The position numbers and the translations under genes were made by a program. Shown here piece after piece: positions 1-64,000 of a DNA stretch of 64,000 bases. Source of the DNA: Rhexocercosporidium sp. MPI-PUGE-AT-0058 (Eukaryota; Ascomycota; Leotiomycetes; Helotiales). The stretch's first letter is position 1, and the number at the start of each line of letters is the position of its first letter. Below the pieces are notes generated by a model. The model was not told the origin of the DNA. It searched no databases and saw only the letters and a list, made by a program, of their open reading frames with translations. The stretch is taken from NCBI GenBank assembly GCA_020746875.1, contig JAGTJL010000018.1, positions 682,001 to 746,000 of the forward strand, in the 5' to 3' direction.

Positions 1-184
1 CACGCTTATAAGTGAATGGTCGTTCAACCGCATCCAGGAGTTGAAGTTGGTAAATGGATGTCGCGGTTTTTGTGGTCGGCTGAGTCCGCGAATCGGCGTG
101 TCAGAGACCATGGTGCCCGAGGCAGAAGCTGCCCCAGAGATTGATGCCTTATGCCTCATCCTCAAGGCCTCACTTTATATATAG
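1..184. other. Intergenic DNA left of solo LTR
   Basis: No supportable reading frame is visible. The base composition is ordinary, not AT-rich. The last five bases (180-184, tatag) are the left copy of the target-site duplication of the solo LTR that follows. Confidence 0.5.
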
Positions 185-560
185 TGTGACGGCGAGGACT
201 GAGCTACAGCTGCAGAGATACAACGATGTATATTGAAGAATACTAAACTGAGGAGCGAAGTGTCACGGGTTGACAACAGAATAAGCAAATGATGTCAATT
301 GTAAATACAAGAAGAATAATCTAAGGAAGAGAAAGAGAGGAGGAGAGCATATGAGTATTTATGCCTCGTACGAAGGTAATCTCGTTAAACCTGATCCTGG
401 GGCCTCGTACGAGGTGATTCCATGGGACTGGGTTATAGCACCGATAATGCCTGGTAAGGCATCACACGAAGTAGAGAGCTCGCGAGACTATACTCTATAC
501 AGCTGAGCGCCGGGCACGTGACAGGGCCTGTAGCGCGCCAAGGCGCGCAGCACCGTCACA
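185..560. mobile_element. Solo LTR, little or no RIP damage (TSD tatag)
   Basis: A 376-bp segment starts TGTGACGG and ends CCGTCACA, a perfect 8-bp inverted terminal repeat. It is flanked by identical 5-bp duplications, tatag at 180-184 and 561-565. No internal gag or pol sequence lies beside it, so this is a solo LTR left after recombination between the two LTRs of a retrotransposon. Unlike the elements to the right, it keeps many CA and TG dinucleotides and GC-rich stretches. It therefore either inserted recently or was too short or too rare to trigger RIP. The orientation is not certain. Confidence 0.88.
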
Positions 561-1654
561 TATAGCGGATAACACGGTAGATACAAAATGAGAATATCTC
601 TTCCTCTCTCTTACCTATTTTTTTTCTGACTACAATATGCTCTGAATACTTTACCATTCTTTCTCCTTACGTGAGCTCTGTACTGCAACACTCAAACCTC
701 AAGTCTCCAGCCTCAAAGTCTCAAGCCCCACAGTGGCCGGAGCCAGTGCCGCCAACCTCAAGTCTCCAGCCTTAAAGTCTCAAGCCCCAAAATTATTATT
801 TATCGTTCCTCAAGGCTTCTCTAGGCGAACCGCGCCCAGCGGTTTGCGTCTTCCTGTATGATTTAGGCACGCTAGGCGGCACGCCTTGCGCCAATACCTG
901 ACTGGCTCTGTCCATATTGTCCTATCGTGGTGATGGTGTTGTGAAGGGGCGCTCCTGCAGGCACCAGCGTGGTGCCACGCACCTTGCGTATGGAATGTTC
1001 GAGAAACATGCTCCTGCGCCACACGCGTGACATTCTAACGCCACGCACATGACCAGGCCTAAAAGTAGTGGCTGAGGAAAATATAGCGAGCCTGGATTTA
1101 TACAGTATAATGTAACCCCGCTAATGCATATTAATAAGCACAAAATGAAGCTAAAATATATGGCGTTTATGCACCCCTCTCCGCACATCGGAGAAACTCC
1201 CGGGCTACATCATTTCCCCTTTAAGTGTCTTCAAAAATTGGAGTCATATTCTTTTGATATGGCACCTTTCCCTAAGTGCTCCGAATTTTAAAGAGACTCT
1301 AATGGTCGTAATTAAGCATAGGGGTATAGCCGAAACGGCGATCAGTGGCGTGATTGAAATAATCGACAGCACAACCAACCACAGTTTGTTTTCTTCTTGC
1401 TAAGTGGTCTCCTTAGGGAGAAATAGTTAAAGAAAGTAATATTTTAAGCACAAATTCATATACCTGCTAAGAAAAAAGTTGTGATTAGTAAACTATGGAT
1501 TTGTTTCGTTACGGGGTGCGTTTCGGTACGTAGGGATAGACGTTACTCATTTTGGAGACATTCAATTTAATACTACTGTTATCCCTTCAGCGGGTGCAGC
1601 TACAATCTGATCCTAGGTAAACAGACATGGAGAAACCCTACTCTTTTGAGCACT
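561..1654. other. Intergenic region
   Basis: About 1.1 kb without a supportable gene. Short frames occur on the minus strand between 810 and 1188, but they overlap one another and show no recognisable domain. A 36-bp direct duplication lies at 695-789. From about 1200 the sequence leads up to the 3' end of the minus-strand kinase-like gene, so 1200-1654 is probably its 3' flank. Confidence 0.5.
695..789. repeat. 36-bp direct repeat, two copies spaced 59 bp
   Basis: The sequence at 695-730 is repeated at 754-789 with one visible C-to-T difference. A 23-bp GC-rich spacer (cagtggccgg...) separates the copies. It looks like a simple local tandem duplication. Confidence 0.8.
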
Positions 1655-2536
1655 TCAAGACGATTTGCAGCTCGTCAAATCATTGGCGACTTCTTGTACT
1701 GTTGCATAAGCTTCAGCCCAACAATTCCAAATTATGTGTCTAGCAATATTGCCATTAAGTGGTGGAAATTCCTCCCTAGCATACTTGTCATCTACTTCGT
1801 CGTCATTCAGTTCCGGGAATGGTTTTTTCCACTCTGTGATTTCATAAATGGCCGATCCCAGGCTGAAGAGCTCCCTCTTCATGAGCGGCACGTCATCGTA
1901 CTCCCGCCCTCGTGAAGGTAAGTGGTATCGAGACTCGTGTGTTTGGTCCCATTTAAAGTTAAATCCTTCAAGGAGAGCCCCGCCAAAGTCGCCGAGCTTA
2001 ACGCGGAGTTCGTCGAAGACGAAGAGATTTGTACAGGACAGATCACACGACATCGCACCTCGTAAGTGCATGTAGTTTAAGCCTGTAGCTACATCAAGGG
2101 CCATCTGCAGGCGGTGTTGGATAGGAGGTGGGCTGTTGGCGTTCTTCCGTATGTACGTGCGAATGCACCCCAAGGGGGCCATCTCCAGACGGAGTGAGTG
2201 GACACCAGGATGCACCTCTTCAAGGCCGAAGCACGTCAAGATTCGAGGATGTTTTCCGAGGTGCTTGTAGATTGCGGCTTCCCGAGCTAGGCGCTCCTCG
2301 CACGTAGCCCCGTAATCAAAGACCAGATTCCCGTCAAACCAGACTTGGTACCCCTTCAGGACGGTTATGTTGTCCGTGGTCGTTACGTAGCATGTGGTGC
2401 CAACTGCAATGACGTTAGGTTGAATAGGTTCGATGGTGACATCTGTATTTGAGAAGATGGCGAGGTTAGGTAGGCAGAGGCTGAGCGGTTGGAGCTTGAC
2501 GGACATGCCTGTAGGATAATTGATTTCTTCGGACAT
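1655..2536 (-). CDS. Protein kinase-like protein, 293 aa, intact
   Basis: A single open frame of 293 codons encodes a compact eukaryotic protein-kinase fold. Visible landmarks: a weak glycine-loop region (about 43-50, VIAVGTTC), a candidate ATP-anchoring Lys61 (TVLKG), a candidate helix-C Glu86 (LAREAAIY), a catalytic-loop Asp165 with Asn170 (CDLSCTN), and DFG at 183-185. A late-lobe motif ELFSLGSAIYEI follows at 222-233. The usual His of the HRD motif is replaced (Ser163-Cys164 precede Asp165). The glycine loop has only one clear glycine, so activity is uncertain, although Lys, Glu, Asp, Asn and DFG all seem present. No signal peptide or membrane segment is evident. Fungal genomes carry many such short, divergent kinase-like genes, often near repeats. 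The substrate is unknown. The start is the only methionine before the motif-rich region that opens the frame. Confidence 0.85.
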   Translation of the reverse strand: MSEEINYPTGMSVKLQPLSLCLPNLAIFSNTDVTIEPIQPNVIAVGTTCYVTTTDNITVLKGYQVWFDGNLVFDYGATCEERLAREAAIYKHLGKHPRILTCFGLEEVHPGVHSLRLEMAPLGCIRTYIRKNANSPPPIQHRLQMALDVATGLNYMHLRGAMSCDLSCTNLFVFDELRVKLGDFGGALLEGFNFKWDQTHESRYHLPSRGREYDDVPLMKRELFSLGSAIYEITEWKKPFPELNDDEVDDKYAREEFPPLNGNIARHIIWNCWAEAYATVQEVANDLTSCKSS

Positions 2537-3150
2537 ATTGTGATGATTGACGGAAGATGACGATCACGGTCCTGGAGATTCTAGTAGTGTGATCACGTGT
2601 GGCGCATTCCCCCGAAACTGTAAGCGTTGGGGTACCTCCACTAAATGACGTGCTCAAGTGGGCCCGGAGAACCTCCCAGCCAGTGAGAAACTCCGCCTGC
2701 GATTACTGGACTGGGCTGTTCTCCGCCAAGATCGTTACTCGCTTCGATCCGAGGTACGACCCGCGTGGCGGTTTTGTATGATTCTGCACGCCACAGCCGC
2801 CAAAAGGCTGTCGACGATCTCCCGCATTTGTGGGAAGGCCAAAGAACTCAAATGAGACCCTTTAATGAGTTTTGGAGACAATGCAGGCTTAGTAATACAG
2901 CTCTAGTATAAGAAGTCTGATACGATATAAAAAGAGACCCTGTACAAATGACACAGGAGGCGACGACGGGAACGTAATTTTTACAGTCGGAGGCAATCTA
3001 GGATGATTAGGAGTAGCCACTGAATACAACTCACCAAAAATAATTAGAGGTATTACGCTTTGCATAGATTAAATTAAACTTAAAGTCAATGTACCGGTAA
3101 AATTTTCCGGCACAGAGGGTTTTCTGGCACGCAGGGATGGACGTTAAAGT
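2537..3150. other. Intergenic region between kinase-like gene and repeat block
   Basis: This contains the presumed promoter of the minus-strand kinase-like gene (just right of 2536). Two overlapping plus-strand frames of 60-65 codons at 2599-2855 show no domain and are not called. Composition shifts to strongly AT-rich from about 3150, marking entry into the RIP-affected block. Confidence 0.5.
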
Positions 3151-3610
3151 TATTCTTAATATTAAAGGTTATAAATTTTTAAAGCGGAGCTCTAGCTAAT
3201 ATTTCTGCTTATAATTAATTATATGCTATAGATATATTATTTATACTTATTACGTAATAATAAGGTCTTACATATTACGTAGTTCTTATTATAACGTATC
3301 TCTTTTTTTAATATTTCCTTTAAGAGTATTTATATTACTTTTAATTATATCTTATATATTACTCGGCGTCGTCGTTATAAGAAAGCCGGAAGAAAGAACG
3401 GAAAAAGAAGTAAAGGATATATTTACGTCTTTAACGTAAGATTAGTCTGCGGAAGAAAGAGATTAAGTCTTCGACTTAACTTTAACTCGTTTAATAAAAA
3501 GGAAAAGGTTAGAAAATAAAAGTTAATTTATTCTTTAAGTTTATACCGAAGAAAAGGAAAAAGGCGAAGGCTTTAGTGTCCTTATAATTAATATTAATTT
3601 ATTTAATATC
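3151..3610. repeat. AT-rich RIP-mutated relic into which element A inserted (left part)
   Basis: Strongly AT-rich sequence with no intact frame and a RIP-like look (TA abundant, CA/TG scarce). The last five bases (atatc, 3606-3610) are the left target-site duplication of element A. The sequence should be contiguous with 17050 onward if A is removed. Its original identity is not recognisable by eye. Confidence 0.55.
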
Positions 3611-4006
3611 TGTCACGGTCCGTGTATTTACTCGGTGTAGATACGGTAAGTTGTATTAATCTTAATAATCGAGAAGTAAGTATATTACGTATAATAAAAT
3701 AAATAATAACTAATATAATTAAGATATTATTTTCAGTTAAGCACGAAGCTCTTATTTAATAGCAAACGTGCCAGCTTTATATAAAACCTTCGTTCTTTAT
3801 AAATCCCCTTAAATCCTAAGATTTTAAAGATCCCTCGAGATCCTGAGATTTATTACGTGACTTATTATTTATTACGATTTAGATTCTTATCACGTAATCC
3901 CGTAGCCCCGTGATCTTATCTTAATTCTGGCTTTTATAATCCGTTTAGGCTATTAAGCTCTAAGGTCGAGATATACGTAATACCCTTTCTAGGTATATCT
4001 GTAATA
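3611..4006 (-). repeat. 3' LTR of element A
   Basis: This 396-bp copy matches 16650-17044 apart from transitions typical of RIP. It begins TGTCACGG and ends ctgtaata (mutated CCGTGACA). It is the downstream LTR because pol reads on the minus strand. Confidence 0.93.
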
Positions 4007-4174
4007 TTATCTCCCTTTTAGCTTAGCGTAGTCCTTACGCTTAAGTATACTAAAGGAAATATCGACGACTGCTTACGGCCGTTTTCTTTTTTTATTATAT
4101 TATCCGAGCAGAATAAGAAAATCCGCGAACGACTAGCCTTCTCCCGAAGAATCGAGTCCTCCGGAATTGAAATT

Positions 4175-4690
4175 ATGCCTTATTCTTTATACGAGAAGAC
4201 CAGGAAGACGTGCGTCGTGTCTTCGACCGGCTCTTTAACTCGCTGTTCGGAATGCGCTCGTTTAAAAAAGAAATGTAATATTAAGATACTTGCGATAAGC
4301 GATTAAAAAGCTTTAGAGAGAGTAGAACAGAAACTAGAAGACGAGGAGCGCGCCGCGCGTGCTGCGAAGCGCAAGGCCCGTGAATAATACGCGGAAGCTA
4401 TACTCGCGGCCGAAGGTCGCTTAAACCGCCTTACGCGTTAGCGCAAGTTCTTGAAAAAACAAGAGGCCGAAATATTCCGTCGTAGCTTAAAGAATATAAA
4501 TAAATTAGAAAAAGCAAAAGCACGGGAAGTAACGAAGAAAAAGAAGTAAGCTTCTGCTACTCGACCGCTTACTTCGCCTTCTGCTAGCGACTTTTCCGAT
4601 TTCCTTATCGTAAACGAGCCGTTGCCTGATTTCAGGGAATCCTTTTAAGCGGATTTAGGTTTCGCGAATAAAACTTTCGGAATTACTTAA
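4175..4690 (+). pseudogene. Antisense extra ORF of element A: Cys cluster plus coiled coil
   Basis: The plus strand, opposite to A's pol, carries a frame of about 157-171 codons between the 3' LTR and the chromodomain. From ATG 4175 it reads with only a few internal stops. Codons that become TAA/TAG by one C-to-T or G-to-A change explain them. The N-terminal part has a Cys cluster (KTC, then TRCSECARLKKKC, about 4207-4280), resembling fungal Zn-cluster spacing but incomplete. A long charged, helix-prone Glu/Lys/Arg/Ala stretch follows (about 4310-4550) and looks like a coiled coil. A Ser- and Asp-rich tail ends near 4648 or 4690. Its GC content is visibly higher than the surrounding sequence. 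The function is unknown. A shadow of pol is excluded because pol has ended here, apart from about 50 bp of overlap with the chromodomain. Confidence 0.65.
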
Positions 4691-5146
4691 AGTAATAGAA
4701 ATTAAACTTAAGTTCTTAAGTATTTTCGGATTATAAGTACTTTTTTTATTTAATTAAGTATTTAACGACGCCGCGGAAATACTAATAATTTAAAATAATT
4801 TCGACGTCGTATTCGGCGTTCGGGTTTACCGGTTATACTTTTATAATAAAGGCTAGTAATACTTCTAGCGGTGCTGGTTCGAGGAGAGATATATAAAATA
4901 CCGAGTGAATATTTATAATTTTCGGAAATATTAATTAATAATTAATTAATCTTTTAATCTTTGCAATTTTAAATAATCTTAGCTTTTTATAATCTAATTT
5001 ATTACTTAATCGCTTAATCGCGATATTTTTTCTAAGTAAGTAAACCTTATCTTTTTCTTTTAGCGTTAATTTTATATTACGCTTCTTATTATAATAAATA
5101 ACTAATCTTTAAGCGATAAATAAAATATCTATTAATAATTCGTTAT
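4640..5146 (-). pseudogene. Element A pol 3' part: integrase C-terminus and chromodomain
   Basis: Minus-strand translation with stops read through gives a typical Ty3/gypsy integrase tail (about 5146-4880: IYYNKKRN, KVYLLRKNI, KLDYKKLRLFKI, FYISLLEPAP). A chromodomain follows (about 4870-4640: AEYDVEIIL, VKYLIK, SENTEL). This is the downstream half of the pol gene that A' split. The upstream half resumes at 11880. The flanking gttat at 5142-5146 is the left target-site duplication of A'. Confidence 0.85.
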
Positions 5147-5348
5147 TATCAGGAGTAGAATCTAGTATAAGGAGGGTCGGGGGTTATACGGAAGGTTTGC
5201 AGGCTTGGCACGGATCACGTGTTAATATCTTTATTTATTTACTTCGGAAGGGAGTAAAGAGGATTTAAAAGGCTAAAAATCAGTCTAAATTACAACTAAT
5301 ATACCTTAAACGTTTCGAATAGTAATTCCCTATTATTTGAACCTTATA
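5147..5348 (+). repeat. 5' LTR of element A'
   Basis: This 202-bp LTR begins tatcagg (mutated TGTCAGG) and ends accttata. Its partner at 11673-11874 keeps the original ttaca end. Differences between the pair are mainly C/T and G/A transitions. Confidence 0.92.
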
Positions 5349-5849
5349 TTCTGATCTCTTTACTTATACAGAAATAGTTCGTTACTTATTCGAAGCTTTC
5401 ACGAAATAATTACGATAGCTGGAAACAAGAAGACAGCTTCAGCGGCAAAAGGGACACTATAATTACCTTTACCTTATTCCATCGATCAACCATCGAACAC
5501 CCTTCGAAATGACCCTGAAGATGGTTCGCCTACGCGTAGCAAATAATTCCAGCGCTTTAACGGAAGTTTAAAAGATCTTATAAATAACGACGAAAAGGGC
5601 TCGGATACCGAAGCAGCTATCGAGGCTGAGCGACGACGAATTCTAGAGATTTAAATACAAATTAAGAAGAAAAAGAAGAAGAAAGCAGTTCGGAACCGAA
5701 TCGAAGAGCTAAAGGAGGTAATGCGAAAGCGAGAGGATTTAGAAAAAGAATTAGCGGATATACTGCAAAAAGAATAAAAAAAGAAAAAAAGCAAAGAATA
5801 TATAAATAAAAGAAAGCGTTAACGCGCGAATACGGCCGGGGACCGCTAT

Positions 5850-6720
5850 CGTAACGAACCTACGGGATTTCCTCGAAATGACTTCGATATGCGCCCGATA
5901 TCGCATCGACGAATCCTAAAGATACGAGAGCTTCCGATATATAAGGGCAAGAGCGCTGAAGAAGCTCAGTCTTTTATCCGAGGTACTGAGCGGAAGTTCC
6001 GTTAAAATAAAAAGATAATATATATTACGGATAAAAATAAGATTAACGAGTACGTTTTTGCTTTCGATAAAAAAGTAAAACAGAAATAAACCGGGTTCGA
6101 ATCGAGAGCTAAGATAAACTCACTTACTTAAGAAGAGTTTAAGCAGTAAATGCTAGATTCAATTATAAACCCTGGAAATCGAGAGCTTACGGTGCTTAAT
6201 CGGTATAAGAACGCTTAATAGCGCGAGAACGAGTCGGTAAATGATTTCGTATCTTTTCTTAATAGCTTAAAATAATAATTAAAAATTAGAAACGATACGG
6301 CGAGACGACGGACCTTTTACGCTAAATTAAAACTTAAATTAAAAAGAGAAATTATTAAACTTAATACTACTGGAATTATTAGAACTTACGAAGAGTTAAT
6401 ATTTCTAATTCGTTGTATTAAAAATACTAATAAAGTAAATAATTAGAATAAATCCCGAAAGGATATCGATAAGGCTCCGAAAAAGGATAATAATCGCCTT
6501 TGTAATAATAAACCTTCTTATATTTCCTTTTCGAACTCAGACCGAAAGCGAGACGAGTTCAGTAATACGAATCGGACCCTTATTAGTATTAAGTCGGGAG
6601 CAGAAGAATCGAGTAATAAAAAGTGCTATTATTATAAAAAGCCAAATTATTTAATAACAAAATACCCAGAAGTTATATATTATAATTATTAAAAGAAAAG
6701 ATATATTTCTCCGGATTATA
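5850..6720 (+). pseudogene. A' gag: capsid region and zinc knuckle, RIP-broken
   Basis: The plus-strand frame shows a Ty3-type capsid core: KGKSAEEAQSFIRGTERKF near 5940-6000, then EEFK and VNDFVSFLNSL near 6130-6270. A CCHC zinc knuckle near 6610-6665 reads KCYYYKKPNYLITKYPE. Three of its ligand positions (two Cys and the His) now read Tyr, as RIP would produce from TGY/CAY codons. Stops are frequent. Gag forms the virus-like particle and packages the element RNA. This copy cannot. Confidence 0.82.
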
Positions 6721-6829
6721 CGGAGTTATAACGGATAAGAAACAGATTAGCCCGATTTTAATTTCTTTATTATTAATAAGATCGAGCGAGAAAGAAGAAC
6801 GGCAGAAGATTATAATACTAGTAGAGATT

Positions 6830-9800
6830 CGGACTTAAGACGGAAGAATGCGGATCGAACGAGCACTTCTCGACAGCGATGCCGAAGGCAACTGTATTTC
6901 TCAGGCGCTTGCAATCGAATGCGGATAAAAGCTTATAATTAATTAAATTAATTTAGCCATAATCGAAGGAAAAGAAGTTATTACTTACGGAACTTATTCC
7001 TTATAATTACATATCACTGATAGCGAAGGCATTACGAAAGGATATCGGCAGTCGTATATCGCCTGCGACTTCGAGATTCCAGGAATTACTTTTATTTTAA
7101 AATTTCCTTAATTTAAGGAAATTAACCTTATTATTAGCTTTCGATCGAAGATCTGGCGGTTTCCTTTCGAAAGGAATCAAGTTAACGTTATTTCTGCCAG
7201 GAAATTTGCGAAGAAAACTTAGAAGGATCAAGTATATTACGTCGTATTTAACGCTAAAACTATCGAAGGTGCCGAGTTGCCTCCGAAATATATCGATTAC
7301 CAGGAGATCTTCAGCGAAACAGGTATTAGAACGCTACTTAAATACTATCCGATAAAGCATCGAATCGACCTCGAACCTGGCAAGGAACTATTATAAGAAT
7401 TTATTTATTCACTCTCCGAATCAGAGCTAATAATACTCCGAGAATACCTCGAAGCGAGTTTAAAGAAAAGTTAGATCCGAAAATCTATTAGCTTTATAAG
7501 AGCGCTTATTCTATTTATACTTAAAAAAGGCGGAGGACTGCGATTATGTATCGATTACAGAAGATTTAATATTATTACGGTAAAGAATCGGACTCTTTTG
7601 CTTTTAATTAATAAAACCCTCGATCGGTTAAAACGTATTAAAGTATTTATAAAACTAGACCTGAAAGATGCGTATCACCGGCTCCGAATCAAGCAAAGCG
7701 ACAAATAAAAGACAGCATTTCAGACTTAATACGAATACTTTAAGTATTACGTATTTTCTTTTAAACTCTCGAATATTTTAGCGACATTTCAAGCTTATAT
7801 TAACTAAGCCTTAATTAAGCTAGTAAACGTCACTTATATAATCTACTTAAACGATATTCTTATCTTCTTTAAAAGCATCGAAGATTATATAAAAGCTGTT
7901 CGGGAGGTCTTTAAAAGGCTTCGCACTCATAATCTCTACGCTAATTTCAAGAAATACGTATTTAATACTAATATTATAAAGTTTCTAAAGTTCGTAATAA
8001 GCCCGACAGATATCCGAATAAACCTCTCCCGAGTCGAGAATATCTAGAAGTAGCTTTTACTTAAGTCGTAGCGAGATATACAAGTATTCTTAAAGTTTAT
8101 TAACTTTTACCGCCGTTTCATCCGCAATTATATAAAGATTATTTAATTTATTATTAATTTATTAAAAGAAATATAAAAAGAAAAGAAAACGAAGCTATTT
8201 CGATTCCCTCGCGTAGCTATTATAACGTTCTTAATCTTACAGGAGAGATTCTCTTAAGCTCCGATCCTTCGCTATTTCGACCTTTAATTAAAGATTCGGA
8301 TAAAAACAAATACTTCGAAATTCGCTATTAATAAAATCTTATCTTAATTATTCGGCAGCGATACAAAAGCTCGATAATATCTTATCGCATTCTACTCGAA
8401 GAAGCTCTCTCTTACTAAGCAACGATATAAAGTTCATGACGGGAAGTTAATAATAATAATATATATATTTAAATAATAAAATTAATACCTCTGAAGCGCT
8501 TTTAATATTATTACGATCCGAATAAATTATCATAATCTTAAATATTTTATAACGAAACGAAAGCTTACCGGACGGCAAGCAAAATAAGCTAATAAACTAG
8601 CTGAATTCGATTTTATTATTAAATATCGGATTAAAGCTATAAATCCTGCTAATAAGCTTTCGCGAAAACCTGACTTTAAAGATTCAGAATTTAATCGGAG
8701 TGAAAACGAAAAAAAAAAGCAGTTACCGATATTATATCGAAAGCTACGCTTAACTGCGATATTACAGAAGAAAAAGCTTTTATTAATAGCATTTCTAAAA
8801 TCGAGACTTAAATAATCTCGTATTAATAAATTATCGGAGCTAAATTAAAGATCGTTTATAAAAGATTTATAAAGCAGCGAAAAGTAATCAGAAAAGGTAC
8901 GAAGGACCCTCGACGGGTTTATTACTAATATTACTAGTTGCAAATAATATATATTATAGCGAATAGCAGTTATATTATTATAAACCGAAATAATAAATAA
9001 CGAACTTTCGGAACCGATTTAAAATATAATCCTTAATTTATAAAAAGCAAATCCTTTTATAATAAATAAAATATACGAATCGATTCCGAAAGGACGTCGA
9101 GCTAAGTCCGAAAGATATTAAAAGATATACGAAGATAAACTATTACGATATTATAGCAGGACTTATATATTACTTAAGAAATCATTTCAGAGTAAGATCT
9201 TAAGTATTAATTATAATAATACCGTAACAGGATACTTCGAGTTCCGAAGAACCTTCGAATTGCTTTCGAAGAAATACTTTTAATAAAAATTACGTATAAA
9301 CGTTAAGAAATATATAAGTACTTACGCAGAATATTAAAAAAAGAAACTAAGAAGGCACCGATCTTATAACGAGTTAGCCCTATTCTCTATTCTTTTAAAA
9401 CCTTAAGAAAAGATAATTATAAATTTTATTATAAATTTACCGCTAAATAAAAAAGTAAATCGAATATACGATTTTATTCTCGTAATCGTCGATTGATTTA
9501 CGAAATTAATTTAATATATCCTCGTAACGAAGACGATTATTATACCCGAGCTAACCGAGCTTTTTATATAATATATATATAAAGACTTTAAATGCCTTAA
9601 AAGTATTATTACCGACAAAAGCTCTATCTTTATAAGCAAGTTCTAATCTTTAATAATATTCTACTTTCAGGTTCGACGCCGACTTAATACCGTATTTTAT
9701 TCGCAAACTAATAAGCAAACCGAATAGCAAAACTAAGTCTTAGAATTCTATTTGAAAATATATTATAATTACCGCTAAAATAATTAAGCTTTTAAGCTAG

Positions 9801-10470
9801 CTTTAACGGAATTCATATATAATAATTCGGTATATATATTTACTAATTCGATACTTTTTTAAATATTATACGGGTTTAACCCAGAGCTTAATTCGAACGT
9901 CGAAGACGACGTTTAAGAAAGAGGAGCACTTACTGCAATTAAAAAAGTAAGACTTTTATAATAAGAAAAAGAAGTACTTATAAAGAAGCTTCGAATTACT
10001 TCCGAATCTTATAAGAAGTTTTATAATATTAAATATAAAAAAATTAAGTTTTAAATTAAAAATATGATTTTACTAATTATAAAGCACTTTCGATAATTAA
10101 AGCTTTCTCGGAAGCTTGCTAATAAATTTCTAAAGCTTTTTAAAATTAAAAGAATTATTTATAACTATAGTCAAGCATATTAGCTCGAACTGCCCCCGAC
10201 TTACCGCATTTATAATACTTTTCATATATTATTTTTAGAACCGTAATAAAAACGAAAGGGAATCGAAGCCAGACCGGAAGCAATTCAAGTACAAAAGCAA
10301 AAAAAGTTCGAAGTTAAGTTTATTTAAGCTTATAAAAATATAAAGTAAGGCCGCTTATATTTAATCTATTAAAAGAATTACTTTATTACAAATAATACTT
10401 AAGAGCTTATAAGTTATCTTATATACGCTAAAAATACGTTATAAAAATATTTAAAAGATATATTAAGAAA
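6830..10470 (+). pseudogene. A' pol: protease, RT, RNase H, integrase, chromodomain
   Basis: Landmarks in order on the plus strand: protease LLDSDAEGNCISQ near 6870 (active-site DSGA now DSDA); RT GGGLRLCIDYRRFN near 7530 and the catalytic box YLND at 7844-7855 (one Asp now Asn); RNase H FYSKKLSLTKQRYKVHDGKL near 8390-8450. Integrase follows with a Cys-containing zinc region near 9310 (YISTYAEY), DFILVIVD near 9470 and a target-search segment near 9780. A chromodomain lies at about 10305-10460 (KKFEVKFI, KNYFITNNT, LISYLIYAKNTL). The chromodomain places it in the chromoviruses, which target chromatin for integration. RIP stops occur throughout. Confidence 0.92.
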
Positions 10471-10530
10471 AAAAAATTAAAATCACGACGGAAATTATAA
10501 AAATAAAAGAATTAAGAGCAAAAGTCTTTA

Positions 10531-11330
10531 TTTAAGCCCCGAAAGGCGCCGGAAGTAAAACGAAAGAAGCCCGAAGGCATAAACCGTAATATAATAAAAG
10601 CCCGAAGGCGCTATTTACAGCTCGAAGCTGCTCTCGCTAAGAGAGAGGAAGCGGCGGGCCCGAAGGTCCTCCTTCATATCCTCGTCCTTATCCTTATTCT
10701 TATCCTTTTCCTCCTTAACCTCGCCTTCGAAGGCTTATCGAAGTCAGTACAGAGGAAATATAAAGGCATATTAATACTTATAAGAATACGACGTAATAAC
10801 TCTCGAAGGAAAGCGTTAATCTTATTCTGCGCAGCGAGAAGCTAGCAAAAAAGAATATCAGTAATAATAGCAGCAGTAAGAATAATAATAATAGCGGCGG
10901 TAAAACAAGAAGTAGCGGAAGTAAAACGAAAGAAAGATAAGGCGTTACCGCCAGTAAACCGGGCGATTTAAGCAGATCGGTCTACCGCGGCTACTACGGC
11001 AACAGCCAGGTCCCGAACCTCGTCGGCCGAAGCAAAACCAGAGGCGAAATCATCTTAAGCCGTAAATAGCTCTAAGGCAAGGTCGTATGCCTCCTTAAGG
11101 AGCTATCGAAGTCAATACGAATACTCTAATATTTATTAAAAATAAAAGGATATCGGAATACTTACGGCAATATACCGGAACTTTTAATCGCGGCAGCGAT
11201 TATACTTAATATTATTAGCCTTCGAAAAGGCATAAACGTAGTTTACTACGCTACTAGCGAAGTAACGGGCGCAGCGGCAGCAAATCGAAGCTATAACGAA
11301 GGCAAGTCGAATATATAATCTAATATAATA
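10531..11330 (+). pseudogene. Extra sense-strand ORF of A' downstream of pol
   Basis: Between the chromodomain and the 3' LTR, the same strand as pol holds about 800 bp with visibly higher GC and fewer stops. One frame reads ARRRYLQLEAALAKREEAAG near 10600-10660 (a helix-prone, coiled-coil-like stretch). It later gives Ala/Ser/Thr/Arg-rich text (STAATTATARSRTSSAEA near 10980-11030) and ends with RAQRQQIEAI near 11275. No known domain is recognised. It could be an accessory protein or a captured host fragment. Local short repeats (gaaggcg, agcggcggtaa) leave low-complexity DNA possible. Confidence 0.45.
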
Positions 11331-11672
11331 TAATATAATATAATAAAAGAAAGACGGAAGAACAGCGAAACTAAATTAAAAAGGAAAATAATAATATTAA
11401 TTAAAAATTAGATTTATTTAAAAGCTAAAATATAAATAATTTATAACAGAACTCGCTATACCGCCTAATTACGCAAACTATTATTAATCTAGACCCGTTT
11501 ATATTCCGATTTAAGTCCGCAATATTATTATTTACTTTACGAGTAAACTACTCTTATTCCAAGGAATCGAGTCCGACTTAAGTTCGTATATATTTCGATT
11601 TACGTCTGTTATATTATAATCACCGTTATATTACCTCGTATCTTAAGAACAAGATTCTAAGAGAAAAGATAA

Positions 11673-11874
11673 TATCAAGAGTAAAATCTAATATAAGGAA
11701 AGTCGGGGGTTATACGAAAAGTTTGCAAGCTTAGCACGGATCACGTATTAATATCTTTATTTATTTACTTCGGAAGGAAGTAAAGAGGATTTAGAAAGCT
11801 AGAAATCAATCTGAATTACAACTAATATACCCTGAACGTTTCGAATAGTAATTCCCTATCATTTGAACCTTACA
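11673..11874 (+). repeat. 3' LTR of element A'
   Basis: A 202-bp LTR matching 5147-5348, ending ttaca directly before the right target-site duplication gttat (11875-11879). Confidence 0.93.
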
Positions 11875-11879
11875 GTTAT

Positions 11880-14800
11880 ACAATTATTTAAGCTTATTCT
11901 TTTATAATATAGCTTCATGCGCGGTTTTTTAACTCGCAATCGGTATATTATATGCCGTCGGGTTATATTCGTAATTCGTATAAAACGGCAATACTTTAAT
12001 AATCTCTTAATCCGCGTTATTATATATAAATTAAGCGGTTAAAAGTAATTAAACTTAGTTATTTTATTTATAATTCACGTAATATCGAAGATAAGTTTTT
12101 ATTATTTAATTAATTCGTTTTATTTAGCCGTCGGTTTAAAGGTAGAATACCGTTAATATTTTCTACTTTATTTTTAAAAGCGATATTAGTATTTTCTAGA
12201 ACTTCGAAGTAAAGAGCTTATTTTTATTTAAAATAACCTCGTTTAATATTCCGTGATTCGCGAAGATTGTTCGGAGGAATACTTGCGCTATCGTTAGCGC
12301 GTCTTATATACTTAATACTGGTATTATATACGCGTACTTTATTATTTTATCCGTTATTACGCAGATCGAATCGTAAATAATCCCGATGATTGGATTTTCC
12401 GAGGGAAATAATTCGATTATAAAGTTTAAGGCGATTGATTTTTATAAGCGTAGCGGTATTGCTAATAACTTTATAAGCTTATACGGCGTATAATAATTTA
12501 CTTTATTACGTATATATATATCGTAAGATAAAACTACGTCCTTAATTACTTTCTTTATTCCTAAGAAATAATATTCCTTAAAGAGCTTCGATAATATCTT
12601 AATTATCTCTTAATATTTATAAGCTAATAGCTTATATTATTTTTTAACGAAGTTTATCTTATTTTTAATAAAGATATAAACTCGTTTTTAATATAAAAGA
12701 GTTTTAATATCCGTAAAAGAGAATCTTTCGCTTAATTGCTTTTTCTATTCGGTTATTATTAAATCGTTAACGTAGTTTTTTCGGATTTTCTTGGGGACTT
12801 AGCTTATTATTATTAATTACTTATAATTAATTATTAGCGAGTTATTTTTTTTTTAAATACGATATACGACTCGTATATTTTATTTACGAGATATTCTGGT
12901 TTCTTATTAAAAGCGTCGGTTTTAGCGTTTTCCGTTTTCTTAATATATGAAAATCGAAGTTTAATTATAAAGAGTATTTCGTATTATTGAACTTATCGTC
13001 GGTTTAATTCTTTAGTAATCGTAAAATAAATAAGATTTTTATAATTTATTAAGATTCGTATCTCGTAAAGTAATCCTTCGAAGTAGACCTTTTATTTGTG
13101 TATTACGTCTACGGCTCTTAATAGCTTTTTATTATAAATATTATAATTAAGCTTTATTAATAAGAGTTTCCGCGAATAATATACGATTAGTTATTATCTG
13201 CCGTCTTCGCCCGGTTAACTTAATACGGCTTTAATAATATAATCGGAAGCGTCTGTCTTTATCGTAATCTCCTTATCTAAATCGAAGGATATAAGGATTA
13301 ATTCTTTAATAAAAGCTTCTTTAAAGTCTTAAAAGGCCGTCTTTATTTTATTATTTCAGTCGAAGCTTTTATTCTTATATATTAATTCCGTAAGTAATAC
13401 GGCGATCTTTAAATAATTTCGAACGAATCGCCGGTAAAAATTAATAAATTTTAAGAAGAATTATATTTCTTTAATATTTATAAGTCTAATTTATTTAACG
13501 ACTGTTTTAATTTTTTAGAAGTCTATAACTAGTCTTATAAAAATTATTACGTAATTTAAGAAAATAATTTCTTTTTTATAAAAATAGCACTTCTCGGGTT
13601 TTAAGAGCATCGAGAAAGCTTCTAGCTTCTTTAATATTATTATAACGTTTCTTACGTATTATTCCTTTATCTTAAAATAAATTAAAATATTATTTAAATA
13701 ATATATATATATTACGTCTAAGTATTATTATAAAATATTATTAATTAAACGCTGAAATATAATAAGCGCGTTAATTAGTCCGAAAAGTATAATTATATAT
13801 TCGTAATAACTAAAACGTATATAAAATATTATTTTTTCTTTTTCTTCTTTTGCTATTCTTATAAAATTATACGCGCTTCGCAAGTTTAATTAAATAAAGA
13901 TTTTAACGCCGCTAAGCCTGTCGCGTAGCTTTTTAATTAAAAATAATACGTAACGATTCTTTTTTATAACTTTATTTAATTGACGATAGTTAATATATAT
14001 TTTTCGTCCGCCGTCCTTCTTCGGTACGAAAAGGACGTTATTCTTTTATAAGGATTTAAACTTTCGGATAAATCTTTTTATTAAATTTTCATTAATATAT
14101 TTCTTAATTAATATTAAGTTTATAATTGAATATTCTTATAATAATTAGAATATTAGCTTTATACTTTTAATTAACTCGATCCGATAATCGTAGTCTTAAT
14201 ACTTAAGTAAGGCGCTATTGCTTAATTCTTTTTTAAATAATATTTTAAATTATTTATATTCTGACGGTATATTATTAGAAATTATTATTTTATTCCTTAG
14301 CTTTTTCTTAAAATTTACGCTTAATTTTCTTAAGCTTTTTATTAATTTCTTATCTTAAAAACAGCTTTTATAATTACTAAATTTTAGCTTCTGCGTCTTC
14401 TAGTCGATTTTTAAATTATAAAATTATATTTATAATAACCTCAGGATAATATTATATTTCCCGATCTTAGTTATATTAAACTGGATATATTCGGAGTATC
14501 TGCCGATTCTTATATATAATAGCTTTATTTATATATCGATCAGGCCGTTCGCGGCAAGTCTTTTATCGACGAGTATTAATTAATACTTATTTTTCTTGAC
14601 TTCGGTAAGTAAGAGATGCTAGATCGTAATAATAAAAGATATAAAATTCTCTTACGCTTCGGAATTTATTATAATCCGTAATTTCACTTTTTAAATATCG
14701 ACGTCGAGGGTTAGATAATTACTTTCTTTTATAATTGCGAGTATACGCAAGTCTATTCCTTCGACGTAAATTTCTTCGGTTAATATATTTTCTTATTACT

Positions 14801-16640
14801 AATTCTCTAGATCCTCGTATAAGATGCGGTATAATTAATACGTACTTAGGAATACGAAGGGTCTCGAGGACCTCTCGTAATATATTTCTAAGTTATCTCG
14901 GGAGTTAACTTATATCCGGTTTTATAATATCTCTGCGATAATCTCTTAAACGTTTCTTACGTTCATTCGCGTCGCCGTTTATCCGAACGGTATCTCGTCG
15001 ATTAAGATTAATTAAATATACGTCCGAAAAACGCTATTTTCGACGTCCGCCGTCTTTTAAATAATGCGCAAATTGCTTCGGAAGATTACCTCGTACTCTT
15101 CGCTTTACTGCGGCTCTCCGCGTGAGATTATTCTTAATTCGATATAAATGATTTCTATATTAATATTCGTTTAATACTTAATATTAAGAGCCTCACGAGT
15201 AAGATATTCCTCTTATTAAGTGATTCGCCAGACCTTATACTCTTAAGGTCTGGAGAACGCTAGTCTTAATAATATAATATTACCTTAATATTACGAATCC
15301 TCGCTCCTCTCGATACTAATTATATCTTCTAGGCTTTATACTTTATATATAATCTCGGATACTCGCTATTAAATATATTACTTGTCTTATTAAGTTTAAT
15401 CGCTAAACTCGGGTCTTATTATATATTAGCGGATATAATTATTATCCGTTTCGCTTTACTCGCTGCTTTCTTTATCGCCGTCACCCTCGATCTGACTGTC
15501 GATATGATTAGCGTTAAGCTCGTTTAACGTTATATAACGGTAAGTAGCGCTGATTTGAACTTCTTTTAATAAAAGAAGAAAAAATATATTAATAATATCG
15601 TACTCTTTTCGTCTTATAAAATTAACTTACTTTTTCTTAATGTTTTTCTTGCGATAAGAACTTATTATATGCCCCAGAAAGCTATATTTATAATATAACT
15701 TCTTTTCGCGTCGCTTATTTATAACTTCCTTCGATAATCCTTCTTATTATATTTTGCTTTTTCTTTTTTTATAAATAGCGTCGTACTTTATAAAGTCTGA
15801 TTATCGGTTATCCTTAAAATTGCTTTATTATTAGCGCTTCTTATTCTGTCGGTAGCTAGATTATCTCTGGCCTTCTTTTACGTACGTCTATTATTCGCGT
15901 TTAAACTCGTATAAGCGGTTGTCGATCCGAACGGTTTATTCGATGAGAATAAGAATATCTCTTACTTATAAATTAATCTTAATAAGTTCTAGCCGGATAT
16001 AATCCTTAAGCTTTCGTCAGTAATAGCTGATAAGTAATTAAGAGTTTTAGCTAATTTTATTAGCGTGCTTCTAGAATTCCGTAGCGTAAGTTATTATATT
16101 ATTAACTTGCTTTAAGCTATATAAATAAGTTTCTGTTATTTTAATTTTATTAATATCGCCAAATATTCGCCGAATTTCCTTCTTAAATCTTCCTTAAGTT
16201 TTAAATATAATTTATATAATAAGCATAACTTTATAAGTATTTTTATTTTCGAAGTAGTTTTTAAAGAACGGCTCGATCTATTATATAGCTTTGCCCCTGA
16301 AGTACGATACTGTCTAGAAGGCGTAGCTTTCGTTAATAAGGAACTTATTATTATTAAAGTATTAATAAAGTTTTATTTAAAAGATAAAAGTCTTTAAGTC
16401 CTTTCGGTTTCCTTAAAAGATATCGAAAAGCTTAACTTTTAAGATTTCCTTAAGTTTATACGTTAAATAATCTTAAGTATTAAGCATTTCTTTATCTTCG
16501 CTTTCTTTACGGTCTTTTCTTTTAAAAGTAAGTGCGAATAATATAAGTATGCCAATAGTATTGCCTCGTAAGCTAAGTACTTAGCTTTTAGTTAAAGGAG
16601 TTAATATAATATACGTAAGTCGGTACTTTTAATAAGAAAA
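11880..16640 (-). pseudogene. Element A gag-pol, 5' part: gag, protease, RT, RNase H, integrase core
   Basis: Read on the minus strand from the right. Gag ends with a zinc knuckle near 15640-15720 (KLYYKYSFLGHIISSYRKK; Cys positions largely changed to Tyr or Ser). RT near 14090-13560 carries VPKKDGGRKIYINYRQLNK, the catalytic box YLNN at 13689-13700 (both Asp now Asn) and LLKPEKCYFYKKEIIFL. Integrase core near 12440-11900 carries ENPIIGIIYDSICVIT, then VFLRTIFANHGIPNE followed by LNKNKLFTSKF, where an expected acidic residue reads Asn. The frame resumes at 5146 beyond A'. Stops are numerous, so the gene is dead. Confidence 0.9.
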
Positions 16641-16649
16641 TATTTAAAG

Positions 16650-17044
16650 TATTACGGTTCGTATATTTACTCGGTATAAATACGGTAAGTTATATTAATC
16701 TTAATAATCGAGAAGTAAGTATATTACGTATGATAGAATAAATAATAATTAATATAATTAAGATATTATTTTTAATTAAGCACGAAGCTCTTATTTAATA
16801 ATAAACGTATTAACTTTATATAAAACCTTTATTCTTTATAAATCCCCTTAAATCTTAAGATCTTAAGATTCTTCGAGATCCTAGGATTTATTACGTGACT
16901 TATTATTTATTGCGATTTAAATTCTTATCACGTGATCCCATAGCCTCGTAATCTTATCTTAGTCCTGGCCCCTATAGTCCGTTTAGGCTGTCAAGCCCCA
17001 GGGTCGAGACATACGTAATACTCTTCCTGGGTATATCCGTAATA
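16650..17044 (-). repeat. 5' LTR of element A
   Basis: A 395-bp LTR pairing with 3611-4006. Its right half keeps more C and G (cctggcccctatagtccg) than the partner copy, so RIP damage is uneven between the two LTRs. The duplication atatc follows at 17045-17049. Confidence 0.92.
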
Positions 17045-17363
17045 ATATCATTCGTTAAGTTATACTTAATATAAGCTTTCTTTATATCGAGCTGATTTTA
17101 TAATAATTATTTATAAAGGAATTCGAGAGTAAAATATTTATTATCTTTTTAGATAAGTTAATAAAATAATTATAAATAATATAACGCTTGCTTTATAAAG
17201 ACGGCAATTACGTATAATTAGCGACTTTTATTTTATAATAAAAATATAAAAATATTAAGTATTTTTTAGAATTTATAATTACGTAAGAAAAAAAGTATAA
17301 AAGGAAGTAAGTTATATATAAAAGTAGGTTTTATAGAAGCTCGTCTAATCTCGGCAGCTACCT
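17045..17363. repeat. AT-rich relic right of A, including a 182-bp repeat shared with 55022-55204
   Basis: This is the right part of the target into which A inserted. From about 17182 to 17363 it matches 55022-55204: both contain ggcaattacgta, a central aatattaagta segment and the end ctcggcagctacct. Differences are mainly transitions. The shared unit adjoins different sequences in the two places. It is probably a fragment of a dispersed element whose type is not recognisable by eye. The AT-rich composition ends near 17350. Confidence 0.65.
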
Positions 17364-17616
17364 GACTTGGTCAAGCTGGCAAACGGGAATTCAAGGCAGG
17401 TGCTCGCAAATTGCATCAGTAATCTCAATCAGTGAGGAAAGAGCTTTACCGCATGATTTTGAAGGATGGCGGTAGGGAAAGAAGGTGCAAGACTTGAAGT
17501 TTTGACCAGGGCAGAGCTGCAGTGCTGCATTGCTCTGGTAGTATTGCCTGCACACTATTGCGAGTAGTCGGCCTTTAATAGCACTTCAGTGCTTCTTTGT
17601 AGCCCCATCGACCCTA
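17364..17616. other. 3' flank of the split peptidase gene
   Basis: Ordinary-composition sequence without a visible frame, lying downstream of the peptidase stop codon on the minus strand. It probably contains the former 3' untranslated region. Confidence 0.5.
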
Positions 17617-18863
17617 TTATACGCCAATAGCTTTTGCAAAAGCGTCCCCATTGGGCATTCTGCCGAGGTACTCCTCTAAGAACTCCATCTCAGGTCGACT
17701 TCCTCCTCTGCCAAGCACCAACTTCCTGTATCTTCGTCCTTCTTCTCCATTCATTGGATCCTTCGCGAATCGTGTTTGGTATAAGTCGCTAGAATAAACG
17801 GATGCGCTTTAGAGAGTTCGCTATTAAGATTCTATATAAAGTAAACAAATAAGAACTTATATGACGTATATGTAATACCTAGCATCGTACCTTCCAAACA
17901 TATGCGAGAATCTGCTGTGTCTAAATCCTTATTTATACCTTACACCTTCAATTTCTGGGCCGAAAAGACTAGTGGTCTCATGGCGGATGCAATTATAAGT
18001 TACCCTTGAGTTCAAAGCCTTAGCTTCTTCGCTTGACACGGAATATATAGCTATGTCGAACTTCACGAATGAGATTTGTTTTTATATTAATAAAGTCAGC
18101 GTTACTTTATGATTCGCCCTTAGCTTTTGTAAGAGCTCTAATAGTGCTTTTACAGGCGGCTCAGGCACCAAAGGGTTCTCGGCCCTCTAAGACGCCATGT
18201 ATTCTGACGACAAGTGTAAGTAAATGCGTCGACAAGTTTTAAAGAATAATAAGGTCTTAGCAGAAATTCTCGAGTATTCGACTTGGGATTTCGACGAAGT
18301 CTCCGGATATCTTAGTGCCGTATGTTTCGGCATATCTAGTCTTGCTTACCAGATAATGAATACTATGTCCTAGTTCATGATATATTATTATAATACTTCG
18401 GTGTCTAATAAGTATTAGTTTAGTAGCTATTAGTCTTTAAATAGACATAACAAGAAGTGCACTAAGGTATTATCTCCTTCCGTCAGTCGTGTCGAAACCC
18501 TGCTACTTATTAATTAATTTCAAAATTAAGAAGAAGTAATACTTATAAGTTAAAAAGTAATACAGCAAGCATAATCTTTCCTTCCTTGTCTCTTTAATAT
18601 ATTAAGATATAAATACCCTAAGAAGCCACTTCTAAGGGCTTCTTCGTCCTAGATAATATAAACTACTATATCTTCGTGCCAAGTCATAGCAGCTATATCT
18701 TGACCTTGTTTCTTTATAAGAATTCTTCTCGAATCTTCAGAAAGCTTAATAAACATTACTTTAAAGAAAGTTTTAAAAATTCTCTAACAGACCTCAAACA
18801 ATCGCGTTTAGATTAAAGAACTCGGCGATTTTGTTTTAATTAAGATTATTCTCTTACTCTTTA
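17617..18863 (-). pseudogene. M3-family metallopeptidase (MepB/thimet-type), 3' half, split by element B
   Basis: The minus strand encodes the C-terminal half of an M3 zinc metallopeptidase. The zinc-binding HELGH is intact at 18365-18379, in the context HELGHSIHYLV. The third ligand Glu lies 29 residues after the first His (GDFVEIPSRILENFC), the spacing expected for the family. Upstream are FHED-like and GFLGYLYL segments (about 18700-18600). The C-terminus is clean: FAKDPMNGEEGRRYRKLVLG, then PEMEFLEEYLGRMPNG and stop at 17617-17619. A frame change near 17780-17900 may be an intron or an indel. Stops are dense in 18421-18863 next to element B and nearly absent at 17617-17780. M3 peptidases degrade oligopeptides in cytosol or mitochondria. 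The 5' half is at 42169-43278, so the gene can no longer make the enzyme. Confidence 0.92.
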
Positions 18864-19216
18864 TATTACGACCTCCGATGCGCCTCGTATTACCGACACA
18901 GCTATTAAGGCTGCTTTGGTCACGTGGAGGCTGCTTTGCTTAAGGCTGCTTTAGTCACGTAGAGGCTGCTTTACTTAAGGCTGCTTTAGTTACGTGAAGG
19001 CTGCTTTACTCGTAGCATTGCCTTAGCCTAGTAATTATAGCGCTAGACCTAATCGGGAAAGGCTAGAGAGACCCTTTATGTATTTATATTAAAGCTCTTT
19101 CTTATAAAAAGCTTTCCTTTTCTCTTTATTTTTTCTTCTCGATTTTAAGCGTAATATTAAGTTTAAATATAAAGCTAAAGTTAACTCGCCGTATTAACCT
19201 CTTGTAAACCGTAATA
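18864..19216 (+). repeat. 5' LTR of element B
   Basis: A 353-bp LTR starting tattacg (mutated TGTTACG) and ending ccgtaata. It pairs with 41780-42168, which is one 35-bp internal repeat unit longer and keeps the original ccgtaaca end. The 5' copy is the more RIP-mutated of the two. Confidence 0.93.
18908..19010 (+). repeat. Tandem 35-bp units inside 5' LTR of B (three copies)
   Basis: Units of the form aggctgctttagtcacgtag plus aggctgctttactta repeat three times. The 3' LTR has four copies (41824-41961). Repeats in the U3 part of an LTR often hold promoter or enhancer sites. Each unit contains a cacgt-like core, partly mutated. Confidence 0.85.
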
Positions 19217-19559
19217 TAAGAAAAGATTAAAAACCCCTTTACTGTGAAGCGTTATATTTCATTAAGTCTTATGCGTCACGTCTCCTTACCCTTATAATAA
19301 GTTAATAATAAACCTTAATACTTTAGTTTATTTAATAAATAAGTACCTCTTTATTAATAATAGATTGCCTTAAAGAAAGCTAGAAAACCCCTTATTATTA
19401 ACTTACCTTATACAACTTAACGCGCGCTATTCGAACTTCGACTTCGATTTATATTTAATTAATAAATTAATTAATAATCTTAAACACTTCTTTACTTTAT
19501 ATTATTATTACTTCCGACTTCTCTCTTCCGTCGGCGAAGCTTTAAAAAAAGAAGCGCCC

Positions 19560-20910
19560 TCTTACGGCTAAGCTTTATTAATACTTTTATCCTTTCGGTC
19601 GAGACTCTTATAAAAGAACTCAATAACTTTAAAAAACCCGATTCCGATTCGAAAGATAAACCTCAAAACTACTTCGACGCCTCGCCAGAGCCTACCGCTA
19701 TTATAAAAGGCCTTACCCTCGCTTAATAAGTAAAGTAAATTAATTAATTAAGATCTCCGTAAACTTTATTATTACTATTGTTATTAAGTAAGCCTTCGAC
19801 TAATATACTTTTAATAATTTCCGCTAAGAGACTCGCACTCCTTCCCCTTAAAGCGATTAATCGGTACGTGTTTTTATAGTAGACCTTTAGTTAATTACCG
19901 ATTATTACTTATTAAAGCTAAACAATTCGGTTTAAGTCATAAAGCCTTTTAAAGTCAAGTACTCTTGTATTTCCTTTAACGATTATAAAAACGACATCGA
20001 GTATAATACTTAAAAGATAAAGATAAAGCTATTTATAAAAGAGTATTTAAGTAACTTTAAGAGTAAAATATTATAAATTAAGGCTTACTTTTAATATATT
20101 ATTAACGAAGTAAAGATTATTATCTTTTAATATATAAACCCCGAATTTATTAGTACTTTCGAGACTGCCGCCGACGTTTTAACGGCCTTAAACCAGCGAT
20201 TCTTTAATTATAACCGAGTCTAAGTTATTAAGAAAATATATAATTAATTATTAATAAGTAATATAACTTATAATAACTTCTGAGTTAAATTTATCTTTTA
20301 TATTATTACTAATAAGATTACTTACTCTTACTAGTTTAAGAACGTATACGGAAAGGTCTCTCCGGCCTTTAAACGTATAATTTATATAAAAAAGTATAAA
20401 ATAAAGGGAAATTATATAGTCTTAGACGAATTCTTAATTGTTGCGGACCGGGAATCCCGTAATATTATATTAAAAAAGGCCGTAACGATTTATAAAACTT
20501 AAATTAACGTTACTTTTAATAGCTACGACACGCGCGGCATTCTTAAAAAGAAAGGCTGGCGTATAACTTCTTTTACGCCGGCTATAATAATATAAAGACC
20601 TTTAATATTAACTTATAAATTATCGCTAAAAGTTCGCCTGCGCTTGTTATTCTTAGCTTTATTCTTCCGCCGCCTTAAGTCTTTTATACCGCCCTCGGCT
20701 CTTAAAGACGTCTTCTTTAATACTTGCCTCTATTATAGTAAGACTGGCCACTAGGCTAGCGACTGCCTTAAGCGCTAAAGAGATTAAGCCTTTAATAAGT
20801 TAATTTCTAAGCTAGTCGTCGGCGAAAACCTAAAGATTAACGAGTTATTAAAAAACTCTTAAGCCGTAATAAAAACTCATACCTCGGCGTAAGTTATAAC
20901 TTATAAAAGG
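19560..20910 (+). pseudogene. Element B gag with zinc knuckle, RIP-broken
   Basis: Plus-strand translation gives a long gag-like text with many stops. Recognisable parts include FETAADVLTALNQRFFNYNR (about 20160-20215), a run of open frame near 20340-20600 (SPAFKRIIYIKKYK, DEFLIVADRESRNIILKKAV) and a CCHC zinc knuckle near 20720-20770. The knuckle reads CLYYSKTGHQASDC, with its second Cys position now Tyr. Gag builds the particle and binds RNA. This copy is inactive. Confidence 0.82.
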
Positions 20911-20929
20911 ACTTAATATTTAATTTCCG

Positions 20930-21963
20930 CGTTCTTATTAAAAGACGATAATTCTTAATTAATATTAAATTAAAAAGAAATGAATTCTTTATTAAAATAC
21001 TTATATATATTAATTATAAAGTAAATATTTTCAATATAATTAAAACCTCTTTTATATACCGACTCGTTAAGCAATTTAATATTTCTTTTATAATACTCTT
21101 TTAGTTAATCGTCTTAATTAATTATAATAATAAGAAAGGCAAGCCTATTAATACGGCTGTTTTATTTATTTTAACTATTAACTGCCGGCGGATTAACTTT
21201 CTTTTTTTAATAATTAACTTAAGAAATACCGACGTCTTAATTAATCGGAAGTTTTTCGAGTATTATAACTTAAAGCAATCGTATATAAAGAATTATAACC
21301 GGCTAAAATAGCCGTTAAATATACTTATATAGCCGTACTTTAATTAGCGAGTCTTTATCGATATTAACCGTTTTAATAAGTTAATTATTAAGTCTTATTA
21401 ATTCGATGTAAAACAAAAGGACGTCTTCTTAGACTTAAATGACTATCGCCGGAGGTAAGCCAAGATTGCGGCATTTAATAATTCTCTTAAGCTTAAAGTC
21501 TTTATATAACTTATAGCTAGCGTTTTGCCGACTCGATCCTCGAGCTTTATTAGAGAAGTTAAGGAGCGCTTACGTATTATAAAGGATTAATTAAACCCTT
21601 TAATATCTTATAATCCGGGATTATTACTTAAAGACAAAAGAGCTTATAAAGCCCCTCCGGCGAATAACTAGTTTAAGGCGCTTATTATAAAAATCTTCTT
21701 AATATCGGCAGCGGCAATATTTATAACGTACCTCTAACTTAAGAAGGCTAAAAAGAATAAGGCAAAAGCCTTCGTGGCATTAGTATATAAAATCGATTAA
21801 GAGTTAACTCGCCGCCGGCGAGAGGCCTTAAATTAATTAAGTGTCGAACTCGTATCGATAAATGAAGACTTAATCCTAGAGGAAGTCCTAAAGATTAAGT
21901 ACGCGTAGAATAACGAGCTAATAGGCAAAAAGCTCCTTATTAAGTATTAGGAGTATACTCCTT
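20930..21963 (+). pseudogene. Element B protease and pol N-terminal region
   Basis: Following gag, the plus strand shows an aspartic-protease-like segment (about 20980-21270) with text such as NTDVLINRKFFEYY. A linker then runs to the point where element C is inserted. The pol frame resumes at 38249. The catalytic Asp of the protease was not pinpointed with certainty. Stops are frequent. Confidence 0.6.
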
Positions 21964-22146
21964 TGTGGTGTAGAAGTGGATTAAAGCACTGTGAGCAGTT
22001 GTAGTTGAATTAAAGTGATTAATTGTTATTTAAAAGCTTTAAGAATTAGGAGAAAATAATTGTTCTCTTAAAGGCGGTCTATAGTAGCAGAACCTAATTA
22101 AGTCACGTGTAGTGCCAAGAGAGCAGCTGCCCGTGCCTATACGACA
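21964..22146 (-). repeat. 3' LTR of element C
   Basis: A 183-bp LTR matching 38061-38243. The last 60 bases (gagcagctgcccgtgcctat and surroundings) are nearly identical and little mutated in both copies. Confidence 0.93.
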
Positions 22147-22620
22147 CACCCCTTAGGCAATTAACAGTACTAAGCTATTACTATTGTAATTAACTGTATT
22201 AAGCGAGAGCAAATAATAAGAAAGAATTAGGCAAACAAATTTACTTATATACGGTAATTAAGTAAATAACCTGATTATATGAACTAACGATTTTCCTACT
22301 AAACCTAAACCTATAAATACTCGACAATATACAGATCGACTGCTCTCGATTTACTACTTAATCAATTTATTAATTAATCAATTAATCAATTAACTGCTCC
22401 CTTCGACACTATAGGTGTCTTTAAGCGCTCCGCCAGAATCGTTATAAAAGAGCGACGATTTGCTCGCCAGAGCAAGGTGAATGGCTCGATTTTCGATTTA
22501 TTAGTTTCGATTTATTAATTGGAGATCGACTGATTAAAATTAACTAATCGAAAATTAATTAATTAAAGATTACTTAATTAGAGAATAATTATTAACTTAT
22601 AATAAGTCAAAACTATTATA
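22147..22620. other. Noncoding part of element C next to its 3' LTR
   Basis: AT-rich sequence with short repeated ttaattaatcaa motifs and no recognisable frame. It lies between the 3' LTR and the antisense ORF of C. Local palindromic AT runs suggest secondary-structure potential, but no function can be assigned. Confidence 0.45.
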
Positions 22621-23417
22621 GATAACAAGAAGAAGGTCGCCGCTAAAGTAAGACTTTCGGCTGCTTCCGTCCCCGCTCCCGCTCTTCGCCGTGCCGCTGC
22701 TACTCCCCGGGCTTTAAAGCAGTTAATAAGTGCTCGTATAATAATTTATTTAAGTTATATTAATAACGTCTTTTAAATAAAAGGTAGCGGTTAATATTAC
22801 GATACCGTTAAAAAGGGTACTCGCTACTTTACTTACTTGTCTAGCTATAAGTATATAATTGCTCCCGCTGCTACTTAAGCTCCTTTCCTTATATATTATA
22901 ATACGTTAGAAAATAAAGTTAATAAGAAAATAAGTTAATTTAACTGCTTCTTTTTCGCTTTTTAATTTATTATTAATTTTTTTAAGAGTTAAAATAATTA
23001 AGAATCCCGGTCCGTGCCGCCTTTAAAAGTAATAATATTAATAAAGTTATTATTACTAGCGCTACTATTGGTTTTAATAATAGAGTTGCTTTAAGAGCTA
23101 TTAATAGATTCAGAGGTAATAATAAAAATAATAATAATAAAGAAAACGATAAGTTACTCGTTTTATTTTTAAAAAATTAAATTAATTTAATTAATTTCTT
23201 AAAAAAAGAATAAAAGCTTTTGGCTGCTTTTGTAATTTATACTTATATTATTAAAAAAAAGATTATTATTATTACGAGTGCTCTTTTTATTAAGAAAGGT
23301 AATAAGAAAGTAATTAATTATCTTATTATTACTACTATTACTAAAGCTGCTACTGCCGAGGCTGTTGCCAGAGCTACTCGCGCCTATAGCCCGGGTCCTA
23401 GCGTTTTGGCCTTTTAA
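22621..23417 (+). pseudogene. Antisense extra ORF of element C
   Basis: The plus strand, opposite to C's pol, carries a degraded frame of about 265 codons adjoining the 3' LTR region. It opens with an Ala/Pro/Arg-rich N-terminus (KKKVAAKVRLSAASVPAPAL, then RRAAATPRALKQLISAR, about 22625-22735). Aromatic-rich text follows (YYDTVKKGTRYFTYLSSYKY near 22800-22855). The C-terminal 65 codons (23220-23417) are uninterrupted and end AYSPGPSVLAF-stop. Stops in the middle fit RIP of CAA, CAG or TGG codons. No known domain is recognised. Its GC content is higher than the surroundings, and its position mirrors the antisense ORFs of A and D. Confidence 0.55.
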
Positions 23418-23419
23418 GT

Positions 23420-24070
23420 TTACTTATAGAGTTGTTCTCATTCTTAAGTAAGAGGCTTAAGCTACTCGCGTTAAGGAGTTAATTAATATAATAATTAGTG
23501 CTTTAAGCGAGTTAATTCGGGAGGTTTTAGGCCTTCTTCTTTTTAATAAATAAGTTACTCTTTTGTTTTTTAAGGCTTAAGAACCTTTTATTCTTTAAGT
23601 ATCCTCTTATATTTTAAAAACTAAAACTTGTGTTTACCTTTAAATTAAAGAATTATTAAAAGTAATTAGCTTTTTAAAATATAATAATTTATATCTCCGA
23701 GCTTAATTAATTTTTAATAAAATAAAATTATAAATAGAAAATTATAAATAGAAATTTATAAAAAAGAAATTTATAAAAAAATATATAATAATATAAATAA
23801 AGCTTTTTAATTAAAAAATAAGTTTATTATATAATTAGTTTAAGAATAAATAAAAAGTAAAGAATATATATAAAAGACTACTTTAAAACGAGTTTCTTAA
23901 AGGAATTACTTTAATTAAATACGAATATTTATTAAGTTAATAAGAGTAATAAATGCTTTAAATTTTTGCCGAGAAAGGTTTTTAATAAGTCCGTTAGCCG
24001 GTATATAACTTATAAAAAGATATTTTATTATAAAAGTGCTCTTTTAAAACTCTTAGCGTAATTATATATT
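23420..24070 (-). pseudogene. Element C pol 3' end (downstream of the D1 insertion)
   Basis: This should be the end of C's pol, by position the RNase H region. Its sequence is too RIP-damaged to read motifs with confidence. The last five bases (atatt, 24066-24070) are the left duplication of D1. Confidence 0.5.
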
Positions 24071-24260
24071 TGTCGTACAGAAGTGGAGCAGGCTTTTAGT
24101 AGTTCAAGAGCTCTACGATTAACGTAAAGAGTAAGGGTTTAAAAAGATATATTAAAGTAAGCGTTACCTTCTATAAAAGAAGACTGTAACCCGAGTATAT
24201 ATATACGTAAGTGCTTACGAGAGTATATATATAACTAGTAGACTGCGCTAGGGCGCGATA
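24071..24260 (-). repeat. 3' LTR of D1
   Basis: A 190-bp LTR matching 32159-32348 and 55938-56126. It begins TGTCGTACAGAAGTGG. The terminal gcgcgata is a mutated GCGCGACA. Confidence 0.93.
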
Positions 24261-25479
24261 TACCCTTATAGTAAGGCTCCGTTATATAAACAAGCCTTGT
24301 TATTTAAAGGCGTATAAATAATTAAGAAATATAATATAAGCTCCTCGAGTATATATATTAGTTTTTAATAAAAGCATAACGTCAAGTAATAAATTAATAC
24401 TCTTAGAATACTATAATAAATGAAAATATTAATACGCGCTTTAAAAATATAATATACGAGAACTTTATATATTAATATAAATAGTTTATTAAGCAATTAA
24501 TATTAATAATAAATAAGAATATAAATACGCATTTAAATTATATGTAATTAAATAAATAAAATCTAAAGATATAATTAAGCTATAGTAATTAAATAAATAA
24601 GATTTTAATTATTATGTCTAACGCGTGTAAATCGTAAGTTTTAAAAGTAAAGCTAAAGTAAGATTCGGTCTGTAGTTAAGATCTTGTGCCGTCCCGTTTA
24701 ATTATTAAGTTATTAAGCTATAATTAATGAATTTAGTCCTTTTAAAGTGATTATTATATATAATAAAAAGCCGTAATAGTATGTACCAGCCTTTTATTAG
24801 CTTATGTAATGCGCCGCCTCCCGAGTTAATAGGTTTATTATTAATTTAAGCGTCCCGTTCCACAGTAGCGCGATTATAACTACCCCTAAGAATATATATA
24901 TATTAACCTTTGTATTATTATAATTAACTTTTATTTAATATTAACGCACTTTATACTCGCGTGCTTATTTATTTGCTTATTTCTTTCTTTTATTTTTTAA
25001 TCTTTTACTTCTTTTAGTAAATTCTCTTTAATTATTAGCCATACCTCTTAAAGCTTTTAGAACAGCGACTGCGCGTATTAATAATTAAATCGTAGCTCGT
25101 TAAGTAAGTTCTTCTTTAATTTAATTTCTTAATTTCATTTTAAGTAACCTTAATACCGTTAAATTAATTGCTAATAATTATATTATAAGATTTTAAAGAT
25201 GAGTTTAATAATTAAAAAGTATTTAATAATAAGCTTGTTAATAAGCTTTTTAATAATCTTTCTCTTACTTATTTAATCGTTAAAATGAATCTTAAAAATA
25301 ATTAATAATATTTTTCTTTATATAAGAATGAAAATACGTTTATTAATAACTTTAATAATAAGCTAATTCTCTTTTAATCTTCTCGTGCCAAGTTAAGCTC
25401 GCTATTTAAAAAGACTCCCACGCGTTCTTTTAATGCTCTACTATTATTAGTCATATTAAATAAAAGCGTCATTATATTA
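24261..25479. other. D1 sequence between 3' LTR and antisense ORF
   Basis: About 1.2 kb of AT-rich element sequence, also present in D2 (about 56127-57350). Open stretches occur on the plus strand from about 25040, with repeated aataagctt motifs, but no domain is recognised. It may include the 5' part of the antisense ORF. Confidence 0.45.
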
Positions 25480-26235
25480 AATAAAAATGACTTTTAATAC
25501 ACCCCTTTTATTTCGCGCGTTTCGCGTCTTAATTCGACTTTCTCTCTTACCCCTCCTCCTACTTTTAAAACTCGCACTCGTTCTTTATTAACTTTAAAAA
25601 AGCGCAAATCGTCTCGCATTCTATTTAAGCCTCGCTCTCCTATCAAGCACGCTCGAGGTATATATATACTATTTCAAAGCTTGCTTTTTATTAATAATTT
25701 ATTTAATTTATATTAATTAAAATTTAAGAAAAGAGTTTGCGGATTCTTATTTATTATATATTTACGCTATTATTCGTGACCGTAGTAATCGTAAATACTG
25801 CTTCGCTAATACTCTCGCTATTAGAAGTCGATGCTATAATTACACTTTTAATTATAAGTGCAATTCCGTTATAAGAAATATACTTAAGTATAGTAAAAGA
25901 TTAATTATAGCTATGGACTTTAATAATAAAAAGGTATAATAATCGCACTATAATTAATCGAGTATTTCACTAATTAATTTATAAAGTATTAAGAAGTATA
26001 AAACTATTTTAAAAGCTTTAATAAAAGACTTGGCGAGTAATAATAAGTTTAATAAAGATATAAAATTAAATCTTTTAATACGCTTTTAAAAGCTAAGTTT
26101 AAAGCGTAATAAAAAGGATAATTTTAATAATAATATTAATATTAATACGAAATCTTTAATAAAGTTTAATAATCTTATATAAAATTTAAAAAAGTTCGCG
26201 AAGGTCTTAAAGATAATAACTACTCGCTAATTTAA
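25480..26235 (+). pseudogene. Antisense Cys-containing ORF of D1
   Basis: The plus strand, opposite to D1's pol, encodes a degraded protein that is also recognisable in D2 (57350-58105). The N-terminal part is rich in Ser/Thr/Pro/Arg (KTRTRSLLTLKKRKSSR, then PRSPIKHARG, about 25560-25660). A central Cys segment reads NRKYCFANTLAIRSRCYNYT followed by YKCNSVI (about 25790-25880). D2 has CH-type residues in the same place (SGHKCNSA). A charged, Asn/Lys-rich C-terminal part (KALIKDLAS, then KLSLKRNK) ends near 26230. Where the two copies differ, it is mostly by RIP-type transitions. The function is unknown. The Cys pattern suggests a small metal-binding region, but this is not shown. Confidence 0.6.
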
Positions 26236-26390
26236 GCTTAGGTGGATTTTTGCGCTTTTAGTGGATTATTTATAAGCTTAAACTGGATTTAAACGGACTT
26301 TACTTAAGCTCGGGCCGGATTTAAATAGTTTTTACTTGAGCTTAAGCTGAATTTAAGTGGACTTTGCTTAAGCTCGGGCTGGATTTTGCA
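26236..26390. repeat. Tandem repeat in D1 (gcttaagctcgggctggattt-like units)
   Basis: About three imperfect units of roughly 48 bp contain actggattt, ggactttacttaagctcggg and palindromic gcttaagc. The same array occurs in D2 at about 58105-58260. It separates the antisense ORF from the end of pol. Confidence 0.75.
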
Positions 26391-26399
26391 TTTACGTTC

Positions 26400-29300
26400 G
26401 GCGTTTTTAAAGCGCAAATACTTAAAATATTAAATTAAAAAAGTTTTTATAAATAAAAGATCGCATAAAAATATTCTTAATATACTTTTAATAAATATAT
26501 TTAAAGCTCCTTAACTTAAGATTAATAATTATTAAAGTTTAAAAATACTTTAAAAAGCTCGAATTTCTAGCGAGATAAATTCTTTATAAGTCTATTAATA
26601 AGTATATTAATAATTAAAAAATATATTACTTTAAATAATCCACGAGTATACTTTTACTTAAATTATATATTTTAAATATTTATATAATAAAGCTTAATAA
26701 TAATCCTCTTAATATTATTTAGAATTAATTTAATCGTTTATTAATTATTATAAAAAATCTCTTAAGTCTTATAAATATTAAGAGCTAAGTTTTAAAAGAA
26801 TCGTTAAAAAGCTATAACTTCTTTTTTAATATACTTTAATATTAGCAATTCCGTTTTAATAATCGACGTAATAATTATAAATTGCCTTAATACTTTTTAA
26901 ATTACTAGCCCGTTAAATAATAAAATTATATAACCTTAAGATAACTTCTGAGTTTCGACGTTATTTATAAAAAATATATTTAAAGTAATATAAAGCGCTC
27001 TCTTTTAATTACCTCCGTATATAATACCTAAAAAGCGCGTATTAAACAAGTAATAAATAAGCTAATATATAATTATAAAATGCTTTAAACTAAGATTTAT
27101 CGCGAACTATAAGAGTTAAGCAATTGCAAAGGCTACGTTTAGTCTTATAATAATCGTTATATATAATACCGACTCAATTCTCTTTTAATAAACTTTAATA
27201 TATTTCTTTAAAACTTGTTTTTTATATTTAATAAAATCGATTTAAGGGAGCGATATCGTAAGACACCTCTTATTAATTTATTTAAACTTTCGAGTGATTT
27301 TCTTAATATATTAACTATAAATTAAAGAAATAATCTTACGCTTTTTATTACGTATTATTTTAATCCCTAAGAATTATTTAATATCTTTAAAATCATATAT
27401 ATTATACGCTTAATTTAATCGCTTAATAAAATCTTATCCGAGCTTTAAGTCGTCTCGGTAATAAAGCACTTAAATATTATTTATATAAAAAAAAATAAAG
27501 ATTTTATAAATAAAGTCTATGAATATATACGGTTCCTCCGAATATAAAAACAGCCTTAAATTTATTAACGTTTTACTAATATACTTATACTATAAATACG
27601 GAAAATCACGTATCCCGTAGAAAGCGTGATTAACTCGTAATACATATCTAAGTTTATTAAAACCTAAAGGGAATCTATAATATATAGTTTTATTATTTAT
27701 ATTTTAAAAAGCGTTAATAAACGCGTTAATTACGTCGAAACACTTAACTTCCAAGTCAAAATAAGCTACGAGCGCTATAACAATTCGAAAAGATTTAATT
27801 AAGAGCGTATTAACGTATATAAAGACAATTATTAATTTATTTTAAAAGTCACCTCGCATAACAATTCGGGATCTATATCTTAAAATATATCCCTTTAGAT
27901 CTAGCTTATACTTAAAAACCCACATAAGCGGGATAAGTATTAATATAATACTTAAATTAAACACTTTTAAAGTCTAATAACCTTATTTATTTATTATCCT
28001 TATTTTTAAGCTTATATCTTCTTTAAATTACTCTTTTATTAAGTAATTCTTAAAATCGCTTTATTATTTTAATTTAAGTAAAAGATTTTAAACTTTAATT
28101 TTTAAAAGTAAAATCTTCCCTTTTAGTAATTAACGGCTCGTTTATATTATTATTATAATTACTTAATATATAATCTTCGTTAAATCTCGAAGATTATTTT
28201 ATTCTTTTAATAATATATATTAATTAAATATAAGCCCTTAAAGCATCTAATCGACTTCGGACTAAAGATTATTATATTAGTCGAGGATTTAATTACCCCC
28301 GAGATTAGGCTTACTTTCGAGCTTAAGGTTGCCTTTATTAAGACGTATTTATTTAAAGATAATTATAAATATAATAAATACTTTATTACTTTAATCTTTT
28401 TATAATCTTTCTCTTTTTTTTCTACTTTTAATTAACTTTTTTACTTTTATTAAGCTTTTAATAAATATACTTAATTTTAATTAAGCTTCTTTTATTATAA
28501 TTTAAAAACGTATTACTTTCGCTTATCCTACTTTCGTCGTCCGAATACTTTATACTTTAATCTAAGGATGCGGTATTAAAATCATTATCGAAAACTCCTC
28601 TTATAATCGAGGTCTCGACGGTATTTAAATCTCGATGCGTAATAATTAAAACGAATCCCGCGCTTAATCTTATAATACGTTCGAATCTCGATTAATAAGT
28701 TATATACTCTTACGTAAGTCGAATGCCTTTAAGTTATATTTTATACCTAAAGTAAACTCTCGATCTAATACACTCTCTTTTAATTCCTTACTTTATTTAA
28801 AAAGGCCCTTTAAAATAAAAGTATATTCCGGAGTTAAAAGTCCATTTATTATACTCGAGCTACTAATATGTCTTTTTACCCCCGAGTTCTGACTTTTAAA
28901 GCTTTTAATTAATTTTTAAATTCATTTAATATATAATTAAAGCAAGTCTTTACTTAAAAGATTCGCATTATTTTCCTCAATAATCATATTTTTAATAATA
29001 TTCTTAATGATTTTAACTTAATTTATAATAGACTTATTCTCTTTAATAAGATTATAAATAAACTTAACTTTTTAAATCGTAATCTTTATTTCTTTACTTA
29101 AAGTAATATAAAAGCTATTTTCGTTAAAGCGCACGTTACGCGTAATAATTATTCTATCGAGACGTAACACTTAAATCTTATAAATATTAAAAACGTAAAA
29201 ACCTATAAGATATTTAATATATATACGCGCAATTATTTTAAACTCTTTTTTATCTTATTCTTTAATTCTCTTTATTATTAATAAATACGCTTTATAATTA

Positions 29301-30400
29301 TATATATAAATCCTATTTTAATTTAGTTTAAAATCTATAATAAAATTTATAATAAGCGCTAGGTTATACCACCGAAAATAATTCTAAAACCACTTATTAT
29401 TGACTTTAATAAGTAATAGCTAATCATTTGCTCGCCTTAGGCTTTTATTATATAAATAAATCCTTATAAGTGTATATTTAATACTTAAATTTACAAGGAG
29501 ATTAACTAATAGTCTCATTTTAATGCCTTTATTAATTGCTTCTTAACCAGCTCTTTCGGCTCCGCCATTTAACTTATAAATTGCCGTTAATAAGAGCTCG
29601 AGGTCAATTCCGAGCTCATTAGCCTATTTCTTATATTTCGTAAATCCTCGAATTATAATAACTGCTTTCTCTTAATTATATTTAAATTTATATATTAAGA
29701 GTTTAAATTACTTTCGAACCTAAGCTTTAAAGCTCTTAATATATTAAAACACTTTATTATATTCTTTTATTTATAATATATAATTAACGAGTAAGCTGCT
29801 GTACTTACATTTAAGCACAAAGAGCTAAAAGTAATTATTTTAATATTTTAAATAATTAAATAAATCTTAAGTGACTCTTTAAAATAATCTAAGTGATTTC
29901 CTTTTTAATAAACGTCTAAAGATTACTTAAGTAACATAAGTTAAAGTATTTAGGCTTAAATAGCCTGTTCGCAAATGTTAAACACGCTTTAAGTCTATTT
30001 TAAGGTACTTATAATCTTTAAATAATTTATATAACTTATTTACTTTTTTAAAAAGCGTTAAAAATATTATAATTCTTACGGCGCTTAAAAATATATTATA
30101 AATACTTAAAAAGTAAATTAAACGTGACTTATATTTAAAGAAAACGAGGTTTTATTTACGCTTTAGCTATCGTATTATATAGTATTCACTAATTAACAAG
30201 CCTTCCTCATTCTATTTTAAAGTGTAATCCATATCATAAAACTAAAGACTAGTCTTATAAAGACGAGCTTCAAAAATAATATTAATATAAAAGTTTTCTA
30301 TAACTATAACGTCATAAAGCGTAAGATTAAATGATTTTCTATTCGGACCCTTAAATACTCCTTTTATGACTCGAGTTCCGCACTTAATAATAAGTAATTA
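26400..30400 (-). pseudogene. D1 pol: integrase, RT, RNase H (Ty1/copia)
   Basis: On the minus strand, a GAG-pre-integrase remnant (HLRTGYLS near 29960-29985) is followed by integrase text (SLRLFRVTDLF, then PNGGAERAG-like text near 29560). RT then shows ALVAYFDLEVKCFDVINAFI and RVNHAFYGIRDFPYL (about 27780-27600). The catalytic box YINN lies near 27471-27490, both Asp changed to Asn. RNase H follows down to about 26400. A deletion of about 80 bp removed most of the zinc-binding pre-integrase segment relative to D2. Copia order (integrase before RT) is clear. Confidence 0.88.
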
Positions 30401-30899
30401 AAAGCTCTTACACTTAATTAAATCCTTAAGAGTAGATTTCATAAAAGATCTTTTTAATAATATTAAATAATCGTTAATTAAATTAGTCGTTTTATAATTG
30501 TTTAATAAAGTAAAATCTAATAAAAAATAAAGTAAATTTTAAAGGAAGTATATATCCATAACTAAATGCTCGGCTAAATTAAGCAAGAACATTAAGTGCG
30601 CGTAAGTCCCGCTTATTCCTTCTTTATTTAATAGGTTTCCGGGAAAGGTAGACTTCCCTTTATTTAATTTATTAAATCCTTATTTATTTAGTTTTATTAA
30701 GAAATCTTTTATTAATTAAGGAAAAGGCTTGTTTAAGCTTATTTACTCGTAAAGAGCTTTCTATTATAGCGTAGTAAACCGCTACCGGATCTTATTATAA
30801 TATTAATTATTTATTTTTAGGTTTAAACGAGCTATTCTATCTTAATATTTAATAAATACTTTTCCATAAACTGCTATTTAAAGACGAATATAATTTAAA

Positions 30900-32011
30900 A
30901 AAAACTAATAATAAGTTTTGTCCTTTAAATATAAATATATTTTCTTTATAAGTTTTCCTTTTGTTTTAAATTAGTTTAATTTTTAATTATATAAATCAAA
31001 AGCTTCCGAGTCGAGTGTCTTATTATTATTAAAGCGTAAATTAAAAGTAAAAAAATAACTATGCCTTAATTTTTTACTTATAAGCTATTAATACTGGCAA
31101 TCGGCTTAATTAAAGTAAAATAGCCGTGCGAGTTATTTTAAAGAGTATTTAAGAGGTATCTCGAGTTCGTCGGCTTCCTTTATCTTAAGAAAGTACTTTT
31201 AAGCTTATAAGCTGTTAAAGTTATTAATTATAATTAAAAAAAGGTTAATATTAAAAGTGCCGAGTACTTCCGGCATATAATATAAATTCCTTTTACGGAT
31301 TAACTCTTAATATTATATAATCTAAACCTTTAGGTTTTAAACGTTCTTTATATTTAAAAATTATAAGTAATCTTAATAAATTATTATCTAAATCGTTATA
31401 TTCGTTTAATATAAAACTATTTTAAGCGTATAAATTAATACTTAAATATTAGCTCTTTTCTTAATAACAAGCTATATAGCCGTTATATTAAAGAATTAAC
31501 GGCCTATTATTTTCTTAATTTATTAATAAAGCTTGAGGTATATTATAGTTCGTAGTTATTATATTACGCACTTTATAATATACGCTTTAGCTTCGGCCTT
31601 GGCTTCCTTTTAATAAGATTCTGCGGTTATTTTAATAAGCTTATGCGGTTAAGTGAAAAAAGAGGTAATAAAAGCGTTAAAGCTTATAATTGTTTAATTT
31701 AAGGAAAATATAATTATTGCGTGACGATCGAGCGCCTATTTTTAAAGTTATTCGTTATACTTGTTTGTCTTTATTATATAATTTAATTTAACGAAATTAT
31801 TCTTTTATTAAGCGATTTACTCGGCGGTCTATAGATTTTTATTAATAATTTTAACTAGTGTTTTTATATTAAGAGCATTTAAGTTAACGAAAGGCTAGAG
31901 TCCGAGCATTTAAGCGCTAAGAGTTAAATAATTTATTTATAATAAGAAGTCTTTAGGCTTTAAGTATATAATATTTACGTTAAGACCGCTAAGACTATTA
32001 TATAATGACAT
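30900..32011 (-). pseudogene. D1 gag (Ty1/copia type), RIP-broken
   Basis: The minus strand from a possible ATG (complement of 32009-32011) reads MSLYNSLSGLNVNIIYLKP and continues with acidic, Gln- and Ala-rich text (ALDRHAIIIFSLN; KEAKAEAKAYIIKCVI near 31560). This suits the first gene after the 5' LTR of a copia element. Stops are frequent. Confidence 0.65.
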
Positions 32012-32158
32012 TTCAATGATTACGCTAAAAGGTATATTAGGGTTTAAGCGTAAGAAAAAGAAACGAAAGATTATAAAGTTAAAGTTAAATAAACTTAATT
32101 AAAGCTCGAAATTTATATATATTAAAAGTAGTTTATAAAGACAAATATAGCTCTTAAC

Positions 32159-32348
32159 TGTTATATAAAAGTAGAGTAGGCTTTTAATAATTCAAGAGCT
32201 TTATAATTAACGTAAAGAGTAAAGGTTTAAAAAGATATATTAAAGTAAGCGTTACCTTCTATAAAAGAGGACTATGACCTAAGTATATATACACGTGAGT
32301 GCTTACGAGAGCATACACATGACCAGTAAACTGCGCTAGGGCGCGACA
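32159..32348 (-). repeat. 5' LTR of D1
   Basis: A 190-bp LTR, partner of 24071-24260. It retains the original gcgcgaca end and the cacgtgagtgcttacgagag region. The duplication atatt follows at 32349-32353. Confidence 0.93.
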
Positions 32349-32353
32349 ATATT

Positions 32354-35300
32354 TTAAATATTAACGTGGCGTAACTTAGTAAAAATACGCTAATTTTCCT
32401 TAATAATTAACCGAATCGTTTATTAATTATTATAAAAAATTATTTAAGTTGCTCTTATATTAAAGCGTAATTTTTAAAAGAATCGCTAAAGTATTATAAG
32501 TTTCTTATTAATACGCTTAACTTTAAAAAGCTTTACTTATATTATAAACGTAATAATTATATTTTATAAAGCTACTTTTTAAAAGATTAAACTTTTAAAA
32601 AGTATAAAAATATATTTATTAAAAGATTGCCTTATTTTAATATTATTTATAAAAGAAGTATTTAATATTATTATAAAATAAGAGTCGCGCAGTTTATAGC
32701 TATAAGTAATCGCTAAGAAACGAGTGCCGAAAAGGTAACGAATTATTTAATTAACTATAGTTAAGTACTCTTAAGAAAGATTAATTAAAAAGTGAAAAAG
32801 CCTTAAAGTAATAAAAATAACGTTTACGCGTAATATAATTATAATATAAAGTATTAATTTAACCTTTTCTTAAAACTCCTTAATTTAAGATAAAGTAGTC
32901 TGTTTTTAACTCTTTAGTAGCTCGACTTAAGATAATAATATACTTAGGCAATTTCTATTTATTAACTCAAATCGAAGAGTAACCTTTTAAATATAAGTAT
33001 TATATATTAAAGAGATAATCTTTGCTAATCGATTTTTAATAATACGAACGCTTAAGAACCACTTTATTTATTCTCCTTTGGTAAGCTTATATATTATATT
33101 TAAGCCGTCGATAATTAATTTAGCGTCTTTAAAAGCCGAAGTGTGGTAAAACACCTGAATATCGTCGATATAAAATATCATAAATACCGTACGTTGCTCG
33201 TTTATAAATATTAAGCCTCTTCTTTATAAGCGATTAATCTTAAAGTTGTTAAAGTATAAGTAAAGTCACCGTATTATAGCGCCGGTGAGTCCTTAAGTCC
33301 GTAAAGTGCGCGATTAACTTTTACTACTATTCCGTCTTATTTAAAACCGTTTAATAAATAATAGCGTACGCGAGTATTTATTTTACTTTATTTAGCGTTA
33401 ATAAAGGCATTTATTATATTAAATTAAATCATTTTTAAATTAAATTAAGTTATAATAGTTATAACGGTTCTAAAGAAGCGAGTAATTAAAGTAGCTATAT
33501 ATATTAATAAAATTGACGTTTTAAGCTATAAGTCTTCTTTTACAACGACTCGGGAGCGATAGTAAGTTAAATACCTTAACGAATTGACTTTAATATAAAA
33601 TACTTATTTTAAGGGAATTAATTACTCGGTAGTAAAGGAGTATTTAACGATTCTTTAATAATTACGCGACTTAAAGTTAGTAATCTCTTTAATAACATCG
33701 GCTCGGAAGTATTCTCTTAACGGGTAATTCTTAAAGTCTTTTTAATTTAATAAATTCTTAGGCATTTATAATTAATAAATCCGTAAGAGCTTAATTAATT
33801 ATCGAATTTCGATATTTTTAAGTATAAACGTTAATATAATAACGTGAATTACGCTTAAGTCTTTTCCGTCTTTTTATATTAATTCTTAACTAAATTAGAA
33901 AGTCCTTAGAAAATCCTTTAAATACTCGCGGTTACTTAACGGTTATAATAATTTCGTAATTAACTCTTTAATAATTATTATATAAACGCTTCGATTTAGT
34001 TTCGTTACTTTATTACTGACTCAAGTCTTTCGACTTTTATTAATTACTTAATCTTTTATTTTTTTCTTTTTAAAAGGTTTAAGTAAGCCGGAATTTAATT
34101 TAATTAAAGCCGGGAATAATAAGCGTAAATCTAACTCTTTATCTTCTTTTAATTTTAATAATTATAAATATTCTTTGTATTTAATTACTTAAGATAAAGC
34201 TTTTAATTACTTAAGGCCGATATTTTCTTTAAATACTCCCCGACGCTTAAGACCGCGCTTTCGGTTGTATAGCCTTCTAAAGTAAATTATAACTTATAAT
34301 ATCGACTTCCGCTTAAGGCTTATATTACTTTAAAAGTTTAATATATTACGTAAGACACCTCTCTTAATTACGCTCTTAAACGCTAACTATCTTAAAGTAT
34401 TAACTCATTTTAAGACTTAATTAAAGTGCTTATAAATAAGAAGTCTAATATTCTTTCTTAATTATATTACCCCCGAGTTCTTATTAACGAGCGATTAAAT
34501 AAAGTTAAAAGCTATTAAATTAATTAAAAGTAGCGTATTTACTTTTATTAACTTAATTAAAAGGGGAGCAAATAGCTTTACCTCCGAGTTTAAAAGCTTA
34601 ACTAAAGGTTTTAATACCTTTAAGCTCATAGGCTCGTCGACTTTTATAACGCTTATTACTTTACTTAATTGTTTTCCGTTTAAAGTAATAAACGGTATTT
34701 TTAATTTTAATATATTAAATACGCTTAGTCGGTTAATTATAATAAAACTAGCGTTTTAATTTCCTTTTTCTTCTTTTAGTATTTCTGTAAAATCTTTTAA
34801 TATTAAGCGCGGCTAGCCAACCGCTCTTTTTATATTTAAAAAGCTTAAATAAAAAAGGGTTTCGTTAAAAGTAATATTCCGAGTTATTATTATATATTAT
34901 AATTAAAGCACTTAAATTTTATAAATATTAAATAAAACGTATTTAATTAAGTAATTAAAGTGCGCTCGCGAGTTGACTTTAAAAGCTCTCTTTTAACGGA
35001 GAGCTTCTCGGTCTTTAATTATAAAGTAAGCTTTATAGCCGTACGCATATAAGTTGCTTTAGTCAGGCCGTAAATCGGTTATTAGCTTTAGCGTGAGCTT
35101 AAAGTCGTAATACCGAAAATATTACTTAAACTAAGCTTAAAATACTTCGTTCGGACTCTTAAAGCTTTTACGAGTAAATAGACTTATATTATAGAAAATA
35201 ATTGCCGCTATTATTAATTCCGTTTAAAGCGCTTAAAGTAAATTAACAAAGAGGCGCATCTTAATTAATTTATTAATTATTTTTTTTATTTACGCGCTCA

Positions 35301-38060
35301 GCTCTTTTATTAAGTTAATATATATATAAAGAGGTAAATTCAATATTAATATTACTCTCCTTATATTACTTTTTATATTTAATTGATTTATTAATCTTTA
35401 TAACTAAGGTGTCGTTATTTTAGCGTATTTTGTAAACCGAAAGCCCGAATTAGCGTCTTATTTACGCTTTAAATAATTTAAAAGTATTTAAGACGGCGAT
35501 TAACTTTTTAGTTTTTAAAAGCCGCTCGTAGAATTTCTTATTATATTTGTCTTTAATTAATAAAAGTCAGTTGTTTTCGTTAAAACTTATTAAAAAGTCG
35601 AATAAATCCTAAAAAATACGGTAAAAAGGACGGGTAACTGTTTTTTTTTAATTAATAACGACTTATTACTTATTATATAATAGCTACCGCATAATGCTCG
35701 TATTCTAACCGAATTAAACTTTAAATCTCGACGTTATATGTATTTTTTATTAAGTTTTTTAAAGCTTTCTTTTTAAAGTAACTTACGCGTAAATGCTATA
35801 AGTAGGCTTCGTCGACTTATAGCTTTAAATATTATTTACTCGACTAAAAGCCTTAGCAAATGCTCCTTTTTAGCGTTAAAAATATTAAAAAGTTATAATT
35901 TAGGCGAATTAAAATGCGGTAAGTAATTAAAGAAACCGAAAAGTAATTAAAAGGCTTATATTTAAAGAAAGCTAAATTAAATTATCGCTGTAATTACTTT
36001 AAAATTAGACTGTTTTTAGCTATTCTCGTACGTAAAATGCAATTTAAATTATTATATTAAACTCTTACTTATAAAAGGCGAGCTTTTAAAATAATATTAA
36101 TATTAAAGCTTTTAATAATAGCGACGTTTAAAAGGATTAAATCGCTTATATTTAGTCCGTTAAGATTATAAAAAATACTTTTAAAAACTTAAGTACCGCG
36201 GCCTTTAATTATTAAGCTTAACGTTCCGGCCTTAACGCTATTATCCGTAATAATTTTAATAAAGCTTTTAGGGACGAGGAGAGCTTTTGAATTTATTAAA
36301 TAAGTAATAGCTCCGTTATCGAGTAAAGTATTCTTTGCGAGCGGATAGCGATTCATATTTATAATAGCGTATATCTTTATAGTAGCGAGAGCTTTGTCGA
36401 GAAATTTAAGGCTTATAAAGTAAATTTAAACGTTTTTAAGATATTTTGCTTTTACTAAAGCAACTGGCTTTAAAATCACAGGAGCTACTAATGCCTGAGT
36501 TAAAAAGAAATTATCGGAAGGTAGTCCGGAAGCTAATTACGTTATTAATAGCATATTTTTACTGAGTTTAGTAATTTCTCGGCAGAGGTTAAAGAAGTCG
36601 CTCTTTAGTCGAAGTCGAGTTTCTTTAATTTCCTTTATTAATAATAAGTTTTTGAGATTGCTCGCCGTCGAGCCGTCGTAATAATACCGAAGTTTATAAT
36701 AATTAATAGCTTTATAACGGTAAAAGCGATACTTATATAGGCAAGTATTTACTCGCGTATTTAACGACTAGTTTCGTTAAACCGACGAAGTTACGGGAGT
36801 ATTTAATCTTTTTTTAAGAGTAATATATAAGCTTATTATTTTTTATTATTTAAAAGTTGTAAATAATTCCTTATTAAGAGTAAATAATTAATTAACGTAA
36901 TTAAGTAAAGAATACTAATTTATTACCTCGAGAGCATTATCTCGTAGTAATTTAAAGTGCCGTTCGCGCGCCTATTCCGGTGCGAGCTTCTCTTATACCG
37001 CCTTAATAAAGTCAAGTATTACTAGCGGTCTTTTAACGTTTAGTAAATCGTATAAGAGAGCATTTTAATAAGCCGCTTTTCATTTTTAAAGCTATTTCTT
37101 AAGATTAACTCGCCTTACTTTAATAATAGCGAGCTTCTTTTTATAAGTAAACTATATTAATATATAAGCACTTATTTTCAAAGGGGCGTAATCTTTCTTA
37201 AGGATTTAAAAAAGTAATTAAAGAGTCCATGACTTTAATTAAAGGTCTCCGTTTATTATCTCGGTTAATTACTCCTTTTTTATATAAGCTTACTCGTTCT
37301 CGCATTCCTTAACTATTCCTTAATAAATAAAAAGATTAATTATCTCTTAAATTTATTTATAAGCTGCCTTATAAGCTCGAGCTTTTTCCGTTTATTATAC
37401 GAGCTTCCTTACGTGTTCCCTTATAAAAGTAATATATATTAAAGTTATATTCTTAATTATAGCTTTTGCCGGTAATAATACGCTCGGCTTAAAGCTTTTT
37501 TTTATAAAGTCGCGAGTATCTTCGTCCTACTTTGCTTAAGCTTAAAAGTTATACTTAATAGCTTCTTTATTTTATTATACTTTTAAATTATTTAATAATA
37601 AGGGTTTCGGTTCGGCGTCGAAAAGGTTAAAAGTAATTAATAACGCAGGGTTTATTAAATTTTATATTTTATAAAAGATATAAAAAGATTTAAACGCTTA
37701 ATATTAAGGAGTCTAAGTGCGCTTATTATAATTAAAAGGAGTTCGATTATTTAAAGAAGAAGCTAAAATTAAGTTTATTATAATAAAGAGGTTGCTTTTG
37801 TGAGCTTCGAGTATTCGATAAAGGAAGAAGGATTAAAGAGGTATCGAGTCTAATTGCTCGGCTTTTATATTCGTTTAGAGTAAAATAAAAGAGTTAATAG
37901 AAAATAACGGTATGAATTACACTTTATAATAAGGTAGAAAACTTTATAACGTATAGTAAATGCTCTCTACTTATAAACTTGCCTTATAAGCTTTATTTAA
38001 ATTAATAGCGTATAAAGGGAAGAATACTAACTTAATAGCTTTATTAACGGGGCTTATAAC
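32354..38060 (-). pseudogene. Element C gag-pol, 5' part: gag, protease, integrase, RT
   Basis: Minus strand from the right: gag (about 38050-36500, poorly readable). Protease LLDNGAITYLINSKALLVP follows near 36330-36270. A GAG-pre-integrase segment near 35810-35700 reads HLRVSYFKKKALKNLIKNTY, then LEYEHYAVA; one zinc-ligand His and one Cys are now Tyr. The integrase core is not resolved in detail. RT (about 33480-33140) contains VNAFINAK, VNRALYGLKDSPALWYGDF and an intact catalytic YIDD. D1 cuts the sequence beyond 32354. Confidence 0.88.
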
Positions 38061-38243
38061 TGTAGTATAGAAGTGAATTAAAGCATTATAAGTAATTATA
38101 ATTAAATTAAAGTGATTAATTGTTATTTAAAAGCTCTAAGAATCAGGAGAAAACAGTTGTTCTCCTGAAGGCGGTCTACAGTAGCAGAACCTAATTAAGT
38201 CACGTGCAGTGCCAAGAGAGCAGCTGCCCGTGCCTATACGACA
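38061..38243 (-). repeat. 5' LTR of element C
   Basis: A 183-bp LTR matching 21964-22146, beginning tgtagtatag and ending acgaca, immediately before the duplication tcctt at 38244-38248. Confidence 0.93.
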
Positions 38244-38248
38244 TCCTT

Positions 38249-41200
38249 TCTTTTCCCGGCGAGCCTTTAATAAGTTATTAATATATTACTAAGGCGTAAA
38301 CTATTAAATTAAGTTTATTAAAGAAAACGACTTATTCTTTAAACTTTTCCGGCGTATGACTAAAGAATAATTATTAAAGATTAAGCGGTATATTATCGAT
38401 AACTTATATAAAGGTTTTATCGAGCCTTTTAGCGCGCTATATGCGGCTCTTATTCTCTTCGCCAAGAAAGCCGATGGTAGTCTTCAGTTATACGTCGACT
38501 ATCGAAAGCTAAATGCCTTATTTAAGAAGGACCCGTACTTAATTCTTTTAATTAATAAAATAATAACTTATATTTATAAGGCAAAGGTCTTTATAAAGCT
38601 CGATATTTAGCAAGCTTTTTACCGCATCCGTATGTCCTCTAAGAGCGAAGATTATACGACTTTTTGTACCTAATATAACACGTATAAATATAAAGTCCTT
38701 TCCTTTAGTCTTATAAATAGTTCGGCGACTTTTTAGCGATTTATTAACGATATTTTAATAAAATACTTAAACGACTTTTACGCGGCTTATATAAATAATA
38801 TCCTTATATATTCGTTAACTCTTAAGGAATATAAGGTTTATATTAAAAAAGTAATAGTAATATTATAAGTACATAAACTTTAAGCCGATATTAAGAAATC
38901 CGAGTTTAACGTATAAAAGACGAAGTTCTTAGGTTTTATTATCGGCGTCGATGGCGTGAAAGTGGACTTAAAGAAGATTAATATAATTAAAGACTAGCGA
39001 TACGCTAATAATATATAGGGTATATAAAGCTACCTTGGTTTCTGTAACTTTTACCGCCGGTTTATTAAGGACTATAATCGTATTATACGACTCCTTATAA
39101 TATTTACCGGAAAAGACGTTCTCTTTAAATTTAATAGCGTTTATAAAAACGCTTAAAAAACTCTCCGGGAAGCCCTCTAATTTACGCCGGTTCTTCGCTA
39201 TTATAACCTTATTAAATAAACACGGCTAGAGACCGACTCTTCCGACGGAGTCGTCGCGGGAATCTTATCTTAATTTTAAAAGGACGATACCTTTTACCTT
39301 ATAGGATACTTCTCGAAGATAATAACGGACCTCGAACTTAATTACCCGATTTACGACAAAGAAATACTGGCGATTTTCCGGTTATTTAAATAATATTACT
39401 TAGAGCTTTTAAGTGCCTAGAAAAATATCCTCGTTTATATTAATTACCGAGCTCTAAAGTACTTTGTAATTATTAAAGACCTTACGGCTAGGTAGGCTCG
39501 ATAGGCTGAGTTCTTTACGGACTTTTATTTTACGATTATATATTATACCGGGACGACTAATACGTTAGCTAATATTTTATCTCGACGGGATTAAGATGTC
39601 ACGGTTATAAAGGCATAAAAGCAGGTTATTTATAATTAATAATTAATTCCGACTGACAAAATCGACTCGCGAGTCGCTAGCGACCTCTAACTCTCCGCCG
39701 TCGATCCTATAGACGCCTATATTAAAGTCGTAAAAACAATACTTTTAGCACTTATAAAGGCTATAATCCTAGACTATAATATTAAGCCTTGTAACGAGTC
39801 AGAGCTAAAACCTAAGCTTAATATAAAAGTACTAATCGACTCGAAAATCCTTACGCCGGAAGAGCTTAACCTTAACTTTATAATAACTTATAATATCACA
39901 GAATATAATATTATTAATTAAGTGCTTTTAATTAATAAGTCGTCCCCCTTGCTAAAGCCTCTTTAATAAAAAGCTAGGGAGTAATTATTAAATTATAAGT
40001 TAATAAACGATAAACTACTTTTTTAAGGACGCTTAAAAGTGCCTCTAGAGCCGCCGGAGCTTTATATAATACTTATTCGCTACGTACACTTATAACCCTT
40101 AGTAGCACACGTAGAAATCGAAAAGATAAAGGCATTACTTAGTCGTAAATATTATTAAAACGGCCTTATTACGGATATAGCCTAATACGTGGTAAATTAT
40201 AATTATTCCCGATAAAAAGCCCGTAAGGATAAAACTCTTAATTTCTTATATCTTTTATTAATCTTTGCTCGGCTGTATTAATACTTTATAATAGACTTTA
40301 CGAAGCTATTATTAAATAAGCACAATTATAACTTCGCTATAGTTATCGTCGACCGCCTATTTAAAAAGCCGGTCTTAATATTTTATAATAATATAATTAT
40401 TATAAAAAATATAATAATCCTTTTCTTTATTTATTAGATTTAATACTTCGGCATGCCGGACTTTATTGTCTTAAACCAAGGACTTTAATTTGTCTCCTCT
40501 TTTTAAAAGGAATATTATTATATCCTCGGAATTAAAGTAAAGCTTACGACGACGTATAACCTAAACGTCGATAATTAAACGAAGGTAACGAATTAATATA
40601 TTAAGTAGCGGCTCCGCCTCTTTTATTATTATTATTAAAATAATTAAAGCGACCTTTTATTAATTATAGATATCGCTTAATTATTATTGTGGTGGGGTTG
40701 ACCTCAGAGGCCCATTTGTCACGTGATTGAGCTGCATCTTGCTGTATTTAAGATAGACTCTAGGGCAACATCCTTTAAGGACAATAACGATTTTTATTAT
40801 TATAACTTTTCCTTCTTATTCAAACTATACCTCTCCCCTCCTTTAATAGATTATACTCCTTAGATATGTGATATCTCTAGTATTCGTCAAATGGGTATTT
40901 CCTACGTTTACCCTCCGGCACTTGCTTTGCTACCCTCTTGTTGTGTGCTTGGTGTTTTCCCCTCCACATTATTACCGCACAAGTCTTTAAGTAACTTATT
41001 TTTTTTTTAAATTACTTAACGGCGTTAAATTAAGGACTTCCTAGGATTTAATTAACTTAAAGCTTTTAGCTACGGCAATAGAGAAACTCAATCGTAAGAA
41101 AGCTTTATAAATAGTATTATAAATAAAGGAAGTTATAAAAGTTATATAATCGTTACTAAAGGCTTAATAAGAGAAAATAAAACGGCTGGCTAATTGCAGT

Positions 41201-41700
41201 CGCCGTGCCGTCGACTAGGACGTTAGCGACCTAGTATTAGTTGACACTCGGAATTAAAATATCGACCGACTCTTAAAGAAGCTGTCGGACAAGTAATACG
41301 GACTAGTTAAGGTACTTTCGCAAGAAGGGGAGAGTTAAAAGGTAAAACTATTAAAGAGTTAAATTATATATTTTGTATTTTATACTTATTTATTACGGAA
41401 GTACGTCAACAACCTTTTATTAGGCTAAGCCAGATAAACGCTAATACTAATACAGCTCTTATTTAATTAAGAAGAATAGGAAATTAAAGTTATTTTAGGC
41501 TCGAAGTTAATGAATCGAAAGCTTTAGTATTATATTAAATGGCTAGGCGCCGACGAAGACTTGGAGTAATATTTATGCTCGAATATTATAACGGCCCCTT
41601 ATTTAGTTAAGGCTTTTTATATAAGGCATAAAGATAATAAGAGGGTCGTAAGGCTTTTAAGAGCTTTACTAAAGTAATTAAAGGCTTTTAATAATAAAAT
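38249..41700 (+). pseudogene. Element B pol: RT, RNase H, integrase, chromodomain
   Basis: Plus strand: RT with FAKKADGSLQLYVDYRKLNA (about 38462-38522), the catalytic box YINN at 38788-38799 (both Asp now Asn) and LGFCNFYRRFIKDYNR near 39030-39080. RNase H follows with RLETDSSDGVVAGILS and YDKEILAI (about 39230-39370). Integrase zinc and core regions span 39850-40680. The integrase continues after solo LTR E with VSDLVLVDTRNQN near 41230 and SLLRKYVNN near 41390. A chromodomain-like C-terminus reads EWYL-like text with YNGPLFS near 41560-41620. RIP stops are frequent. Confidence 0.88.
40688..40968. mobile_element. Solo LTR E, nearly free of RIP, inside element B integrase
   Basis: A 281-bp segment of ordinary composition stands out sharply in the AT-rich element. 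It starts TGTGGTGGGG and ends CCCCTCCACA, near-complementary ends. The direct repeat ttat occurs at 40684-40687 and again at 40969-40972, so the duplication is 4-5 bp with the fifth base ambiguous. The integrase reading frame of B runs up to the left edge and resumes at the right edge. It keeps many CA and TG dinucleotides, so it inserted after the main RIP episode or was too short to be recognised. Its parent element is not in this window. Confidence 0.82.
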
Positions 41701-41779
41701 TAATGATTATAAAAAGCTAGAAGACGATAGTCCTATAATTACAACTGCGCGGACGCAATTCTTTAAGAGGAAGGGGTAA

Positions 41780-42168
41780 TATTACGACCTCCGATGCGCC
41801 TCGTATTACCGACACAGCTATTAAGGCTGCTTTAGTCACGTAGAGGCTGCTTTACTTAAGGCTGCTTTAGTTACGTAGAGGCTGCTTTACTTAAGGCTGC
41901 TTTGGTTACGTGGAGGCTGCTTTACTTAAGGCTACTTTAGTTACGTAGAAGCTGCTTTACTCGTAGTATTGCCTTGGCTTAGTAATTATAGCGCTAGACC
42001 TAATCGGGAAAGGCTAGAGAAACCCTTTATGTATTTATATTAAAGCTCCCTTTTATAAAGAGCTCTTCTTTTTTTCTTTATTTTTTCTTCTCGATTCTGA
42101 GCGTAGCATTAGGCTTAAATATAAAGCTAAAGTTAACTCGCCGTATCAACCTCTTGCAAGCCGTAACA
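41780..42168 (+). repeat. 3' LTR of element B
   Basis: A 389-bp LTR, one 35-bp unit longer than the 5' copy, ending ccgtaaca directly before the duplication cttta (42169-42173). It keeps more C and G than the 5' LTR. Confidence 0.93.
41824..41961 (+). repeat. Tandem 35-bp units inside 3' LTR of B (four copies)
   Basis: Four units of aggctgctttagttacgtag plus aggctgctttactta, against three in the 5' LTR. LTRs are identical at insertion, so the copy number changed after integration. Confidence 0.85.
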
Positions 42169-43278
42169 CTTTAACCAGCTTTATATAAAATAACTAGTCT
42201 TAGAGAAACAACCTGTCGTCGATATCGACTTCTGCCGCTTCTTATAAGAGTAGATGCGCTCTCTTGATTATTCTTAATTTGTCCCTGCTCGATTTCGAAG
42301 CTGGTGCCGTCTTTTCTTAGATATTATTAATTAAAGCTAAAACTCCGTCTATTACTATTATCTGCCGATTCTAGATCACTAAATCAGCGTGAGACTTATA
42401 TCTTAATAATTCAGTATGTTCCGCTCTTAATTCAATTATCTCCTAAAATAATAATATATTATTAAGACACTTGTTCTTGTTGCTAAAGAACATTCGCTTC
42501 CGAGTCTCGGGGTTGATATAATTCTTGAAAATCAAATCTAAATCTATTATTCTAAAAGTAATCTTATATTTTTCTTTGTTCTTCCTTTCTCCTTTCTTTA
42601 AAGCCTTAAGAGCATCAGTAAGAAAGCTATTTAGCTTTTTAATAAAAAACCAAATCCTACTATTCTCTTACCGAATCCGTTTGCTACCCTCGGCCTTAAT
42701 ATCATCGAGCCTCTTCGTAACGATTTGGATTTTGTCTTTTACTAGTTCATCTATAAGTATAGTACCGCTCTTAACCAATTAAGACAATTTCTTATCCAAA
42801 TAATATTAATTATCTTGATATAACACCTCGCCTTGTCTTTCACCGCCTAGAATAGCGAGTAAATCTCTGGCCTCCCTACGATCTCCTGTCCGAACTCAAA
42901 TAGCAACTTCCCGCACTCGATAGAGGCATTTCTTAATTCTTTAGATAGAGATACAGATCTAAAGAGTGCTATAAGAGAACTAGTCTTTATGCGGGTGTTG
43001 CGGTCGTGGATCCATGGCAGAACGAAGTTTACAAATATAGCTTCTAAAGATGGGATCTTAGCGAGGTTATCTAGTGTTACTCGTGAAGCTGTAACTGCCG
43101 CTCTCATAAGACTAAGCAAATCGGAGGGTGTCTGGTTAAAGGCTACTAGTAGTTGCGGTAGCTCACGAAGCTTAGAGGAAGGCATCTTGAGCTGAGGTAG
43201 TGCGGGGTATATTCGTTGCTGAGTGTTTTGGAAAAATCTCAGAGATGGAGAAGAGAGGCGGCGAATACTAGTCCTCAT
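42169..43278 (-). pseudogene. M3-family metallopeptidase, 5' half, split by element B
   Basis: The minus strand from ATG at 43278 gives an intact 143-codon stretch (to 42847). It has a basic, Ser/Arg-rich start (MRTSIRRLSSPSLRFF) that could be a mitochondrial targeting sequence. Helical text typical of the M3 N-terminal domain follows (NFVLPWIHDRN, SKELRNASIECGKLLFEFG). Beyond 42847 the frame continues with RIP-like stops. It includes INPETRKRMFFSNKNKCLNN (about 42525-42465) and IELRAEHTELLRYKSHADLV (about 42440-42380), which match the family's NPETRK...NENK and Y.SHA motifs. The frame then reaches element B at 42168. The catalytic half is at 17617-18863. Family assignment is firm; the exact member is not certain. 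Confidence 0.9.
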
Positions 43279-44056
43279 CTATATATGTCCTCTTTGATGA
43301 CAGGATTATGGAGAATGTAGAATTTGCTCTTTTTGGGTGGATAGGTAAGTACAAGAGTGCAGGAACGATGCACGCTCTGCTCGCAAGGCTAGCCAAATTC
43401 GTTTCTGGTAAAGCGATAACTCCTCAGGTAGGTAGGTAACCATCGCTCCATGAATGAGAGCCTGTTCAAAGTCGCTAAATCATTTCAGAACATTACGTTT
43501 AAGGAAAAGCCGAGCTTGGGTTTAAGTAAGCCTTAGTTTTGATCTTTAAAGTGAATTGTATAAGTAGCAAAGCAACTCGCTTCACTGGAGACGATTTTGG
43601 CTAGCCTCGTCGTTTGTCATGAGACTGATTGTGAAATGAGAGTATTTAAAGGTGCCTTAATAGTGTCTAACTTCCATGAAAAGTCTCGGGCTTTCTCCCA
43701 TAGCTGCAAATGAGACCCATACGTTTTGGCAAGAAAACCAGAATTTGGGATTGTGATAGCTTGAAAGTCGGTTGTCAAACACATGTCTTTACTTGTAGTT
43801 GGGAGGATGAAAGCCCTTGAGGTATTTCATAGTCTCACAAGCTTGTCAGGCTTTCGATGCTAAATAAATCCGAGTCGTAAAGAAACAAGTCTTGGTTTGA
43901 GATTGAGATAAATCCATGCCTACGACTAGTCCGGATCCGGACTCCTGATGGTTCACGCAAAAACACCACAACGCGTCTTCCATTCCAAGACCTCAAGCTC
44001 ATCAACTCCACAACATTTGACTAATTTTCTCGAGATAGCACTCGGGCCGCATCAAC
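43279..44056. other. Intergenic region between divergent genes
   Basis: Ordinary-composition sequence between the former peptidase start (minus) and the F-box-like gene (plus). It presumably holds both promoters. No frame with support and no clear TATA motif is seen. Confidence 0.5.
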
Positions 44057-45297
44057 ATGTCTTCCCAGCATACCACTTCATCTGGAAATGTGCTGGGCTC
44101 GGTGTCCGGTCTTCCACCTGAGATCTGGTCAATGATCGGAGACGAGGTACCTACTCCCTCCCATAGACAGCGATATTGACAGCGTTTTGATGAATATACA
44201 TCGGCCATCTCTGAATCCAACCATGGAATGCTATCAGATCATAGCTAACAGATTATTCAGCTCCATGGTCTAGATAGCTTGAGAGCGCTGGTCCGCGTGT
44301 GCCATGCATTTGACGACATATTCGCACCAGTCTTCTACTCACGAACGCTTTTGAAACTTAGCAGTTATCAACCAGACGAAATTTATTCAGCGAAGCTAAA
44401 TCCCGAACTGGTCCACACCAAACACTTTGAGGTCCGAGTCGAAGGGTTCATATCCCATAACTCTGACTATGATGTTGTTATGAACGACAAGTACGCTACA
44501 TTTGTGGCGAGAATGCTGAGGGAGATGCCGAATCTGCGAAGTCTCAGGTATATCAAGTCCGTGGTGCTTTGATCCAAAGTCGATTCTGATTATCTAGCTG
44601 GTACGACTCACCGCATGAGGACCACATTCCCTCTCTAGTGCTAAGAAACAAGGCTTTCATCGATGCTTTACAATCTTGCAAGTTGCTCTCGCACTTGTAT
44701 GTTTTCTTCGACTGTCAATGGAACAATGATGAAGAAGAGTCCCTCAACTGCTCTATTCCACTTGGCGGGTTCCGCAACCTCATAACATTGGAACTTTACC
44801 ACATTGGCGGAAACGAGGCCGAGGAGGTTAAAGATATCACTACAGCTTTGAGTTACTCTCCACATCTTGGAAAACTCAGTCTTGGATTCGGATGGAGGAT
44901 TGGCTGCGAAGGCCCTCTAGATATCTTGCATGTACGGGGTGAAGGCGATTTCTTGCTCTACATCTACTCGCGATACCAATCTTTGGGAAAGTCGCCCTTA
45001 AAGCTTAAAACATTAAGACTCGGTCATGGCCTGTTCCCGAGAACACACAGGCTTAACGCTGGCAACTTTATAGCAAAGCTTGTTGGCATGAGTAGTCTCA
45101 AGACTCTCTATCTGTTCAACGGATTGATCCGAGGTACCGACGACCGCCTGGTAAGCTTAGAATGGGCTACGATAGCGTATCTCTATTGCCCTCGTAGGTT
45201 ATTTTTGTTGTTTCCTGCATGTCCACACTTATTACGTGTAAGCCCTAAGAAACTTTCCTTTGACATACTTCACGTACATAAAACCCCATTCCTGTGA
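44057..45297 (+). CDS. F-box-like protein, three exons, about 361 aa
   Basis: Gene model: exons 44057-44146, 44252-44547 and 44598-45297. The introns are 105 bp (GTACCT...AACAG) and 50 bp (GTATAT...TCTAG), and the reading frame is kept across both. The N-terminus reads VSGLPPEIWSMIGDE, then across the first intron LHGLDSLRALVRVCHAFDDI and APVFYSRTL. This is the pattern of an F-box, which docks Skp1 in SCF ubiquitin ligases. The rest has leucine-rich text resembling degenerate leucine-rich repeats (FRNLITLELYHIG, HLGKLSLGFGW, KLKTLRLGH, MSSLKTLYLFNG), which could bind a substrate. The gtaagc at 45152 could be another donor site, so the last about 50 residues are uncertain. No RIP damage is visible. 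Confidence 0.72.
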
Positions 45298-45691
45298 TGG
45301 TAAGAAGGTCGTTTTAGCTTATCGCTGTCCGGAATTTCCTCATGTTTGCAACTTTTGGGACCGATTTTAAAGGCGTTGGCACTACTTGCAGAAGCGACAC
45401 GCGGCGTGGCCCAACATGAAATCACATTAGAGGGCTTTCTGCACTAAAATATCTTAGTCGCGTGTGGAAAAATTCCGGATGACTTTACACTTCTTACCCC
45501 ATTATTAATCATCATCAAAAGGTTCGCACACACCGACTAAGCAGCATCTGGGAAGATATCCTAAAGTCTATATCAAAAGACATCTTTCCTAATATTTCAT
45601 TGATCAGCGACGTCTAGGCTTACAACTCATCTGTCTAAATTCTTTTTGCTCAGCTCGCCCGTAGATCGATAATCAGAGACAGCGAACTACC
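45298..45691. other. Intergenic region
   Basis: Nothing recognisable apart from the presumed 3' end of the F-box-like gene and the promoter of the next gene. No RIP-like composition. Confidence 0.45.
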
Positions 45692-46765
45692 ATGCCTTCG
45701 ATCGACGTTATGGACGCTCCTAAGTTGTCTGAGACTCCCTCGCCTCGCAGACCATGCTGGGAGATCTTAGAGCTCGATCATCCTGATCATCTCGAATGTT
45801 ACCGGTGCAAAAAACTACATAACATAAGCGACGTACTTGCTCATCCCAAGGCATGGATCAAATGCAGGAAAGGTGATCAGAAGCTACGGGTGGCCACATT
45901 CATCCATCCGGATTTTGACCTCACAATTTTTCGCATGATCATGAAGCGACATCGTCAAGGGAAAGGCCCGGAAAATTTCATGGAACTGCTTGCTTATCGA
46001 GGAACTTCGGTCTTGGAAGACTCGCATGTTTCGCGATTTACTGCCGAGCCGAGAATTATCGACGGTAGACTTTTGATGCGTTCGGAAAAGACATACGTTG
46101 TAGCACCTGCTGATGAGGCAGCGCAGTGCTATTTACTGAAGAGAAATCTCCTCAAGTGCCCCCATACGAGTAGGTGGACACCGGAGAACATAACTGTCAC
46201 CCAAAGTTTGCACCGGAGGTTCGCAACGATCGATAGCATGGTGGCAGGCCGGCGGGAGCATATCATGAGCTACCAATGTGATTTCTGTTTGACTGAATTT
46301 GATGTCAGTCTGCAAAGATTCGAAGGCCAAGGGATTGTGCTGTTTGTGGTCAAATGGCAAGATATTGGTACTGGACTGTCTCCTTTAGACGACGACCTCC
46401 CGCCTGTCGTCGCCTACTACGATGTCACCAGAACTGCTCGAAAAGGACCAAAACCGGATTACACATCACCAAGAACTAGGTTTGAGGGGACCAGCTCTGG
46501 GGATGAAGCGCTATGGGCTCTTTCTGCTGCTCTGGCTTGCGAGCAAAGACGGGAGCTATTCGTACTGCATAGTTCATGGCGGGCAAAGCTATGCAGAAGC
46601 AAGGACAGACTCTTTTGGCCTCTGAGCAGGTCTAGTCAACTATTTCCGCACAGGCACCCGACTGGAAGTGGCATTGTTTACGATAGATATGGGCGTGCGC
46701 ATGGGCATGGGTCGAACAGTGAGCAGGAAAGAGCTGGCCAGGCATCGACTCGCGGACTTGATTAA
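45692..46765 (+). CDS. Hypothetical protein, 357 aa, with Cys pairs
   Basis: An uninterrupted frame from ATG 45692 with coding-like composition. The N-terminal part has a CxxC pair in LECYRCKKLHNI (about residues 35-46), followed by another Cys (WIKCRKGD). Further Cys/His occur in LLKCPHTSRW (about 153-162) and YQCDFCLTEF (about 194-203). These could form a zinc-binding fold, but the spacing does not match a family I can name with confidence. The middle contains VLFVVKWQDIGTGLSPLDDD (about 216-235), which resembles a conserved block in fungal hypothetical proteins, some with an N-terminal F-box that is absent here. The last about 90 residues are Arg/His/Ser-rich and may be altered by an indel or missed intron. 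No membrane segment or signal peptide is evident. Confidence 0.65.
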   Translation: MPSIDVMDAPKLSETPSPRRPCWEILELDHPDHLECYRCKKLHNISDVLAHPKAWIKCRKGDQKLRVATFIHPDFDLTIFRMIMKRHRQGKGPENFMELLAYRGTSVLEDSHVSRFTAEPRIIDGRLLMRSEKTYVVAPADEAAQCYLLKRNLLKCPHTSRWTPENITVTQSLHRRFATIDSMVAGRREHIMSYQCDFCLTEFDVSLQRFEGQGIVLFVVKWQDIGTGLSPLDDDLPPVVAYYDVTRTARKGPKPDYTSPRTRFEGTSSGDEALWALSAALACEQRRELFVLHSSWRAKLCRSKDRLFWPLSRSSQLFPHRHPTGSGIVYDRYGRAHGHGSNSEQERAGQASTRGLD

Positions 46766-46984
46766 CATCAAGATATCAGTGGGCTTCTTGTCTTGTCGGA
46801 ACGGAGGACGGATGTAGAGCAGGGGAGGCACAGCTGCAGGGTTGAGGCGGTAGCTATCTATCCTTAACCAAGAATTCCTTCCTCGATATCGATATGTAAT
46901 CTACTACTGCTTTACTTATGGCTTGTTCTGTACTGTTGTGATCAGTTGACGGGTATATTACCAGTGTATTTTCTGTACTGGTAG

Positions 46985-47090
46985 TGAAGTGAAGTAAAGC
47001 AAGGTAAAGTAAAGCAAAGTAAAATAAGATAAGGTAAGGTAAAGTCAGGTGAGGTATAATAAGGCAAGGTAGAGTAAGATGAAGTATTGC
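46985..47090. repeat. Degenerate GTAAA/GGTAA-type simple repeat
   Basis: About 105 bp of imperfect 5-bp periodic sequence (agtaaagcaaagtaaaataa and similar) lie downstream of the 357-aa gene. Confidence 0.8.
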
Positions 47091-47294
47091 ACTTCCCTAT
47101 TCGGAGTCGCCTGGCCCATATCCAGCCTTCGTGCTTTCTGCAATGGGAAATTACCACAATCTAGATAGACCGTTGCCTTGTGCGAGTCTATCGAGCTCTT
47201 TCCTTAACGGGAGACGAATGCCCTCTCCTAATTCTTATGACTTAAGTACCCTCTCCTCCCCTTGATTTTTCTCTTCTTCTTCTTCTCTTCTTCA

Positions 47295-47408
47295 ATTCAA
47301 CTCAACTCAACTCAACTCAACCCACCTCACCTCACCTCACCTCACCTCACCTTACCTTGCCTTACCTCACTTCACCTCACTTCACCTCACTTCACCTCAC
47401 TTCTCCTC
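47295..47408. repeat. CTCAA/CTCAC pentanucleotide repeat
   Basis: About 110 bp of pyrimidine-rich 5-bp repeats (ctcaactcaactcaac, then cctcacctcacctcacc) sit directly upstream of an ATG at 47422. It could be part of a promoter or 5' leader. The repeat is not translated with confidence. Confidence 0.8.
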
Positions 47409-47421
47409 TCTTTTCCTCACC

Positions 47422-48267
47422 ATGCCTCCTTACGACCTCTTTTCCCAGATCCTCACTAACGTAGCAGAATGCCTAGCCATTCTATACATCCTCCTCCATA
47501 TCATTGCAGCAATCTTCAATGATACTATGTGGGCTGCAAAGCTCCAAGGTAGGCGCCTCCCCCCCTCCGGGGAGCGTTAACGTGGTGTAGGGCCTGGGGG
47601 ATCTCAATGATCCTCCGGGGCAGCCGATGATGGGTAACTACCCTAGGCTGCGGCTGGCAAAGTCGAACTCCCACCTGTACGTGGTGCTGGCTACGAACCT
47701 TCAGCTCATTGAGATGTCTGGAGAGCCGAGGGAGTCGCCGTTGTCTCTTTCGAAAGTGCACTTGGTGAGTCCCTCCCCCATACCCCTTTCTCAAGGTGCA
47801 GATGCTGACTGCTAACCTCACTGCCTCCCAATCGATACTCCTTCATCACCTCACCGCCGACACTGACTGCTATGTTCCGCCTCATCACGTCGCTGCTGGC
47901 AAGGTGCCGGCCGTATGCCTTGCGCCACGACCTCAACACCGTGTTCCCGGAAACAAGATGACTGCTCTGCTTCACATATCAGCATCTGGTGATGAAAACT
48001 CTATCCTATGGTCAGTGGAAACCCTTCCTACCTTTACCTTACTTCGAAGAGACCCATACTGACTCCATGGTGTTACAGTACTACTACAGCGTATCGGATG
48101 GCAACTTAGCACCGAGCTTGGGCCTCGATCAGAACATATGTGGGGGAGCATACTGGGCTCTGAAGTGTGGTGGAATCTGGGGGTCGGGCTTCTCATCTTT
48201 CTCTGCTGCTGCCCTACCTCAGCAATACAAATCAAAAACTTTCCGATCCATAGTTGCGTTGCCGTGA
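47422..48267 (+). CDS. Possible multi-exon gene of unknown function
   Basis: An ATG at 47422 opens a short frame of about 50 codons with a hydrophobic, possibly membrane-spanning stretch (CLAILYILLHIIAAIF). Open, coding-like stretches follow in shifting frames: PMMGNYPRLRLAKSNSHLYV near 47626-47685, ADTDCYVPPHHVAAGKVPAV near 47855-47915, and YYYSVSDGNLAPSLGLDQN near 48079-48135. GT/AG sites lie between them, but no splice set that I tried keeps the frame throughout. This may be an unresolved gene, a degraded one, or chance. No homologous family is recognised. Confidence 0.3.
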
Positions 48268-49382
48268 CATCCTTTCCAATGACTATTCACTTGACAACCC
48301 TGGCTCTGATGGCCTTGGTGACATTGTATCTACCAGTAGACAAGTAGGGTTTGAACAGAAGAATAAGTAGACTCCCACCAACTTTGCGTTCGGTATCTCT
48401 AGTTTTTCCCACCTCCCTCAAACACAACTTACTATTGTAAATACAACAGGCAACACTTTTCAAAGTCGATGACCAAGACAACCACATGCCTCCACCCGCG
48501 TTATCTTAGGATTAGCAGCTGAGGTACGTCTAGAAATCGAAAAGCTTCTCTTGAAAATCACCACAGCCTTAGCTGAACCCCTCTCCAGATTCAATAACAA
48601 GAACGGCATCCTTTCAGGAGAGCAGTTGCGAAGATCACTGCCAGAGCGGCCAGAGGAACGGCTGTAAATCTACCAGACCCTTGCAGCATCAGTCTCTTTT
48701 GCCTTCATGGAGCCGCCTTTTCTCTGGAGATTTATTTACCTCAATACGCCAACGCTACTAACCTCGGTGGCTGTCAACTACTACACCTCAAAACCATCCC
48801 GAACTCCCCAGCCTTCGGGGAACCGCCCTTCAATGCTCCAGAGGTGGAAATGTGATGGATTTGCGAAAGGATATAATATGGAAGTGGAAAGGAGGTGTCA
48901 ATCAAGAGCTCTTAGGCCTGGAACTCCAACGGCACATGGTTGAGGTAGACTGCTTCTTTCCGAGGTGTATTTGTTGCTAAGACTGGGGAAGGCCAGGGGT
49001 GCTTACCTGGGTCCCAGGGGGCATTTGAAGTTTTCTAGTACCACTTTCTCTTATTAGATTTAGGTGTCCCAAGATGGGAACGTTTTCCCAAAGCAAAAAT
49101 CTTGTGGTGATCAGGGTTGCAGCTTTGCAGGGAGTTGAGCCTCGATGATGCGTCCTTCCTCCGACCAAGATTCCGTCAATTGATTTACAAGTCTAGCCAA
49201 TCACTATGCTAAGCTCGTCAGTTTAAGTGCCTATCCCTCCAATACATGCAAATCGGGCAAAGGCATAGCAATTCACCAATTAGATAAAAACAGCACCTTA
49301 ACCACCGTCCCCACCCCGACCAAGTCGAACTCCGAAAATTGGAATATGGGGGGAGGAGTGGATGTTAATCGAATTGTTCGCT
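48268..49382. other. Region without a supported gene
   Basis: Ordinary composition, with short overlapping frames on both strands (such as a 78-codon frame at 48707-48943) that lack recognisable motifs. The remains of a gene with introns are possible near 48490-48670, but no consistent model was found. Confidence 0.4.
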
Positions 49383-50996
49383 ATGAGTACCTTCACCAGT
49401 AAGGCAGGGCTATCGGAGCTGAAGAGAGAGCACGAACTCATCTCGGACGAGGAAGAGGATCGGATAGGGCGGATTTTAGTAGCAGAAGTCCGTTCCGCTC
49501 TTAACGAGGGAAGAAATGTTAATATAAATCAATTCTAAACTTATAGATTTCTAGAGCGTTAATGCTATTATTATTATTACGTTTTATTATTATTGTTTAA
49601 AGCGCGAATTCCTGTCTGTTACTTATACGTGGACGACCCTAAAGACAAGGAAGCTATTAAGGCTTTACTAGCCGCGCAACCTAAGATCCCCGAGATTAAC
49701 GAGCACCGTTGTCAATTGCGTAAGGTACGAGCCCGGCAGCTTTTAAGACGCTAGACGGAAACAACTCAGTACCTAATTATATAAGAGGAATATTTAAATA
49801 GATCGGATTCTTAATTTAATAAAAATGACGTACGAATATTAATAATATAACTGCCTTGCGAACTATTCTCTTAAAACTTAGTTTTATAAATAGAAATAGA
49901 TATTTTCTACGTTTACGATATACGCTTTAGCTTATATAAAGGCAGAAAAGTTTTCGAGTATCTTGTCGATGCGTTTAATCTCGATCGCACTTAAATTACT
50001 AAAAATCAATTAAGAATCTCACTTAGTCTTATATTAGTCGCTGAGCCTAAAAGTAATTAGTTATCTTATAAGCGCCTCGTTTTAGAAATCTTAAGAAATA
50101 AATTATTAATAAAATACATCTTAAACAGCGCCTTCTTCTTATCCCTTGAGCTAAATATAATCTGAGGTTTATTTTAGGCATTCAGCAACTCCAATTAGTA
50201 ACGAGCACCGCCACGTATCGCGAGCCTCTCGAGGCTCCTCTAGGCCAGCAGACCCGGCGCTGGCCGAGCCTACGACTCGGAAGCGAAGGCACTAAGACAC
50301 GCATATAAAGATTAATAGCGAAACCTATTAATTTATAAATATTAATAATAATTACAACGCATATAATACTAATAATAAGGACCTAAGACCTGCAAAGCGA
50401 CAGAAGCGACGCGCGGCGACTATTACAACTCCAATCACCTGCCGTAAATATACCTTAAAGCTTTACCTCGGATTGCCTGGCCCTTTTATAGCGCTGTTAA
50501 TTATTATACTTAAGATTGACGACGCGTAGTCTTAAGTTAATAACGGATATCCAGCGACCTTAATCGATAATAGCTACTATTATGCCTTATAAACTTCTCG
50601 GAGCTTATCTACGGCATTAAAAGCGGTACTAATTGCTAAGGGCTAGGAGTAGCCCTTTTAAGGCTTTTTTAAACGCATTAAGATTAGGGATAATATAACG
50701 TATAATCTTAAGTTAAAACTGCTATCGATTTCTAAATATTTTCACTTATCGATTGATCTTATATTAATAGATATTAATTACGACGCTACTTTACGTTTTA
50801 AGATACATTAAGCATCGTTAAAATCCAAAGAAGAGCAAGGTTCTATAAATAAAAGAAGAGGATATAAAGCTGCTCTAGATATGAAACGAGGGCTGTTCGT
50901 GGGAATATATTTCTGCTGCCCTCCCTAGTTGGAGTGTGGGCATAAGACTAGGTGATGATTTGTGGGTTACAGACCACCATGGGCTTTATGCGTGAA
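49383..50996 (+). pseudogene. RIP-damaged gene with Myb/SANT-like C-terminus
   Basis: The plus strand from ATG 49383 starts with an undamaged stretch (MSTFTSKAGLSELKREHELI, then DEEEDRIGRILVAEVRSAL). It becomes AT-rich with stops but stays readable. The middle has VDDPKDKEAIKALLAAQPK near 49630-49690, and a basic segment reads LRPAKRQKRRAATITTPI near 50383-50436. Near the end, KEEDIKLL and NEGCSWEYISAALPSWSVG (about 50850-50945) look like a Myb/SANT-type DNA-binding helix region, with Trp in the GCSWE motif. The frame closes at 50994-50996. Frame changes indicate introns or indels. It resembles a repeat-associated fungal gene family, but that rests on memory of the pattern only. Its AT-rich core suggests that it was duplicated and hit by RIP. 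Confidence 0.5.
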
Positions 50997-51907
50997 TGGA
51001 GGTCGTTCGGGGATGGGGGGTTATCATGGGATCCGTAAACTAATGAGGGAGCTGATTTCGGTCAATTTGAATGCGTCTTATCGTGCATAGATAGACTCTT
51101 TGTACCCTACGGACAGAGTAACATAATTCAACTCGTTAGATTCCAACCTCCTTCCCCTTCCCCTATCCAATCCCGTACAATTTCTCGCCTCCAGCAGGCG
51201 TAAGGCTCCTTTATCAAGTCTTAAGATGAAAGGGTCCTGAGATGTCTTGGTCATCGGAAACTATACAGTATCCTGTCCGACTTTCAATCTAAGCTACCTT
51301 TAACGAAGCATTAAGAATGCCTTCTTCAACGAGCTGCAAACAGTATACGCTGCGTGCTGGGGGAGGCATGTTATTGGCTCCGACGACGACGACGACGATG
51401 ATGATGCCGTAGAGGGAGGCAATGAGAAGGGTGAGCCGGGGGAAAGATTTCTGCATAAGTAGAGAAGGAGTGAGGGTGCATGTTTTGATAGATAGATAGG
51501 TATGGCTTTGCCCATGCGAACGGGCGCAGGTTTTGGACAATAAGCAAAACACATTTTCTGGCGTTACTAGGACGGTGCATTTGAATATTGAGCTTTAATC
51601 AACATGTTCGTTCTGACAGTACTGAGACTTTCATGAATAACCTTGGTGAACTGCCCTTGCTTGACGGACTGTATTTTACTCCAGTCAGTTGCCTGACTAT
51701 GAACCTCGCCTCGCTTATTAACCATTATACCTCATACATGACCAATTCCACCTCGCTGCCAGAACCACGGCTTTCCCTCCCCTCTTTCCAATTGTATATA
51801 GACGAACAGATCATAACGAGGAGAACAAATCACTTACCAATGCTGTAACCGCAGTTGACCTACTACGCCAACTAGAACCGCTCGAGAAGAGCAAAATACA
51901 GCAATGT
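50997..51907. other. Region without a supported gene
   Basis: Mostly ordinary composition. A trinucleotide run (gacgacgacgacgacgatgatgatg) lies near 51381-51405 and explains the low-complexity Ser/Arg-rich minus-strand frames there. A plus-strand frame of 86 codons at 51588-51848 has no recognisable domain and is not called. Confidence 0.4.
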
Positions 51908-52180
51908 TTAATTCGGAGCGATTAGAGACGAGATCAGAGGGAGTGGAAAGACGACATACTCGGACTGAAGGCAACAAACTTGGGAGGAATAGTTTCTTAG
52001 ATCACACTCCTGCGAGATAGCTTTAGACAGCGCGGCAACTGACTGGAATCTACCGTGCCAACAATCATCAATAATAGAGTCCAACACGGAGTCACTATCG
52101 AGTTTGGGAAATATTATTTGTTGTAATCGCTCGACCTCGCCCATTCCCTGCATCAAAGACTTCGGTGGGGGCCGACTGCA
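51908..52180 (-). pseudogene. Kinase-like gene fragment, C-terminal end only
   Basis: The minus strand reads GMGEVERLQQIIFPKLDSDS, then SIIDDCWHGRFQSVAALSKA. This corresponds to the end of fungal kinase-like proteins and parallels the end of the intact gene at 1655-2536 (NDDEVDDKYAREEFPPL, WNCWAEAYATVQEVANDL). The catalytic part is not recognisable upstream (52180-52450), so this is a truncated relic. Confidence 0.45.
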
Positions 52181-52506
52181 AATAATCGAGTCGGCCCTTC
52201 CTGCGCGTCAACGGAAAGCCATCATTCAAATTGGGATGCCTAGAGAATCTCCGATATGACACGCACGCGACGAGCATTCAATTCGTGGGTATCGATGGGT
52301 TATGCATTTCCCGTATCAACTCTCAACAAGTATTGGTAGTTCCCGTGCTTCTCGAGGTATGGACAGAAGGTAATGAGGGCCTGTGACTCACGCAAAAAAC
52401 TGTATTACGTTACTGCAACGGGAAGGGCTGCGGTAGTAGATTCTAATCAAATTTCAATGCTTATATAACTACTTGCATATGAGCCTAATGCTACCTTCTT
52501 TCGGGG

Positions 52507-53830
52507 TCATTCTTGTCGAAGAACTTGAGTGGCGATCAGCCGATGTTTTGGGTTTGATGACCATGAAGTCATTGAAACGCCGGTGAGGACCGCACTGCAC
52601 GACGCCCTGTCGGTGGAGTAGAGATGCTTCCGTTTCCGATTAGGCGATATCTCCTGAAGTATCGGCACCTGCTTCAAGATCTCTAAACGTTCAAAGTCCA
52701 CCAGCATCACCTTTCTACCCTCAGGATTCCACAGTACATTCGGCGGCCGCACGTCCCCATGCTCCACTCCGTGATTCCGCAGCTTTGCAACTGCACGGGT
52801 TGTTTCTTCGACTATATCATATCCTAAGTTCGAGACCAAATCCTTCCGTGCCTGCTTACCTGCCTATGACATGAGTAGTATATGAACTATTCAAACCCCA
52901 ACGTTAAGAAAGTAAGGACGCATGAGAGAGATATTCCCGAGGTAGATTGGTATAAGCTTTCCTTGAACTTCGTCCAGGTATTAGTAAACCAAACCTTCGT
53001 GCTTTAACTTTGCTTTGAATGCTATTATAATCTCTTTGGCAACGAAAGTATATTCATACGATTCTAAAGTTAATTTGAATAGAGTATCACCGGCGCCTTG
53101 CTTTCGGAGTAGTTCATATCCATTATCGGGGTCTTAAGTAAGTTAACGTAACATAAGTTTCGTAAGAGACTTCCGCCCTAAAGCATATTTGTTGCTGGTC
53201 CTATAACCCCAATGTGCGTTAACATTCGGGCAAGCATTGTCTAAGTGATGCCCTTGTACAAGCCCTAATAAGCAAGCTTGTGTGCAATATTGTTAGTAAT
53301 AGACATCGCTTTCTTTAGCCGCTTATAATATTTTAGCGAAACTCATGTGTTTAGTACTAGACTGGTGCGTACGAGCCTTTAGCTTGCTTAGCGTTTCGAA
53401 GACTGAGGTCTTATCTGATAAGCTAGACGGATTATATGGGTCTTTATGCTTAATTATATCTGCAAAGCCACAACTATTCTTTGCCTTCCGTGATTTCCTG
53501 GGCCTTAAATTAATAGGTAACCGCTTGAAAGGATGGATTCGTATATGAAATACTAAGGACGGAGGAATCCAAGTCTTCTCTTCAACAGGTATTTATCGTA
53601 AGATTGCTTCGTGATCGATCTCGGCCCTGTATATTGTCTCTAGCGTGTGATTTCGCCATTTTTGGCTGCGAGGTTTCGAGTCCAGGGCCATTAAGCAGAA
53701 GGTTAAAATCTAGCTTATTGCGATGCAAGAAATCAAGATATTAATATCGCTTTGCGCTTCGGCTTCGATGTTAAGTTTTGCGAAGTGGTAATAAAGCGTA
53801 TATAGCTTATCCTCCTTAACCTAGAAAGAA
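52507..53830 (-). pseudogene. Kinase-like gene with HGDVRPPN motif, broken
   Basis: The minus strand carries a long degraded frame. From the N-terminal side: EEKTWIPPSLVFHIRIHPFK (about 53590-53520), QYCTQACLLGLVQGHHLDN (about 53290-53235), LGRKSLTKLML near 53170, then DPDNGYELLRKQGAGDTLFK (about 53130-53070) and TFVAKEIIIAF (a Lys likely equivalent to the ATP-anchoring Lys). The C-terminal 110 codons (52507-52839) are open and contain the catalytic-loop-like VEHGDVRPPNVLWNPEGRK and a metal-binding-like LVDFERL (DFE in place of DFG). A Cys region before the kinase part recalls a zinc-binding segment. Scattered stops fit RIP-type transitions. The 5' end adjoins the LTR of element F at 53838, which may have disrupted it. 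The protein family is fungal kinase-like; no substrate is known. Confidence 0.65.
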
Positions 53831-53837
53831 ACATTAG

Positions 53838-54207
53838 TGTTACGATCCAAGGATTATATACGTCTTGGCCCTAAGGCTCGGTAGTATATTTACACAAAGA
53901 AGCTAAGACGACGGCAAGACCACGAGGACTAAGGGTTACGTAGTAAATCCTTAAATCCTAAGAGCTTTTAAAATCTAAAGAGATCTAAAGGATCTAAGGA
54001 TTTAAGATTTAAGTAAAACGCAATTTTATATAAATAAACTAGTCTTTTAAATAATAAAGCTTTATGCTTAAATTTATATAATAGTTTAATTATTACTTAT
54101 AATATCTTAATTCTTATTAAGAACCGAACCACTTGTGATTTTACTTCTTAGCTAATACTAACCGACGAGGTTATACGTATTATACCCGCTAAACTAAGAA
54201 CGTTACA
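53838..54207 (+). repeat. 5' LTR of element F
   Basis: 370 bp with near-complementary ends TGTTACG and CGTTACA. The left part is only mildly RIP-mutated. It shares the terminal TGTTACG with element B's inferred LTR end but is otherwise different. Confidence 0.8.
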
Positions 54208-54289
54208 CTTTAAGCATCTTACTTAAAGTATTGCTGCATAATAGAATATCCGTTAAAGAAAAAAGAAGTAACATTAGGGCTAAGGAGCT

Positions 54290-55021
54290 TAGCCTCGTAA
54301 CTGCTTATAAACCAGAAGCGCCGAAAGTTGATATGCCCGACACTTATTATAAGTAACGTAATAAGCTTAAATGGTTTATTTTTTAATATAATATATATCT
54401 CGCCTTTAACGGAAATAGGTTTAATACCGAGTTTAAGAAAGTCCTATAGATCGCCTCTTTTTTAGAAAATACGGCCGCTTACTAGATTAAGCCATCGCTA
54501 AGCAACTACCTCTTAAATAATATAAACGGAAGCTACTTTATAATAATAGCCGAGACAAGCAAAGTTATCTTCCAAATAATCGCTGAGTTTATTATAATAA
54601 TTAAAAGAGTGTTTAAAGATCCTAACGAAACTAATTAAGCGGAAAAAATACATACTCGGTATATATTAACAGAGCTTTGTTTTCGAGTTTACCGCGGAGT
54701 TTAATCGCTATACTCTACGACTAAAGTAAACCGACGGAAAGCTGAGAGCTTAATACTATAAAAGCCTCAAGGATTATATTAAAGACGAGCTCTCCCGGAT
54801 ACCAAAAACGGCTACCTTAACGGTCTAATTAAAAACGCAATCGAAATTAATAACCGTATCTAGGAACGCTAACGCAAGCGGAAGGGTTACTTCGCTTTAT
54901 TTTAGTTTAAAAGACTTAGTTCTTTTAGACTTATAAGAAAAGGCAAGGAAGCTATTAGCTTAACTAAAACAAACGAAATTACTAAGACTTCATAAAGATA
55001 AACGAGGCTGAACGGAAAATA
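54290..55021 (+). pseudogene. Element F gag, RIP-broken
   Basis: Plus-strand text with stops: FNGNRFNTEFKKVL near 54410-54450, IASFLENTAAYIKPSLSNYL-type text near 54455-54510, KRVFKDPNETN near 54605, then LKDYIKDELSRIPKTATLTV near 54765-54825. This is the retrotrans-gag capsid pattern of Ty3/gypsy elements. The frame degrades before any zinc knuckle can be identified. Confidence 0.8.
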
Positions 55022-55204
55022 TGACGCTTACTTTATAACAGGCGGCAATTACGTATGACTGGCGACTTATATTCTATAGCGGGAATATGAAAATATTAAG
55101 TATCTCTTAAAATTTATAATTACGTAAGAAAGAAAGTATAAAAAGGAATAAGTTATATACAAAAGTAGGTTTTATAGAGTCTCGTCCAATCTCGGCAGCT
55201 ACCT
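55022..55204. repeat. 183-bp dispersed repeat, second copy at 17182-17363
   Basis: It matches 17182-17363 over nearly its whole length, with transitions and small indels, and ends at the same point (ctcggcagctacct). Whether it belongs to F or to another element is unclear. Confidence 0.75.
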
Positions 55205-55205
55205 A

Positions 55206-55937
55206 AATAGGAAGTGATTAGCCGAGGCTGGAAATAAGGCTCTAAGAGCTTTAAACCGTTATATTACCTTCCCCTCCGGAAAAAGCTCGTCTTCGAGCGT
55301 TAGTTTATTTCTTTATCTTTATTAAAGTTATTATAATCGTTTATATTGTTTTCTTATACTTTTAATTAATTAAGGAGCTTTACTAGCGGTCCTAGCTTAT
55401 TACGGTTATTCAAATAGAAATCCCTAATCTTATATAATATATATTTAAAGTTAAAAGCGTTGTATTATTATAAGTTAACGTCGTGATTACGTTAGGTTAT
55501 ACGATAGGAAAAGTTAGAATTCTACTTACGGCAGGCAAGCACTTCTTTTAATTCTTATTCCTCGTTACTTATGATATTAATTAATAAGAGTTTATCTTAA
55601 ACTTATCCCGGTAAAAAGTCGTTAAAGTCTTTACGTAGTTTACTTACTAGAAAGACGTTATAGACTTTTATACTCGCCAGTAATTCCAGGCGGTATAAGT
55701 TACTTATCTTTTTAAATACTTTAAATAATTTATTCGTTAATATATTTAATTTCTTAAACGGACGGAGTATTTTAAAGTAACGTATATCGAGCTATATAAA
55801 GCTTCTTTCGTCGAAGTCGATTGCGCAGCGGAAGCAATTATAAGACCGGGCTATTTTAGCTTAAGCTATAGTAAGGTATAACCGAGTTATATTTATATAT
55901 TACGAAGTCGCTTTATATAATCTATAGCTTACTAAGT
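55206..55937 (-). pseudogene. Fragment G: Ty3/gypsy integrase C-terminus and chromodomain
   Basis: Minus strand: SYNCFRCAIDFDERSFI near 55850-55800, YFKILRPFKKLNILTNKLFK near 55785-55725, YRLELLASIKVYNVFLVSKL near 55700-55640, then a chromodomain-like tail (VLACRK, SNFKYS-type text near 55440). This is the 3' end of a gypsy pol oriented opposite to F. D2 inserted within the integrase sequence at 55938, so the rest of G should lie beyond D2, outside the window. Confidence 0.78.
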
Positions 55938-56126
55938 TGTCGTACAGAAGTGAAGCAGGCTCTTAGTGGTTCAAGAGCTCTACGATTAACGTAAAGAGCA
56001 AGGGTTTAAAAGATTTATTAAAGTGAGCGTTACCCTTTATAAAAAAAGACTATAACCCGAGTATATATACACGTAAGTGCTTATAAAAGCATATATATAA
56101 TTAATAGACTACGCTAAGGCGCGATA
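55938..56126 (-). repeat. 3' LTR of D2
   Basis: A 189-bp LTR, homologous to the D1 LTRs, beginning tgtcgtacagaagtg and ending gcgata. Confidence 0.92.
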
Positions 56127-57349
56127 TACCCTTATAATAAGGCTCCGTTATATAAACAAGCCTTATTATTTAAAGGCGCATAAATAATTAAGAGATATAA
56201 TATAAGCTCCCTAAGTATATACATTAGTTCTTAGTAAAAGCATAGCGCTAAGTAGCAAATTAATACTTTTAAAATATTATAATAAATAAAAATATTAATA
56301 CGCGCTTTAAAAATATAATATACGAGGACTTTATATATTAATATAAGTAATTTATTAAGCAATTAATATTAATAATAAATGAAAATATAAACACGCATTT
56401 AAACTGCATATAATTAAATAAATAAAATCTAAATATATAGCTAAGCTATAATAATTAAGTAAATAAGATTTTAATTATTATGTCTAACGCGTGCAGATCG
56501 CAGGTTTTAAAAGTAAAGCTAAAGTAAGGTTTAATTTATAATTAAAACCTCGTGCCGTCCCGTTTAATTATTAAATTACTAAGTTATAATTAGTGAATTT
56601 AATCCTTTTAAAGTAATTATTATATATAACAAAAAGCCGCAACGGTATATGCCAGCTTCTTATTAACTCATATAATACGCCGCCTTTTAAGTTAATAGGT
56701 TTATTATTAATCTAAGCGTCCCGTACCGCAGTAACGCAATCATAATTACCTCTAGGGATATATATATATTAACCTTTATATTACCGCAATTAACCTTTAC
56801 TTAATATTAACGCACTTTATACTCGCGTGCTTACTTATTTATTTATTTCTTTCTTTTGTCTTTTAATTTTTTATCTCTTTTAATAAATTCTCCTTAATTA
56901 CTAGTTATGCCTCTTAAAGCTTTTAAAGCAACGACTACGCGTATTAATAATTAAATTATAACTCGTTAAATAAGTTCTTTTTTAATTTAATTTCTTAATT
57001 TTATTTTTAAATAATCTTAATACCGTTAAACTAATCGCTAATAATTATATTATAAGATTTTAAAGATAAGTTTAATAACCAAGAAGTATTTAATAATAAG
57101 CTTATTAATAAGCTTCCTAATAATCTTTTTCTTATTCATTTAGTCGTCAGAATAAATCCTAAAAATAATTAATAGTATTTTTCTTCGCGTAAAAATAAAA
57201 TTACGCTTATTAATAACTTTAATAATAAGTTAATTCTCCCTCGATCTTCTTATGCCAAGCTAAGCTCGTTATTTAAAAAGACTCCTATATATTCTTTTAA
57301 TACTCTACTACTACTAGTTATTTTAAGTAAAAGCGTTATTACATTAAAT

Positions 57350-58105
57350 AAAAATAGCTTTTAGTATACCCCCTCTACTTTGCGCGTTTTACGTCTTAGT
57401 TCGACTCCCTCTCTTGCCCCTTTTTTTACTTTTAAGACGCGCACTTATTCTTTATTAATTTTAAAAAAGCGCAAATCATCTCGCACTCCATTTAAGCCTC
57501 GCTTTCTTATTAAGCGCGCTCGAAGTATATATATATTATTTTAAAACTTACTTTTTATTAATAACTTATTTTATTTATACTAATTGAAATTTAAAAAAGG
57601 AGTTTACGAATCCTTATTTATTATATATTCGCGCTATTATTTATAATCGTAGTAATCGTAAATACTACTTCGCCAATACTTTCGTTACTAAAAGTTAATA
57701 CTATAATTATACCTCCGGTCATAAGTGTAATTCCGCTACGAAAGACGTACTTAAGTATAACAAAAGATTAATTATAATTATAGACTTTAATAATAAAAAG
57801 ATATAATAATTGCATCATAATTAATCGAGTATTTTATTAACCGATTCACAAAGTATTAAGAAGTATAAAACTACCTTAAAAGCCTTAATAAAAGACTTAG
57901 TAAATAATAAGAAGTTTAATAAAAACATAAAATTAAATCTTCTGGTATATTCCTAAAAGCTAAGTTTAAAGCGTAATAAAAAAAATAGCTTTAATAATAA
58001 TATTAATATTAATACAAGATCTTTAATAAAGTTTAATAATCTTATATAAGGTTTAAAGAAGTTCGTAAAAGTCTTAAAGATAATAATTACTCGCTAATTT
58101 AAGCT
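57350..58105 (+). pseudogene. Antisense Cys-containing ORF of D2
   Basis: Homologue of 25480-26235. The Cys segment reads NRKYYFANTF, then YYNYTSGHKCNSATKDVLKY (about 57665-57755). It keeps SGHKCNSA where D1 has a more mutated version, and loses a Cys that D1 keeps. That each copy preserves different residues supports a shared ancestral protein. The tandem repeat array follows at about 58105-58260. Confidence 0.6.
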
Positions 58106-58260
58106 TAAATAGATTCTTTTTACGCTTTTAATAAATTATTTATAAGCTTAAACTAAATTTAAACGGACTTTGCTTAAGCTCGGGCCGGATTTAAATAGTC
58201 TTTACTTAAGCTTAAGCTGGATTTAAGTGGACTTTGCTTAAGCTCGGGCTGGATTTCGCG
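58105..58260. repeat. Tandem repeat in D2 (as in D1)
   Basis: The same imperfect units as 26236-26390 (ttgcttaagctcgggccgg and variants). Confidence 0.72.
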
Positions 58261-58279
58261 TTTATATTTAGCGTTTTTA

Positions 58280-61200
58280 AAGCGTAAATACTTAAAATAT
58301 TAAATTAAAAAAAATTTATAAATAAAAAATCGTATAAAAATATTCTTAATATACTTTTAATAAATATATTTAAAGTTCTTTAACTTAAGATCGGTAATTA
58401 CTAAAGTTTAAGAATACTTTAAAAAGCTCGAATTTCTGGCAAGATAAATTCTTCGTAAGCTTATTAATAAGTATATTAACGGTTAAAAGATATATTATTT
58501 TAAATAATCCACGAGCATACTTTTACTTAAATTATATGTTTTAAATATTTATATAGCGAAGCTTAATAATAATTCTCTTAATATTATTTATAACTAGTCT
58601 AATTATTTATTAATTATTATAAAAGATTTTTTAAGTCTTATTAATATTAAAAACTAAGTTCTAAAAGAATCGTTAAAAAGCTATAGCTTCTTTTCTAATA
58701 TACTTTAATATTAATAATTCCACTTTAATAGTCGACGTAATAATTATAAATTACTTTAATACTTTATAAATTATTAACCTATTAAATAATAAAATCATAT
58801 AACCTTAAAATGACTTTTAAGTTTCAACGTTATCCGCGAAAAATACATTTAAAATAATATAAAGCGCTCTCTCTTAACTACTTCTATATATAATGCTTAA
58901 AAAGCGCGTATTAAATAAATAATAAATAAGCTAATATATAACTATAAAATACTTTAGATTAGGATTTATTACAAATTATAAGAGTTAGGCAATCGCAAAG
59001 GCTATGTCTAGTCTTACAATAATCGTTATATATAATACCGACCTAATTCTCTCTTAATAAGCTTTAATATATTTCTTTAAAGCTTGTCCTTTATATTTAA
59101 TAAAATCGATTTAAAAGAGCAGTATCGTAAGACACTTCTTATTAATTTATTTAAACTTTTAAGTAATCTTCTTAATATATTAATTATAAATTAAAAAGAT
59201 AATCTTACGCTTTTTATCGCGCACTATTTTAATCCCTAAGAATTATTTAATATCTTTAAAATTATATATGTCGTACGCTTAATTTAATCGCTTAATAAAA
59301 TCCTATCTAAGCTTTAAGTCGTCTCGGTAATAAAGCACTTAAATATTATCTATATAAAAAAGAATAAAGATTTTATAATTAAAGTCTATAAATATACACG
59401 ATTCTTCTAAATATAAAATCAACCCTAAATTTATTAATATTTTATTAATATACTTATATTATAAATATAAAGAGTCACGTATTTCGTAAAAAGCGCAATT
59501 AACTCGTAACACATATCCAGGCTTATCAAAACCTAGAGGGAATTTACAGTACACGGTTTTGCCGTTTATATCCCGAAAAGCGTTAATAAACGCGTTAATT
59601 ACGTTAAAACACTTAACTTCCAAGTCAAAATGAGCTATAAACGCTATAACAATTCAAAAGGATTTAATTAAAAATATATTAACGTATATAAAGACAATCG
59701 TTAATTCACTTTAAAGATTACCTCGCATAATAATTCGGGATATATATCTTAAAATATATTCCTTTAAATCTAGCTTATACTTAAAGACCTATATAAGTAA
59801 GACAAATATTAATTTAATACTTAAATTAAATACTTTTAAGGTCTAATAACCTTATTTATTTATTATTCTTATTTTTAGGCTCGCATCTTCTTTAAACTAC
59901 TTTTTTATTAAGTGATTCTTAAGATTACTTTATTATTTTAATTTAAGTAAAAAATCTTAAACTTTAATTTTTAAAAATAAAATCTTCCTTTTTAATAATT
60001 AACGGCTCGTTTACATTGCTACTGCAATTATATAATATATAGTCTTTATTAAATCTTGAAAATCATCTTATTCTTTTAATAATATATATTAATCAGGCAT
60101 AAGCCCTTAAAGTAAATAATCGACTTCGGACCGAAAATTATTATATTAATTAAAAATTTAATTACCTTCGAGATTAGGCTTACCCTTAAGCTTAGGGTTG
60201 CCTTTATTAAAGCGTGTTTATTTAAGGAAAACTATAAGTATTATAAATACTCTATTACCTTAATCTTTTTATAATTTTCCTTTTTTCCTTTTACTTTTAA
60301 TTAACTTTTTTACTTTTGCCGAACTTTTAATAAATATACTTAATTCTAATTAAGCTTTTTTTATTATAATTTAAGAATATATTACTTTCGCCTGTCTTAC
60401 TTCCGGCGTCCGAGCACTTTATATTTTAATTTAAGGATATAATATTAAAATTATTATTAAAGACTCCTTTTGTAATCGAGGTCTCGACGGTATTTAAATC
60501 TCAATGCGTGATAATCGAGGCGGATCCCGCGCTTAATCTTATAATATATTCGAATCTTAATTAATAAGTTACATACTCTCACGCGAGTCAAATAGTTTTA
60601 AGTCCTACTCTATGCCTAAAGTAAATTCTTAATTTAACGTACTCTTTCTTAACTTCTTACTTTATTTAAGAAGGCCTTTTAAAATAAGAATATATTCTGA
60701 AATTAAAAGTCTATTTATTATACTCGGGCTATTAATATATTCTTTTACCCCTGAGTTCTAACTCTTAAAGCTTTTAATTAATTTTTAAATTCGTTTAATA
60801 TATAATTAAAGTAAGTCTTCGCCTAAGAAATTTATATTATTTTCCTTAATAATTATATCTTTAATAATATTCTTAATAATTCTAACTTAGTTTACGACAG
60901 ACTCATCCTTCTTAATAAGATCGCAAATAAACTAAACTTCTTAAATCGTAATCTTTACTTCTTTACTTAAAATAATATAAAAGCTATTTTTATTAAAGCA
61001 TACGTTACGCGTAATAATTATTCTATTAAGACGTGACACCTAAATCCTGTAAATATTAAAAGCGTAAAAACTTATAAAATATCTAATATATATATATATA
61101 ATTATTTTAAACGCTTTCTTGTCTTATTCTTTAACTTTTTTTATTATTAATAAGTACGCTTTATAGCTATATATATAAATCCTATTTTAGTTTAGTCTAA

Positions 61201-64000
61201 AATCTACAATAAGTTTTATAATAAACGCTAAATCATATTACCGAAAATAGTTCCAAAACCACTTATCGTTAACTTTAATAAGTAATAGTCAATCATTTAC
61301 TCGCCTTAAGCTTCTATTATATAAATAAATCCCTGCGAATACACATTTAATATTCAGATTTACAAAGAGATTAGCTAATAGTCTTATTTTAATGCCTTTA
61401 TTAATTACTTCTTAATTAACTCTTTCGACTCCGCTATTTAGCTTATAAGTTACTATTAATAAGAGCTCGAAGTTAATTCCGAGCTCATTAGCCTATCTCT
61501 TATATCTCGTAAATCCTCGAATTATAATAACTGCTTTTTCTTAATTATATTTAAATTTATATATTAAAAGTGTAAACTGCTTTCAAACCTAAGCTTTAAA
61601 GCTCTTAATATATTAAAACACTTCATTATATTCTTTTATTTATAATATATAATTAATAAATAAACCGCTATACTTACATTTAAGTATAAGGAGCTAAAAA
61701 TAATTACTTTGGCATTTTAAATAATTAAATAAATCTTAAATAACTTTTTAAAATAATTTAAAAGATTTCTTTTTTAATAAACATTTAAAGATTACTTAAA
61801 TAATATAAATTAAAATACATTACTTATACTTAATCCTCCTTATTACTTTAATAATCTTAACATTTCTCGCCGTACTTATTAATTTCCTTAAAGTATTTAG
61901 GCCTAAATAGCCTACTTATAAATATTAAATACGCTCTAAGTCTATTTTAAAATATTTATAATCTTTAAATAATTTATACGGCTTATTTACTCTTTTAAAA
62001 AACGTTAAAAACATTACAATTCTTATAATATTTAAAAATATGTTATAAGTACTTAAAAAATAAATTAAACGTAACTTATATTTAAAGAAAACGAGGTTTT
62101 ATTTACGCTTTAACTATTATATTATATAGTATTCACCAATTAATAAGCCTTTTTCATTCTATTTTAAAGTGTAATTTATACTATAAAACCAAAGACCGGT
62201 CTTATAAAAACGAGCTTTAAAAATAATATTAATATAAAAGTTTTCTATAATTATAACGTCGTAAAGTATAAAATTAAATAATTCTTTATTCGGACCTTTA
62301 AGCACTCCTTTTATAACTTAAGTTCCGCGCCCGATAATAAGTAATTAAAAGCTTTTACACTTAATTAAATCCTTAAAAATAGATTTTATAAAAGATCCTT
62401 TTAATAATATTAAACGATTATTAATTAAATTAGTCGTTTTATAATTATTTAATAAAGTAAAATCTAATAAAAAATAAAGTGAATTCTAAAGAGAATATAT
62501 ACCCGCAGCTAAATGCTCAGTTAAATTAAATAAGAGCACCGAATACGCGTGGGTCCCGCTTATTCCTCTTTTATTTAATAAGTTTCCGGGAAAAGTAAAC
62601 TTTCCCTTATTTAATTTATTAAATTCTTACTTATTTAATTTTACTAAGAAATCTTTTATTAATTAAAAGAAAGGCTTATCTAAGCTCATTTGCCCACGGA
62701 AAGCTTTCTATTATAACGTAATAAACCGCTACCGAATCTCATTATAATATTAATTATTTATTTTTAAGTTTAAATAAGTTATTCTATTTTAATATTTAAT
62801 AAACACTTTTCTATAAACTGCTATTTAAAGACAAGTACAATTTAAGGAAAACTAATAATGAGTTTTTTCTTTTAAATATAAATATACCTTTTTTATAAGT
62901 TTTCCTTTTATTTTAAATTAGTTTAATCTTTAGCTATATAAATCAGAAGTTTTCGAGTCGGGTGTCTTATTATTATTAAAGCGTGAACTAAAAGTAAAAA
63001 AATGATTATGCCCTAATTTGCTACCGATAAACTATTAATATTAACGATTGATTTAATTAAAATAAAACAGCCGTATAAGCTATTCCAAAGAGTATTTAAG
63101 AGGTATCCCGAGCTCGTCGGCTTCCTTAATCTTAAGAAAGTACTTTTAAGCCTATAAGTTATTAAAGTTATTAATTATAATTAAGAAAAAGTTAATTTTA
63201 AGAATGCTAAGCACTTCCGGCACATAATATAAGTTCCTTTTGCGGATTAATTCTTAATATTATATAATTTAAACCTTTAAGTTTTAAACGTTTTTTATAT
63301 TTAAAAATTATAAGTAATCTTAGCGGATTATCGTCTAAATTATTATATTCGTTTAATATAAAACTATCTTAAGCGTATAAACTAATACTTAAATATTAGC
63401 TCTTTTCTTAGCGACAAGCTATATAGCAATTATATTAAAGAATTAACGGCTTATAATTTTCTCAATCTATTTATAAAACTTAAGGTATATTGTGGTTCGT
63501 AATTATTATATTACGCACTTTATAATATACGCTTTAACTTCGGCCTCGGTTTCCTTTTAATAAAATTCTGCGGTTATTTTAATAAGCTCGTGCGGTCGAG
63601 TAAGAAAAGGGGTAATAAAAGCGTTAAAACTTATAATTATTTAGTTTAAGGAAGACGTAGCTATTGCGTGACGATCGAGCGCCTATTTTTAAAGTTATTT
63701 ATTATACTCGTTCGTTTTTATTATATAATTTAATTTAGCGAAATCATTCTTTTATTAAGTAATCTACTCAGTAGTCTATAGATTTTTATTAATAATTTTA
63801 ATTAATGTTTTTATATTTAAAATATTTAAGTTAACAAAAAGCTAAAGTCCGAGTATTTAAACGCTAAGAGTTAAATAATTTATTTATAACAGAAAGTCTT
63901 TAGGCTTTAAGTATATAATATTTACGTTAAGACCGCTAGGACTATCGTATAATAATATCTTAATAATCGCGCTAAGAAGAGCATAAGGGTTTAAGCGTAA
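58280..64000 (-). pseudogene. D2 gag-pol (Ty1/copia), RIP-broken, 5' end outside window
   Basis: Minus strand shows RNase H and RT (about 59860-59150) and integrase. The GAG-pre-integrase segment that D1 lost is present (YLGLNTLRKLISTARNVKII near 61910-61850, followed by RRIKYKQC). Gag-like text follows to about 63950. Copia order is as in D1. Stops are frequent. Confidence 0.85.

What the first reader, a model, noticed from the sequence alone, without database searches (positions are those of the whole stretch)
17617..43278. An M3 metallopeptidase gene split by a 23.3-kb nested retrotransposon block
The 5' half (42169-43278) and the 3' half with HELGH (17617-18863) are on the same strand and in the right order. 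They are separated exactly by element B, and the 5-bp duplication cttta sits at both breakpoints. An ORF caller would report at most a 143-aa orphan and miss the gene.
Basis: partly seen in the sequence, partly recalled or inferred. Interest (0 to 1): 0.75.

Follow-up and report, generated by a model that had tools for sequence, protein, structure and literature searches.

The report
Oligopeptidase pseudogene split by nested retrotransposons
In what is very probably a root-dwelling fungus, a second copy of an ordinary peptidase gene was cut in two by a retrotransposon that took in two more, and is riddled with the C-to-T mutations with which fungi silence repeats; the split is real and clean, but of a known kind.

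Summary
Confirmed. The two pieces are adjoining, non-overlapping parts of one M3 metallopeptidase gene (MepB/thimet-oligopeptidase type), interrupted by a 23,305-bp block (18864-42168) flanked by the 5-bp duplication CTTTA. The block is three LTR retrotransposons inside one another, each with its own 5-bp duplication (CTTTA, TCCTT, ATATT); a reverse-transcriptase piece of the outer one resembles Ty3. The genome is very probably Rhexocercosporidium sp. MPI-PUGE-AT-0058. An intact relative (719 aa, three exons) lies on contig C2. (2) Differences that RIP does not explain are mostly silent, so the copy was under selection for much of its history, while the three LTR pairs show 0 transversions in 726 sites. 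(3) It is probably no recent duplicate of C2: combined, its codons group with the Leptodontidium gene, also with RIP codons masked, so it is an older paralogue or a segment from a sister lineage. Each process has precedents; interest is modest.

The parts
42169..43382 (-). 5' half of the M3 peptidase pseudogene with upstream flank; relatives' start codon at 43185
17394..18863 (-). 3' half of the M3 peptidase pseudogene (coding end about 17617) with HELGH motif, both intron positions and 3' flank
18859..18863 (.). target-site duplication CTTTA, left copy
42169..42173 (.). target-site duplication CTTTA, right copy
18864..42168 (+). B1, outer LTR retrotransposon with everything nested in it (23,305 bp; about 7.0 kb without B2)
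18864..19216 (+). B1 left LTR, 353 bp
41780..42168 (+). B1 right LTR, 389 bp, with 36 extra bases
38371..38607 (+). B1 open piece resembling Ty3 reverse transcriptase (4ol8, E=3.5e-5)
21964..38243 (.). B2, second LTR element, inserted in B1 (LTRs 21964-22146 and 38061-38243; duplication TCCTT at 21959-21963 and 38244-38248)
24071..32348 (.). B3, third LTR element, inserted in B2 (LTRs 24071-24260 and 32159-32348; duplication ATATT at 24066-24070 and 32349-32353)
40688..40968 (.). about 281-bp insertion in B1 with TGTGG...CCACA ends, solo-LTR-like
43761..45134 (+). neighbour gene remnant, 74% identical to C2:1815090-1816457, same order and relative orientation as on C2; no C>T excess
49205..49573 (.). 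further block matching C2:1814038-1814388 in the same order

Best explanation
A second, once functional MepB-type M3 peptidase gene on contig C10 was interrupted in exon 1 by a Ty3-type LTR retrotransposon (B1) that made a 5-bp target duplication. B2 then inserted in B1 and B3 in B2, giving 23.3 kb. As a repeat the block was hit by a RIP-like process (C>T on either strand), and the mutations leaked about 0.7-1.1 kb into the gene on both sides, making stop codons. Shown: one gene in two adjoining halves; three nested LTR elements with three target duplications; a C>T excess that declines from both breakpoints; an intact relative on C2; mostly silent differences outside the C>T class. Inferred: that the insertion came before most of the C>T damage, that RIP and not another process made it, and that no product is made now.
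For: Halves abut on the C2 gene at L004 1854|1858, inside exon 1 (844-2169). Three 5-bp duplications stand exactly at LTR ends. The B1 parts on each side of B2 match a second, separate copy almost without a break, at L030 3303-6408 and 6415-8836. C2 C/G to window T/A: 344, reverse: 101, in 2350 aligned sites (binomial p=4.5e-32), against 98 and 87 in 1279 sites of the one control, the neighbour (Fisher p=3.5e-9). Rate per C/G site 0.356 within 700 bp and 0.210 beyond 900 bp, permutation p=0.0005 together and on each side. Each of the 22 in-frame stops is created by C>T or G>A. The C2 region has a negative RIP index in 40 of 40 1-kb bins. LTR pairs: 71 transitions, 0 transversions in 726 sites, against 142 transversions in 2350 gene sites. 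Nonsilent-to-silent ratio relative to the possible changes: 0.14 (reverse transitions) and 0.17 (transversions), against 0.57 for C>T-type changes.
Against: The order of events is not proven: both copies of the target duplication carry the same differences from C2, which could mean that the gene was already mutated, though about 60% of nearby CpA sites are hit (17 of 28 and 19 of 33 in the first two bins of each side), so two independent hits are not unlikely. Reverse transitions (0.070 near, 0.126 far, p=0.001) and transversions (0.062 near, 0.095 far, p=0.006) rise with distance, probably because the far bins hold more non-coding flank, so site make-up may add to the gradient. The left-hand repeat ending near 17363 shows little leakage into 17394-17663. 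CpA is preferred (153 of 341) but CpT, CpC and CpG are hit too. C2 is a reference, not the ancestor, so changes on its own branch are counted in. The selection ratios sum both lineages. Only one control stretch was used. No strain with an empty site, no reads and no expression data were at hand.
Confidence: 0.85

Rival explanations
1. The gene was first mutated by RIP, because it was a duplicate or lay beside older repeats, and the retrotransposon later landed in a dead gene.
For: Both target-duplication copies share the same differences from C2. The gene has a relative on C2, and RIP acts on duplicates (recalled). A high-copy repeat lies left of the gene, ending near 17363.
Against: RIP of a duplicate should hit both copies (recalled), but C2 is clean. 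The damage surrounds the insertion point about equally on both sides (0.361 and 0.352 within 700 bp) and is weak next to the left repeat.
Confidence: 0.2
2. On origin only, compatible with the best explanation: hidden paralogy. An old duplication came before Rhexocercosporidium and Leptodontidium split; this fungus kept both copies until recently, the relatives kept the C10 type.
For: 'Window copy sister to Leptodontidium plus Cadophora sp. M221' is not rejected (combined data, AU p 0.18-0.23). The segment is colinear with C2, and the neighbour remnant groups with its C2 copy (bootstrap 83). Counting only polarised sites the signal is weak: 8 sites shared with Leptodontidium against the outgroups, 6 shared with C2 against them (frames set by P0001).
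Against: It needs loss of the C2 type in two relatives; the best tree puts the window copy with Leptodontidium inside that clade (bootstrap 86).
Confidence: 0.5
3. Assembly artefact: two unrelated contigs or alleles joined across repeats.
For: The separator is repetitive, and the assembly could not be checked with reads.
Against: Target duplications match at three nested levels, and the flanks fit one gene to the base.
Confidence: 0.03

Closest known systems
RIP 'leakage' from degenerate transposons into single-copy genes of Leptosphaeria maculans (PMC2973834; passages seen)
   Same: C>T damage with stop codons in genes beside RIP-affected repeats, falling with distance; the paper cites N. crassa leakage to at least 930 bp, close to the 0.7-1.1 kb here
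   Different: Here the repeat sits inside the gene and the damage runs both ways; the gene is a peptidase with a relative on another contig, not a single-copy effector
Nested LTR-element clusters with target duplications in Mycosphaerella graminicola (PMC4522978; passages seen)
   Same: Base LTR element with further insertions and a 5-bp duplication, clusters of 7.5-63 kb, low GC
   Different: The passages seen tell of genes inside or near clusters; none of them describes one gene split by a cluster
MepB / thimet oligopeptidase genes of Helotiales (P0001-P0011)
   Same: Family, order of parts and HELGH motif
   Different: This copy is broken; ten of these eleven predictions are 687-723 aa long (P0005 is 526 aa)
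Zymoseptoria tritici RIP study (PMC10294615; passages seen)
   Same: Looked at mutations next to RIP-affected transposons
   Different: Found no leakage there, so leakage is not universal

Membership tests
Peptidase M3 (MepB/thimet oligopeptidase type) | Match to Pfam PF01432 over the domain | tested here: met
   Four pieces cover profile 6-107 and 212-456; the 6-107 piece alone is below the curated cut-off. The rest aligns to the C2 gene as DNA
Peptidase M3 (MepB/thimet oligopeptidase type) | HEXXH zinc motif (recalled as defining) | tested here: met
   HELGH read in the 3' half
Peptidase M3 (MepB/thimet oligopeptidase type) | Open reading frame for a working enzyme | tested here: not met
   22 in-frame stops, three one-base frameshifts in exons and the 23.3-kb insert
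LTR retrotransposon (B1, B2, B3) | Paired LTRs with TG...CA-type ends and target duplication | tested here: met
   Three pairs, three 5-bp duplications; B1 LTRs begin with TA and one ends with TA, as expected after C>T change
Ty3-type element, B1 | Ty3-like reverse transcriptase | tested here: met
   79-aa piece matches 4ol8 and the Ty3 Gag-Pol 7q5b, E=3.5e-5 and 1.2e-4. Against it: 0 of 10 open pieces of the block match an LTR-element family in Pfam
Ty3-type element, B1 | Integrase downstream of reverse transcriptase | not tested
   Only short open pieces remain
RIP | Directional C>T/G>A excess, CpA preferred | tested here: met
   344 vs 101; CpA 153 of 341 sites, CpT 88 of 325, CpC 59 of 267, CpG 44 of 200
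RIP | Dependence on the RIP pathway in the sexual cycle (recalled) | not testable with these tools
   no crosses, no mutant of the pathway

The most novel reading that the evidence does not exclude
The C10 segment (17394-45134, possibly to 49573) did not arise by duplication inside this genome but came from a Leptodontidium-like lineage by hybridisation or transfer, worked as a second peptidase for a time, and was then silenced by retrotransposons and RIP.
Probability: 0.3. Interest if true: 0.5.

Novelty: new member of a known kind. Interest (0 to 1): 0.3.

Why it matters
It is a clean case of gene loss in a fungus with RIP-like mutation: an old gene copy that was under selection, a younger nested insertion, and silencing mutations that seem to spill from the repeat into the gene. 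It also shows what ORF calling misses, since the longest ATG ORF left has 143 aa. If the foreign-origin reading holds, it would show how an acquired segment decays.

Tried and rejected
Recent duplication from C2: rejected by AU test on the combined data (p=0.022 all codons, 0.018 with C>T-type codons masked) and by the 3' half alone (p=0.020), but not by the 5' half alone (p=0.21). A copy older than the split of P0001, P0002 and P0003: rejected (p=0.0006 and 0.003). Retrocopy: rejected, both introns are in place. RIP aimed at the gene pair: unlikely, C2 clean. Pfam scan of 10 open pieces of the block: no LTR-element family. The 357-aa ORF (45692-46765) has named relatives of 42-57% identity elsewhere (Cadophora gregata 54, Oculimacula 57, Leptodontidium sp. 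MPI-SDFR-AT-0119 53), less like it than its 76% (DNA) relative on C59, so it lends no support to a Leptodontidium source. First borders for the B3 LTRs were wrong (38 apparent transversions) and were redrawn from the TGTCG...CGACA ends. The last step (RIP index of C2) failed with a file error; the tables used were printed before it, and the index was computed. Paper searches showed no title or abstract start on this locus; beyond listings, only passages of three papers were seen.

Full report
What is there. The window is C10:682001-746000 of a 62.7-Mb genome in 60 contigs. The intact relative of the gene lies on a contig of 2,439,245 bases, the contig length listed for the MepB protein of Rhexocercosporidium sp. 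MPI-PUGE-AT-0058 and for its neighbour protein; so the organism is very probably that fungus (Helotiales). Its life as a root endophyte is recalled, not looked up. Peptidase_M3 matches the window in four pieces on the minus strand. The best relative in the genome is C2:1829039-1831734, a gene of three exons whose translation equals the public protein P0001, 719 aa. The best-scoring solved structures for P0001 are neurolysin and thimet oligopeptidase. The 5' half aligns to L004 1854-642 and the 3' half to L004 3337-1858: adjoining and in order.

The block. LTRs 18864-19216 and 41780-42168 bound 23,305 bp, with CTTTA on both sides. Inside lies a second element, 21964-38243, with 183-bp LTRs and TCCTT duplications, and inside that a third, 24071-32348, with 190-bp LTRs and ATATT duplications. 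A second copy of B1 begins 3.3 kb right of the window and matches the outer parts at L030 3303-6408 and 6415-8836, with no 16-kb gap between them, which confirms B2 as an insertion. A further insertion of about 281 bp with TGTGG...CCACA ends sits at 40688-40968. The B1 LTR matches many other places (46 matches, 40 of 248 candidates scored). An open piece at 38371-38607 resembles Ty3 reverse transcriptase.

Decay. Against C2, C/G to T/A changes outnumber the reverse 344 to 101 in 2350 aligned sites; in the neighbour at 43847-45134, the one control, the numbers are 98 and 87 in 1279. The rate falls with distance from both breakpoints, while reverse transitions and transversions rise somewhat. 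There are 22 in-frame stops in the exons, each created by a C>T or G>A change, and three one-base frameshifts, besides a 3-base insertion and a 6-base deletion. The C2 region has a negative RIP index in 40 of 40 1-kb bins. This is the pattern described as RIP leakage in L. maculans (PMC2973834, passages); it was sought and not found in Z. tritici (PMC10294615, passages).

Timing. The three LTR pairs differ by 71 transitions and no transversion in 726 sites, while the gene copies differ by 142 transversions in 2350. The insertions are therefore much younger than the split of the copies, unless gene conversion has kept the LTRs alike. Differences that RIP does not explain are mostly silent or fewer in the nonsilent class than chance gives: transversions 66 silent, 54 amino-acid changing, 1 that alone would make a stop (ratio to the possible 0.17); reverse transitions 66 and 19 (0.14); C>T-type changes 147, 141 and 25 (0.57). 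These counts sum both lineages, so they show that selection held for much of the time, not until the last moment.

Origin. Four blocks (17394-18859, 42173-43382, 43761-45134, 49205-49573) lie in the same order as on C2:1831734-1814038, with a fifth, weak one that overlaps the third. Each half alone has its best tree with Leptodontidium sp. 2 PMI_412 (bootstrap 71 and 66; combined 86). With every codon masked that shows a C>T-type difference from C2, which favours C2, identity is 409 of 443 to Leptodontidium, 393 of 444 to C2 and 392 of 443 to Cadophora sp. M221, and grouping with C2 is rejected at p=0.018. Against this stand the 5' half alone, which does not reject grouping with C2 (p=0.21), and a count of polarised sites that is nearly even, 8 to 6. 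The neighbour remnant groups with its C2 copy (83), with no Leptodontidium sequence to compare. An old duplication followed by opposite losses, or transfer from a sister lineage, would fit.

Verdict. The observation and its reading are right. The thing is a well-preserved example of known processes: insertion, nesting, RIP-like mutation and its leakage.

Noticed in passing
window 55867-64000, running into L030 1-357 (to C10:746357): A second copy of the B3-type element, 85% identical over 8.1 kb.
   Followed up: partly
C10:749303-756005 (L030 from 3303): A second copy of the B1-type element just right of the window, without the 16-kb B2 insertion.
   Followed up: partly
G000:C6:1270515-1271105 (L007) and G000:C12:3046431-3046829: Two more partial M3-like frames elsewhere in the genome, perhaps decayed or partial relatives.
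   Followed up: no
window 45692-46765 and 1655-2536: A 357-aa ORF without Pfam match that has a 76% DNA relative on C59, and a kinase ORF with an 81% DNA relative also on C59.
   Followed up: partly
window 17300-17363: End of a high-copy repeat (40 other places among the candidates scored) about 30 bp from the left end of the peptidase segment, with little sign of leakage into it.
   Followed up: no
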